Below are positions 1 to 64,000 of a stretch of 64,000 bases of DNA, in pieces (the first letter of the stretch is position 1; every line of letters begins with the position of its first letter). Made by a program: the position numbers and the translations under genes. The stretch covers positions 186,001 through 250,000 of the forward strand of contig NC_134368.1 in the NCBI RefSeq assembly GCF_035582795.1, in the 5' to 3' direction. A model generated the notes under the pieces. That model was not told the DNA's origin, did not search any database, and saw only the letters and a list, made by a program, of their open reading frames with translations. The DNA comes from Mycteria americana. Lineage: Eukaryota > Chordata > Aves > Ciconiiformes > Ciconiidae.

Positions 1-390
1 CCTCTCCGTGTTTGGTGGGGGTGGGTCGCGGGGTCCTGGGGCAGGCCCGGGGGTTCGGGGTGTCCCGTGGGAGGCCCACGCAGGAAGCTGGAGTGTCCCT
101 GTGGGGAGGCCCCGGGGGCCCACGGGGGGAAGGGGTATCCCACGGGAGCTCCGTGGGGAAGGTCGGGGTGTCCTGTGGGGGGACTAGTGGGGGTCCAGGG
201 TGTGCCTGGGAGGCCCGCGGGGAGGCTCGGGATGGGCTGGGTATCGCGCTGGGGAGGCCCGGCAGGTTACGTGGAGCAGGGGTCACAGGGTAGTCCCCGG
301 GGAGGGCTGGGGTGGGCAGCTGAGGGTCCAACCATCCGATGTGTGTCCCAGCCATGGTCAGGCTGTCTGTGCCGCTCTTTGGCCCTACAG
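1..390. other. AUP1 intron, G-rich degenerate repeats
   Basis: Sequence ahead of the first visible AUP1 exon. About 15-300 is a degenerate G-rich minisatellite built on variants of GGGGAGGCCCGYGGG and TGTCCYGTGGGG, which opens reading frames on both strands without homology. The acceptor (CTACAG) ends at 390. Confidence 0.6.
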
Positions 391-3300
391 ATTTCCGACC
401 GATGGGTTCCTGCTTCTGGCCCTGCTGCTCTACGCACCCGTGGGGCTCTGCCTGCTCGTCCTGCGCCTCTTCATTGGTGTACACGTCTTTCTCATCAGCT
501 GCGCCCTGCCTGACAGCGTGCTACGACGGTGCGTGAGCCTGCCTCTCCCCAGGTTGCCGAGCTCCTGCTGTTGCCTGGGGCGGGGGGGATGTGCAGGCAC
601 TGCTGTGGGGCAGCATGGGGCAGGAGGACTGCCCTCACCCATTTGGGGTCCTTAGCCATGGAGGCTTGGTTCATGCAGAGGTTTATGGGGAGCTGTGCTT
701 TTGGGCCTCTCTGTCCCCAGGACCCATGAAGGTGCCTTCTCTGCCAAGACCAAAGCTGGCAATTGCCTCTTGAGTGCTCAAGGACTGATCTGAAACGCTT
801 GGGTCAGCCGGGTATCCTGCTAGGAAATTCTGTGTGAGGCTTGCTGGCCCATACTTCATGCTGCAGCTACAGCTCTGCAGGCAGCCTTCAGCCCCAACTG
901 CAGCCCCCCAACAATTCCTGTCCCAGACGTCTGTCATATCATTTCCTTTTTGTACCAGTGTTCTTTTGCAAGTCACATGAATTCCCAGGTCTCTGTTCTG
1001 TTTGTTGGATATGTAAGCCAGTGATGGCTCAGACTGCAGAACTTGAAAAAACCACTCTCCCCCCCCCAGGTTTATTGTACGTGTCATGTGCTCAGTGCTG
1101 GGCTTATTTGTGCGACAAAGTGATCCCCAGCTTCGTGATGTCAATGTGAGGGTATATATCGCCAACCACGTGACACAATTTGATCACAATGTCATCAACC
1201 TTCTGACCTCATGTAATACGGTGAGTAACCTGGAGCTGAGCACAACAGGGCTGGAAGTACCTCTCTCCAAGAGAAGTGCACAGAGAGCTCTTTCAGAATT
1301 TAGGGTTTGCCATGATCCTCTTCAGTTCTTATTTATTAACCCAGTATCGCACAAGCCTTGAGTTTTTTTTCTGTGCTTCAGTGTCACACTTTAGGCTCCG
1401 CATGAAAAAATAAAACAGGTGAGGAGGAACAGGAAATGTTACAGTGGGTATTGATTTTATTGAGAGAGAGTGGGCAAATCCTAGCATCTGTATCTTTTTC
1501 TGGCCTTTCAAATAGGTGGTGTCAGAAGCAGGGTTGGTTGTGGGGTTTTCCCACAGCATTGGGTGCCACTTCTGCGTGTGTGGACAGCCAGCTGCACTGC
1601 AGAGGAGTGCTGAGGGGAGCTGCGTGGCGGGGCAGTGGTGCTTGGGTTGTTGTGCTGGGCTGGTCGTTGTGTAACTTTCCCTGTACTCTTGTGAAATTCC
1701 TTATGTGTGGAGTTCCTGAATCAACAGGCTCCAAACATGCCTGTAGGTGAGTTGGTTGGTCCTATATCCTGAACAGCAGTAGATTTGCTCCTTACCTGGA
1801 GAAAAGTAACTCTTGGAAGTAGTGTATCCTTTACCAAGCGTGTCAGGAACTACTAGAGAGAACATGGGGAAACACAGTTGTCACCCAGGGCAGGGGGGGG
1901 AGTTCGTTTCTCTGGCAGACGGGGTACAGTCTGAACTGAAGATTAGGAATCAATTTCCTAGGGAATCGGGGCCAGAGCAGTTACTGAAGCCTGGCAGTAA
2001 CATGTTCTCTGCTACTAGTGCTTTTAGCGTGCAGGTTGCTCCCTAAGCCCCCAGAGGCATTTTTGCTGATGAGCAGGAACTTTGTCTCCCACTGTCATCT
2101 GGGAAAGTAGGCCTTGAGGGGAGGACAGGACAGCATTTCTTCCTTACTCGTGTTTTTCCTTGTAGCCTGCATTGAACGGTGCCCCTGGCTTCATCTGCTG
2201 GTCACGGGGATTCATGGAGCTGGGAGTAACAGGAAGCCGAGCAGAGCTGGTGGATTCCCTGAAGGTGTATTCATCCCACAGAGGAAACCCACCACTGCTG
2301 TTGTTCCCGGAGGAGGCTGCCACCAATGGCCGGGCCGGCTTGCTCTGCTTCAGGTACTAGGAATTGGATATTCCTGCAGCGGGGCTGTCATCACTTTGTT
2401 TTAGCTTTGGGGTCATTCACTCCTGAATTCTTCCTTTTCAGCTCTTGGCCGTTCTCAATCTTGGATGTGGTACAGCCAGTTGCCCTACAAGTTCAGAGGC
2501 CTTTGATCACTGTGGTGAGTCAGGGACGTAGGGCAAGGAGGAGTTGTGGAGGAGCGCACTGTGCAAGGGTCTTGGTGATGCTGTTAATTCTGCTTCTGCT
2601 TTGAAGCCCGTGGGTAGTGCAGCCTGGCCTTGTGTCCTATCGCCCCAAGGACTAGCTTCTCAGTGCTAACGCTTCTGTTTTTCAAGTGCCTTTCCCAGGG
2701 AACTTCTGCTAAGTCAATACTCTTTTAGTTACACTGGCAATTTAGATAAATGTTTTAGTGGCTCAGCTGTCTAACAATGTGCCATCTGGCTTCCATGACC
2801 ATAGCATCACTGTGTCTCATCTCCTCTTTGTGAGCTCCCTTCTTTTAAAGTGCTTCGAAAGAATAGCTCCAGCCGCCTTGGAGAGTGGCTGATGTGCCAA
2901 AGCTTAGGCAAGGCTCTCTGGATTAGGTTCTAGAACTCATGCTTCCCAAATGCAGATATGTAACATGATGCAACATTAGCTTCAGAAAAGTGGCAAAGTT
3001 CACGATGATAATACTAGCACTGCTAAATAGATTGCAATAAAACTGTTCTCAGTTTATTTACAGAGTGAGATTTTGCTGAATTTCTTATTTCTTGATACGA
3101 TTTATGGATCTACTTGTTTAAAAGACACTTACATTTTTATATGTCAGACATTTTAGTTGATTCTCTATTGTCCTTCTTTTTAAGGTAGTAGGACACAGTG
3201 GATAGATTTAAAGCCACTTACCAGCAGGTCACAAAACATTGCTGCCCATACTAAAACATCAGCATGCAGGTATTTTTAAAGTGAGGTTCTGTTAGGGATT

Positions 3301-6300
3301 AGTTCTTTGCCAGTGCTATTTAGTGCTTTCATTGGTGCTGCAGATGATGATGATATTGAGATCCCTGCTGGTGAAGTTCAGACTAGTGAATAATGAAGAA
3401 GCTAAATTATTGCTTGTGATCCAGTGGAGTACTGATAGCTGCCAGTGAATGGCTGTTACTTGTAAGTCTAATGTGGTCTGTGGGTGCATAACAAGAGGAA
3501 TATCTGGCAGGGTGAGGAACACAGTGTTAGCTGCATGTGTGCAATGGTGAAAACTGCTAAAATATTATTTGAAGCTTTGGTAACCCCACTGCCAAGAAAG
3601 TGGGGCAGTAGTAGAGAGAGTTCAAGGAGGCCATAAGCGTGATGCAGAACCCAGAAAGCAACACTTAAAGGGGCTCAGCTTAATCAGCTTATTGGAGAAG
3701 AGGCAGAGAGATTGTTGTGGGTAGCTGCTTGCACGTTGGAGAAGAGGCTTAAGAGTGGAGATTTTTTTTTTTTTTTCTGACAAAGCACACAGTAGCAGTC
3801 TTTGCAGGTGCTGAGACTAAATGTTGGTACTGCACAAGTTCAGTTTTGGATTAAGATGCAGTTTTCTAACAGTGAGGATACTTTAAATTTTCAAATGACT
3901 ACTGCAGAGAAGTGGAATAGCTGTCCCATTCTGGACTGTTTATAATTAATATCTTATCTTTTTATGGTTTTGGCTCCTCTGAGAAATTCTGTGAGATGTG
4001 ACAAGTTGTATATTTGTCTGTGCATCCTTTCCTTCATGAATGTTAGGAAGAACAGCATGCCCATAACTGCAGATCTGTTTGAAGATACTGGTTATAGTCA
4101 CTTCTTGGCTCAAATTTTTACCTTCAGAGGTCGAGCAGGATTTTTTGCCCTTCATGCACATTGGCTAAGTAAATCCTAGTGGATTTCTTATGTAATTTTA
4201 AACCATCACAAGCTTATGAGGACTGGAAATGTGATACTTTGAATGGTTTGATCAGTGCTTTGCAGAAAGCTTACTTAGACACTTATGTGATACATATCAG
4301 ACACTGGGCTGAGCAAACCACCAAATTTGGGTTTAAGAAAGAATTTTCTCCAGCTCCAATTGGCTGGAACCTTGAAGGAATGTGTTGTTCTGTGGCACAA
4401 GGCAGCGTAACTGAAGTCTGGCTATTGGCATCACTAGAAGGCATTTGATTTTAGGTTTCTTAGGTCTGTTTATCCAGGAGATGAGGCTTCTTTATGTTAC
4501 CCTTGGTGGCTGTGGTTTCTGGGCTTTTCTCATTTATAGCACCTTTTTCCAGGCCATGGAATAAACCAGGCACGAGGCCTGTCTTGGAGCCATGCTGCTT
4601 TGTTTGAGGATGAAGTCGTGTAAAAAAAGCCAAGGCAACTCCATTGCGAGCTGTAGATCTTGAGATGGTGTCCTCACCAGTCTGTGGAAAGTTTGATCAC
4701 TGCAGGATAAAAGTAACCAACTACAAAAATCCTAGGAACAGCATCCATTCAATAGCAAATTCTTTAGAATCATTGAAAAGCGCAGGTTGCGGGGAATCTC
4801 TGGAGGTCTTTAGTTCAGCTTTCTGCTCGCAGTCAGACTGGCTTCTGAGTATGGTCCAGCTGCTCGGGGCTGTGTCCCATTGAGAAGGATGGAGAGCCCA
4901 CCGCTTCGGAGCGCCTGTTCCAGTGCTTTCTTCTGGCAGACATTGCAGTACTTCTTAGGGAAAAGATTGTTTACTAATTTTTAGAAATAGGAAGAGAGTG
5001 ATAAATTACAGCTTACTTCTAATGATTTATCTTCAAAGAGAAGAATTGTTTAAGACTTCACAGTGCAGCCTCTTTGGAAATGAAGAGATAAAGCTTATGG
5101 GAGTTGAGACATTACATGGGCTCTTCCCATCAGAATAATGGAGGGTTGTTCATGATTCTAAGGAAGCGTTAGTAGGTCTTCAGAAATTTCGGTCCTTTCT
5201 AAAGGCACAGCCTGTTAGAGAATGTGGGGATATTGAGGGAAAATCTTGCTGTCCTAGTGGGAGGAAAAGATGACTCGGAGCAGTGAAAACTCTGACTCTC
5301 TTGCTCTGCCTGGTGAAGACTAATGAAGGTGAATCTGCCCCGGGGCTTGCCCTCGCTGTGCGCTGGGTTTGCCATTCCCTCTTTCCCAGTCCTCCACATC
5401 TCTCTGCCCGCCTATCTGTTACTTGCTGCCATGGCTTAGCTGTGTTCTGTCCGCCTGCTTCCCTGATGGTGACCTGACTAGCTCGTGTTCTGTGGGCCAT
5501 GATCTCATTGTGCTCTCTTCCCCAGAGTGTGGCTGACTCCTCCTGGATTACAGAGCTGCTCTGGACCTTCTTTGTTCCCTTCACAGTTTATCAAGTAAGG
5601 TACTATCTCTCTCTCTCTTCATTTGGGGCAGGGTTTAGGGTGGGCAGAGAGCCTGATGTTTTTGCCATTGTAGTAAGAGATTTTTTGGTATGCACTAATG
5701 TGCACCCTCATTGTGGCATCTCAGCATGGATTTGGTCAGTGCCGGGTTCATCTTCTGGACCAGCTTCAACCAGCTTCTGAAGTCGAGAGGGCTCTTGGTT
5801 CCTGCATTCATTTGGTGAAGGAGAGGAGTCTCTCGGGGCTTTTATGTCGAGTTTGCCAGGTGTATTTTTGAAGCTAGCTGCTCTGCTGTAATTCACCCCA
5901 GGGTTGCTCAGGTCCCATGGGTGATTCCCTGCAGGCAGCTGAGTCCTCTAGTGTCTGTCTCTTCCCTGCAATCCCTTGTGAATTGCAGAGGTGGTTCAGA
6001 CACCTGTCTAGGGCCCAGGTGAGCCCAGACTGGCTGAGTAACATTGGTGTAATAAGGGTCCATAGGCAGCAGAAGGGGCTTGGAGTCAAGTTTAGGGATC
6101 CAGGTATTTAAGCAAAGAAAAGTCTTGTGCTGTATCTTTCCCTGGCTGTATCTGGCTTGAGTCTTGCTGATCTGTTCTCTACTCTCATGTAAATGGCAGT
6201 GTGTCCTCATTTGGGGCCCTTCTGGGAACTTAATTGGGAGATACTTCACAAGTTATGCTTGAGTGCTAATAAAGATCCAATGAGCTAGTTTTGTCTTCTA

Positions 6301-9300
6301 AGCCACGCCTTGCCCTTAATTTTGCAAGCTAGTGTTGAGGTTTGACACTGTCTTCTGGGGAGAGATTTGGGGTGAGCAGGGAGAGCTGAGGTGGGGATAG
6401 CACCATTGATCCCACATGGGGCTGGCTCCTCCAGCAGCCCTTGAAGCAGTCAGCCCAGTGCTGTTGTCCCCATTCAGGTGGATGCCGTCTGTCCCCAGAC
6501 GAGCTGAAGAACTGAGTGAGGATTTTGCGCTCCGAGTTCAGGAGGTAGGAGGATGACGTGGGAGAGGGATGTGTAGGACTGCTGCGATTTGGGATGGTCA
6601 CAGAGGAGAGTGGGGTGCAAGCAGAGTTGCAAAGGGCGTTTCTGGATGGGTGTATTTGTGTGATGGGGACTCTGGCCTGTATTTATTGCCCCTTATAATT
6701 ATTCAGGTTTTCTGTGGCCTGTTTGCTACCCCCCATTTATCCTTTCTGCCGATTATCAAGGCTCTCCCAATCTATTTCAAACCTTTCACTCCCTTTTCAT
6801 AGTGCCACAAATCAAATAAAGCAATTGTTTCTCCACCTTTCCCTTATGTGCTGGGTACTTCATAGCTCCTGTGACAAAGATCATGTATCTCCCTGTCAGC
6901 CTGTTTTGGCAGGATGATATTGCCTACTCCTGGTCCTTCATGTGCTCCATGCAACACTGAAATGCATCACTGAGGCCCTGGAGAAATCAGTTCCCAGTCC
7001 TCTTCCCCTCGCCGTGGCTCCACGCAGGCCTGTACACTCTTGCAGGGGATACACTCCCCTGCAAGATGGGAATGCCTGGGTCATGTGTGTTGTGTGTCGT
7101 GTACATGTGACTCTTCTCTACATTTCTGCAGGCCTTGGCCATGGAGCTGGGTGTGGTATCCACACGGCTCACTGCAGCAGATAAAACTGAACACATGAAG
7201 AGGCTGAGACACACATCGCTTCTCCCCTTTGCCCCAGGTAGGTGTCCTGGGTAGTGTCCTGACTATGGAACTGCCACTTAGGCTTTGCCTTTGGGGAGGC
7301 CTTAGTCTGCTCTTGGTTACTCGTGGTGGAGGGAGAGGAGAAGGCATGTTCGACGTCCTCCTGGGGAGCAGGGGCTGCCTCTGTGCTCTAGGCTGGGGGT
7401 TGTAGCTAGCTGGCAGGGAGAGGACCACCACTCCTGAGCACAGACTTGGTGGCGGTGCGCAGGAGGTCTGGCGTTGTTATCACACTAGTTCATACCGGAG
7501 AAAGTGGAGCTGTTGCAGCTTGAAGGCCGTGCACCTTTAGGCCACCTTCTTGTGCCCACTGTTATTTCTCTTGCAGCCTCAAGCCAGCCCCTGGCAGCCA
7601 GGCCCAGGATGCCTTCCAGCCTGACTGGTGTTGCTCCTGAGGATGTGCGGATCACGGCAATGGCTCAGCGGGTCAAGGAGGTGCTGCCTCATGTGCCTCT
7701 GGAGGTCATCAGGATAGACCTGGGTAAGTGATGCCCAGGGTATTAGCCCCTGCGAATACACAGGGTCCCTTTCCATGCCAAATCTCTGTGATACCTGAAA
7801 GCAGAAACCTGGTCCCTGCTGCACTGTGGAGCACAATGGCAGCAAGGATGTGAGTGTCCTGATGTAGCAGCTCCCTCTCTAACAGATCTTCTTTGTCCCT
7901 ACAGCCCAAACCAACTGTGTGGATACCACCATTGCCAACTTGCTGGAGGGGAGAGTGCCCTTCTTCCCTGAAAGTAAGGAGGCTGGTACTGACCTGCCTG
8001 CCCCGTCTACCTCCCAGGCTGCAGCTGCTTCTGGCATCCAGGGCTCCGTAGCTGTGCCTTCTTCCAAGGTACTCTTGGTGGTTGTGTTGTCTCCTCTGGT
8101 CTGATGGCTCTCAGCCAGAGCATGATGGCCTGTGTTCAGGCCTAGCCATGATGTCAGGGGAACGGAACATTTTAAACGGGAGGCCAAATTGGCATGCCGG
8201 GTCCTTGCAGAACCACTAAGGAGGACTCCTGGCTTTGTTTGACTGTCTCCTGATGGCTCTTGTGCTTTCTGTTCCAGCCAGCTACAAAGCAATTTGCGAG
8301 GTCCTCTGTGGAGCGGCATCTGTCCTTGCAGGAGCGGAAACGAGCATTGTACGACTATGCCAGGAGGTGAGAGTCCCCCCCACACTTCACCCTGTCAGAG
8401 TCCCAAGACCCCATCCCCAGCAGTACCCAGATATGCCCCAAGCAAGGGTCAGCCCTTGCTTTGTCTTGTGTCCTCCCGTTCCTCTCCTCTGGCCCAAGAC
8501 AGCAGGGCTGAGGCAGTGAACCATGGCTGAAGAAGAGAGGAGGCAGACGTTTGCCTGCTTCACCTCTTCCAAGCGTGCAGCCCCTTGTCATTCCTGGGAA
8601 GCACTCTGTCTCCTGAATTGCCACTCGGCTTCTAGTTTTGGGGACTAGGTGGGATAGAAGCTGTTTGCCAGAAACACAGCTGCTGAGGAATAGGGCTTAG
8701 CAAAGAAACCTCATTTGGTTCTTTGGTGTAATGGATTTGATTGATAGAAGTCATTGTGGGACTATAGATTTCTTTGAAATTAGTATTGATGCTGTGGAAC
8801 ACTCATTTTAGAAAGAAGTTTGCTGTTTGGCAACAGGGACAGTGCAATTAATCTTCCTCAGTGTAAGTGGAGAATAACAGAGAGCAGGGAGCGAGTGTGA
8901 TCTCCGTGCATGGTTTTGATGAGGCAAATGTTGGAACAAGTGTCCAGTTCTGGTGTCTGGCTCGTTTTTTAGAAAAGAGAGAGAAAATTCAGAATGCGTT
9001 TGGAGGGGAAGTTAAGTCTGTTGGAGGGGAACTTACTGTAAATGAGATGACACACTATACATAATTTTGGGTGAAGAAACCAGGTTCTGAAAGGCTGTTT
9101 TATCTGGCAGAGAGAAGCAGAATAGTAACTAATGGTTAGAAGTTGTAGGCAGACAGACTTTACACAGGTAATGGGGTAGTTGTTTCTGAAAAGGAAATTG
9201 ATTGATCAGTGGAATAAGCTTCCAGCAGAAATGATGGCTTCTCGGTGCCTGGCTGACTCCTTAGAAGATGCTGTAGGAGACGGTAGAGATAACAGAGCGT

Positions 9301-11290
9301 TTGGCTCAGCCCAGAGTGACAAGAGGCCTGCTTGCTGCAAGATCGGGTCTCCACTCTGTAGGGTCTTGCTGTGAAGGGGAGAACCCATCTGGTGCCCTGC
9401 TCAGGCATTGCACTGAGCTTTGCTCCAGAGCACTCCGGGAGAGTCGGGAGAAGATTGCAGAGGCTCAGGGATCAGTTAAACCTTTGAGACCCTGTGGCTT
9501 TTTGCCACTGCATCAGCTTCTCCCTGCTATTGAAAGTCTAGGAAATTCCCATGGTTGGAAGTTGAAGCTAGACAAATTCTAAGTGCCAATTTCTAAAGGG
9601 CTAGCCCTAGGTGATTCCGGGTAGCTCTTAGTCACCAAGAATTTAATTTAAACAGGTCTGGTTTTCTGAAAGATCATTTCAGTTTAGAGGAATTGCATCT
9701 CAGAATAGTCCTGTTGCATAGAGAATGTTAGACTTCAGAGCTGTCCCCCAGACCTTTTAACATGAGCACAGAGATGGCTGAGGGCTCTTGCTGGATCCTC
9801 CGGGCATGATCTGTTCAACAGCAAAGAAAAGGGGGTGGAAATCCTTTCCTGTGGATACCCCATCTGACTTTGTTGCTCTTCTGCATGCCGATCTTTTATG
9901 TCCTTTTTCTGAGGCTCTTCTGACTTCTGGCTATAGAGTAGTGATCTCTATGCTTCTCTGAGAGGAAGGGATTCCAATGGGATTTGGAAAGACAATTGTG
10001 CTCCTCATCTTTCTTTGGAGTAAAGAAGGGCCTTCCTTACTGTCCTAGACTCGAGAGCAGGTACATGTCTGTCTCAAGTTCTGAGTGACAGCAGCAACCC
10101 CTGTCACTCAGCCATTTCAAGCTCAGAAAAGGTTCGCAGCTCAAGGCTTGCTGAATGTTTTATTTTCATATAGCCCTCTGCCCAGGCTGCTGAAAGTACT
10201 GCCGATTCACAGTGAGACGTGGCTGTTCTCGGGGGAGGATTTTGCTTTCTCGGGACGGTTTGCTCCCCAGCTAACCAGGGTTTAATGGCAGCACAGGCAG
10301 GACGTGGCAGAAGCTGGGTGGCTGTCGGTTCAGGGTGGTGGTCGCAGGAGTCTGGTGGTCTCGCAGTGTCACCTCTCCGTTCTCCCAGGTGGAGTCTGTG
10401 GTCTGGCACCTTTTCCTGCCTCTGGGGCCTGGAGTGTTGTGCATATGTGTCTCATCCAGACTGAGGCGTAAGGCTTAGCTTTCATGGTCCCGCGCTTGGG
10501 GACATTTATAGCTTTTTACCAGCAGTCCGCACCACTTCCCATGTGCTTTTTAGCTTACCCAGCTAGACCGTTTGAGAAGCAGGCCGGTACCACGCCTGGA
10601 CGCGTTGAACATTGAACAGCTGGGGCTCTGCTGGCAGAGAGAACCGTCGTGTCAGGAAACCTTGACTGGGAAACCTCTGTCCCGAAAGCCAGGCAGTGAC
10701 GTGTTTGGGACCCAGAGCTGCCGCTGGCAGTCTCCAGCAGACTCTCGCAGCTCGGTCCGACTCAGCCCACGCTCGGTTAACGCTCTGCTGGGCTTGTCCC
10801 TAACAGTGGCTTTATTTCGCCTCGTGGCTTTCCTGGAACAGCAGACTCTGCCTGCTGGGTTCACCTGAGCCTTCTTAGACTCTACGCAGGCTCGAAATGA
10901 CAACAGGGTCCGCTCCCAGCGAGCGCCTGGTCTGGGGAGCGACCCGGCCCAGCTGTGGCTGCGGGGCAGGGTTGTGAGGGTCACCGCAGCTGCCCGGCCC
11001 AGCCCTCTCCCCGCACCGGGCCCTGCCCCGGCCCTTCGGGGTTCTCTCCTCCCTGCCCGCCCCTTCCCCTCTCTGGGCGACGCTCAGATGGAGGTTCCGG
11101 GCGCGTTCCCGGGAGGAGGCGTCGGGCGATCCCAGCCAGCGTCCGCCGGCGGCAGAGCCCCGGGCGCGCGGGGCCGGCGGGGGGCCGGGGCCGGCTCCGG
11201 CTCCCGCTCCCGGCCGGGCCTGACGGCGCTTTCTCCCGCAGGAGGTTCGCCGAGAAGCACGGCGCGGCGCGGGCCGGCGGCAGCCCCTGA
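391..11290 (+). CDS. AUP1: AUP1, lipid-droplet/ER ubiquitin-system protein; first coding exon outside window
   Basis: AUP1 is a monotopic hairpin protein of ER and lipid droplets that recruits the E2 UBE2G2 for ER-associated degradation. Eleven exons with continuous phase: 391-528, 1070-1220, 2166-2353, 2442-2514, 5526-5599, 6478-6544, 7132-7237, 7577-7723, 7905-8068, 8278-8366, 11242-11290 (TGA 11288-11290). About 415 codons are visible, so only some 15-25 N-terminal residues are missing. In order: a hydrophobic hairpin (FLLLALLLYAPVGLCLLVLR); an acyltransferase-like domain with NHVTQFDH (HX4D motif) and FPEEAATNGR; the FVPFTVYQVRW segment; a CUE domain (AQRVKEVLPHVPLEVIRIDL to TIANLLEG); and a C-terminal UBE2G2-binding-like helix (LQERKRALYDYARRRF). 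The last intron is 2.9 kb and the final exon adds only 16 codons inside the next gene's CpG island. Intron 2515-5525 holds a LINE and a CR1 remnant. Identity is firm from motif order and near-collinearity with human AUP1. Confidence 0.95.
3300..3780 (+). repeat. Old CR1/L3-type LINE 3' fragment in AUP1 intron
   Basis: The stretch follows the usual 3' LINE wording in sense orientation: a GAGAGAGTTCAAGGAGG segment, then an AGCTTATTGGAGAAGAGGC segment, ending in a T-run at 3763-3776. It is heavily decayed with no open frame. Recognised by similarity to remembered amniote CR1/L3 3' ends; subfamily unknown. Confidence 0.42.
4780..4960 (-). repeat. CR1 LINE 3' fragment
   Basis: Reads as the reverse complement of a CR1 3' end. 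The forward strand carries AATCTCTGGAGGTC, later GCTGCTCGGGGCTGTGTCC, GGATGGAGAGCCCACC and CCTGTTCCAGTG, in the order found in avian CR1 copies. Strongly decayed and truncated, sitting in the 3-kb AUP1 intron. Confidence 0.6.
8870..9330 (+). repeat. Old CR1/L3-type LINE 3' fragment in last AUP1 intron
   Basis: Contains GTGTCCAGTTCTGGTGTCTGG, then AGAAAAGAGAGAGAAAATTCAG, and near the end CAGTGGAATAAGCTTCC, GCAGAAATG and a CTTAGAAGATGCTGTA segment, in the order seen at the 3' end of amniote L3/CR1 LINEs. Internal deletions, no coding capacity. Part of why this intron is AT-rich compared with the rest of the window. Confidence 0.5.
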
Positions 11291-11362
11291 GCGGCGCGGC
11301 GGGGCGGGCCCGGAAGCGCCTGTGCCCTGCGCGGCCGGGCCGGGCCGCCCCCTGGCGGCGGA

Positions 11363-11368
11363 AATAAA
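11363..11368 (+). terminator. AUP1: AUP1 poly(A) signal AATAAA
   Basis: Canonical AATAAA 73 bases after the AUP1 stop codon, giving a very short 3' UTR. The next gene's start codon follows about 420 bases later. Confidence 0.85.
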
Positions 11369-11738
11369 CGGCGGCAGCGTCTGGCGCGGCTCGGCTCTGC
11401 GGGCACCGGGGCGGGGGGGCGGGGCCACCGGGCGGGGGGCGGGGCAGCCAGGCTCCGTGCGGATCCGCACGCGCCGGGGCCGCCGCCCGCTCGCGCGCCG
11501 CACGTAGGCGCCGCTTAAAGGGGCGACGCGGCGGGACCGGCGCCCGTTGTGCCGGGCGAGCCGCAGCCGGCTGCCGCGCCCCCGGGGCGGCGCTGGCGGC
11601 CAACCCGACGGCGGCCCGGCCCCCGCCGCCGCTCCCGCCCGGGTGCGGATCTCGCGGGCCCCAGAGGACGGAGCCGGTGCCCTTTTAAGGCACGGGCGCC
11701 CGGTGCCGGTGGTTTTATTTACATGGGGGCTCGCGGGC

Positions 11739-11748
11739 GTCACGTGAC
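11739..11748 (+). promoter_or_regulatory. Palindromic GTCACGTGAC (CLEAR/E-box) 44 bp upstream of BNIP3-like ATG
   Basis: Perfect palindrome GTCACGTGAC. This is the core of the CLEAR/M-box element bound by TFEB, TFE3, MITF and USF, and it also contains the ACGTG core used by HIF. It lies within the CpG island, close to where transcription of the mitophagy-receptor gene should start. The sequence match is exact; binding is inferred. Confidence 0.5.
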
Positions 11749-11791
11749 TGTCAGAGCGGCGGGGGCCGAGCGCGGCTGCACCCGCGGGGCC

Positions 11792-13757
11792 ATGGCGTGC
11801 GCCGGCGACGACGGTCCGTGGGGCGCCCGGGGCGTGGGTCAGTGGGGTCCCGGGTGGGCCGGCATGCACCGGGTCAGTGGGGTCCCCGGGTGGGCTGGCA
11901 TGCACGGGGGCGTCCGGGTGAGTGGGGTCCCGGGTGGGCCGGCATGCACCGGGGGGGTCTGGGGCAATGGGAGTCCCGGGTGTCCCAGACAGGCTGATGT
12001 GACCCGGGGGGCCTGGATCAACGGGGAGCCTGGGGGTCCTGGGCAGGCTGACGTGCACGTGGCGGGGGTCTAGGTCAACGGGAGTCCTGGGAGGGCTGAC
12101 ATGCACCGAGGAGGGGGGGGCAAGTCCATGGGGAGCCCCGGGGTCCTGGGCAGGCTGGCGTGCTCCAGGGGGTCCAATTCCATGGGGGTCCTGGGTGGGC
12201 TGATGTGCGCTGGGGGGGGGCGGCCGGATCAACGGGGGTCACGGACAAGTGGGCTGATGTGCACCGTGGTGGCTGGGGCAGAGGCAGATGGGTGTCCCGG
12301 GGGAGCAGGGCACACCGAGGAGAGCCCTGGGCAGGTGGGGGGGAACAGGAGGTCCCAGGTCAGAGACACGCTCGGTGCTCCCATGGTCCCTGGGCAGTGG
12401 CGTAGGATGCACCAGGGAGGGCTCCTGGATGGGACGGGGTGAGCCAAGGAGGCCTCTTGGACGGAGTGGGGTGTGCCGGTGGGCCCGGGGCAGAGTGGGT
12501 GGGCAGCGCAGGGGCCAGGCTGGTGCTGGGCTGACAACCCCCCCAGGCTCCTGGGTGGAGCTGCGGTGTGGCCCAGGGTGCCTGGAGCCGGAGCCCGCGC
12601 CCTCGCGGTTCTCCTCCTGCCACGCTGACGTGGAGCAGATGCTGCTGGAGGCCCAGCTAGAGACGGAGAGCGGTGATGGGTGAGTCCTGAGGAGGAGCCT
12701 GGGCACCTGGAGTCCTGCCCGGCCAGGGTGGGCGTTGGGGGGCCAAGGGGTGGTGCAGGCTTGGTGACCGAGGGGGTTATGTTTGCAGTGCCCTGCTCAC
12801 GCTGGGCTCCCCGGCCTGGGATGACAATGGAGCCAGCCAGGCAAGTGAGCAGCTGGGAGAGAGCGAGCTGCTCCCTCCCTGCAGCCAGCCCCAGCTGGGC
12901 TGCCCCCACCCCCGGCAGGTAAGGGAGCTGGCCCCCTGTGCCGCGCTGCGCCCCGCGGGCCATGCTGGCCGTGCCCCTGGCCTCACCTGCCCTATGCCTC
13001 CTCCTAGCGGGATGTGCCGGAGGAAGCCGAGCGGAAGGAGCGACGCCTGCCAGCATCCCTCGGCTGGGCCTGTGCCTGCCGCCCGCAGCGTCTGTCTCCA
13101 AAGTAAGGCCCGTGTCCCCCACAAGCATGTCCTGCTGTCCCCCGCCCTTGCTGTCTGCCTCGCCACCCCTGTCCTTCTGTCCCCGTACCCTCCTGCTGTG
13201 CTCTGCTCTCTTCCCTCGTGCCCCCTTTAACCATGCACTTTTCCCAGGGAGTTTGCCTTTGTGTGCTCCCCCCAGCCAGTGCTGTGGAGCCTGCAGGGAG
13301 GTGCAGTGGGGAGAAAGAAGAGACTTTTCAGTTCAGAGCTGCTGCTGCTCTTCATCCCCTCGCTGCTGCTCAGCCACGTGCTGACCCTGGGACTGGGGTG
13401 AGTTCCTGATGGGCCTGACCTGTGCTGTTGAGTGGCCTTGGCCAGAACCGACCCCTTGGGTGCAGGCAGGGTGAGCCCTGCGCTGCTGGGCGTCTGTGCA
13501 GTCTGGGGCTGTCCGGGGGCTGTCCCCGTGGGAAGTGGAGGAACGCTCCTGGAGTTGGACTGTTCATCCTTGGGTGCTGTTCTACACCACTTCTCCTAGC
13601 AGCCACAGTCTTCTCCGTGGCTGCTGCCCTCTCCCCTCACTACTGGCTTGCTGAGGCCCAGCAGGCTGTCCCCATGCGAGTGCCTTACAGTTGCTCTCTC
13701 TAATCCAGGATCTACATTGGGAAGCGGCTGGCAGCCTCCTCAGCAAACCCGCTGTGA
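11792..13757 (+). CDS. BNIP3/BNIP3L-family mitophagy receptor, third-paralogue (BNIP4-like) type
   Basis: Six exons with matching phases: 11792-11813, 12547-12679, 12789-12918, 13008-13102, 13248-13397, 13709-13757 (TGA 13755-13757), encoding 192 residues. BNIP3-family proteins are tail-anchored in the outer mitochondrial membrane and bind LC3/GABARAP to drive mitophagy. Visible: LIR core W10-V11-E12-L13 inside GSWVEL, split by intron 1 within the preceding Gly codon; HADVEQMLLEAQLE, matching the family NGDMEKILLDAQ box; SPKEFAF, matching PPKEF; KKRLFSSELL; and a C-terminal anchor SLLLSHVLTLGLGIYIGKRL that keeps the Ser-His and glycine packing residues of the BNIP3 dimer. The conserved family stretch around SDW..DWSSRPENIPP is replaced by unrelated sequence with a C-A-C motif, so this is neither BNIP3 nor BNIP3L. 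The exon-1 donor (G|GTCCGT) is weak, but its phase fits. The ATG sits in good context (gccATGg). Confidence 0.9.
11835..12330 (+). repeat. Degenerate GC-rich minisatellite in intron 1 of the BNIP3-like gene
   Basis: Imperfect tandem units of roughly 35-60 bases, each combining GTCAGTGGGGTCCCGGGTGG-like and GGCCGGCATGCACCGGG-like segments, drifting towards GGGCAGGCTGACGTGCACG. Long open frames here on both strands come from the repeat. Confidence 0.65.
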
Positions 13758-14073
13758 AGAGCTGGGCTCAGCGAGATGGGTGGCTCCACCATTCCGCTCC
13801 TCCGCTGAGCATGTGGAGGGAGCCCAGGCACCAGTGCAGCCCAACTGCTCCCAGACTTCGTGTTTGTGGCACGAGGCACTGTCTCCCCTTATCCCTTCTT
13901 TAGCCCCAGCCTAGGGAGCTGATCCTGCCCGCCCATGTAGACAGGAACCCACTGATGGCAGCTCCCTGCTGCAGGCAGCCCCTGCCCTCCCCATCCCTTG
14001 ATTACGGGTCCAGGTTCCTCCTCTTTAACACAAGACTGTAAATACGACTCCTGAGCCTGCAACACCACATGCA

Positions 14074-14079
14074 AATAAA
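14074..14079 (+). terminator. BNIP3-like gene poly(A) signal AATAAA
   Basis: AATAAA 316 bases after the stop codon, in ATGCAAATAAACAG. It gives a compact 3' UTR and ends the gene just before the convergent DOCK transcript. Confidence 0.8.
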
Positions 14080-14369
14080 CAGCCCTGTGCCAGCTCGGGA
14101 GGCAGAGCAGCATGCCGGCAGCCACCGCGCCAGACCCAGCACAGCCCAGCCAGGGGAGAGTGAGCGTGCTCCCCAGCGGCATTGGGTTCCCATGGGCTTT
14201 CCCTGCCACGGGGCTCCAGGCTGCAGGAGGGTGAGTCCCTGCTCTTTGGGTGCTGGGGCACAGTGCCAGGGCGGTGCCTGGCTGTGGAAAGGCCCCTGGT
14301 TTGGGCTGTGTGTGGGCAGGGTTGGGAGCTGGGGCTCATACAGGGTTTTCAGCCCCACCGCAGGGTCCC

Positions 14370-15240
14370 CAGCTGATGTGTTAGTCCTTTATTAGTTGGC
14401 CGTGGCCTGCTGCAGCGGGGAGGCAGGGGCTGGAGCCCAGTACGGCTGGCTGAGGCAGCAGCACCAGCCTGGCACAGGCAGGGCTGCAAAGCCAGATCCT
14501 GGCAGGAGAGCTGGCACTGCAAGGCACGATGCTCCCCGGGCCCACTCGCAGACCTGGCTGGCTCCTGTGCAGTCACAGTGCCCGGGCCAGAAGTGTTTGT
14601 CCCGGTGCTGCAGGAGGGGGTGGGTGGCCAAGCAACAGGAGCTGCCCCTGGGGTCGAGAGCAGGAGGGGAGGGAAGAGCTTAGCACACACCGGCGGAGAC
14701 CTTGCTGGTTGTCCAGCACCTGGGGTGATCCACTGGCAGTTCAGGGTGGAGGGAGGAAAGTCCTCTTCGGCATGGTGTGGTTGCACTGCTGGAGGGGCTG
14801 TGTGGGTGGGAGCTCAGCGCAGCTCTGTGCGGGTGAGGCTTCCCAGCACGGGCTGGCGTGCAACTGCTTCGCATCAGCAGGAAGGTGAGCGTGGCCTGAG
14901 GGCTGATGCAGAGCCCTGGGGTGGGGAAGTGTTTGGGGACAGATGAGTCCCAGCCCTGGGGGGCACCTGGAGGGTGGCAATAGCCAGCCCTGGCTGGACA
15001 CAGGATGGCGGTGCCCTGTGCCGCCCTGGGTACCGGGGCGCACAGGGAGTCCCGTGGCCATGCAGGATGCTTGTGGCGTAAATACTACAAGAGGGGTGGG
15101 CAAGGGGTGGTCCAGCAGGCAAGGATCAAGCAGGGCTGTTCATCCAGCAACCAGCTGGGAGCAGGGGCACCGCAGGCTTTTCCATCCCCTTGGGCAGGGG
15201 TGGACGCCAGTGGATGGTGCAGCTGCAGGCAGGCGCCGGG
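14370..15240 (-). other. Putative DOCK 3' UTR
   Basis: Minus-strand sequence between the DOCK stop codon (15241-15243) and the AATAAA at 14388-14393 (reads TTTATT on the plus strand). No homologous coding sequence seen. The DOCK and BNIP3-like genes converge tail to tail, their poly(A) signals about 310 bases apart. Confidence 0.6.
14388..14393 (-). terminator. DOCK poly(A) signal
   Basis: TTTATT on the plus strand is AATAAA in the sense of the DOCK gene. First canonical signal downstream of the stop codon, implying a 3' UTR of about 0.85 kb. Confidence 0.65.
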
Positions 15241-17302
15241 TCAGAGCTGTGACACTCGCTTGGACTTTGGTGGCGGAGGCGGAGGCGACTTCAGCCCTTT
15301 ATTTCCATCTGCTGTCGGCGACGTGGATGCCTGCAAGCAGAGCAGGCAGTTAGTGGGGGCGGTGGGTAGCAGGGGCCAGGGGCCTGGGCCAGGCAGTACC
15401 TTCCCTCCGGCTGCGGCGTCGCTCTGCTCCAGGAACGTCTCGTACACCGTGGGGCTGATCTTGCGGGGCAGCGGCGAGGCCTTGCTGGCACTCTTCACAC
15501 GGCCGCCAAAGCCAGTGGGAGTCAGGGACAGCCCTGCGCCGGCAGGGGCGGTGGGCTGAGTCTGGAGGGCTGTGGGGGCCCTGGGAGGGCCCATGGAGCC
15601 CATGGGTGTGCTCTGGACTGCTAGGTGCCCTGGGCTGCCAGGGCTAGCTGGAGCATGACAGCCCTGGGCAGACAGGCTGGGGGTGGCATGGGGCGGAAGC
15701 CCAGCTGGGGGGGGGGGGGGGGCGGTGCTGGCTCCCACTGGGAGCTGATCCCGGCACTGAGACTCAGTGGCACGAGGTCTGGGATCGACGACCAGCAGCT
15801 CCAGGGGGAGCGTTCGGTGGGGGACGTGAGCCGCGTGGGGTCTGCCTGTGCTTTTGGTACCGAGTGCTCCCTGCCTGCTCCCGGCTGCAGGACATGCCTG
15901 TGCCATTGTGGGGACGGCACAAGGGGGTGAGGGTGCCTGTGCTGGGGTGCAGGGCTGGGGGTGCTGGTATCTGCCCTGCTGGGGTGGGGGCACAGCCCTG
16001 CTCGCGGAGGTAAAGGCTGGATGCTGCTTGGGGCTGTAGGGGCTAGGGAAGGTGCCCCCCCAGCCATGCCAGGGGCGCGTGAGGGGCCAGGAAGGCACCC
16101 CAAGCCTGCAGCCATGGTGGGAGTACCTGCAGTGCTGGGCTGAGCACCAGCGGCGTCTCGGCTTGGCAGGGGCTGTTTCCCCTCAGAGCTGCCCAGGCCG
16201 CTCTCGCTCATGTTGCGGGAGAGTCTCCGCTTCTCGTCCTGGGGCGCAGAGGGGAGGCTCAGTGCCTAAGCGAGGGCCAGGCTGCATCGCAGCACCCGTG
16301 GCCCCGGGAACGCAGAGCCTCTGGCAGGGTGCGATGCTTCCCAGCGCCCTGCCCGCAGCCCAAAGGCAGCCCCTGCCCACAGCCCTGGGTCTCCAGCCTT
16401 GTGCCCCACCAGGCTCTGCTCCTGCCCTCCCTGCTGTCAGCCAGCTGCGCCCTGCAGCAGGGGCTGCCACCAGCCCCCCGAGGGGTACCGGCTGTCCCGA
16501 GGCCTGGTGCTGCCAGCTGGGCCAGGGGCTCCAGGTGCAGCAGGATGCCTGGGGGAGCGCAAGCAGGGCCCCGGGGAGGAGGGGAGGCACCAGGGTTGTG
16601 CTAAGTATCACCTTGGGCTCTGGCAGCTCCGAGATGGACTGGCGCAGGTCCTGCCGCCGGTACCCAAAGAAGGTGCTGGAGCGGTTCTCCTTGCGCTCGT
16701 TTCTGCGGTCCTCGCTCTCGGAGGTGCGAGGGGCAGGCTTTGGGGTCGGGGGTGCCTCCGTGCTGTGGAGCAACTGTGGCTGGTGAGGGGCAGGTGGGTG
16801 GCAGGGGGACTGGGGAGCAGGGCTACGCCATGGGCCGGCCGGACCATGGCCAGGAGTGGCTGCCCTCAGCCAGGCACCAGCACCATCTCCAGCAGATCTT
16901 AGCAGTGGATGCTTAGGAGGGACAAGCCAGCAAGACAAGCATGGATGGCTCAGGTGACAGCAATGTCCAGGTGAGCCTGGGGGCTGCACATGAGGTGTCT
17001 CTACTCCATGCCCCCCACCACGGACAGGGTGGCATGGCAGGATGGACCCCTGAGATGTGGCTTGGCATAAAGGGAAGCCAGGAAGGCAGTGGGCTGGGGA
17101 GGTGGGAGAGAAGCGTCTGGGGTGGAGGAGAGTGAGGATGGCTCAGCGGTGTGGGGCCAGTGGGGAGGGGTGAGGGGGGGTGGCTTGGGGCCAGTGCTCC
17201 CCACCACAGCACTTGCCTGTCTCCAGCATGGCTCAGCCGGTCCCAGTCGCGTCCCCAGGCCATGGACCGGGGTCGACCACTCCGCCGGTCCTCAAAGCAG
17301 AC
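15241..17302 (-). CDS. DOCK C-terminal tail exons
   Basis: Five exons, 5' to 3': 17302-17217, 16762-16612, 16238-16127, 15569-15400, 15330-15241. The first carries [10 protein letters not shown], the conserved DOCK-A segment just after DHR2. The next has a basic stretch ([18 protein letters not shown]) and the third [20 protein letters not shown], resembling DOCK2's tail. The last two give [17 protein letters not shown] and [15 protein letters not shown], a PxxP tail of the sort bound by Crk/SH3 partners in DOCK1. Phases agree throughout. The 5' limit of exon 15569-15400 is the least certain, since several in-phase AG acceptors exist up to about 15,690. The donor of exon 17302-17217 is GC, not GT. 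Confidence 0.8.
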
Positions 17303-20300
17303 CTGAGAGCACAGGGAGCCTGAGAGAGAGCCAGGAGGGATGAGAGTGCAGAGCCTCCCCTCTCCTTCCCTTGACTCAGCCAGGGCCAGCAATGCCCTCT
17401 CTGCCCAATCCTGGTTTTGTGCCAGTACCAGCCACCCCAGGTAGTGCTGTCCCCCCACCCAGGGCAGGCAGAGGCCCCAAGGTTCCCCATGCACAGTGCC
17501 CCTTACCCTGTTGCTTCTGCAGCTGCAGCCCCATCAAGCTGTTCCCTGCTGCCCCAGACCTGTGATGGCTTGTCCAGCGTCACCCCACAGGTGCCACGCA
17601 CCATCCGCGCAGCCCCCACTGTGCCTGCACCATGCTCACCGCCCTGGCACTCACCATCTCCCGCACCCCATACTGGCTCTCCACCTTGGCTCGCAGCTGC
17701 ACGAAGCACTGCTCCATGCGCTCATGGAAGGGCCGTAGGTCCTCCGTCACCTTCCGCCCATGGATCCGGATCCCCTCTGCCAGCAGCGGCGTCTGCAGGA
17801 GAATGGGGACGGGTCCGCCTGGTCTTGGGGGGCTCCCCCAGGATGGGGATGCTGGGCACTTGGCGCCCCAGGGCAGCTGTCCCCTGCAGCCACTGGAGGG
17901 ATGCTGCGGGCTGTACCTGCCAGGCGATCAGGTCCTTCAGCTTCTCGATGTTCCCCTCATCCTCGGGGTGCTCCTGCAGGTAGGACTCCTGGAAAAAGGC
18001 CTGCAACGACCCCCTCTCAGTCCCACTGATGGGCTGGTTTGGCTCCGCGCAGGCAGGGGTTGGCACAAAGTGGTGCCAGTGCCTGTGGTCGCCAGCCCCA
18101 AGAGTGCCCGCGCCAGCCCTGGTGCAGCACCCATGTGTCCTCACCGTCTCGTACTTGGCAAAGCCACCCATGACAGCAGGGTCCACGATGCCGTTGAGCA
18201 GCATGGAGAGCGGGTTGATGGGCAGGCTGTGGTCATTCTGGTGCCGGTTGATCTCACTCATAATTTTCTCATTTGTTTTCATCATGGTCTCGATGGCATT
18301 TTCCAGGGGGGAGATGATAGTCTGTGCCCAGGGAGGGAAGGTCAGCAGCCGGCTGACCCAGCGACCTGCCCATCCTGGTGTGGGCCAGCAGGCTGGTCTC
18401 TCCCTGGTCCCACGGTGAGAGAGGCCCCGGGGTTGCACATCTCACCCCACGAAGCCCCTCAGACCCCTGGCACCAGCTGCCTGGAGCTGAGCCGAGGGCT
18501 CACGGGGGAAGCACTGGAAGTGCTGGTCCCTGGCTCTGAGCACAGGCTGCTGGCAGGGTTAGTCCTGCAGGCAAGAGGCTGCAGGCCAGGTGATGGGCAT
18601 GTGGCAGCAGCAGGTCAGCGGTGAGCTTATGGGAAACCTGGGTAAACGTCGTTGTCACTGGGGGGGGGCAGCTGTGCAACGGCAGACACACGTGTCAGTG
18701 CCAGCACTCATGCAGCCATACAGTTGCCCTGCAGCACAGCTGTCGTGCAACAGCCCAGCTAGTGCATTTCACATGTCCCTTGCTGCAGCGCCTGGAACAC
18801 CCTGGACTTTAGCCAAGCACCTCCCTCTGACAGAGGTGTAAAACCCACGCGCGGGGCTGTTGTCAGCAGCGCCAGTAGCTGAAACTCCTCCGGCACCTCT
18901 GCTGCTCCCTGCACGTGGTCTCCTGCTTCCCATGGAGGAGATGTACATCCCCGTGGGTGAGCCACACAAACCAGTCCCTGTCACCGGGTTGATGCTACCA
19001 GCACCAGCTGAAGGAGGCTGAGGGTGCCCTGAGTGCCTGGGGTCTCCATGCCCAGTGCCAGCAGAGAAACCCTTCCCCATGGCATGGGACAGCGTTCCCA
19101 CATGGCACTGCCCCGAGATCAGCCCTGGAGCCGGGGCAGCAGGGGCCAAGGTGATGCCAAAGGGGGGGTTATCCCCTGCTGCTGGGCAGGAGTGGTAGCT
19201 GGGCTCTGTGTTCGCAGAGGGAAGGGGCCCGTGCTCGCACCCTGCTCTGCAGGTGGAGGGTGCACATGGGAGCTGGGTCCGCTCTGCTGTGGGCACTGCC
19301 CTGGACCACACACCCGAGGGACCACAGGGGCATGAGAGCGAGCTGGGAGTCACAGAGTTTGGGGGCTCAAGCACCTCGTGGGCTGGATCGGGTTTGCACT
19401 GAGAACAGAGGCTGACGGGGCATGGGGACCGGGGCCGGAGCTCAGCTGGGGCACCAGGCGGGACGTGCTCCCCACACCCCGGCTTCAGCCACTTGAGCTT
19501 GTGAAGCCTGGAAGGGGCTGGGGGCAGCACGCCTGCCGGGGTTTGTGATGCCGCTCGGGGGAGGGATGCCCTGGGAGGGCCCCGCTCCCCCCGCACCCCC
19601 CCTCCTCACCGTGGTGGTGGAGGTCACCACAAACCAGCGCAGGATGCCGGGCAGGGGGTAAGCTGTTACGAAGGTCGTCCGCTCGATCCACATGGTCTGT
19701 GGGGAGGGCAGCAGTCATCCTGTCACCCTCCTCCCCATCACCCTGGGACACCCCACCTCTCCCTCCCATGGGCACAGGACCACCACCTTCCCCATCCCAG
19801 GAGTGGGGGACTCCCTGTCTCTCCTGCATCCCCCTTCCTCTGGACACCTGGCTCCTCAAGGGACCCCCCCAGCTCTCCCCATCCCTCCCAGCTGGGGTCC
19901 TGGCAGCCCCCATCAGCACTCACTGCAAATTCATTGTCTGGATCCTTCGGGCCTTTCCTGAAGGGCCGCGAGTAGCTGAACTTCTGGACGTGGTTGGCTT
20001 TATAGAAACTGCAGGGGAGGGAAGGGGCAGAGCATGGGAGAGGTGCCCCTGTTGCGTCCCCTCCCACGCGGAGCAGAGCGGGTGCACCCTGTCCGTGCTG
20101 GGGCACTCACTTGGTGATCTGCTCCGGGATGCTCCGGTCCTTGAACCGGACCTTGGCTTCCTCCACTGGCTGCACGGTGAAACACTGGATATCTGCGGGA
20201 GTGAAGGAGCCACGGGCGCGCACCATGGAGGATGGGGGCTGTGGGGGAGAGGGGCCCCAGGGGCGTGTGGGGAGGTGCTGCGGGACCTGCGCAGGGGGCC

Positions 20301-23300
20301 ATGGCACAGGGAATGAGTCGCCCTCCCAGCCCCGTCCCCACACTTGGAGGATACACTGGCCTGGGGAGCCGGTGATGTCCTGGCCGGGCGGAGATGTGCT
20401 CTTCAGCTTCTCAGCGTTGGGGAAGGGGCTCAGCAGCCGCATCTCAAAGTCCTCCCGGCGCTCATACTCCTTGCCCCGGTAAATGAAGACCTTGTTCTGT
20501 GGGGGAGGAAGATGGCAGCCCATCCCAGCGTGCTGTGGAGCAGGGCCGGGGAGCCCTCGGACCCTGGTCTGGCTGCAGCGAGCCCTGGTGTGTTAGGGGT
20601 GCAGGCACCGACGAGGCCGGGCCCTTAGCTGAGCGGAATATGCCTCTCTCAAAAAAAATACTTCTCCAAACCCAGCAACTGGACGAAAAAGGAATTAAAG
20701 GGCAGGCTGGCTCGGGCAGACAGGGCTCTGGAGAGAAAGTCTTTGGCTGGGCACACAGTGACCAGGGTCTGGAGTCAGTGGATACAGAAACCACCCAGGA
20801 GACAGCAAGGAGCCCTTGAAACCCACCATGACCTCTGTGAAAATGATGCCACCCTCGCTGTGGCCGTAACAGCGGGGTAGGAAAATAAGGACCAACACTT
20901 TGGATGGAAGAAGCCCACCAAGCATGCCAACTTATATCTGAGTGGATTAAAAAAAACCCCTAAGGAATGCAATAGGAGTGAACATGAGTGAAACACTTTG
21001 CTCTCATCCAGAAAGATGAGCGCTGCTCTCGCCAGTGGACACCAGGAGCCTCTTTGCCAGCACAGGAAAAGGGAGAGGTGCTGAGCAAGCCCCTGCCTAC
21101 AGCACCACGCTGCAGGGATGGGGAGAGGGTTGGTGGGGAGAGGGTCGGCGGGGCTCCCACAGTGACCCCGGAGGTACCCGAATCTGTTCATAAATAGCAC
21201 AGACCTGTCTCCGCGCCACAGGTACGATACAACACACATCTGTCCCTGCAGCCCAAATACGACATGGCACAGACCTGCACTGGGGACCCAGTCGTCACCA
21301 CCACCCCAGCGAGGGGCCCCATCCCTTGGGAGCGGGGACACCACCAGGGCTTTGCTCACAGGGTGCCACCCTGAGATGGCCACAGCCGCGAGGCTTGGCC
21401 TGGGCACTGGCACTGTCCCGGGCAGGTGTAGTGTGCTGGCTGCTGGCACGGCGCTGGCCTCGGGGCAGCTGGGAGCCGCTTACCCGGAGGAAGGTAGGGA
21501 AGCCTTGCCCGTAGTAGCCCACGGCAAAGTAGTCCGGGCTGGGCCGCAGCACCTTCAGGATCTTCTCATAGAACTTGGCTTCCCGCTGCTGCAGGGGGAG
21601 AGGGCAGGAGTGGAGATGGGCCAGGGCCCTGACATGGGACAGGAGCCCTGCAGACCCCCTGTCCCTCCCCGTGGCTCATGGCACCCCAGCCCGCTCTGCC
21701 GGCAGCCACCCCCCCAGCCCAGCCGAGCACTCACCAGGATGTCACTCAGCATTTCGTAGTCAAAGACTTCGCTCTCATACTGCTCTGCCAGCTCCTTGCA
21801 GATGTGGATGGCCTCCTCCCACATCTGCAGAAGATGGGACCAGGGCAGGGGCCCCATGGTGCAGGGTGAGCTGCGGCAGGGGGGCACTGGGGGCTTCCAG
21901 AAGAGACCAGCCCCATCTCTTGGGGCACCCACACCGCTGCTCCTGAGCGAGGAGGGGAGGGCTCTCCCCGTGCGGACTGGTGGTCTGGCTGGGCACTGGT
22001 GGGCTGCAGCAGGACTCAGCTTCCCGCCTTCTCCAGCACCCGAGCCCCCTGCCCGGGCGAGCCCCTCTCCTAGGGTGCCCCAGCTACTGGCCCCTGGGCC
22101 AGGGCTGGGCACTGAGGATGGGATGGGATGGGATGGGATGGGATGGGATGGGATGGGATGGGATGGGGAAGGACAACTGCGGCAGCCGGGTGGCTGTGGG
22201 GTGAACCGTCCAGCCTGGGCTCGCTGTGGGGCAGCTCCAGCCCCACCACAGCGGTGGGGTGGGTGGGTGGGCCATGCTGAGGCTGGGGGCTCGGAGCAGG
22301 AGGCAGCGGAGGCCGGCGAGCCAGGCTTGCCCTGGGCCAGCCCAGCTCCCGCCAGCTGGGCAGGGTGGGGGGGGCTGCTGGGGGCACGTGGCCACACTGA
22401 CCTTGCCCTGGTCGAAGTAGTCGATGATCTGGTTGTAGAGAGCCTCCTTCAGCTGGCGCTGGGTGTGCAGGCTGGGGCTGTGCAAGCCCTGCATGGGGGC
22501 TGTGTTCGCCTCGTCCGACCACTGCGCAGAGGCAGCGGGAGCCCATCACGCCGAGCCCTCGGGCCCTGGCTGGGCGGCCCCACAGCCCCTGTACCCCCCG
22601 TGCCCCACCTTGAGGAGCCGGGCGTGCAGCAGCAGGGTGTAGGCTCCCTCTGTGTAGTTCTCATAGCTGACGTGCAGGTCCTTCAGCTTGTACAGGTACC
22701 TGGGAGCAAGGGTACCGTACGTGGGGCACAACAGCCAGCACAGCTCGGGGTCTGGCCCATGCTCCCCCATGGGGCAGCATCCCCCACCGGCAGCTGGGTA
22801 GGGGGCAGAGCCCCCGGCGGCCTGCCCCTCCGGCTGCTCCACCATCCCCATCCCGCCTGCCTGGGGCCAGGGCAGGGGGGGGCTGGGGCAGCTCAGGGCC
22901 CTGGGACCCCTCACCCCGGGGCGATGCCGGTCTCCCCGGGGCCGTGCTCACCTGATGTACATGGCCTGGCGGTCGATCTCCTTGTAGAAATTCTGGGGAA
23001 GAACAGATGAGGCTGTTTTGAGTGAGCCCAGGAGGTGTCACGTGCCGCAGCCCCCCACTCTCCCACACCTTGCCCTGAGTCACGGAGCTGCCGGGACCAT
23101 CCCTGCATGGGGACTGGGCTGCCCTCGGCAGTGGGGAGCTGCACGGTGCCTCCCAGCAAGTACCTCCTGGGGGACACCGGGTCTGGCACCATGTGCACCC
23201 CATCTCTGCTGTGCCAGGGGCACCGCAGCCCCTGGAGGGACCTGGGGGGACACGGGGCTGAGCCCTGGCAGAGCGGGGGGCATGGGGCAGGTGCCCACCA

Positions 23301-26300
23301 GGAGGTTGACGGTGCAGCTCATGCTGTAGGTTTTGTTCTCGTCATTCATAACAGCCCGGTAGTCGAGGAGCCGCTCCAGGAGCCCTGTCACCAGCGCAAC
23401 AAAGTTCTCCCCAGGCTTGGCCAGCTCAGGATGTCCTCGGCAGCAGCTGAGCAGGCTGGGGAGGAGAAGAGGTCAAGGGTCTCACTGCATGCTCCGCTCT
23501 GCAGCGCTCCCAACACTGCCCCGGCTCAGCTCCCCCATGGGGGGGGCAGCCCTCCCCCCCCCCCCCCCCCCCAACAAGGGACAAAAAGCAACACCTAGTC
23601 TGCAGTGAGACAGGACAAGCCCCGTGCTGCCCCCCATCAGGCACAGCAGGGACGGAGGAGAGACCTGACTGCTCCAGCCACCCTGCACACGCATCGGTGA
23701 TGGGCACCACGGGGCAGGAGCACAGCCTGGGCAGGGGCATCCCCTGGGGCAGGGACATTGCGGGGGGCAGGCAGGGGCAGGCATGGGCAGGCTGGCCAGG
23801 ACAGCAGCGGTGTGCAAGGGGCAGGTGATGCTTGGGCAGCAGGCTTCCTCCTGCTGCCTGAGTCCGGCTGCCCGAGTCCTGCTGCCAGGTCCTGCTCGCC
23901 CGAGAGGCATGCTCTGGGTCAGAGCACAGCGTGAGGAGGAGCAGGATGGCCGAGATTTGGCCGGGGCAGGATGATCAGCAAAGGGTCATGCCCTGGACAG
24001 AAGGTTGCGGGGATGTCACTGCACACTCACATGCTCTCAAAAAGCTGCTTGTACTGCTCATCTCCCCGGCCGCCCTCCACCTCGCTGTCCAGCTTGTGCA
24101 GGATCTCATCCTCAAACTGCAGAGACGTGCATGAGCGCAGGGGAGGATGTGCTGAGCTTGGCCCCAGGCTGCCATGGCTGCAGCCCCCTGGGACATGGGG
24201 CCACAGCGCTGGGACAGGAGGGGCTGCGGGAGCTGGAGCCAGCTCGGGCCCCCAAACAGCCCCCAGGCTCTGCTGCTACAGCCCTTCTCCCCGGGACTGC
24301 CTGGCACAGATGGGTCCCTGTCCCCCCTCCCAGGCCATACTGCTCCCTGGAGCGCACGGGTCGCCACGCTGCCCCGGCACAGACATGGCCCCATGCTCTC
24401 TAGGTCCCTGACTTGCTCCCCAGTCCCCATACCGCTCCTGCGCTCGCCTCGTCACCGTCCCCCAGCAGCCTGGGCCCGGCTGACCCCGGGGGTCTCTGGG
24501 CAGTGTCCTGTACCCCCTAAAGCCACAGCCTTCCCTGCTGGGGGTGGCAGGGCTGTGCCAGCCTGGGGTCCCCCGTCTCCCAGCTGATGCTCAGCCTTCA
24601 GGTCCACGGGATTTGTGCTCCGGCTGCAGCCAGTGGACCCAAAAGCCTGGGGGATCCTGCACATGCACAGTATGGGATGGGGGGTCTGGAGCAGATATCT
24701 GATTGCTGGTACCCCTTGGTACCCCTTGCCTGCACGCTGGGTCCCTCTGGGGTCTGCACATCCCAAACTGGGGGGACCTTGTCCCCCTGGGTCAGGGGCA
24801 CTGCCATGGTCAGCTCCTGAGCCGCAGAGCCCCTGTGCCACAGCAGGATGGCTCGGGGACATCCCCTGCGAAGGCCTCAGGTCCTCTGAGCCCAGCCATG
24901 CCCACACTGCTCCTCCAACGCAGCTCTCCTGTGGCTGCAGACCCGGGTGCGAGCAAGGGGCTGGGAAAGGGGCTGCAGTAGGACCCGCATCACCCGTGGA
25001 TCCGAGGGCAGTCCCAGCCCCTCTCCTCCCATGGGACGCCTCAACAGGGCGAAAGGCTTCCAGCTCGGAAGAGGCAAATGCCACCTAATCAAAAACTGGA
25101 AAAGCCTTTTGCATGGAGAAGACTCACAGCAACGAGGGAAGACAAATGGAAATGCAGGAGGTCTGTGCAGACCTCCCCCCTCCCACTGTTCTTGTTTTCA
25201 GCCAGTGCCGGGACCGGCTGAGCGGGTGACGCCTGACCTGTCCCTGCTTGTCCCTGGGAAATCCTCTGCATCGCCCAGTGGCTCTCCCTGCTCCTCATGT
25301 CCCTGCCAGCTCCCCCTGTCCCCTGTCCCTCATCCCTCCCTCCTGCAGCCCCACATCCTAGGATGAGAGAGGGGAGGCTGCGCATCACCTCAATCCACCC
25401 CAAAAGGGACGGCCCAGCCTGGGTGAGGAGCAGGATCCGGCCATGTTGGCTTCCTGCCACGGCCCAGCCACAGCCCTGGGCACTCACCCGGCTGAAGCTC
25501 TTGGTCAGCTGGTACTCGCAGAGCATCATGTCAAAGAAGATGGGGATGGTGGACTTGCGCAGCTCCAGCTCCGGCACGAGCGTCATCTCCAGGATGGGAC
25601 CCACCATGCCCGGGATGAACTCGATTTTGCGATGGCCTGGGGAGGGCAGGGAAGGCTGGGGGTCCCGGGCTTTTGCAGCCTGCCTCCCGGGGCCAGCCCT
25701 GGGGGCCCCGAGGCCCCAACAGGCAGCAACGCATGGAAGACGAGGGGGAGCAGTGCCAGGAGGTCTGCACGCCTGGCACAGGCGGCCACAGCAGAGCCAG
25801 GCAATCCTGTGGGGCGGCCATGCTGGTGGGCAGGTAATGCTGCATGGCCAGGACAGCACGGCAAACACTTGGCTGTGGTACCATGAGCTGGGGTTGTGCT
25901 GGTGTCCTGGAGGCCCTGGCACATGTGAACAACCCACGCGGGAGCCTGCAGGCTCCCATCACTGCTCCACCGCTGCACCGCGGGCTGCCCCACACACTCC
26001 ACGCAGCTCCCTGCTCTCTGCTGGGGCATGGGGCAGAGACCCGAGGTGCTGCGTCCTCCCAGCCTGCCTGGCCCCGAGATGCTTCCGGCTGTGCGACCCA
26101 CACCGTGCAGGGGAAACAAGGCAAGGCAGGAGCCCGCAGGACTGGGGAAGAGGAAGGCAGGGCTGCAGGCAGACACCAGCCCAGAGAGGGGAGGCTGCCT
26201 GCAGGGAGTGTGAGCTCATGACTGGCCACAGTGCCTGCGGGCTCGCACACCCGCGGCCTTGCATGCCTGCAGATGTGTACATCCCACAGGATCACATATC

Positions 26301-29300
26301 CCACAGACTTGCACATCGTGCAGCATCCCACAGATTGCACATTCTACCGGCTCGCACGTCCCACAGGTTTGCACACCTGCAGGTTCACACACCTGCAGAC
26401 TCATACACCCTGCTCGTGCCTGCAGGCTCCCATGCCCCACACTGGCAACATCCCACTCCCCAGTGCCCATTTTGGGGACAGTGCTGATGAACGCCAGCCT
26501 GCAGAGACTCGCCAAGCCTCCTCATTGCTGGCCACACTGTGGCTTACCTAGGTTGTACCACATGTCCCGAATGGCAGCTCCGATCGTGGCTCTCATGTCC
26601 CCGTACCTGCCAGGATGGATGTTGGTCAGCATCGCTCTGCAGCCTGGGGCGCAGCGTCCAGGCCAGGAGCCCAAGCACAGCCCAACCGACTCATCCCAAA
26701 ATTCCTGACCCCACGGTGTGGCAGCAGGTGGGCAGGAACCTGAAGCAGAGCTGCAGAGCTCGGCCCCAAGGTGATGCTGGCAGGTGGCTGGGCCGGGGAG
26801 GGCCAGCAAAGGCAAGGGTGACTCACTTGGCCAGGATGCTGTTGCGCTTGGCCTGGGAGAAGTTCTCCAGCTGCAGGGAGTCCTGGGTGAGGAAAGCCAC
26901 GGCCAGGTGGAAATAGTTGTTCCAAAGCTGCAGTGAAAACATAGGGACGAATGCCAGGCTGGGTGGCACGGCGGCTGGGGGGGAAGGCAGCACCAAGTGC
27001 CAGGCTGGGTCCCTTCCTGGTCCCCGCAGGGCACAGGTAGCCCCGGGGCCGGGGCAGCGCCCGCTCACCTGCAGCTCGAAGCTGCTGTTGCTCAGGAACA
27101 TCTCTGTCAAGGTCGCAGCAAACTGGTTGATGGCGCGCAGGAACTCCCTGTGGAGCGAGCGGCCGCAGGGCGCTGAGCAGAGGGCAGCCGCGCTGCTTGC
27201 CCACCGCTCGCAGGCAGGGCCGAACGGCAGCGAGGGGAGAGCCGGGCTGGCGGCTCCCGGCGATGGAGAGGCAAGGGGCGGGGGGGGGGCAGGCAGGGGC
27301 CAGGCCTCGCCGTGCACCGGGGCTGGGCTCACAGCGTGCTCCTGCCTGCATCCATCCACACTCCAGCTGGCCCTTTCTGCTCACTGCGGTGCAGCCGAGT
27401 GCTGCCCGGGTGCACCGGTCCTGCATGCCGGGCATCCCTGCCATGCGCAGACACCCAGGGCGGGAGGGATGGGGTGTCTGGCGTCAGCTTCCCGCTGCCT
27501 CCCGGGAGCCCCCCCAAGCACACCGACGGGGCTGCAGAGAGCAGCTCTGCCACCCGGCTCCCAGATGGGGCCAGACTGTCCCAGGGCACAGCAGGAAGCA
27601 TCTGGAGCTGCCCCAAGCCAGCCCGAGCATGGACCCAGGGCTGTTTGAGGGGGATCTGGCGGGAGCTAAGCTAGCCTTAGGCTGCCCGGCACAGCCCTGC
27701 TGCAGTGCCTGCGTGCCCTCTGCCCAGGCCCCAGGAAGGCACCCCAGGTTCTCACATCCAGCCCCAATATCCGCCTGTGGGTCCCTCCCAGCCCAGAGAT
27801 CCTCACCGGTTCTGCACCATGTTCATCACCATCCAGTCACAGGGGTACACCATCTTGCCAATCAGGTCCTTGAAGAGGATGAAGGTCTCCATGAGGAAGT
27901 CCTGCCAGGGAGGAGGAGATGTCAGGAGCTGGGCTTGACCACGATGCCCTCCCGGGGTGATGCTGTGCTGAGCACCGGGGCTGGGAGCGACCCTCGCCAC
28001 CCGACAGCGAGAGCTTCACCTCCGTGGAGCGGGGATGTGGGCTGTGCCGGGGTCCAGGGCAGGTGGCACCAGTGCTGGGTGCCCAGGTGCAGGCAGGGCA
28101 CTGGGACCGGTGGGATGCCCAAGCTGAGACATGGGGCGGAGAGGCAGGGAGGTGCCAGTGACAGAGGGCCCCGGTCTCGCTGCGCGGAGCAGCACTCACC
28201 ATCAGCTCGGGCCGCGAGGGAAATGCCTTGATGTAGGAGCTGTAGTGGTCCTTGTCCATCTGGCTCAGGATGGCGGCCATGCAGGCCACATAGTGACTCT
28301 GGGGGAGAGGGGCTGGTCAGGCACTGCCGAGGCCCCACGGCCAGCACCATGGGGTGCACTGGGGCCGAGGGGGGCCCCCCGTGGCCAGCACTGCGGGGTG
28401 CACTGGGGCAAGGGGGGCCCTGCGCACCCGTCCGTGTTCCTCCAGCTGGTCCGTACCCCAGAGCCCCAGCTGCCCTGGGGCCCCCTCGCCCTCCGTGGTA
28501 CCCTCCTCCCCGGATCTCCAGACCTCTCCTCCTGCCCCACTCAGTGCTGGCTCCTACAGCCAGCCCTTCCTCTCCCGGTCCCACGCACCCCGCTCCGCGG
28601 GTGGGACAGCTCTGACACCTGCCATGACACTGGGGAGGACACAGACATAACTATATAGCATATTTGCTGTAGCATACACCTGTAATTTTTAAGGTCATTT
28701 AGGGCAGTATGTGGATGTAAGTGCAGTTTGAAAACGGCAAGCAGCTTCTTTCTGGAGGCTGATGTGTCTAGACTGCCTCTAGCAAAGGGTCCCAAATTGA
28801 GCCATTAATTCCACTCCTGTTCTGGGTACTCACAGCTTTGTTGCGAGATGAGCAGTGCGGCAATGGCACAGGCTGACCAGGATGCCTGTCTCTGCAATGT
28901 GCGAAAGGCCGCGCCTGATCACCAAATTGTGCTCAGCTGCATTGCTTGTGAAAGGAGGCGTGGATGGCAGGGTGCAACACCCACCTGCTGCTCACCACAG
29001 CGTTTCATCTTCCATTTAGCTAATTAGTGCAACATGTTCTTGACAATACTTCTAACATAGATGAGTCTGCAATAGGCTTGCTCTTGGGACAAAGCTACAG
29101 GAAACTCCACGGGGAACTGAGCAGCCATGGAAGCCCAAAAGCCACCAGGGTCAGGGCTCCGGGCCACTGAACAGGAGTGTTGCTCAATCGCCAGGATCCT
29201 CCTGAGCTCTGCTCATGCAGACAGTGGCCAGCTGCAGCACTGAGCTCAGAGAGACACTTTAAAGCATTACTTCCCCAAAGGATGGCTGCTGCTGGACAGA

Positions 29301-32300
29301 AGGGACAGTCCCCTGGTGGGGCAGTTTGCAAGGAGACACCACCACAGCCCACGCCTGGGTGCGTGCAAAGCAGCTGCAAGCCCTCCTGTGACATTTTAGG
29401 AGTCTGTATCCCAGGAGTCGCCCCACAGCCAAAGTCACCCAGGGACACAGCAGCCCTGGTCCAGCCCCCACAGCGCAGCAGCAGAGTCAGCGAGTGGAAA
29501 AGCTGGCTGCTCTCAGCATCAACCACCGCTGCAAGGGTGCTGTCACCCCACACACCACCACCACTGCACGTGCCGGGGAGCATACAAACCAACCCAACCA
29601 CCCTTGGAAGCGCCACGGTGTGCTGGGGATGGGCAGAGCCCGGGGTCGGTCAGGGCACTCCAACGTGGTGGGAAGCCTGGCAGTGCCAGGGCTGAGGGGG
29701 GCCACGAGAGCGCCTGACGCTCCCTATTATTAAAGACCCAGTTTTCAGCGGTGTCCAGCATAGCCCACGTGTGACTACTCAGCCGGAAAGCTGTCCTGGG
29801 GGTGCACCCGGGGCTGGAAACTGTGGGAAAAGGGTGGCTATTTCTGGGGGTAAGAGCATCATCTGGCAGGCTCAGGAGGAGCGAAGGCCCTGCCGTGCCC
29901 CAGTGCCACCGACAGAGCTTTGTGGGTGGCTTCAGGTGCCAACACTTCCCCGGACACCGTTGTGCTGAGCGCGCTGCAAGGGCACCGCTGGGCGCTGAGC
30001 ACCGCTGCCCGTCCAGGGCGCGCAGGAGCAGCGCCGGTGGCACTGCAGGAAGGCACGGCAAGGGGCGATGCAGGCTCCTTCCAGCCCTGGCAGGTCAGCC
30101 GCTGCCAGAGCTTCCCCCGGCTCATTCCACCGGCTCCAGTGATCCCCTGCTCCGTGGCAGGGACGGAGCCCCGTCACAGCCCCAGGCCAGCCCTTGCCGG
30201 CTGCACGGAGCAGCCAGAGGAGGGGGCATTTCAGAGGCCAAAGGGGACAGCCCAGGGCCACTCGGCTGCTGCCTGCGACCAAGGGCCCTGGGTTCGTCCC
30301 GCTGGCCCCTGGGCAGCCCCGGCAGCGGGGCCGGGGGAGCTCCTCTGGAAGGGCTGCAGCATGCGGCAGGGGATTGCTGTGGGGAAGCACTGTGCCCCAC
30401 AGCCAGCCCTGGCTGCCGTCCAAGGTGCAGGCAGGTTTGAAGGGAATTATCTTATAAGAAGCAAATGAATAAAAAACCGACAGATCCCAGTCCTTTTAGC
30501 ATCAAAATGAAGCCACAGACCTGAAGCTTCCCTGCTGAATGCTGGCATGCAGCAGGAGCAGCAGCACCTGCACGCAGGGAGGCCACACAGGCATGCCGCA
30601 GAGATCCTGCAGATACCCAGGTCACTGGCTGCCTGCGGCTGCCTGCATGAGTCCAAGTGAGTACAACTTGCCCACCAAGCTGGAGGCAAGTGCCTCCTCA
30701 CCGTGCAGCATGGCCTGCTCCCAGGACTCGGCTTGGGAGCAGGGGATACCTTGCCTGCAAGGAAGCAAGCACTAAGCGCTGGCAAAGTGGGGAAAGTGCC
30801 ACAAATCCACCTATGTTCCCTAAGCATCCATGTGTGCGATGCCACGGAGTCCTGGTCTTGGGAGAGACCCCATGGTGGGAGCCAGGGTTGCCTTCCCCAC
30901 TGACAGAGCCCGGCTGTGCAGCCATGCTGCCACTGGGGCAGAGCAGGAGCAGCCTGAGCCTTCGCTGAGGTTCTGGGGGGCCATTTCTCATGTACCAGCC
31001 AGGGGTGCACGTCACCCACCATCGTGGCAGAGAGAAGCACTGCGCAACCAGCACAGCCCCGTGGGGAATGTGGGGCAAGGCAGGAAGGCGACGGGAGGAA
31101 ACTTTTGTGGCAAGCCAGTCTGTTCTGGGCATTTGATGAGATCAGTTCAGTCATCTGGAAACAGCGGTTCTGGTGGCTGCTGGAATTCGATTCAGGTGAA
31201 CTCCCTGCACCGCCTGCTACACCACCTTCAAGGGAAACTGTATTTACATTTAAATTGCATTACTGGGAGCCACGCAGCCAGGGACTGCTACACATATGGA
31301 TGTGATTTGTCCTGTGGATGGTGTGTGCGTGGGGAACGGGCCCAGGGATAGCCCAGCACAGCACTGGCCCTCAAACCCGCTGGGTGGTCACAGACGCGAA
31401 CGGTGCCAGACAGCCCCCAGCTAAGCCACAGTCCCGCCGCCCAGCACCTCCTGGAGCCACTGCCCCAGCTGCTGCAGCCCCGGCACGACCCCAGCGCGGC
31501 TGGGACACCTGGCACAGGGCAGGGCTGCAGGGAGGACAGGCTAAAAGCTGGAGAAGAGGGTCTGTGGTCTCCGGGGGGATGCTGCACTCCTGTCTGCTGC
31601 TCCCCAGCTCGGGGACCCGTCACAGCCCCTGCCCGCCGCTGTGGCGTGGCTCCTGCCGCCCTGCAGCCCTGCTTGGGTCAAAGGCCACCTTCCCCGGTGC
31701 CCACGGCCGCACCGCCTGCCGCCGCGCTCCCAGCCCCGGGACGGGCACGGGCCTTTCCCCGGTGCAGCGGCTCCTGGGCCCAGTGGCGCTGCTGGGCTGG
31801 GGCAGGCTGGGGGACCGCGGGGGGACAGGGGCTGCGTCCCGCCGTGTGCCCGGCCCCAAGCACCGGACCGGCCCCGGCGCCTGCACCTGCACCCCCCCGG
31901 GGCGGGCGCTGCCCGGAGCCTCGGCGATGCCGGCCCCTTCCCCCGCCCCGCGGCGGCTCTGCCCTCTCCGCCCGCCCGACACCGCGGAGCAGCGCCGGGT
32001 GCCCGCGGTGCCAGAGCAGGAGCGCGGGGCCGGCGATGCGCGGCTCCGGGCGTGCAGCCCTCGCACCGCCCGGGGACCCCGGCCCGGGCAGGACCCGGCC
32101 GAGAGGCAGCAGGTACCGGGGCTCCGGGGCTCGGCACGGCACAGCACCCCGGCGCGTTCCCCGCCGCGGGGCTCCGCCCGAGCAGCCCCGGGCCCCGCGT
32201 CCCGCCGGCACCGCCGCCAGCTCCCGCCCGCCGCTCCGGCGCCGACACCGCCTCCGCCCCGCCCCGCCCCCGCCGGCTCCGCCCCGGTACCGGCGAGCCC

Positions 32301-35300
32301 GCGCGGCTCCGCCCCGCCGTGCCCCGCGCCCGCCGCCCCGCGCCCGCCGCTGCCCGACCCGCGCCGCCGCCGAGCACCAGGTACCGGGCGGGCTGGGGAG
32401 CGGGGCCCCGGCCGGCGGACCGCACCGGAGCGGGGCGGCGGCCGCGCCGGGCTCTGCGGGCATCGGCCCTGCGGCGCCCGCTCGCAGCGTCGGGAGCGGC
32501 GCGGCGACGGCACCCGGGCCGGGACCGGGACCCCGGGCAGCGCGGGCTCCCGGGCGGGGCGGCAGCGCCGCGGCCGGAGCGGGGGGACGCGCGGCCGGGG
32601 GCGGTGGGGCGGGGATGCGGGGCGGGGCGGGGACCCCGGGGCAAGGGACCGCGGAGCGGTACGGGGAGCCCCGAAGCCGGGACTCCGCGGCCGGGCGGTG
32701 CCCCCGGCTGCGCCGGGGCGGCACGGGCACCCGCGGCCGGGAGCCGGGCGCAGCGGCCCGCGGGATGCGCGGTGGCCGGTGGGGCCGGGGCACGGAGCCG
32801 GGCTGGGGGGGGATCCGCGGTGCCCCTTCCTCCCCGCCGCCCGTGCGCGGTGCCCGGCCCCGAGCGGCCTCGGCCGCCCCGGCGCCCCGCGCTGCGGGGG
32901 TCGCGGCACTCCCCGGGTCCTCCCCTCCTCTGCCCCGCCGCCGAGCAGGAGCTGCCCGGGGAAGCGTGGGAGGCCCGGGGCCGGTGGCACCCTGCACCTA
33001 GCAGCCTACGCCAGACACCTGCACTGAGCACTCCGCACTGAGGCGGCCGGTGGCACCCCGCACCGAGCACCCTACACCAGGCACCCTGCACTGAGCACCC
33101 CGCACTGAGGCGGCCGGTGGCACCCTGCACCGAGCAAGCCGCTGGCTGCCATGGCAGGGGTCTCTGGGGGACACAGCCATGCTGGAGGCGGTGGCATGGT
33201 GTGCAGCCGAGGGAGATAAATCTGTGCTGAGAGCTGCTGTGTTAGAGGAGCTGAAGACCCCTGAGGGTCGGGCTTCTCTGTGCTGCAGCCCCGCTGCCCG
33301 CTCCGCCTGCCCTGCTGTGCCGTCCCGGCCCGTGGCACCTCCGCTCGCCGAGCAGCTCCGTGCAGGAGATGCGGGGAGGGAGCTGCGCTCCGGGAGCAGC
33401 CTGCCTCGCTCAGCTCGGCTGGCTGGCGCTCTGCTCCCCCTCGTTAGGAGACGCGTCCATCAGCCAGGGCTGTGTTTGGTTGACACACGCACACACATGA
33501 TCCCAGGGATGTCACTTTCTGTACCGCACGCCGCACTGACGCCGGCCGAGGGTACGGCTGCTCGCGCTGGAGGGATTCAGCCCACGTTGCTCCCAGCAGC
33601 TCCCAGCGCCGTGCTCTGCATTCAAGGCCTTTGTGTCTGCCGGTGGGGCTTCGGCAGCCGCTGAGGCAGGAGCAGAGCCAGGCGCAGCCTTAGCTGCTCC
33701 CCGTGAAATAGGAAAGCGCAGTTTTCGGGGCTGCTCCAGTCCCTCTTCTCCCCACGGGAGCGCACACAAAACCCAGTTAGAGCTGCGGTTCCTCACAGAC
33801 GTGCAGGGGCAGCCTAGAGAAGAGGTCTCCACAGGGCCCTTTTTATGTTCAGAGCACGATGTGGACACGTATGAGTAGTCGCCGGGACCTGGGCTTTACC
33901 GGTGTGTGCCCGCACGGGGACAGCGGGTGTCAGCTGGGCTGTCTGCCTGCTCTCGGAGGTGCAGAGTGCTCCTTGCCAGCTTGCAGCTCCAGCGGTCTCC
34001 ACACTCGACACCTCCCGGGGGGCATGAGAGTGAGCCCCCTGGGACAGCTGTGGTGGCAGGGGACGCTGGGGACTGCCGGCTGCGCTCCCTCCTTGCTGGT
34101 GCTGCCCGAGGAGAGGGGCTGGAGAGCCGAGGGGGAACTGACTCCCAGGCAGAACCGGGCTTAGGCTGGCACCCACTGTCCTTACCCGATGTGTCTCCTC
34201 TCTGCGGGAAGTGTTCAGTCCTTCTAGCGTGCTTGGAGGAGCAGAGTGGATTTAAACGCAGAAGCTCCTTTAGACTGAGGTTATCTTCTTTATGAATTAT
34301 AATTATTATAATTATTTAATAGTATGGTAGCATCCAGAGGCCACAAATAATTAGTGGGTCTATTCCCATCTGTAGTAACAATACTATTTCAGTCCTAACT
34401 GGTGCTTTTGGACAGGGTCTCTCTTGCGTGTTTACAAAGATGGTCTGTATCATCCTGGCTGTTTGGTGGGTGGGGAAACCGAGGCACACGGCAAAGAAAT
34501 ACACTTGCTAATTCCTAAATTCCCCTGGTAGCCAGCATTGTCTAAAGCGCATAAAGATAAAGGGGGGGCCGGCGATGGCATTGGTAATCCACTTAAAGGC
34601 AGGAATTTGTATTCTGAAACGACATTCTGCCTATCTGTGCTGGGAGGCTGCAGCCGCAGAGGCCTCCCGCGCTGGCTGCCAGGACCACGGCCGGGCAAGC
34701 ACCGGTGGGATGGGGGGTTGCCCCGTGGGGGGCAGACGAGGCTGCTGCGGGGGGCACTGCCTGCACCCGGGGCTGAGCTCCCAGGAGTCTGGACTGGCGC
34801 ACGCAGGGTCGACCAGGGCGCTGTGGTTGCCTCTGTGAACTGCTGGGCGGCGAAGCCTTTCTAGCTTTTTCCAGAAATGTGCTTTGTGGACAGCTTGTAG
34901 CTTTCTAATAAGATTTCTGGCATGCGAAGGAGCACACGGAGTCCCAGTCTGTCAGGTCCCCCAGCTCGGCCGGCTGCTCCTCTCGCTGGGGCGGTTTGAT
35001 TCCAGATGGGTGCCTGAGCGCCTTTCTCCAAGAGGTGAGAAGTTCCTCCCCAGGAAAGCGCGGAGCTGCGGGAAGTCTGGTGATGAGCCGTGTCTCTCGT
35101 GGCCAAAAGTCTTTGGGCTGTGTCCTACTTCCCTTGTCCTGTAATCACTGCAGGAATAGCCCATGTCGGAGGCGCCAGCAGAGCCTCAGTGCTTCGGTGC
35201 TGGGCACCGGCCGAGCTCTCCCGCTCTCTGGGCTGGATCTCCACATCAAGCGTTTTCCCACATCCATGCAGCTGCGCAAGGCGTCCGGGACTCGGAGGAA

Positions 35301-38300
35301 CGTGATATTGCCCATGCCACATTCACTGGGAAGGAAGCAGCTAAACAAGGTGTTTGCTTCCTCCCATGGTGGTCTCTTCTGTAGCCCCTAGGAAAGGTGC
35401 TGAACCGCAGTGCGTGGCAGCAGCTGCAGACTGCGCGAGGGATGCTGGCCTGCTCTTCCACGGAGGTGGCTGAGGGAAGACTTGGGACATGAAACAAACT
35501 CCTCCTGACCTCATCCTGCTCCATACGGGCTGTCTGCCCGTGTTCTCCTGGGTAGGTCACCCTAACTTTTCATGTATCATTTAAAATGGTGATATCAGTG
35601 CTCCTCTGCCTGGCAAAGAGAGGTGGGAAAGCAAGCGGGTAGCAGTGAGAACACAGGCACTACTGTCATGACAGCTGTATTAGCATCCATGGGAGACAGA
35701 GGAATAATTTGGCTTCTGCAGGCTTCTGAAGGCTTTGTGCAAAGGCTTTGTACTTCACTGTGTCTCCTGACCACGTAAAGTCTCCATCTGACAGCACCAG
35801 CGTATCTGCAGTTGAAAGGGAGAGGAGCAATGCAAGTGAGAGTCGGTGATCTCTGCATGCCAGGAGGAGGATGTTGTTGCTTCTTCCCTAATTAATGGGA
35901 TCCCTTCCATGGGGCATTAGCCGTGGCACGTGTGGCAAGGGTGGCTGGGATCCTCAGGCAGCCCTGGAGCGGTGCCCGCAGGGTGCCCAGGGGTGCTGGT
36001 GCTGCGGGGAGGCGGGTGGCGGGGGCTCCCTGCTCCGGCCGGGCAACGAGGGCCTTCTCCTGGGCCCTGTGGCTGGGAGAGTGACTAATTTTCCTGCAGA
36101 GCACTTCAGCCAGTGACCTAAATAGAGATGCGTGCAGATCGCTCGGCTCGTGCAAGCTGCTGCTTGCACCAGGCCCCAGCTGACACAGGGGAGGACCTCC
36201 CCGGAGGTGCCGGGCAATGCTCGCGGGGGGTGCTGGGGGTGCTGCGGAGCACGAGGTGCTCGGGGCACTGCCCTGGCTGCAGGGGACTGTGCCTGCCATC
36301 CTTAGCCAGGCCAGCCCAGGTGTTCCTGGTGGAGCCCCAGCGTGTTCAAGCAGAGCCTAAGACCTTGCCTTGAATGCTCCCAGGAGGGAGGAGGTCAAGC
36401 GCCGTGGGTGTGGAGGGAGGCTGCGAGGATCATCGGAGACATGGGGAGCTTGCCTCGGGGGACGCTGGCAGAGCTGGGCTTGCTGAGCACTGCGAAGCGT
36501 GGCCAGAGAAAGAATGTGTGTCCTCGCTGTGAACGCACGAGGGCTGAACGCTAAGAAGGGTGAAGAGCTGTTCAAGCGGAAGCACTATATTGGCATGAAC
36601 ACAGTCGGATATAAACTGGCCGTGATTAAGTGCCTGCAGGAAATTAGAAGGTCTGTGAGCCTCCGAGCAGCCGGGCTCTGGAAGAGCCTCCAAGACAATC
36701 GCGAGGGTAGGGCAGGAGCTGGCTTTGTGGTGGAGCTTCCTCAGCAAGGAACCGGATTTTGCGTTTGCTAGCCGCCCGAGGAGATCCTCTTCGTCCTCTT
36801 AGTCCTCCATCCTCGGGTCCCACAGATGCTCCGATCCAAGTACAAATGCGTCGAGTCCTCTCAGAGCCAAAGTGGAATTAAGCTCTGCTGTCGAGTGATG
36901 TGCTGTGAACCTGGCTCCTGCCCGGTCCTCCGCTGAGAGCAAATGCCTCATCCTCTGGTGCCACCCCTCCCAGCACCGGTAGCACCTCTTTCCTTTCCAG
37001 AGATCAGGAAAAGCAAAGGTTTTGTCCCAGGAGAAGCCGTTGTACCCAGTGAGTGGAGCTGGGTAATTAGCTGTTCTCTTCTGCAGTTCCAGGAGAATAT
37101 GACTTCCTCTCTCATAAATCTAATCTCCTGGCTTCCTGCGTCTTGAGGAGAAGATTTATGTGTCTGCTCTGGTTTTCCCTCTGCCACAGACATTACCAGG
37201 AGGACGAGGTGGAGGATGGGTGGAGAAAGGGCCAAAGCTGGCCGGGGGCGGGCAGGGTTGTTCACGGCTGTGGGGGGCAGCTGGACCCTCCGTCGGTGCC
37301 TGCAGTCCCGCTGTTTGATGGCTGAAGCTGTGGTCTGCCCAGCAGCCTCGTCGGTCCCGGGCTGGTCTCTCCCACAGGACACCGACGTCCGTCGAGTCAG
37401 GAGGAAGAGCTGAGCTGGGCCTTGCTGCCCCAGCAGAGGAGCAGGCAGGCAGGCAGGCAGGCAGCTGGAGGCTTTCCCTCTGCTCTGCAGTATTTTTGGT
37501 GGATGCAGGTAGCTTTCTAGACAGGACGGTGTGAAACAGGGCTCTGTTCCTCTGAGGTCAACCCTGCAGCCCATGAGAGACGAGTCTCAAGGTACAAAAC
37601 CAGAAGATTTAGTGCCTCCCTCTCACAAAATTCATCATCAATCAATGCTGGCCAAAGAGGAGTCATGGGGCCATTGGCTCTCCAAGGGGAGATTCACAAG
37701 CCCTTTACAGGTTACAGGTTGCTGAGAGTGCACCGGCAAAGCGAGGGCTGGTGATGCAGAACCAGGTTTTGGATCCCACCATCCAAAGTGGTGTGGCAGG
37801 TTCATGGATCCAAAGGGCTCCAGGCTGGGCATGGCAGCTGGGCTGATGTGTGATTCAGGGCCCCGGCGCTGCTCACAAATCCCCATCGTTCTGAGGAGTA
37901 TTTGATGTTTGTGGGGAGCGAGGACAATCTGAGGGCTGGGTGGGAGTTGGCACCTGAAGTTCACTGGTGTCCATGGCCAGGTCATAGGAAGCCCTCCCTG
38001 ATGCTTCCTCAGCTCCTGGGCCCATTCAGCAGAGGACATGTCATTCCCAACTGCACTGAGCATCCAGCTGAACTGGAGAGCCAAAGTACGCTGAAGTACT
38101 TGTGTCATCTATCGCACTATAGCGGTGTCGTCTGGTTTTATCTATACATCATCTGATGTGACCTGCTTTCTCACCTTATTCATGCACTTGTAATTTCCAT
38201 ATGAAGTAGAGGAGAAAAACACCCAGACCTTAAAAAATTGCCAAGACGGAGGATCCACCACCATGCAAATCCTTTCCAAGTTGCTCTAGCGCCGGCTGTC

Positions 38301-41300
38301 CTCACTTTTTAAGAAAGTCACTCCTCTGACTGCACTGACCCCCGATTTTCAGCCACCGTATTTTGCTGCACTTTGCCTGCTCAGCTGGAGAGGAGCCCAA
38401 GGCTCCCGCAGCAGAGACCCCCTCCTGCACAGCGTCTGCTCCGTGCTCCTCCTGCTCTCTGTGTGTCTTTTTCCTTCCTTGCCCTTCTCTCAGCCTTGGT
38501 ATAATCCGCACTTTTTCTCAGTGCCGAGTTTTTTTCCTGTGAGATCAGCGACAGCCAGTGCCCGCGCGGGGCCTGGCTGCCCCTCCGCAGGACCTGGGCA
38601 GAAGCACGGCTAATTGGCGATGATTGCTGGATGATTATGTCTTGAGACATGCTGGTTAGCCAGTTTTTAATCCATTTAATATGTGCCACATTGCTTTCGT
38701 ATTATTCTGCTTTCTTCGTCAAAATGTCAAATGCCTCACAGAAATCCAAGTCTGCTCCATCGAGGCTTTTACCTTCATTGACCAAACTTGGAACCTCATC
38801 AAAACAGACAGCAAACTGGTTTGATGAGCTGTGTCCTCCATGGCCCTGTGCTGACTGGTATGGCTGGTACATGCTTCTGTCCTTCAGCTGTCACTAGCCA
38901 AGTTCCGAGCCCATTCCCCTGCCATTGCCCCCAGCCGGCCTTGGGCTGGCGGTCGCGAGCCCTGGCTGCTGCCAGGTGCCCTCCTGGCCGCCCCTGCACT
39001 GGGGCTCTGCCGCTGCCCCGTCCCACGCGCTTGGGCTCTCCCGAGGCCGCTCTCCACCGACGTGCCCCAGGGAGGTCCCCCATGTCCCCTGTCCCGCAGG
39101 CGCAGAGCCCGGCGGGCCACCCAAGAGCAGAGCACCGGGGCTCAGCCCCCCGCCTCCTGCTTCGGCCTCAGGAGGTTGCGCAGCCCCACTCCCCGGCTGA
39201 GCACTGGCAGGGCAGGCAGGAGCCTCCTGATCACTGGCAGGTATCTCCTGAGAGCCACCTGCACAGGGTGCCGGGGATGAGCGTCAGCCACGACACGGTA
39301 GCTAGGACAGGTCTCCTTCAGCCATCCCCTCCCCTGCCCGCCTCTGTCCCCAATCCCGGTTGTCCCCCAGGAGAGAGGAGCTACCGCAGCCCTGGGCTCC
39401 CGGTGGACCAGACCCTGGAAGGGGCTCTGCGGGTTCGGGACCTTGGAGGCGCTCCAGCTTCACAGCACCTCGCCTCTCAGGTCTGTCCTCCCGACAGCCC
39501 TCGGCACTGCAGGTCTGGCCAGACCCCTATGTACCTTGTTCTGGGGTAGGGTGGCATTAGCAGGAGACATCCCTACTCCTGCTCTGCCAGTCTGGTCAGC
39601 CCAGGTCCCTGTACTGGGGTGCCCACAGGGGAGCTGGCGGGGCACAGGAAGGCGAGCAGGGAGCGTGGCTGTGTGCCGGACATGTGGTACATTGGCTGGG
39701 GTAGCCGCACGTGTGGGGGGCGTGGGTGAGCGCGTGGCCCCAGGAACGGGGGACTAAGTGCCATTTCCCAGTAAATACGCTTGAGGATAGCAGCTGGAAA
39801 ACGCTGGTGCAGCTGGGTGCTGGGTGCCTCTGCTTCCTGCACAGCCCCTTCCCAGTGGCCCTTTCTGTGCATCCGAAATGTGCCTGGAGCCATGCTTCCA
39901 GACTGATCCATCATCAGAGCGATTTCCTCGGATTCAGCTACAGAACGGGAGGGCCCATCAGATACTGCAGCCGCTGGGTTGCACAGTCCTGATTCCGTCC
40001 TACAGCAGGACTCATTATCAGCACTCGAAGATGCCGGCACACTGCAAACAGCGCCTGAATGCAGCACTAAATCTAACATACCATAAAGCATACGTGGAGA
40101 GACGAGTGGGAGGGTCCTAACTTTTGGTGTTTGACATCCTCAGAGCTGTTTCCCAATGGAGTTAGCGCATGCATAATTTATAGACTTTTTCTTAGTCCTT
40201 GTGGCTTGTCTCTGATCTCTCCAGCGGTGCAGTTCGGGAGGCAGAGGGTGCCTTGGCGGAGCCCCGCTGACTGACAGCATCGCGTTTGCTGCGTAGGCAG
40301 TGGAACGGCCTCGTCTCGCTCTGCAATCAGCTGTGGCTCAGCAAGGTCCCCACTGCGGACTCATGGGGGCTGCATCCACGCTCGGACCCTGCTGGGAGCG
40401 CTCCTGCCCCACGCTCAGCTGTTGGAGCGGTTCCTGGCACCCTCTGCCCTGCGCCCCTTAAGGCTCTTGTTAAGGAAACCTCCGGAGCAGGCTGGCCGCA
40501 TGCAGGATGCCCTCTGGGAGTGCTCAGCCTGGCCGTGCTGGCCCCAAGCTGTGCTCAGGAGGTCGGTCCAGCACGGAGACGTGCCAGCCGGCCCCCCTCT
40601 GCCGCTTGGCACGTTGCCTCCCTGGCACAGATGCAGCCAGGGACGCTGAAGCAGGAGCTGGGTGAGGGGCGCTGAGCCCTGGGCACTGGCCGTTGCTGCG
40701 GCACGAGCAGGGAGAGGTGACCCTGCAGCTGCGGCAGGGCCTCGGGCAGGGGCTCGCCCTGTGGCCCCTCGCCATCCCGGCAGGCTCTGCCCCGTCCCGC
40801 GTGGGTGCTGGCACAGCTGCTGCCCCGGGCCAGGCGCCTGCTGGCAGGCGTGAACATGGGGCTGCTCCTTCTGGACCTGCACGCAGCCTGCGACGAGCGC
40901 AGGGCGCAGGGGCAGGTGGCGCTGGCTCCGTCCCGAGCCAGCTCTCTCCTCCGCCTGTTGCTGTCCATACTAACGAGGTGCCCCATCCCTCTGCTGTCCC
41001 CATCTCCGTCGCGTCCTGCCTCACAAACATCTCCCGGTGTCTGGGCACGGCTCCAAGCTTGGGAAGGAAAATGCCGGGCGGCTGGGCGGCGCGTGGAGCA
41101 GCATCCCGACTAATGCCACGCTGGGGCGCGCAGTGCTGGGGCGGGGGCCGGGAGGGCTGCGTGAGCCCCCCGCTCCGCTGGGTCGGTGGCTTGCTGCCTG
41201 CCTGGGGAAGCACTGGGCACCGGCGCGCTCAGCACTCGGGAAGTTTGCTCGTTACCAGCGCAGGGTGACTCGAGGCCGCTGTGCTGAGTCAGCAACTTCG

Positions 41301-44300
41301 TTACAGCAGGAGCAAGGCAAGACGGTGAGGGGGGCTGGGGGGCTGGCAGGTGCCGTGTGTCTGTCCGCAGTGAGGGCAGGAGGGCTGTGGAGCAAGCAAG
41401 GCTCCTGTCTCCGTGTGCTGAAGCGGGTGCGGCAGCACCGGGGGAGCGGTGGGCTGCGGTCCGGGGCAGGGGCTGCCGGTGCCAGCCACGGTGCTGCGGG
41501 ATGCAGGGCGTGGTGTGGTGTGAGGACATGAGTGCGTGCAACAGGGAGCCCACGTCACTCTGCTCCTCGCCCACGCCGCAGGCACCTCTGGATGTTTGCA
41601 GATCTCAAATGCTGGGAGACTGAACCGCCAGGCGAAGCAGCGCCGCTGCCCGCCGGGGCTGGCGTCTCCGTGTCTCCCACCCTGTCCCCGGCTCTGCTTC
41701 CCGAAAGGAGCCGTGAGCCTCCTCTGCTCCCTGGGGACATCCCTGGCAGGGCTCCCGGCGTGCACCCCGTGCTCAGGGGCGTCGTATGCCCCGACAGTGT
41801 GACGGGCCGGGGCAGCAGCCGGTGACCAGGGTGGGCAGAAGCAGAGCAAGGTGGGCATGGGGGCTTGGTGCTGGTGTGGGAGGGGTATGGCCAGGACAGG
41901 CCTGCAGAAGGAGGTTTGCCCTGCCTGCGCCGGGAGGAGCCCTGCATAGCTGTGCACTAACGATGGCAGGGATGAGGACATGGCGGGTGTGATCCCCCCT
42001 GCGTGAGAGCCCCTGCTCAGGGGCAGGGCCACCCCCAGGGTCCTGCCCCTCTGCTGCCTGAGAAGTGCTGCTGGTGTCAGGGACGCGTCCCTGGGCACGA
42101 GCTGTGGCCTCGGTCCTGCAGCCAGGTCCTGGCGGTGGCCCTGTGAGCGGGAGCTGTGCCACGTGCCTGCACACGAGGCAGGGCGGGCAGAGAGCTGTGG
42201 TGGGCACGGGCGGGCAGGCTGCCTGGGCCTGCGCGATGGCAGAAGGTACGATGCCCCAGGGAGACCTCGCTCTCCAGAGGCAGCCCCACCACAGCCTCCC
42301 CAAGCCACAGCCCTGTGGCAGAGCCAGGGGTGAGAGCTGGAGAGACACCAGCGACCGCCCTTCTCCACGGTGAGGGGCAGGGAGCGATCCCCCGGTCTCA
42401 CCGAATTTGCTGTCTTAGCCGCGATGCCTGTTCTTCATCTCGGCTGGTTCTCACGCACCCAAGGCAGCTCAGTGTCCCCAAGCCACGGTCTCGCCCCCTG
42501 CCCACGGAGCTGGTCCCCCACGCCTGCAGCCCAGCCAACCCTGCTGCACCTCTGGTGGGTGCCACGTGCAGGATGGGATCCTGTGCCCAGTCCGGCCATG
42601 CCCCACACACAACAGGTCCCCTGTGCCCAGTCTGGCCATGCCCCACACAGGACGGGTCCCCTGTGCCCAGTCCGGCCATGCCCCACACACAACAGGTCCC
42701 CTGTGCCCAGTCTGGCCATGCCCCACACAGGACGGGTCCCCTGTGCCCAGTCCGGCCATGCCCCACACAGGACGGGTCCCCTGTGCCCAGTCTGGCCATG
42801 CCCCACACAGGACGGGTCCCCTGTGCCCAGTCCGGCCATGCCCCACACAGGACAGGTCCCCTGTGCCCAGTCCGGCCATGCCCCACACAGGACGGGTCCC
42901 CTGTGCCCAGTCCGGCCATGCCCCACACACAACAGGTCCCCTGTGCCCAGTCTGGCCATGCCCCACACAGGACAGGTCCCCTGTGCCCAGTCTGGCCATG
43001 CCCCACACACAACAGGTCCCCTGTGCCCAGTCCGGCCATGCCCCACACAGGACGGGTCCCCTGTGCCCAGTCCGGCCATGCCCCACACAGGATGGGTCCC
43101 CTGTGCCCAGTCCGGCCATGCCCCACACAGGATGGGTCCCCTGTGCCCAGTCTGGCCATGCCCCACACAGGATGGGTCCCCTGTGCCCAGTCCGGCCATG
43201 CCCCACACAGGATGGGTCCCCTGTGCCCAGTCTGGCCATGCCCCACACAGGATGGGTCCCCTGTGCCCAGTCTGGCCATGCCCCACACAGGATGGGTCCC
43301 CTGTGCCCAGTCCGGCCATGCCCCACACACAACAGGTCCCCTGTGCCCAGTGCAGCTCTGCCTCACGCACAACAGGTCCCGTGCCCACTCCAGCCATGCC
43401 CCACACAGGTTGGGCGCCCTGCACCTTGTCCAGCCCCACGCAGAGCCAGTGCCCCATGTACAGCGGATGCCCCATGTCCATCCATCCCACACAGGAGCCC
43501 CCCGTGCCCAGCCCAGCTCTGCCCTGTGCCCACGCGCAGCAGCCCCCCATGCCTGCCCCACGCCTGCCCTCCTGCTGCCAGCGCCCAGCAAACACGAGGC
43601 ACCAGCCCCGGTGAGGCAGAGCTATTTTTAACAGCTGCTTCTGCTTGATTTTAGCTGTGAACTTGTAACGTGTTTATGCTAAAGGGGTTTCTTTTTTTCC
43701 TTCTCTCTTTGTGCTGAAAAGGCAGCACCAGAGATCAAAGCTTGTCTCTTTGCATTTTGTGATGGCGGGGCTGGGAGGGAACGTGCAGAGGCGGGCAGAG
43801 GCCAGCGGCTCCGCGGGGCAGCGCGGTGCACGGGGAATGCTCGCGTCCTCGGGGGGCTGCAGTGGCGGGACCGGGGCTCACCCACCTCTCTCTGTCCCCA
43901 CAGGTCCGGGAGCCCAGGAGCCATGAGCAGGGACAGCCGGCACCCAGCGCCCCGGGCAGCCTGCCGCAGACAGCGCTGAGCCAGGGCAGACGGCGGCAGG
44001 ACCATGGGCTGCCAGCACCGTCGGGGAGGCATGGCAGCAGGCAGGGTTGTCGGGTCGGCGTGCCAGGGGCTGTAGGGCTGGGCAGCAGGCAGCATGCCCA
44101 GCGGCCCCTCGCCCGTCTCCCGCGCAGCATCCCCTCTCCGCGGTGGCACGGGATGAGGCTGCCCGCTGCCCCGGGCAGCTCCGGGGACGGGTGCAGCCCA
44201 GAGCTCCGGCCGCCGGTGCTCGGCCCCCCAAGCCCCGCCGCAGCGCCCCGCTGCAGGGCAGCGGCCCCGGGGCCCTGAGCCATGGTCAGCCGTGAGCCCC

Positions 44301-47300
44301 TTCCCGGCCCAGCCCCCGCCGGCGAGGGCAGCCAGGAGAAAGCCATGACAGTGCGCTCGGTGCTGCTCAACCGTGACTCACCCGACATCGAGAGCCGCCT
44401 GAAGCGCCGGCGCAACCGCACACAGCAGGTCCGCTTCAAGGACCTGGTGGAGGGCGGCGCGGGGCGGGCGGCCAGCCCCACACCGGGGCCCATGGCCACC
44501 CCTGGCCCCAACACCCCACGTGCCTCACCGCCCCCCAGGGACGCCCCTGAGCCGGCGGCTCTCTGTGCCTCGCGGCGGAGCTGGCCCCAGGCCCAGCCGG
44601 GCTCGCTGACGCTGCCCATGCCCAGGAAGGCGTGCATGAGCACTGCCATCCAGACCTCCCCCAGCCTCCAGAAGCCCTTCCCAGCCTCCCAGCCCCGCAG
44701 CAAGAGTGTCTGCGACGTGGCCGGGGACGCGGTGCTGCCTGCCGCCGCGGGGAGCACCTGGTGCCCGGGGGGGGCTGTGCCCCCACAGGCACCCGGCAGC
44801 CTCCCCGTGCATGATCATGCCACAGCCCTCGCCCAGCACGCTGCGGTGTGCCGCGTGCCACCGCCACCGCCCAGGGATCCCTGTCCCCCTTATCCGGGCA
44901 CGGCCGGGTGCCCCGCTGCCCGCTGCACCTCTCCGGCACAGAGCTGCGCCCCCGAGCCCTGCCTGCTGCCCCCTGCCTGCGCCCGGCTCCGCGGGAACCC
45001 CGGGGGCAGCCGTGGGGCCCTCCCGCGCCCGGCCTCCGTGCCCTGCGGTCAGCCCTGGCCGCCTGCCGAGCCGCGAGGGCTCGGCCGGAGCGACTCGGAG
45101 CAGAGCCTGCCCCGCGGGCGTCCACCACCCCAGTCCTCGCCGTACCGCCAGCAGACCGTTCCCGCCACGGACACCCACGGCCTCCGCCAGCCAGCTCAGG
45201 GCAACACCCCGTGGGACCCCCCACCACCCCAGCACCAGCTCCGCGGCACGCCCTGGGGGGGACTCTGCTGCACCTCGCCAGCCCCTATCCCACCAGCGCT
45301 GGGCTGGCACGGCTCTGCTGCCGCCGCACCGGAGAAGACACCAGCTGCGCTCAGCCATCCGGACCCCCGTGGCATCTGCAGCCGGCTACGCACCGCTGAG
45401 CCTGGGCACGGCCAGGCAGGACCGGAGGGGCCTGGGGAGCCGCTGCCCCCAGCCCCACAGGGCCCCGGTGTGGGGACGCAGCCGGCCGGGCGGGCACTGG
45501 AGGTCCCCCGGCACGGGCAGCCCTGCCTCACCACCGAGCAGTCGGAGACACTGCGCCACATCCAGGACCTTCTGCAGCTGGTGGTGGCGGCCAAGGGGCC
45601 GGTGGGACCACCAGCGGCGGATGAGGACACCCGGACATCTCAGGGAGAGGGCCCCCGGGGGCCCGGAGAGCAGGGGGACCTGCAGTCCCAGCTGCAGTCC
45701 CTGGAAGGGGTCCTGGAGACCAGCCAACAAACCATCCGGGTGCTGCTGGACGTCATCCAGGACCTGGAGAAGAAGGAGGCCCAGCGGGATGGGTGAGCAG
45801 GCAGGGATGGAGGTGGGGGCCGGGGGGGCCAATGTCCCTGGGGGGGCTGTAGATGGAGGATGGGGGGGGCCCTGCCGCAGACTTGGGTGCTGCCACCTCC
45901 TGGATGCGTTTCCTTCTGAGAAACTCAGAGCTGCCATCCACGCACACACGACGCTATGTCTTGATGCGATGTCTCGCCCGCCCCGGCTTGTTCTGCATGT
46001 GCCCACATTGCCCTCCCCATGCCCAGGGAAAGGGTGCAGGGGGTGCAGGCCAGGGGACGAGGGGAGCTGGGCCCCCTGCCCGGCTCTGGCGCAGCTGACG
46101 TGCCCTTCGGTCACGGGGAGCGGAGACCTGGGACGTCGCATCCCGACTGCAGGCTCAGCCCAGCCATGGCGGATGCCCCGGGGACAACGTCCCTGCTGTG
46201 CCCCAGGGACAGTCACCATGCCCCAGGGACAGCCTCCCTGCCATGCCCTGGGGACAGCCTCCCTGTTTCTCATGCCTGCTTTCAGCCTCATCCTTTGAGT
46301 TACCTAAGGCACAAATTCGTCAGCCGGTGCCCCGGTGGCTGACGTGTCTGCACCCCGGGGAGGTGCCCACGCACCCCCGTCCTGCCCTGCCCTGCACAGG
46401 ACCTGCTCCATGGGTGGTGGGGCAGGGCATCCCCTGGGCCAATTTTCCTTGGCCTCCCAGGTAGATTTGCCAAACGGAGCAAGGCATTAGAGGTTAGTCT
46501 GTGATGGCCCAGAGCTGAGACCCTCCAAACTCATCTCACACAAGGGCCACCAACCTTCCCAGAGATGCAAGGAGCTGCTCACCCCGTGCCGGTCCTGGCA
46601 CTCTCCTGTAAAACTCTCTGGGGCATATTCCCCATGCTCCGAGACAGCTCCCACCAGGGCAGCGCAACGATCCAGTCATTACATCTAACGAAGCCCGTGT
46701 TGGCTGTAACTGAAGCGCAGGCAAAGCTGCCCTCGTGCCACCTCCCAGAGCAGTGCTGGTGGGAAGGGGCCACCGGAGGTCTCTGGTCCAACGCCCACGG
46801 AAGGTGGGTGCAGCCAGGACAGGCTGCTCGGGACCTTGCCCGGCTGTGGTTTAGTGTCTGGGGGGATAGAGATCCCCCACCTCTCGGGCCTCTGTCCCAG
46901 TGTTTGACCACCCTCGGGGTGAAAATGCTCTCCCAATCTCTAGTGCTCGTGCAGCTCGTGCCCTCTGCTCCTCGCAGGGAAAGAAGCGGTGAAAAGAAAC
47001 GTGCACGCAGCCTTCGTGGCACTGAGCAGTGGCCGTGGCTCAGGATATTCCCGTTAAGCTCCTGCCACGATTCCCCTGGGTCGGCTGTCAGGGAGGCAGC
47101 AGCTTCACCTGGGCGCCCGTGCTGGGAGCGCCTGGGCCGGAGGGACAGCTGGTGAGGCTCCGCGCTGAGCGGCACGGCTCGGCCCGGCCCATCCTGCCCT
47201 CGACGGCCCGTCTGTCTGCGAGGTGGCCCTGGGGTGCTGGGGACCGTGGTGCTATGGAGCATCCCCAGTGCCGCTTGTGGGTGGCATTTCAGGTACAGCC

Positions 47301-50300
47301 GTGCTGTGCTGCAGCTGCGTGGGGACAGCCTGGGCACTGGGACAGGAGAGCTCATCAGTGTGGCAGCTCGTTAGTTTGGCCTCGCAGGTGGAGAGGGGCC
47401 CAGCCTGCCGGGGACACCGAGCTCGGTGTGCATTGATACGTCTGACTTACTTGGCGTGTGGTTTTGGGGAGGCAGGGCGGCACACAGGAGGAGATCTGGA
47501 CCTGCCAGATGGGCAGCGCCTGGTAGTCCTGGCCCTGGTGCCTGCGCACGTGTTTAATTGTTTTGTCTAAAACGAATGCCTGCTAAGTACCTCCTTCCGA
47601 TTAGGGGCAATAGAGGCGGTGTGGATCCCACAGAGGCGTTAGCAAGAGCGTGCAAGCCCGGGCGGGCGTTTAGGCGGGGTGTGCAGCACCACGCTCCCTC
47701 CCTGGCACAGGCTGCCCGGCTGCGGGCGCAGCCCATGTGTGCCCGTCCCGGCTGGGAGCTGCCAGCAGCCCTGGGGCGCTGGCTCCCATGGGCCCTTCCC
47801 TGAGCTCCGAGCACCCGTTCCCCCTGGCTGCACGGGAGCTGCCTGCCCCGGTCGGCTACGTGTGTGCCGCTCCTGCCCCGGCACAGCACGGGTGACCACA
47901 CCGGAGGGGAGGAGAGCGTGGTCCGGGGCTTGGCCCTGTTTGCCCCGAAAGAGGAGCAGCACCAGCAGCTCAGCACACCCTGGCTCCCCGGGGGAGTCCA
48001 GCACCCCGCCTACGCTCTCCTGGCTTTTCAGAGCAAAGCTCTGAAAAACTGCTTCTTGTGGCCAAGCACAGCAGCGCTGCTCCTGCCTCCATGGCTGGGG
48101 ACCTGAGAGCGGTGCCGGGGGCTCTGGCCAGGGCCAGGGCTGGGGTTCGCTCCTCCCCCGATCGCTGCTGCTGCTGCTGGGCGTCAACGTGCAGCCCCCT
48201 GCACAGCCCACTCTGCTCCTCGCCACGCGGCCCCCGGCACGACCCACTCGCCCCTCGCCGCGCAGCCCTGGCACAGACCGCTCTGCCCCTCACCATGCAG
48301 CCCCTGGCACGGCCTGCTTGCCCCTCGCCGTGCAGCCCCTCGCACAGCCCGCTCGCCCCTCGCCTTGCCACCCTGGCACAGCCCGCTTGCCCCTCGCCCG
48401 TCAGGGCTGCACGGGGGCCTGCTGCCCCCAGGGGCTGCGCAGCTGCTCAGAGGAGAAAGGCCAGGGAGTGACCCCCTGCCTGCGGTGCTGCCTTCTGGGG
48501 CACCCGTAGACCCACGGCCGTGCCATGGCTGTGCCAAGCCTCGTCCCCGCGGGGTACGGCAAGTGCATGTGTAGAGCGGTGCCTGTTGAGAGGGCAGGTT
48601 TGCTCCCGCGGTCAGAATTGAGTTTGTCTGCTTGGGAAGCTGATTTAGCTTCACTGCGGGCAGCTTAATTAAGATCTCGGCTCTGTATACTGTTGCAGTC
48701 AAATGAGCAAACAAGATGCCCAGAGACATAAGGAATGGGATAAGAAATCACACAAAAAATTATCCTAGTGTCCCGATGCTGAGGGACAGCGTGGCCTCGT
48801 TTGCCACAGGTCAGTGTCCTGCAGGCAGGCGGTGGCTCTGGAGTGCCCACCATGCACCAGAGCGGTGCCACCAGCCCCACGCCACTCACGGTGTCACGTG
48901 TCCTCGCAGGGTCCAGGCACCTACTGCCGGCAACATCCCACACCAAACACCTATCTCAGGATTAGATCTCATCCTGGTAGAGGGGCGCAGTTTATATAAC
49001 GTTGGAAACCCCCCCACACACACACATTATGTACCACATATATATATGTGTATATATATATAAAAGGTATCATGATCTAATTTATGTGCTAAGAGTATAA
49101 TCCCAATTGTAATATATAATTTGGTGCGTTAAAAGACCTAGTTTTTGAGTGCTGAGAACAATCATGATCAAGGTCGAGTAATAGAAGGAAGATTTAAACA
49201 GGAAAATGTGACTGCTATGTGGGACGTGGGGGTGTTTTCTCAGCTGTCCCCCAAAAGCCGCAGCCAGCACTGCCTAAGAGGGGCAATGGAGATGTGGAGA
49301 CAGAGCCCGCAAGGGTGACCCAAAGCATTTCACAGGGCCCTTTTCTTACAGCTCTGAGAGCAACCAGAGTTGGGGCACCACCGGGGAGCACCCACCGGCA
49401 GTGATGGGGTGCCAGGGGCCCGCAGGCAGCTCCTCAGCACAGCCCTGGTACAGCCCCGGCACCCCGGGTGCTCGGGAGGGCTGCAAAGCCAAAGGCGCAC
49501 AAGCTCTGTTCAAGAAGCCGCAGGCTGCTAAGCGAGGAGGGACAATGGTGGACCATTTCCCCGGGGAGGTGGTGGCTCTCCTGCTGGCAGCTGAAGCCGG
49601 GGCCGGCAGTGGCGCGTGGAGGCTGCCGAGCTCAGAGGAGCATCAGGCCGGTGCTGCGGCCGGGCAAGAGGTTCGCTGCCGGTCCCTGGTGCCCCGCAGC
49701 TGCCTGGCCTCTGGGATGCCAGGACGCTGTGGCTGGTGGACGCCCCGCGCTCGCAGGGTGGCAGAGCTGACCCGGTCGTGGGGAGCAGGCACCTTGGGGA
49801 GCTCTGGGCAGGAGGGCAGCAGGGCAGGCAGCCGGCGTTCGCCCAGCGGGGCGTCGCGGTGTGTGCTCCCTGTGCAGCGTGCAGCTGGCCTGAGGATGCT
49901 TTGGGGCTGGCGTTAGCAGCAGCAGCAGAAATGTTCAGGGTGCAGATACCTTCTGTAGAGATCAGGGAGGAGGACTGCTTTGGGGTTGAGCTGAGCTTTG
50001 GTGCTTGTCAGCTTAATTTGAGTCCCATGCACCATGCACCACCTGGAGGAGGATGCTTCTCTGGTGTGAAAGCATCAAAAAGGGATAAATCCCAAGTTTG
50101 GTGTAGGCTGGTGAGCAGTCTGGGGCATCTCCCTCTGCCCATGTGTCAGGGTACTGCTGTGTGTCGCAAGTGCCCCCGCACGGACCTTGTGCTGCCCACG
50201 GTCCCACTGCCTCTGTGGCACCAGTGTGGGGAGATGCATGGGGGCCTGGGGTGGCCACGGGCATGAGGTACGGCTCTGGGATGGAGAGGAAAGGGGTGTG

Positions 50301-53300
50301 AAGGATTCGGGGCTTCTGCTGTGCCTGTCTCTGGTTTGCAACCATCTGAGAAATCTGCGGAGCTGAGAGGCACTGCACTTGGCCTGGCATCAAACAGCAT
50401 CTCTCGGGAGGACAGAAGCCGGGTCCCAGGGAGGAGAGGAGCTGGGTCCCAGCTCCCGGCTGCTGGAGTATGAACTCGAGATGCAGCTGAGGGGCCTGGG
50501 GGCAGCTGGGGAGGCACAGGCAGAGAGAGGCCGGGTCTCCAGGCTCACAGCACTTCTGCTCTGTCGCAGGCGACACTCGTACCGGACAGGGCAGGACATC
50601 GCCAACTGCGGGACCTGCCGGGACTGTGCCTGCATCATCTACAGGTAAGAGCCAGCTCTGGCACCCTGCACGTTCCTGGCAGGGCCCCTGCTCCTAATCA
50701 GACTCCTAATTTGGCTACAAGGCAGAGGTGCGGGGGAGTTGCGAGTCTTCACTGCTGGGGACCGTGCTGGGGGATGGAAGGGACCTGCCCGCCTGCGCTC
50801 CATCTCCTGTCCCTGTGCCAGGGTGGATGCTCAGGGGACCCTGAGCTGCCAGGGGCTGCAGGGTCTCAGCCTGTGCAGGTCTGAGCTGTCCCAGGGGATG
50901 TGGCACTAACACAGTCGCAGCTTTTCCTGTCCTGTCCCTCCTAGTGGAGGAGCTCTCTGTTTGTCACAGAAATGCCTCCAGCGCCTTAGGACAGACACAA
51001 ACCTGGCTGTACAGGACCAGCTAAGACCCCCTGTGCCAAGGGGACGGGGCACACAGGGAGCGGCTGTCCCCGTCCCATGCATGCAGCACCGTGTCCTTGC
51101 GCTTCGTCCTGCTTATCCGTGTCTCAAGGGGCCCATCCCTTCTGCGACCCCACAGCAGCTGGGAACGCAGAGGGCTGTCAGCCCCGCTGTCCCTGCAGCC
51201 ACCCCTGCTCCTGGGGCACCATGTACGGTCCGCTCGGGGGGGGCACCACAAACAGAAAGGCCATTGCCAAGGCCCCTGCACCTGCCGGGAGGCTCCCATC
51301 GGACTGGAGAGAAGACGGCAGCGCCCGTCACGCCAAAAGACAGTTTGGTGCAAAACACAGCCCCACCTCATGGCCTGGGCCCAGCGGGCAGCAGCGCACC
51401 CCCAGGGACGCTGACGCGTGCTCATCGGCGCTTTGGCCAGCACAGGGTAACCTGGGGGCCTGGGCAGAGCTGCAGCAGAGTCGGGGTCGTGGCAGAGCTG
51501 GGGACGCATTCCTGCGCCTCGGCTGGACCCGGAGGACTGCCGTTCCCTGGGCTCTGCTGCAGCTGAGGCTAAGCACAGGGGCCGGCCCCGGCCCCGGCAG
51601 CTGGGCTGCTGCGCTAGGGCAGGTGGGACGGGGCAGCAGGGACAGAGATGCCATTTGAGCCAGAGCCTGAGCCTGGGCTGCGCTGAGGGCAGGGCGGCAC
51701 AGCTGCCCATCCCCGGACTGTTTCTGTCTTTGCTGGGTGACCCCTTCCCTGCAAGGAGTCCTCAGACAGGGCTCACGGGCTGCTCCCCACCAGCGCGCGC
51801 TCCAGCTGTGAGCTTGCAGCCTCCCCTGTCTCCTCATGGCTCTCTTCGTAGCCCTAAAGGCAGCATCTCCCCCAGCAGGGTACACCGTGCCGGGGAATGG
51901 TCACGTCTGCCCTGCCAGCCCCGTGCCAGGCAGGACGCTGAAGCCACGCCAGCACGCGGCTGACAGCCGCCATGCCGGGACCCCTCAGCGGCAGATTTGG
52001 AGGGGCGTGGGTGCTAGCACGGCGTCGGTGCTCGCTGTCCTCGGAGCAGGGCTCGGCTCACCGGGCCAGCCAAGGAGCTGTTCTGGCACACCGGTGCCAG
52101 CTCTTCCCCCAGCGTGCTGCTGGGGCTCCCAGCACGGCTGCAGGCACCTCACTGCTCTGCAGCCAGCTCCTACCAGCTCCAGCTCCATGTGTCAGAAAGC
52201 CAGAGCAGGGTCCTGGTGTTACCTGGCCTGAATCTGGTCCCTTTATCTCTGTGGAGAGCAGCTCCCACTCGCAGGAGCAGATGGGGTGATTTTCATGAAG
52301 GACAGCTGACGGGCTGCAGGTGGAAGGGGAGCTGCTCTGGTTTGATGGCAGAGCATTTATCTTCTGTAAAAGCAGTATATTGGGGAAAGCCTCGTTAGCA
52401 GCTGGTGGGTGGGCTTGCTCGCTCGCTCTGAGTCGAGGCTGCATCTCGTTGTCCCCGTGCCAGCTTCGCACAGACACTGCAGACGAGCTGCCGGTCGTGC
52501 AGGGGGTTCCTGTCCCTTGCTGGGGTCCAGGACCGTGGGGCCTCAGCTCTGCTTGCCCGACACCGGCACTGGGTTGGGGCATGGAAGCACTTTCCTCCAC
52601 TGCCCTCCCTCCTCAGAGCCCATTCAGTCTCCGGGAAAGGCATCTCACGCGCTCGCAGTGAAGGCAGTGACGTGGCCGGGGCCCTCTCCCCATCAGCCCT
52701 CTGGGAATTGGGGAGTTGCAGTTTAGCCTGAGCCTTCTGCCCGTCCAGGCGTCCGTGGGCGTCCGTTTGTCTCTCTGGCCATGCAGCCTGCCGTCTCCCT
52801 CTGTGCACGTGCAGATGGCTGGCCAGGCATGTTCTCATTTTGCTGTTAATTAGGCTCACTCTGCTAGCGCTCAGAAGCGCAGGATGCAGCGCACAGAGCT
52901 GGCACCGAGCAGCGCTCCACAGTGTGCGCACGGGGTGGTTTAGCCGCTGCCCCGCTGTGCTTTTGTGAGCGCCTGTGCGTGGGATGGACGCGCTCTCCTC
53001 TGGGCTGGGGTGCCCCGGCGCCGGTGCGCTGTGCACCGGCATCCTCGCACCCCCGCGCCGGCTGCCCTGCGCGCCCGTGCCACCGTGGCAGAGCTGTGTC
53101 TGATTCTCTTGTTCTCTGCTTATTTACACCACAGACTCCCCCGCTGTAGCTCGTGGGGGACTTCAGTGCTAATTGGGTCTGACGAGCCTGTCTCCACGCG
53201 GCACTGCGGTGGGGAGAGATGTCACATCTGGGGGAGGTGGCTCCCTGTAATTGCCAGGCTCCCGCCGGGGACTCCCTCTGGGCTTCGCTGCTGTCCGCGT

Positions 53301-56300
53301 GATGAGAAGAGGCTCCGGTGGGACACGGGACACAGGGTGGGGGGAGCGGGGACAGTGCGGAGCGCACCGGGTGCCAGGAGCTGGGGCAGCGCTCCAGGCA
53401 CCGGCCCTCGGGGATCAGCCACAGAGGAGGAGCAGACCTGCCTGCCTGCGTCCCGTCCCAGGGCTATGCATGAACGCGCCAGCTGTGCACCCCCGTCGCG
53501 GCCCTGAGCCCTTCCTCTGCATCTGTGCTGGGAAGTCGGGGTCCCTGCCCATGCTGCGCCCCTGCTAAGGGGCTGTCTGCCACGGCTCGCCCTCTTTGCT
53601 AGAAATAGCTGGGGACAATCAGTGTCCTCGCAGGGCGAGGTGACGGGAGGTGACGGGAGGTGACGGGAGGTGTTAGCGTGCCGTGTGGGGCTCGCGGGGC
53701 GCTCCCTGTGTGTGGGGTGGCCGTGCCACGTGCATAGTCCCGGGCACACACCGCAGCACCTCGCTGATCCGATGGGACGAGGCTGGTGTGAGGAGATCAG
53801 AGCACTTTCCGTGTGAGGAAGCATCACGGCACGTGGCCACCAGCAGCCAGCGCTGCAGGGTGCTGCGGGGACACTGGAGGGCTCCGGCACTTGCAGGAAA
53901 CCTGAGGGCTGTGGTGGGGGGCACAGCCCCCCCCTACCCAGACCCAGGGTGCCCTAATTCCATGCATCACCAGCGGTGTGACAGGCAGCAGCACAGCCCT
54001 TGCGTCTTGTGCCATCTCCTGATGCTGCAGCTGCCCTCAGCCCATCGGGTCCGGGCGCGGTGCTGGTGGCAGCAGCAGCAGGACGAGACACCCCGGCCCC
54101 AGGGGTGGGCAGCCCCTCCCTGGGGGGCTCAGTGCTAACCGGGGTCCCACAGACCCTGGGCTCGCCCCCCTGCGTCAGCACCAGTCCCCAGCTAGGGCAG
54201 CTGGCTGGCTGGCTTCCCACCCCGGACAGATCGCGGGCAAAGTCTCGGCATGTGTTAGTCCGAGCTGGGAGGGACCCCGCAGCCCCGGGGGGACGGAGCA
54301 GCACCACCAGAAGCTGTACCCTGCTCGGGGGAGTACATCACGGTCCTGCAGTGAGGGGATGGCAGCGAGGGCAGCACGCTGCTGCGGCTGGCAACTACAG
54401 GGTGCCCGGCCTGTCCAGAGCCTTCCTCTGCCCTCCCCTCCGTGCTGGGGGTGCGGCTGCCTTGCCGAGGATGGCCAGCCCTTGCAGCAGTGGCACGGGT
54501 CCCTGCGGGGCACTAGCGGGCATTGCTGCGGATGGCCTGATCAGGGCACAGGAGCCACTGCACGCCCGAGTCAGGGACTCTGCCTCTGCTGCAGGAAACC
54601 CCAATTGCCCGGTGCCTGAGTGCCACCGAAGTGCCACGGGCACAGTGTGCCGGGAACAAGTCCCTGGCACTTAGGGAGGCCACTTGCAGCAGTTCGGCTC
54701 CCCAGGAGGGACTTGGCGTGTTTGTCCTTGTTTAGGGAAGGCATTTAGGGCAAAGGAGCTCTGGCGAGCGGGTGAAACAGAGGAAAAAGCACAGTCAAGC
54801 CCAAGAGAAAAGCAGAGGCAGCGCCAGGCTTTGAGGCTGGATAAGAGAGAAGGTGGGGGGGGACAGCTGAGGGTGACACATCCCAAAATACCCCTTGCCA
54901 CCAGGTCAGGGGCTGTTTGTCAGCCTGTCCCTCTGGAAGGAGAGGTCCCTGGATGCTCCAGCACAGCAGGTTTAGCTGTGCGGTGCCACATGCCCAGCTG
55001 CAGACCGCAGCACCGCAGGTGGGTCGGCTGTTTGGGACGGATCCAGCCCCCACCCCCCCACTTACAGCCTCCGAGGGTGAGGGTGGTGGGCAGGAGCTGT
55101 CTGAAGGGCATGCCAGCAGGACGTCCCCTCGCAGGGGCACACGGTGACCCTGGGAAGTCTGCCTACCGGGAAGTGCCGGGAGCCCTGGGGAAAGCTGCCA
55201 GAGAAACGCCCAAACGGCCACTCCGCGCTGCAGGCTCCCAGCCAGCGGCTGCTCCCGCAGGAGGCCCCTGCCCTTCCCGCGGGCTCAGTCATCCCCTCCC
55301 GCCGCAGGACGACAGCCGCTGAAGCCAGGCTGGTCCCCTGCCATGCACGCCGTCCCCGTGCAGCAGCCTCGGGAGCGTGGCGGGGCTGAGGTCCCCGGGG
55401 ACACGCCCCGGGGACGTGCGGGGGGCTGAGCTCCCCAGGGGTCTTGCGGCAGGGCGCAGGGGTGGAGGCGGGTGCTGGGGCACGGAGCCGTGGCGGGCAG
55501 GGGGCCACAGCAGGCGATGCCCTCTAATGCCATCCCCTTCACCCTGCTCGCCCGCAGCGTGGAGCACGATTTCCGGCAGCAGGAGGGCCGCTTCCAGCAG
55601 GTGCTGAGCCATATCGAGGGCGACATGACGCCAAGCTCCCCCGCAGCAGCGGCGGGGGCCGTCCTGCCGCCCAGGCAAGAGCCATCGCCAGTGACGAAGC
55701 TGCCTGCGAAGCTGGACACGAAGAAATCCAGGCGCAAATGCTTCTGGTTCCTGTGAGCCAGCAGTGCCTGGCGGACCAGGAGCGTGGGGGCACCATCCCA
55801 GCACTGACCCCCTGCCCACGTCTCCCTCCTCCTCTCCCTCCCTCTGATGGTAGGGTTTGGGTAGCACCAGCTTTTATATTTTTAACCGTTCAATTTAATC
55901 TATCGGAGCTCCTGTGTAAATAAGGCGAGGGGAACAATGGCTGTATTTAATGAGAATTCAATAAATTCTATGGAGACGCTATTTTTGTTACATCCTCTCC
56001 CACCTGTGCACTTCTGTTCTGGATGAGGATGAGGAGGGGGCTGGCGGCCGTTCCCCTGCACGGGCTGCAGTTCTTGCTCAGCCCCAGGCGCCCACAGCCC
56101 CTTGGCGAGAGCAGCCTTGGGCCCTCCTCTTCCTCAGGGGTCCTCGAGGGCCGCCTGCAGCCCCGGTGCTCCCAGCCTGCCCCGGCTGAAACCAGCACCC
56201 GTCCCTGCGCCCCACAGCATGGGCTGCTCGCCCTTTCCCCCGGCTGCTGCCTGCAGGGTAACCAGGAGTGCCGAGGGTTTCTCCTGCAGCCCTGGTCAGA

Positions 56301-59300
56301 GACGGTGGAAAATGGTGTCCGGGGCACCCTGGCCGGGAGAGAGGAGACCTGTGCCCGAGACCTCCCGGGTGGGAGGGCAGGCTGTGTGGGGGTCCCGGGG
56401 GACATGGCTCTCCTTCCAGCGAGCTCCCCTGCGCGAGGCCGGGGGGCTGGGGGCTGAGCCCCGCACCTGTACCCAGGGCTGCCACAGGAGCAGGGGCTGC
56501 TTGGGGCTGCGGGGACTAGAAATTCCCTCTCCCCCTTCGCGGCCGGCTGGCAGGGCCAGGATGCGCTGGCTAATTGCAGGGAGAAAGGAATTAGCAGCTC
56601 AAATAGTCCAGCCTCTGCAAGGCTGCCCACGAGAGGAGAAATTCAGCGTCGGTTTAACGAGGGTCCCAGATCAAAGCGGCCGGCGGCAGCAGCGGGAGGC
56701 GAGTGTATGCCAAGGCGGCGCAGGAAGTGCTCCCCACGCTCCCCCCAGCCCGCCCGGACGCGCCGTGCCCTGGCCATCCTCCGCCGCCGCGGAGCCGGGG
56801 GGTGAACGCTCCCCAGAGCCCAGGGCCCGGACATGCTGCCCGCACACAGCACTGGGGCTCTCGCCTCCGTGTCCGCTGGCGGCGGGAGCAGTCACGGCTC
56901 TCCCAGCGGAGCCACCGGCCTCGGAGAGGACATCGCCCAGCCTCCTCCAGGAAGCGCCTGGCAGCCCGGGCCGCAGCAAGCGGCTGTCGCAACCAGAGGT
57001 CCGGCGAGGGGATTCAGAGGGCAGGAAGGTCTGGCCACGGCCTCTCCAGCTGGCGCCCACACCACGGTACCCCAGAGCAGGAGACTCGCACGTGCAGGAG
57101 CTGACATGGCGTTAAGCCCCATCCCTTGTGCCGGGGACGCACCTGGCGCTTGCAGGGCTGCAGCCCGGCAGTGCCAAGGGGGCTGGCGGTGCCAAGGGGA
57201 CCCGTGGTGCCCCGCTCACCAGCGGCCGCCCGAGCCTCAGCCGCAGCCTCTCCTGCGGCAGCTCGTCCCTTCCCTGCAAGGCGCTCGCGAGCCCGGTGGG
57301 ACGGGGCCGAGCTGTCAAGGCAGGGGCAGGGGAGGTCAGAGGTCTCTCAGTGCCCGAGTTCCCGGGACAGTGAACCTGGGGCGCTCCTCCCTTCTTGCCC
57401 AGCAGCAACAGGATGGATGGAGGCCACCCCCGGCGTGGGCACACGCGTCTCTGGTCCCCTCCAAGCCTTCCTGGCAGCCGCAGCTGCTGGAGCAGCCTGG
57501 GCTGAGGGGCCTCGGACGCCGGGGTGAAAGCAGGGGCTGCAGCAGCGGCATGAAAATCACGAACGGCGCTGGGAAAGCTGCCAGACAGCGTTTCTGGAGC
57601 CCAGCAGGGCCAGCGCGTGGGAAGGGGAGCAAGCGGTGGGAGTGAGGCGCAGCCAAAGCATCGCTCCCCTTCTCCCACACTGTACATGGGGCCACGCTTC
57701 AGCACCCAGTGTCGCAGCCTGGCAGAGCACGCACGCCCAACAGCTCTTTTTGCTCTTGCTTCCTCTGGCACTGAATCACGCAGCCTGGGAACAAAGGCTA
57801 AAAGCAAGATGATACCAAATGCAACCCTGTATGCATCTCCTGCCTGAGTCACATCTCCTGCCTGAATCATACTCCAACGCTGAGAGCCTGCTGTGCCCAC
57901 CCGGCACAGCCCCAGCGGTGCAGCTTTCGGCAGCAGAGCCTCAGGCGTGTCTGGTGAAGCAGCTCTGCCTGGCCATGAGGCCACTTGTGCCAGGGCGCAT
58001 GCCGGGGACTGCACTCGCCATCGGCTTGGCCAGTAAAACCACCCCAGGACAGCAGAGCCGCGGTCAGGAACGTCACCACGGGGCTGCACCGCCGGGGCTG
58101 CGCCGGCTGAGCGGGCAGGGGAGGGCAGGCTGAGCTGGGAGCCGGAGGGGAGACCCCACGCCTCCCCTGTCCCTCGGGGCTACGAGAAGGGGTCACCGGG
58201 CAGGGAGCGGCAACACCGGTGCCTCAGCGCATTGGCAGGAGCAATCCCAGCACCCGGGACGCTTGCAGAGCAGGGCAGCCTCATGTGCCGGAGAGCATGG
58301 GCAGGGCCAGTGAGGATAAAGCTCCTGTCCTGCCTGCCGGCTTTACTGCCTCGGTTTAGTTAGGTCTTTATTAATGAGAACAAAGAACAGGATGGCAAAC
58401 CTGCAGGCTTATCCCAAGAAGGCTCGAGCAAAGGGCCGAGCTGCCACTCCGGTTGCCCACGCTTCCCGAGGCATGGCACGCAGCGCAGCACGGTACAGCA
58501 CGGCGCTTCCCCGCAGCACGGCGCTTCTCCACTGCTGCACAGCCCCGCCACTCGCTCCAGGCTCCCGGAACGCGGTCGGACCCAACTCCTCGTCCACCCT
58601 CGCGACCCAGAGCAGCTTGTCGGGCCCATGCCTCACTGCCCAGCCGAGCACGCTGGGTCTGCCGCCACGTCTACATAAGAGTACCCAAGAACCCGCGCTG
58701 GCCACAGCTCTCTTTCCCCCTCCTTCACGATTAGATCATTGCACCCAGTGCAGCTGCTCTGCATGAAGCTTCGGCTGAGCAGCGCTCTGACCTGCCTACC
58801 CCTCCCATGAGAGGTGGGTGTCCCAGCACATTCCTCCCACGTGTTCTTGGCATGTAAAACTGTGACGGTTCACCGGGTCCAGTCACTGGTTTTCTGGAGA
58901 ATACAGCCCAGACCCCTCATCTGCTTCCAAAATGGGCTTCCTGCATCACAGACACGCTGCCTGCTCCTCCCAACGCACCCTCTGCTCCAGACCTGCTCCT
59001 GGCACGGCTTCCCCTCCCTTTTGGGCTTTCTTGTCCATCCTGCTGTGTTTAATACCTGCACATCCAGCCCCAGCCAGCTGGGCACCAGGCTGCACTGCCA
59101 GCTGAGGAGCAGCGTTGGTCGCCCGGTCCCAGACCCGTAAATCAGTGACGCCTTTTGCATCTCCCACATCACCCAAAGGCAGCCGTGGGAAGCAGCGCAG
59201 CCCCGATGCCCGGTGCAGCACAAGGCGGCGGCGGTGGTACTCACCCGCAGGGTGTTCTCCCGGTCCAGGACGATCACCCTCCGATTGACGGTGTGCAGCA

Positions 59301-62300
59301 GCCGCTCCAGGATCAGCTGGATGTGCTTCTTCACCTTCACCTGCAAGGCAAGAGGTGTCACGACCGTGCCTGAGCACCTGGCGCTGCCCGCCGTGGTGCC
59401 GGGAGGGAGGGCACAGGTGACAGCACCATCACCGCAGCCGAGGGGAATCGCCCCTGCGGCACACAGCCGGCATGTGGTCCCCAGCCCCCGCAAGCACCCC
59501 CTGGGCCAGACGCAGTCGGCCCCGTGGCACTGCCACAATTACTGCAGCTCCCCAAAAAAAGCAGGCAAGGAGGTTGCAAAGTGTTTGCAGTTATTCTTGG
59601 CAGAGGGCGCGGGAGCCGGAACTGAGGGCACAAGTTTCCTCAGCACCCCACAGTGCCCCGTGGGGTGGGGAGGAAGCAGCTCTGCTCCAGCCACGGGAGA
59701 CAGTGGACATCGGATAAGCCCCAACACCTCTGCAGCTCCAGCTGTGGGGGACCGTGGCCGCCGGACGAGCCCTGTGCCCGGGATCCTCAGCCATGGGACC
59801 AGACAGCTGTGGTCCTCGGCGGCGGCAGGACGGGAGCACGCTGCCAGGAGGGACAGGCTCATGGCATCTCAGGAGGCGGGAAATCACGAGCTGACTCTAA
59901 AGATTTGTGATTTATATGAAATACTGAAATAAGAGTCTTGTCCACTCCAGCGCGGCAAGTACGGCTCGTTTAATCACTGTGCGGGGGCTGGCAGCGTCAG
60001 GGCGACCAGCTGGAGCTGCAGCTGGAACGAGGCCACGCGCTCCGGTGCCAATATGGGGCTTGGGGTCCCTGGACAGCTCGGCCTCGTACGCCTCCCTGGC
60101 AAAGCTGGCCACCCAGCCGAGGACGGCTGGGGACGGCTGGGGACAGCCGTGTCCGCACTAGCCAGAGCTGTCCCCCGGAGCAGTCAGTACCACAGACAAA
60201 GGTGGGTTTCAGCTCACATGGGTTTGAAACATGAGAAGCATCCTCACCCGTGAGCATCCTGATTATCCTCTTCTTAAAGGCTATTTTAGTTTTAAAAGTT
60301 AAGGCCAAAACCAAGACATTTCAACCACAACTTCCAAGCTTTCCCCTCCATTGCCTGGGCTTCCCAGTGCCACAGGAATTAAAAAGCCATGCTCACACAG
60401 CCACCTCGCCCACCCAGGACACGGTGGCACACGTCTAATTCAGCTTCCACAGCGCCAGTCGCTGTGCTGTAGGTGTGACATCCGGACTTCCCAAGGGGTC
60501 CCAGAAAGGGACCCCAAAGCACAGACCAGCCTAGAAAGGACAGAAACGGAGGAAGTATCCTGTAGAGCCAGAGCACAGATCCCTGCGCTTTCCCAAAACG
60601 TTGCAGGAACGGCCACCACCGGCAGCGACTTCCAGCCACTCAGCCCTGCTGTGGGTGCACTGGGGCTTGCGGGGAGAGATGGTGATGGGCTCACTGGTAG
60701 CCCAGGGACGTTGCCTGATGCTAGCTGTAGAAAGGCAGGGGATGGAGGGCAGCACGCAGGCAACACAGGGAAAGGGGGACAGCTACCGAAGTGTGGACAT
60801 GCCTGGCCCCGTACATCAGACTGGCACCACAGCGACGTGACCCAGCACCCCACACCAGGCAGCGTGCTGCGTTTCTGTGCCGCAGGAAATGGAGGAGGAG
60901 AAGGGTGACCCAGGGAGGGAGCTGCCAGCGCAGCTGTGTGAGGGCTGTGCTCGCGCCTGTGACTTCAACGTGCTCAGCCCAAACACCCGTGATGCCAGGG
61001 CAGGAGCCTACAGGGAGAGCCGTGACTGCAGGTCACACTGCCGGGGCTGTCGGCAGTCGCCGGTTGTGCTCTGTCTTTTGTATGCTGCTTCCAGTGTTGC
61101 AAGCCCACACTTCATCCTTCCAGCGCTTGGGGAGCCCCGAGTCCAGCAGGGCCAAGCGGGGCCGTGCTGGGGGGGCCGCGACCCGGCGTGAGCCAGCTCT
61201 GGAGCACCAGCACGCCTCGCACACGTCTTGCCTGCCACGCTGGGAATGCCGCCGGGCCACCCTGCAGCCCCGATACCCCCTGAGAGCCGTGAGCCCTCGC
61301 TGGGTCCTTGCCTGAGCGAGGCGCTGGAACGGCCCGAGCCCACCCGCTGGTGCACGATGAAGCACTGAGGCCACGGGGGGGCAGGGCGAAGGTCCGGGCA
61401 CAGTCACCCCCCACCCCAGGGTGGGACACGGGGCACCGGGGGCTCACAGCAAGCCTAGAGCCACGCAGAGCCCCGGTCTCCCAGCCCTGTAGGGCACCTC
61501 CCGGGACTGACCCCATCACCGCAGCATCTCTGCCAGCAGCCCAGCTCCGCACGTTGGCTCCAGGTGACCATACAGGGTTTGTCACCATAATGAGATGCAG
61601 ATGAGCCCTTCCCAAACGCGCATGGGTGCCTGGCTCCTTCCCACCATCCGCCAAGCGCCGAAGCCCACCAGAGAAGCACTCACCAGCTCCGCGTCCCCAT
61701 GGTCCTTGTGCCGTCCCTCGCCTGCGCCATGCTGCGCTCGCCGCTCCTCCGCTCTCTGCAACAAACAGCACCCTGGGAAGTCGGGCGGATGCCCAGCAAG
61801 GACGGCCCCATCCCACCAGCGGCCAGCCCGGGACAAGTCAGGCACCCGCAGCAGGACCGTGCCTAGCCGGACGCCAGCCGGCTCAGCCCTGGACTGGTTG
61901 TTACTGCGATCTCTCGCTTTGGTACCCCGCACCAGCAGGCAGGCTCCTGCAGGCAGCATGGGGAGAAGGGGGTATGTGGGGGTCCCTGCTGCTCCGGGCC
62001 AGCTCTCTGCGGCGGGGTGCTGGGCTGGACCCCTGCGCCGCAGGGCTCTGGCTCACGTTTAGGGCCGTCGCTCCTAATTTTGGAGTGCAACGCTGCCCAG
62101 GGGCCATGCACTCCCTTGCCCTTGGGTCGGTGCTGTCCCTTGGCTGGGAGGCCTCTTCCCCACTTGTGGGGACTGACGGGAACTCGCCAGAGACCAGCTG
62201 AGGTGGAAATCAAAAGGTTTTTACCCCCAGCTTGGGCAGGTTCCCACTGGGATGGTGGGCGCCAACAGCCCCCTTTGACTTTGGATGGACCGTGATCAGT

Positions 62301-63705
62301 CCTAACCATTTCGTGGCCAGTAGTTTATGCTTAGCCCTATTCAAACGGGTTTAGTCAGATCATTTCCACGGTGATTACTGGAGAGGGAAAGGAGACAACA
62401 GAGAAGGTGGGATTTACCTTCTGGGCCTTGTACAGCACCTCCAGGATGTTGCTGAGCAGCTCAATGCAGGCATCCTCCTCCTCTCCCTTCTCAATCAGCT
62501 CCTGCAGGATGGGCACTGTCGTCTGCAGCAGCAGCTCCCGGCACTCTGTTGGGGCGGACACGGAGGCGCGGGGCTGGCGGGCATACCGGCACCGCCCCGG
62601 CACGGGAGAGGACGGGGCAGGAAAGGCACCAACAGGACAGACAGGACGAGCGTGACGCCTGCTCTGGGCTGCGACCCACACGCATGGAGCCGTCAACTTC
62701 CTCCTTGGATGGAGCAGGGTTTTTGGAAAAACATTAAATCCTGGTGGGAAGGCTCCAACACAGAGAATTCGTTGCAGCCTGTTACACAGCTACTTATCCT
62801 CTCTGCTAAAATCAACCAAACTAAAATAGAAAAGCCTCATCTGAACCTCTCCTGCTTCAGCTTCCGCCAACGGACTTTGTTCTGCTTCTCTGCTCTGTTA
62901 AAGGTGCGTACGATTTAACTGAATAGATGGAGACTTTTTAAACTGGACACCGTCTCGATAAACTAGAGTCTCTAGTGCTGAAAAACCTGTGCTCTTCCTA
63001 TTACATATTACTCTGTTCCTCTGCCCAGGGCTGGTATTTGCGGCACCACGCCGCACTGCCGGTTCCACGTTGCTGCTTATCCCTACAGTGGCACTACTAA
63101 AGTGGGGGCACGGGGAAGGAAAGTGGGGGGAAAACGTTTCTCTTGTTTTCTTGCTGGCACCACCGTCTGCCATTGTGGGGTGCGGAGGAGCGGTGTCGTA
63201 CGGCCTCCCCGGGGCTGTGGGGGGGGATGTGGGGAAGGACCCAGGGTGGGCTGTGGGGAGGGACGCAGGGTGGGATGTGGGGAGGGACGCGGGGAGCGCT
63301 CGCAGGATCGCGGTGGCTCAGAGCAGAGCCGGAGCAGGCGGCAGGAGGTGACCTGCCACCCGCACTCGATGGCTTAGACACGTTCACGTTGCCAGCTCTC
63401 AAAGTCTCCACGGGCAGAGACACAAAACGGTTCCTGCTGCCTGCGGCTGAGCTGCTACCCTGCTCCCCGGACCCTTCCTGCTGCGGCTGAAGCCCAGGGC
63501 CCCTGGCCCAGCTCCCCAAGGCAGCCCACTCCCCTTCTCTTTAAAGATGCCGTGTGGGTATTTGGAAGCTCATCGCGTCTCCCCCGTGCCCTTTCCTGCC
63601 CCGAGCCCCTCAGTTGTTTCTTCCTCACCCTGTCCTCTAAGCTCTGCTTTCTTCTGGACTTCCTCCAGTTTAGCCACAAGTTTCTTGTGCCACCCAAAAC
63701 CGCGC
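15241..63705 (-). CDS. DOCK-A subfamily Rac guanine-nucleotide exchange factor, DOCK2-like; 3' half only
   Basis: DOCK-A proteins (DOCK1, 2, 5) activate Rac with ELMO at the membrane through the DHR2 domain. Twenty-nine exons with unbroken phase are visible, about 1,015 codons, roughly residue 820 to the C terminus of a family usually about 1,830-1,870 long. Exons run from 63705-63629 down to 15330-15241 (TGA 15243-15241). Closest to DOCK2 by signature: [61 protein letters not shown]1-like features also occur: [16 protein letters not shown], and a proline tail [11 protein letters not shown]. Divergence from mammalian DOCK2 looks too large for a normally conserved DOCK2 orthologue, so a further paralogue is inferred. 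One intron (28,299-59,244) is 30.9 kb and holds an antisense INSYN2-like gene; most others are 70-1,300 bases. SH3 and DHR1 domains would lie beyond 64,000. Confidence 0.93.
17655..24116 (-). CDS. DOCK exons coding the DHR2 catalytic domain
   Basis: Fourteen exons, 5' to 3': 24116-24031, 23455-23299, 22992-22952, 22699-22609, 22521-22402, 21824-21735, 21588-21484, 20496-20355, 20192-20111, 20008-19924, 19696-19610, 18321-18145, 18000-17917, 17792-17655. They read [121 protein letters not shown], then [20 protein letters not shown] and [17 protein letters not shown]. The [12 protein letters not shown] nucleotide-sensor loop is intact, so exchange activity looks preserved. No frameshift or stop was seen. 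Intron 18322-19609 is the longest in this block and shows no coding sequence. Confidence 0.95.
22116..22165. repeat. (GGATG)10 pentanucleotide microsatellite
   Basis: Ten uninterrupted GGATG copies in the DOCK intron between exons 21824-21735 and 22521-22402. Length this pure suggests it is polymorphic. Confidence 0.95.
23554..23572. repeat. Poly(C) tract of 19 bases
   Basis: Nineteen consecutive C residues in a DOCK intron. A comparable 16-base G run lies at 15,707-15,722. Both are assembly-sensitive homopolymers. Confidence 0.9.
25488..28298 (-). CDS. DOCK exons coding the helical region just before DHR2
   Basis: Six exons, 5' to 3': 28298-28200, 27901-27807, 27147-27069, 26927-26827, 26606-26548, 25636-25488. 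Their translation is a near-continuous match to DOCK1/2: [120 protein letters not shown] and [20 protein letters not shown]. This segment forms the armadillo-like helical repeats connecting DHR1 to DHR2. Exon 28298-28200 is the first one 3' of the giant intron; its phase-0 start matches the phase-0 end of exon 59340-59245. Confidence 0.95.
26230..26440. repeat. Degenerate short-unit tandem repeat in a DOCK intron
   Basis: About ten loose copies of a 15-20-base unit around CCCACAGRYTTGCACA and ACCTGCAGRYTCACAC. Intronic; no coding evidence. Confidence 0.55.
28299..31690. other. Proximal part of the 30.9-kb DOCK intron
   Basis: No gene seen. Near-duplicate of about 46 bases at 28,345-28,425 (GGGGTGCACTGGGGC twice). 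A lower-GC island at 28,640-28,800 and another at 31,120-31,310 stand out from the GC-rich surroundings and could be regulatory, but carry no recognised repeat or open frame with homology. Confidence 0.4.
31690..32970 (+). promoter_or_regulatory. CpG island, candidate promoter of the nested INSYN2-like gene
   Basis: The most CpG-dense stretch of the window, made of CCGCCCC/GGGGCGG boxes, lying inside the DOCK intron. It is about 11-12 kb upstream of the INSYN2-like coding exon on the same strand. Possible first-exon donors are CAG|GTACCGGG at 32,380/32,381 and at 32,112/32,113. Frames of 439-569 codons run through it on both strands but match nothing known and simply reflect lack of A/T. It could alternatively serve a short DOCK transcript on the other strand. 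Confidence 0.45.
32981..33140. repeat. 66-67-base tandem repeat, about 2.4 copies
   Basis: CCGGTGGCACCCTGCAC-type unit starts at 32,981, 33,047 and 33,114, each followed by GCACTGAGCAC-type text. Directly flanks the CpG island. Confidence 0.75.
34290..34520 (-). repeat. MIR-like amniote SINE
   Basis: Starts in AATTATTATAATTATT and ends in GGGAAACCGAGGCACACGG followed by ACTTGC. In reverse complement this is the order found in MIR-family SINEs (core, CCTCAGTTTCC-like box, AT-rich 3' tail). Very old copy. Confidence 0.42.
36540..36735 (+). repeat. L3/CR1-type LINE 3' fragment
   Basis: Contains GGATATAAACTGGCCGTGAT, then GGAAATTAGAAGG and CTCTGGAAGAGCCTCCAAG, matching in order the 3' end of a LINE common in turtles and crocodilians and present as old copies in birds. 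Truncated at both ends. Confidence 0.5.
37441..37464. repeat. (GCAG)6 microsatellite
   Basis: Six perfect tetranucleotide copies inside the large DOCK intron. Confidence 0.85.
38590..38850 (-). pseudogene. CR1/L3 LINE reverse-transcriptase remnant
   Basis: The reverse complement encodes [25 protein letters not shown], the reverse-transcriptase box equivalent to DLSKAFD, followed after a stop and a frame change by [12 protein letters not shown], the conserved WI.NWLT segment. An isolated, dead fragment of a non-LTR element; no catalytic YxDD is visible. Confidence 0.7.
42571..43420. repeat. 40-base minisatellite, about 20 units
   Basis: Nineteen clean units start every 40 bases from 42,601 to 43,321, with a partial unit before and two decayed ones after. 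Each unit joins CCCCACACAG, a GACGGG/GACAGG/GATGGG hexamer, TCCCCTGTGCCCAG, and TCCGGCCATG or TCTGGCCATG. A second type has CACACAACAGG in place of CACAGGACGGG. Because 40 is not a multiple of three and the unit lacks stops, several frames stay open on both strands (up to 491 codons); these are not genes. Confidence 0.97.
43622..43637 (+). promoter_or_regulatory. MEF2-type site abutting a CAGCTG E-box
   Basis: CTATTTTTAA (fits YTAWWWWTAR) runs directly into CAGCTG, in a lower-GC island at 43,610-43,760, about 270 bases upstream of the INSYN2-like exon. Both matches are exact; occupancy is inferred. Confidence 0.4.
43904..44281 (+). other. INSYN2-like 5' leader with four upstream ORFs
   Basis: A pyrimidine tract and CCCCACAG acceptor end at 43,903. 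If the exon starts there, its leader holds four upstream ORFs: 43,922-43,978 (18 codons), 44,004-44,075 (23), 44,094-44,156 (20) and 44,153-44,278 (41). The last stops three bases before the main ATG. No transcript evidence is available here, so the leader is inferred. Confidence 0.5.
44282..55756 (+). CDS. INSYN2A/INSYN2B-like inhibitory-synapse factor nested in the DOCK intron
   Basis: INSYN2 (FAM196) proteins belong to the gephyrin-associated inhibitory postsynaptic density. Three coding exons: 44282-45792, 50570-50644, 55558-55756 (TGA 55754-55756); phases agree and give 594 residues. The start has good context (gagccATGg) and the MVS opening I recall for INSYN2A. Visible: [19 protein letters not shown] and QVRFKDLVE (about 24-57); [13 protein letters not shown] (about 120-133); a long low-complexity Pro/Ala/Gly-rich middle; a coiled coil [20 protein letters not shown] then [14 protein letters not shown] (about 474-504); a cysteine cluster [40 protein letters not shown]; and a C-terminal KCFWFL. 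Coil and cysteine regions look nearest INSYN2B. Human INSYN2A and INSYN2B lie antisense within DOCK1 and DOCK2; the same arrangement here supports the call. Expression probably starts from an upstream non-coding exon. Confidence 0.92.
46165..46270. repeat. Short minisatellite, about four copies
   Basis: Units around GCCCCAGGGACAGCCTCCCT recur with spacing of about 25-27 bases. Intronic. Confidence 0.6.
46755..46995 (-). repeat. CR1 LINE 3' fragment
   Basis: The forward strand reads GGAGGTCTCTGGTCCAACGC, then AGGCTGCTCGGGACCTTGCC, TCTGTCCCAGTGTTTGACCA and CCCTCGGGGTGAAAATGCTC. This is the order of a CR1 3' end in antisense, the LINE family typical of birds and other sauropsids. Best-preserved repeat in the window and the main repeat evidence for a sauropsid source. 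Confidence 0.78.
48190..48410. repeat. About 37-base minisatellite, some six units
   Basis: Units alternate GCAGCCCCTGGCACRGCC with CGCTYGCCCCTCGCC, giving long frames on the minus strand without homology. Imperfect, 10-20% divergence by eye. Confidence 0.7.
49013..49062. repeat. CA/TA microsatellite
   Basis: A CACACA run (49,013-49,026) followed by a TATATA run (49,037-49,062), within the most AT-rich patch of the INSYN2-like introns. Confidence 0.85.
50645..55557. other. INSYN2-like intron 2 of the coding region
   Basis: No exon supported. Contains a perfect three-copy decamer TGACGGGAGG at 53,641-53,670 and a lower-GC patch at about 52,830-52,900 with GCTGTTAATTAGGCTC. Confidence 0.45.
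55960..55965 (+). terminator. INSYN2-like poly(A) signal AATAAA
   Basis: AATAAA in TTCAATAAATTC, 204 bases after the stop codon. The A/T-rich, GC-poor 3' UTR contrasts with the coding exon. Confidence 0.85.
55985..59244. other. Distal part of the 30.9-kb DOCK intron
   Basis: No gene seen. A GC-dense patch at about 56,675-56,830 and a lower-GC patch at about 56,560-56,660 are the only features that stand out. DOCK exon phases on either side match directly, so no coding exon is expected here. Confidence 0.4.
59245..63705 (-). CDS. DOCK exons 5' of the giant intron
   Basis: Four exons, 5' to 3': 63705-63629, 62545-62418, 61755-61684, 59340-59245. They read [40 protein letters not shown] with [40 protein letters not shown]; and [20 protein letters not shown]. 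The NRRVI box is the conserved DOCK-A landmark before the SHYVACM exon. The 24-codon exon 61755-61684 is low in conservation and is called from splice consensus and phase alone. Exon 63705-63629 is supported by phase: its final G completes the Glu codon of the next exon. Earlier exons lie beyond the window. Confidence 0.82.
63227..63292. repeat. 24-base tandem repeat, about 2.7 copies
   Basis: Unit CTGTGGGGAGGGACGCAGGG plus TGGG, in the DOCK intron between exons 63705-63629 and 62545-62418. Confidence 0.75.
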
Positions 63706-64000
63706 CTGGAAGTGAGCCCAGCCGCGGCCTCGCTGACGCCGAGCAGGGTGCAGGGCGCTCGCGTGTCCGAGGGACGCTCTCCCCACGGGGGCTGCACCCC
63801 CGAGCCCCTCTGCTCCCCCAGCCCCAAACCCCTCCTGCAGCGCTGCTGCCGCCCTGGGCTCCGTCCTCTGCTCCATGATTGCTTTCACATGATTGTTTTT
63901 AACTTAAATATGGTCTATAGCTTTCAAAACCTTTTCTCCAACTTGTTGAGATTTTAAATCCTGAGTCTGTCCTCCAGCGTGCCTCCAGTCACTTCTGCCT

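Follow-up and report, generated by a model that had tools for sequence, protein, structure and literature searches.

The 64-kb stretch of DNA analysed here (the window) very probably holds a fourth ohnologous BNIP–DOCK-A–INSYN2 block, located beside AUP1 and not seen in mammals. Its three genes are labelled BNIP-X, DOCK-X and INSYN2-X, and the block is most likely whole in birds and partial in reptiles, amphibians and fishes. This reading follows from a DOCK clade that reaches the cartilaginous fishes, a BNIP gene standing apart from BNIP3 and BNIP3L, same-family companions beside the other DOCK-A genes in human and a conserved linkage; six contig mismatches and the position of human INSYN2B in the best tree lower our confidence in it. 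A fourth ohnologous block had been proposed in an earlier note on this DNA, and the DOCK and BNIP trees and the linkage largely support that proposal, although the SH test leaves two DOCK2 links and the INSYN2 tree is not decisive. New is the BNIP–DOCK–INSYN2 block as a unit. The finding adds a member to known families and corrects their phyletic range; it is not a new kind of system. It is partly known, as the genes are annotated '-like' and BNIP3L2 has been published as confined to fishes. In the literature titles and abstract openings covered, with subscription literature mostly outside their scope, neither a fourth DOCK-A gene nor a third INSYN2 is described.

Organization of the locus

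Spliced alignment resolves the window into four protein genes, AUP1, a BNIP3-family gene, a DOCK-A gene and an INSYN2/FAM196 gene, with stop-free spliced frames and introns that are nearly all GT-AG. Pfam backs the BNIP3, DOCK and FAM196 assignments of the three block genes. The features are the following:

386..11257, plus strand: AUP1, left neighbour of the block; 11 exons modelled (386-528, 1070-1220, 2166-2353, 2442-2514, 5526-5599, 6478-6544, 7132-7237, 7598-7723, 7905-8047, 8278-8366, 11242-11257), ends approximate
11792..11813, plus strand: BNIP-X exon 1 (ATG, MACAGDD), from reading of the sequence, in agreement with Mycteria P0122
12547..12679, plus strand: BNIP-X exon 2, with LIR motif SWVEL and SLiM VEQMLLEAQLE
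12789..12918, plus strand: BNIP-X exon 3
13008..13102, plus strand: BNIP-X exon 4, where a BH3-like region has CRPQ in place of SRPE
13248..13397, plus strand: BNIP-X exon 5, transmembrane segment
13709..13757, plus strand: BNIP-X exon 6 and stop (IYIGKRLAASSANPL)
15241..62545, minus strand: C-terminal half of DOCK-X, very probably a fourth DOCK-A gene; exons 62545-62418, 59340-59245, 28298-28200, 27901-27807, 27147-27069, 26927-26827, 26606-26548, 25636-25488, 24116-24031, 23455-23299, 22992-22952, 22699-22609, 22521-22402, 21824-21735, 21588-21484, 20496-20355, 20192-20111, 20008-19924, 19696-19610, 18321-18145, 18000-17917, 17792-17655, 17302-17217 (GC donor, less sure), 16762-16612, 16238-16127, 15533-15400, 15330-15241
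28299..59244, minus strand: DOCK-X intron holding INSYN2-X, between codons ..ENTLR and SHYVACM..
44336..45792, plus strand: long coding exon of INSYN2-X, in-frame ATG at 44345; relatives such as Larus P0002 start further upstream
50570..50644, plus strand: middle exon of INSYN2-X
55558..55756, plus strand: last exon of INSYN2-X, C-terminus KCFWFL and stop

The stop codons of BNIP-X and DOCK-X face each other about 1.5 kb apart, and INSYN2-X, on the plus strand, sits inside one 31-kb intron of DOCK-X, antisense to it. The arrangement described in the earlier note, a BNIP3-family gene beside a DOCK-A gene with an antisense INSYN2-like gene in one intron, is thus borne out by the spliced models and by Pfam, and so is the position beside AUP1, modelled at 386-11257 to the left of BNIP-X. 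The AUP1 exons come from spliced alignment against a human AUP1 sequence, and a polyadenylation-like AATAAA is found near 11363. Taken in 4-kb steps, G+C content rises from about 50% over the AUP1 exons and introns of the first 8 kb to 59-70% in the rest, the change falling at about 8-12 kb. At 42580-43409 in the DOCK-X intron, about 0.9 kb upstream of the long INSYN2-X exon, there is a minisatellite with a 40-bp unit in about 21 copies (93% matches).

The DOCK-A gene and its paralogues

The window covers DOCK-X from roughly the equivalent of DOCK1 codon 854 through the C-terminal end, with its stop at 15241, and the gene runs past the right edge. The span given in the earlier note, up to 63705, needs correcting, as 62546-63705 contains no convincing DOCK exon and the N-terminal half falls outside the window; a weak exon at 63686-63629 was discarded for want of an AG acceptor. 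Comparison with PDB entries places the protein in DOCK-A, with DOCK2 at 998 bits, DOCK5 at 929 and the next, DOCK10, at 61, DOCK3/4 (DOCK-B) not being among the PDB matches. Pfam identifies TPR_DOCK (E 2e-131) and the DHR-2 lobes A, B and C, and the protein has the conserved IVDPAVMGG segment and a tail, PPPPPPKSK, of the DOCK1/DOCK5 type. DOCK1 and DOCK5 have proline tails of this kind, and DOCK2 is not known to have one. An SH3-like start was read by eye in six full-length relatives, the N-terminus of DOCK-X itself lying beyond the window, and the other domains of the relatives were seen as listed Pfam accessions only.

A search with the DOCK-X fragment gave 2508 matches, the best 120 of which were examined and assigned to types by comparison with reference sequences. 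X type accounts for 104 (birds, turtle, alligator, amphibians), and the others are seven chondrichthyan, eight of DOCK2 type and one from lamprey; no mammal is named in these 120, one of which (P0256) carries no name. Among them the best-scoring match over the whole query is from penguin (97%). The top-scoring match, P0242 (Acipenser, UNVERIFIED_CONTAM), was rejected as X; it is a DOCK2 model in which segments recur several times, an artefact. Three UniProt entries named 'Dedicator of cytokinesis 2' or 'protein 2', P0295 (turkey), P0296 (chicken) and P0303 (kestrel), are of X type. The chicken X protein P0283 (Gallus gallus) lies on a contig of 90,563,926 bases, which is about as large as chicken chromosome 4.

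The DOCK tree comprises 28 sequences and 775 columns, made up of 24 of the 120 listed matches, the window and three human proteins, DOCK1, DOCK2 and (from PDB) DOCK5; it is unrooted, has no outgroup beyond DOCK-A and represents DOCK1 and DOCK5 by the human proteins only. Eleven tetrapod X sequences and the seven chondrichthyan ones (sharks, rays, chimaera) form an X clade (UFBoot 100), beside a clade of seven tetrapod DOCK2 (100) and a DOCK1+DOCK5 pair (98) joined by lamprey (100). The AU test gives the best tree p 0.998 and rejects the constraints sharks+DOCK2 (0.0039), tetrapod X+DOCK2 (0.0071), X+DOCK1/5 (0.0001) and X+DOCK5 (0.0003), while the SH test rejects two of the four and keeps the two DOCK2-linked ones (p 0.097 and 0.0985). 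A position of DOCK-X inside the DOCK2 clade, as expected of a DOCK2 orthologue, is accordingly rejected by AU and not by SH. Interim mixture-model trees left the clades unchanged, with support values that are not usable. The identity of DOCK-X to the human proteins is 68% for DOCK1, 67% for DOCK2 and 67% for DOCK5. At 35 diagnostic sites, fixed in the seven DOCK2 and differently fixed in DOCK1, DOCK5 and lamprey, it agrees with DOCK2 at 10, with DOCK1/5/lamprey at 14 and with neither at 11, which confirms the mixture of DOCK2 and DOCK1 signatures pointed out in the earlier note; such a mixture is the pattern that would be expected of a further paralogue. At only three sites do all X and chondrichthyan sequences share a residue that none of the others has.

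Two explanations that tie the window to DOCK2 have to be weighed against this tree. It is unlikely that X arose later, within tetrapods or jawed vertebrates, when a segment with DOCK2 and INSYN2B was duplicated: X and DOCK2 would indeed be sisters if the tree were rooted on DOCK1/5/lamprey, but the X clade includes sharks, rays and chimaera, the union of tetrapod X with DOCK2 has an AU p of 0.0071 (though an SH p of 0.0985), and a BNIP gene adjoins X, whereas DOCK2 is not known to have one beside it. It is very unlikely that the window is simply the bird's own DOCK2–INSYN2B locus, moved or fast-evolving, next to a diverged BNIP gene. The database names ('DOCK2', 'DOCK2-like', 'INSYN2B protein-like'), the first place of DOCK2 among the structure matches and the SH result would agree with it; against it, the X and DOCK2 clades are separate, and the 67% identity of DOCK-X to human DOCK2 compares with 86-90% for the six reptile DOCK2 in the tree.

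The nested INSYN2 gene

INSYN2-X belongs to the INSYN2/FAM196 family (Pfam FAM196, E 1.4e-58). Automatic models that divide its long exon into several smaller ones were rejected on reading the continuous open frame. From 186 matches the best 120 were examined, and these come from birds, turtles, lizards, amphibians, lungfish, cartilaginous fishes and ray-finned fishes, with no mammal named among them; the nearest of these 120 is Larus (89%), and 99 of the 120 carry the ending C[F/Y]WFL.

The INSYN2 tree was built from 40 of the 120 listed matches, the window and two human proteins. In the best tree the lizards branch first and the sharks have human INSYN2B as their neighbour within the X group (support 71), a point in favour of the window being the bird's own INSYN2B locus, as is the resemblance of the INSYN2-X ends to those of INSYN2B. 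The human INSYN2B branch measures about 1.5 substitutions per site and its placement is not fixed; outside or inside the X group, INSYN2B fits equally (AU 0.53 against 0.47), the outside constraint fitting as well. On a separate third INSYN2 the tree is thus neutral, giving neither support nor exclusion. An argument against the own-locus explanation is that the INSYN2-X type and canonical DOCK2 are on contigs of different size in Podarcis, Hemicordylus and Carettochelys.

The BNIP3-family gene

BNIP-X is intact, with six exons and no internal stop (Pfam BNIP3, E 3.9e-25), and its protein matches, with 100% identity along its whole length, a database cluster whose named member is Mycteria americana, the wood stork, so that the window probably comes from a stork or a near relative; the ATG stays at 11792, where it was first read. 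The BNIP3 domain, the LIR, the SLiM and the C-terminal transmembrane segment place it in the BNIP3 family. It lacks both marks of a BNIP3 or BNIP3L orthologue, in that it groups with neither human protein and has no SRPE sequence. As the earlier note had observed, the SRPENIPP core known from human BNIP3 is missing; CRPQRLSP stands in its place.

The protein search yielded 136 matches, and the best 120 consist of 109 bird or unnamed sequences, one from alligator and 10 of fish type (one unnamed), with no turtle, squamate, amphibian, shark or mammal named. Conservation among the 109 bird or unnamed sequences covers the LIR, the SLiM and the membrane segment (mean commonest-residue frequency 0.96; about 48, 88 and 101 sequences with residues there) but does not extend to the SRPE position (0.64, from about 104 sequences). 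Of the 47 that reach the LIR, 46 have its tryptophan; the central SLiM leucine is found in 101 of 102, and serine at the SRPE position in none of the 104 with a residue there. SRPE is held by all 10 fish-type relatives and not by alligator; the one SRPE match among the 109, in P0224, is located elsewhere in the protein and was set aside. Where human BNIP3 and BNIP3L have alanine in the membrane pattern, threonine occurs in 103 of the 103 matches with the pattern found (120 listed).

The BNIP tree contains 20 of the 120 listed matches, the window and human BNIP3 and BNIP3L, these two human proteins being its only references, without canonical BNIP3 or BNIP3L from fishes. A single group (support 100), outside both human proteins, unites the fishes with alligator and birds, and joining the fishes to human BNIP3 or to human BNIP3L is rejected (AU 0.002 each). 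Zebrafish bnip4 is probably a BNIP3L2 member. A 2017 publication describes BNIP3L2 as a third BNIP lineage found only in ray-finned fishes and coelacanth (PMC5526904). The fish proteins that group with BNIP-X are probably this BNIP3L2. New are the occurrence of a probable BNIP3L2-type lineage in birds and alligator and the loss of the SRPE turnover motif from BNIP-X in archosaurs.

That the block is the BNIP3L–DOCK5 block (human 8p21), with an INSYN2 that mammals lost from DOCK5, is extremely unlikely. BNIP3L and DOCK5 adjoin in human, and the DOCK-X proline tail is like that of DOCK5, but X+DOCK5 is rejected by both tests (AU p 0.0003, SH p 0.0103), BNIP-X lies outside human BNIP3L, and bnip3l is placed in the dpysl2-ppp2r2a group in all vertebrates that one study examined (PMC6142374). 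As for a fourth block, the trees that the earlier note had proposed as a check put DOCK-X outside DOCK1/2/5 and BNIP-X outside BNIP3/BNIP3L, with human INSYN2B within the X group (71); its claim that none of the three is a simple orthologue of the human counterparts therefore holds for DOCK and BNIP and is left even for INSYN2.

Linkage and distribution

Linkage was judged from identical contig sizes printed for each protein cluster, a proxy and not a map. All three X genes are on a contig of the same size in Struthio, Falco peregrinus, Leptosomus, Phaenicophaeus and Pterocles; DOCK-X and INSYN2-X in Ambystoma, Heptranchias, Heterodontus, Rhinoraja and several birds; DOCK-X and BNIP-X in alligator and several birds; INSYN2-X and BNIP-X in eel and several birds. 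X genes of the same species are on contigs of differing size in Podargus, Caloenas, Patagioenas, Cuculus, Scyliorhinus and Pleurodeles, both contigs being chromosome-sized in the last; different assemblies may lie behind these six mismatches. The database names for the bird genes are 'DOCK2-like', 'INSYN2B protein-like' and 'BNIP3-like'.

No mammal is named in the 360 listed matches (best 120 each for DOCK, BNIP and INSYN2), which agrees with the deletion in mammals that had been claimed, the loss itself being a lead only. Among the matches listed, DOCK-X has none in squamates or ray-finned fishes (best 120 of 2508), and BNIP-X has none in turtles, squamates or amphibians (best 120 of 136), though INSYN2-X is there. 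Lizards and ray-finned fishes have INSYN2-X but yield no DOCK-X among the best 120 matches; in squamates and ray-finned fishes the nested gene may have survived its host. The lineage losses of X genes, mammals included, are leads drawn from the best 120 matches per gene.

Proposed origin and functions

Human DOCK1, DOCK2 and DOCK5 presumably all have same-family companions (INSYN2 and/or BNIP genes) nearby, and we take 10q26, 5q35, 8p and 4p16/2p13 to belong to the FGFR paralogon. We propose that the ancestral block would have been a BNIP gene next to a DOCK-A gene with INSYN2 nested antisense in a DOCK intron, and that the early vertebrate whole-genome duplications would have multiplied it. 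On the tree, with the reservations that it is unrooted and that SH keeps the DOCK2 links, DOCK-X already existed before the split of cartilaginous and bony fishes.

From the SH3-like start of its relatives, the DHR-2 lobes, IVDPAVMGG and the PPPPPPKSK tail, DOCK-X most likely acts in the manner of DOCK1 and DOCK2, exchanging nucleotide on Rac in dependence on ELMO. INSYN2-X is presumed from its family name to be an inhibitory-synapse protein like INSYN2A, the weakest step of the proposal. The conserved LIR, SLiM and membrane segment make BNIP-X most likely a mitophagy receptor of the outer mitochondrial membrane. In NIX the region around SRPE is reported to be needed for PPTC7 binding and turnover (PMC11316107). 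Archosaur BNIP-X is devoid of SRPE, on which NIX depends to bind PPTC7 and to be turned over through FBXL4, and should then escape PPTC7/FBXL4 control and be more stable. Taken together, and as a tentative picture that we hold possible rather than probable, jawed vertebrates might have had a fourth DOCK-A Rac exchange factor and a fourth INSYN2/BNIP neighbourhood, lost whole by mammals, the bird and crocodilian BNIP member being a mitophagy receptor freed from PPTC7–FBXL4 turnover and the squamate and ray-finned INSYN2-X having outlived DOCK-X.

DOCK-A genes control the migration of leukocytes and myoblasts, and BNIP3 and NIX control mitophagy. If birds, turtles, salamanders and sharks are treated as having DOCK1/2/5 and BNIP3/NIX only, a conserved further member would be overlooked, and a bird database entry labelled 'DOCK2' can be a different gene (P0295, P0296, P0303). 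The present reading would also correct the published claim that only fishes have the third BNIP lineage, and archosaur BNIP-X would offer a natural test of a mitophagy receptor without the SRPE turnover sequence.

Comparison with known systems

DOCK-X resembles DOCK1, DOCK2 and DOCK5 in its DHR-2 lobes and TPR region and in the SH3-like start of its relatives, and differs from them in its separate clade, its 67-68% identity to each human protein and its mixed diagnostic sites, together with a proline tail like that of DOCK1/5. INSYN2-X shares with INSYN2A and INSYN2B the FAM196 domain and the antisense position in a DOCK-A intron, and is distinguished by a long proline-rich middle, the KCFWFL end and, in two lizards and a turtle, a contig differing in length from that of DOCK2. 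BNIP-X groups with eel, gar, tarpon and cyprinid proteins, which keep SRPEN and are probably BNIP3L2; the published range of BNIP3L2 takes in fishes only, whereas BNIP-X is found in birds and alligator, without SRPE.
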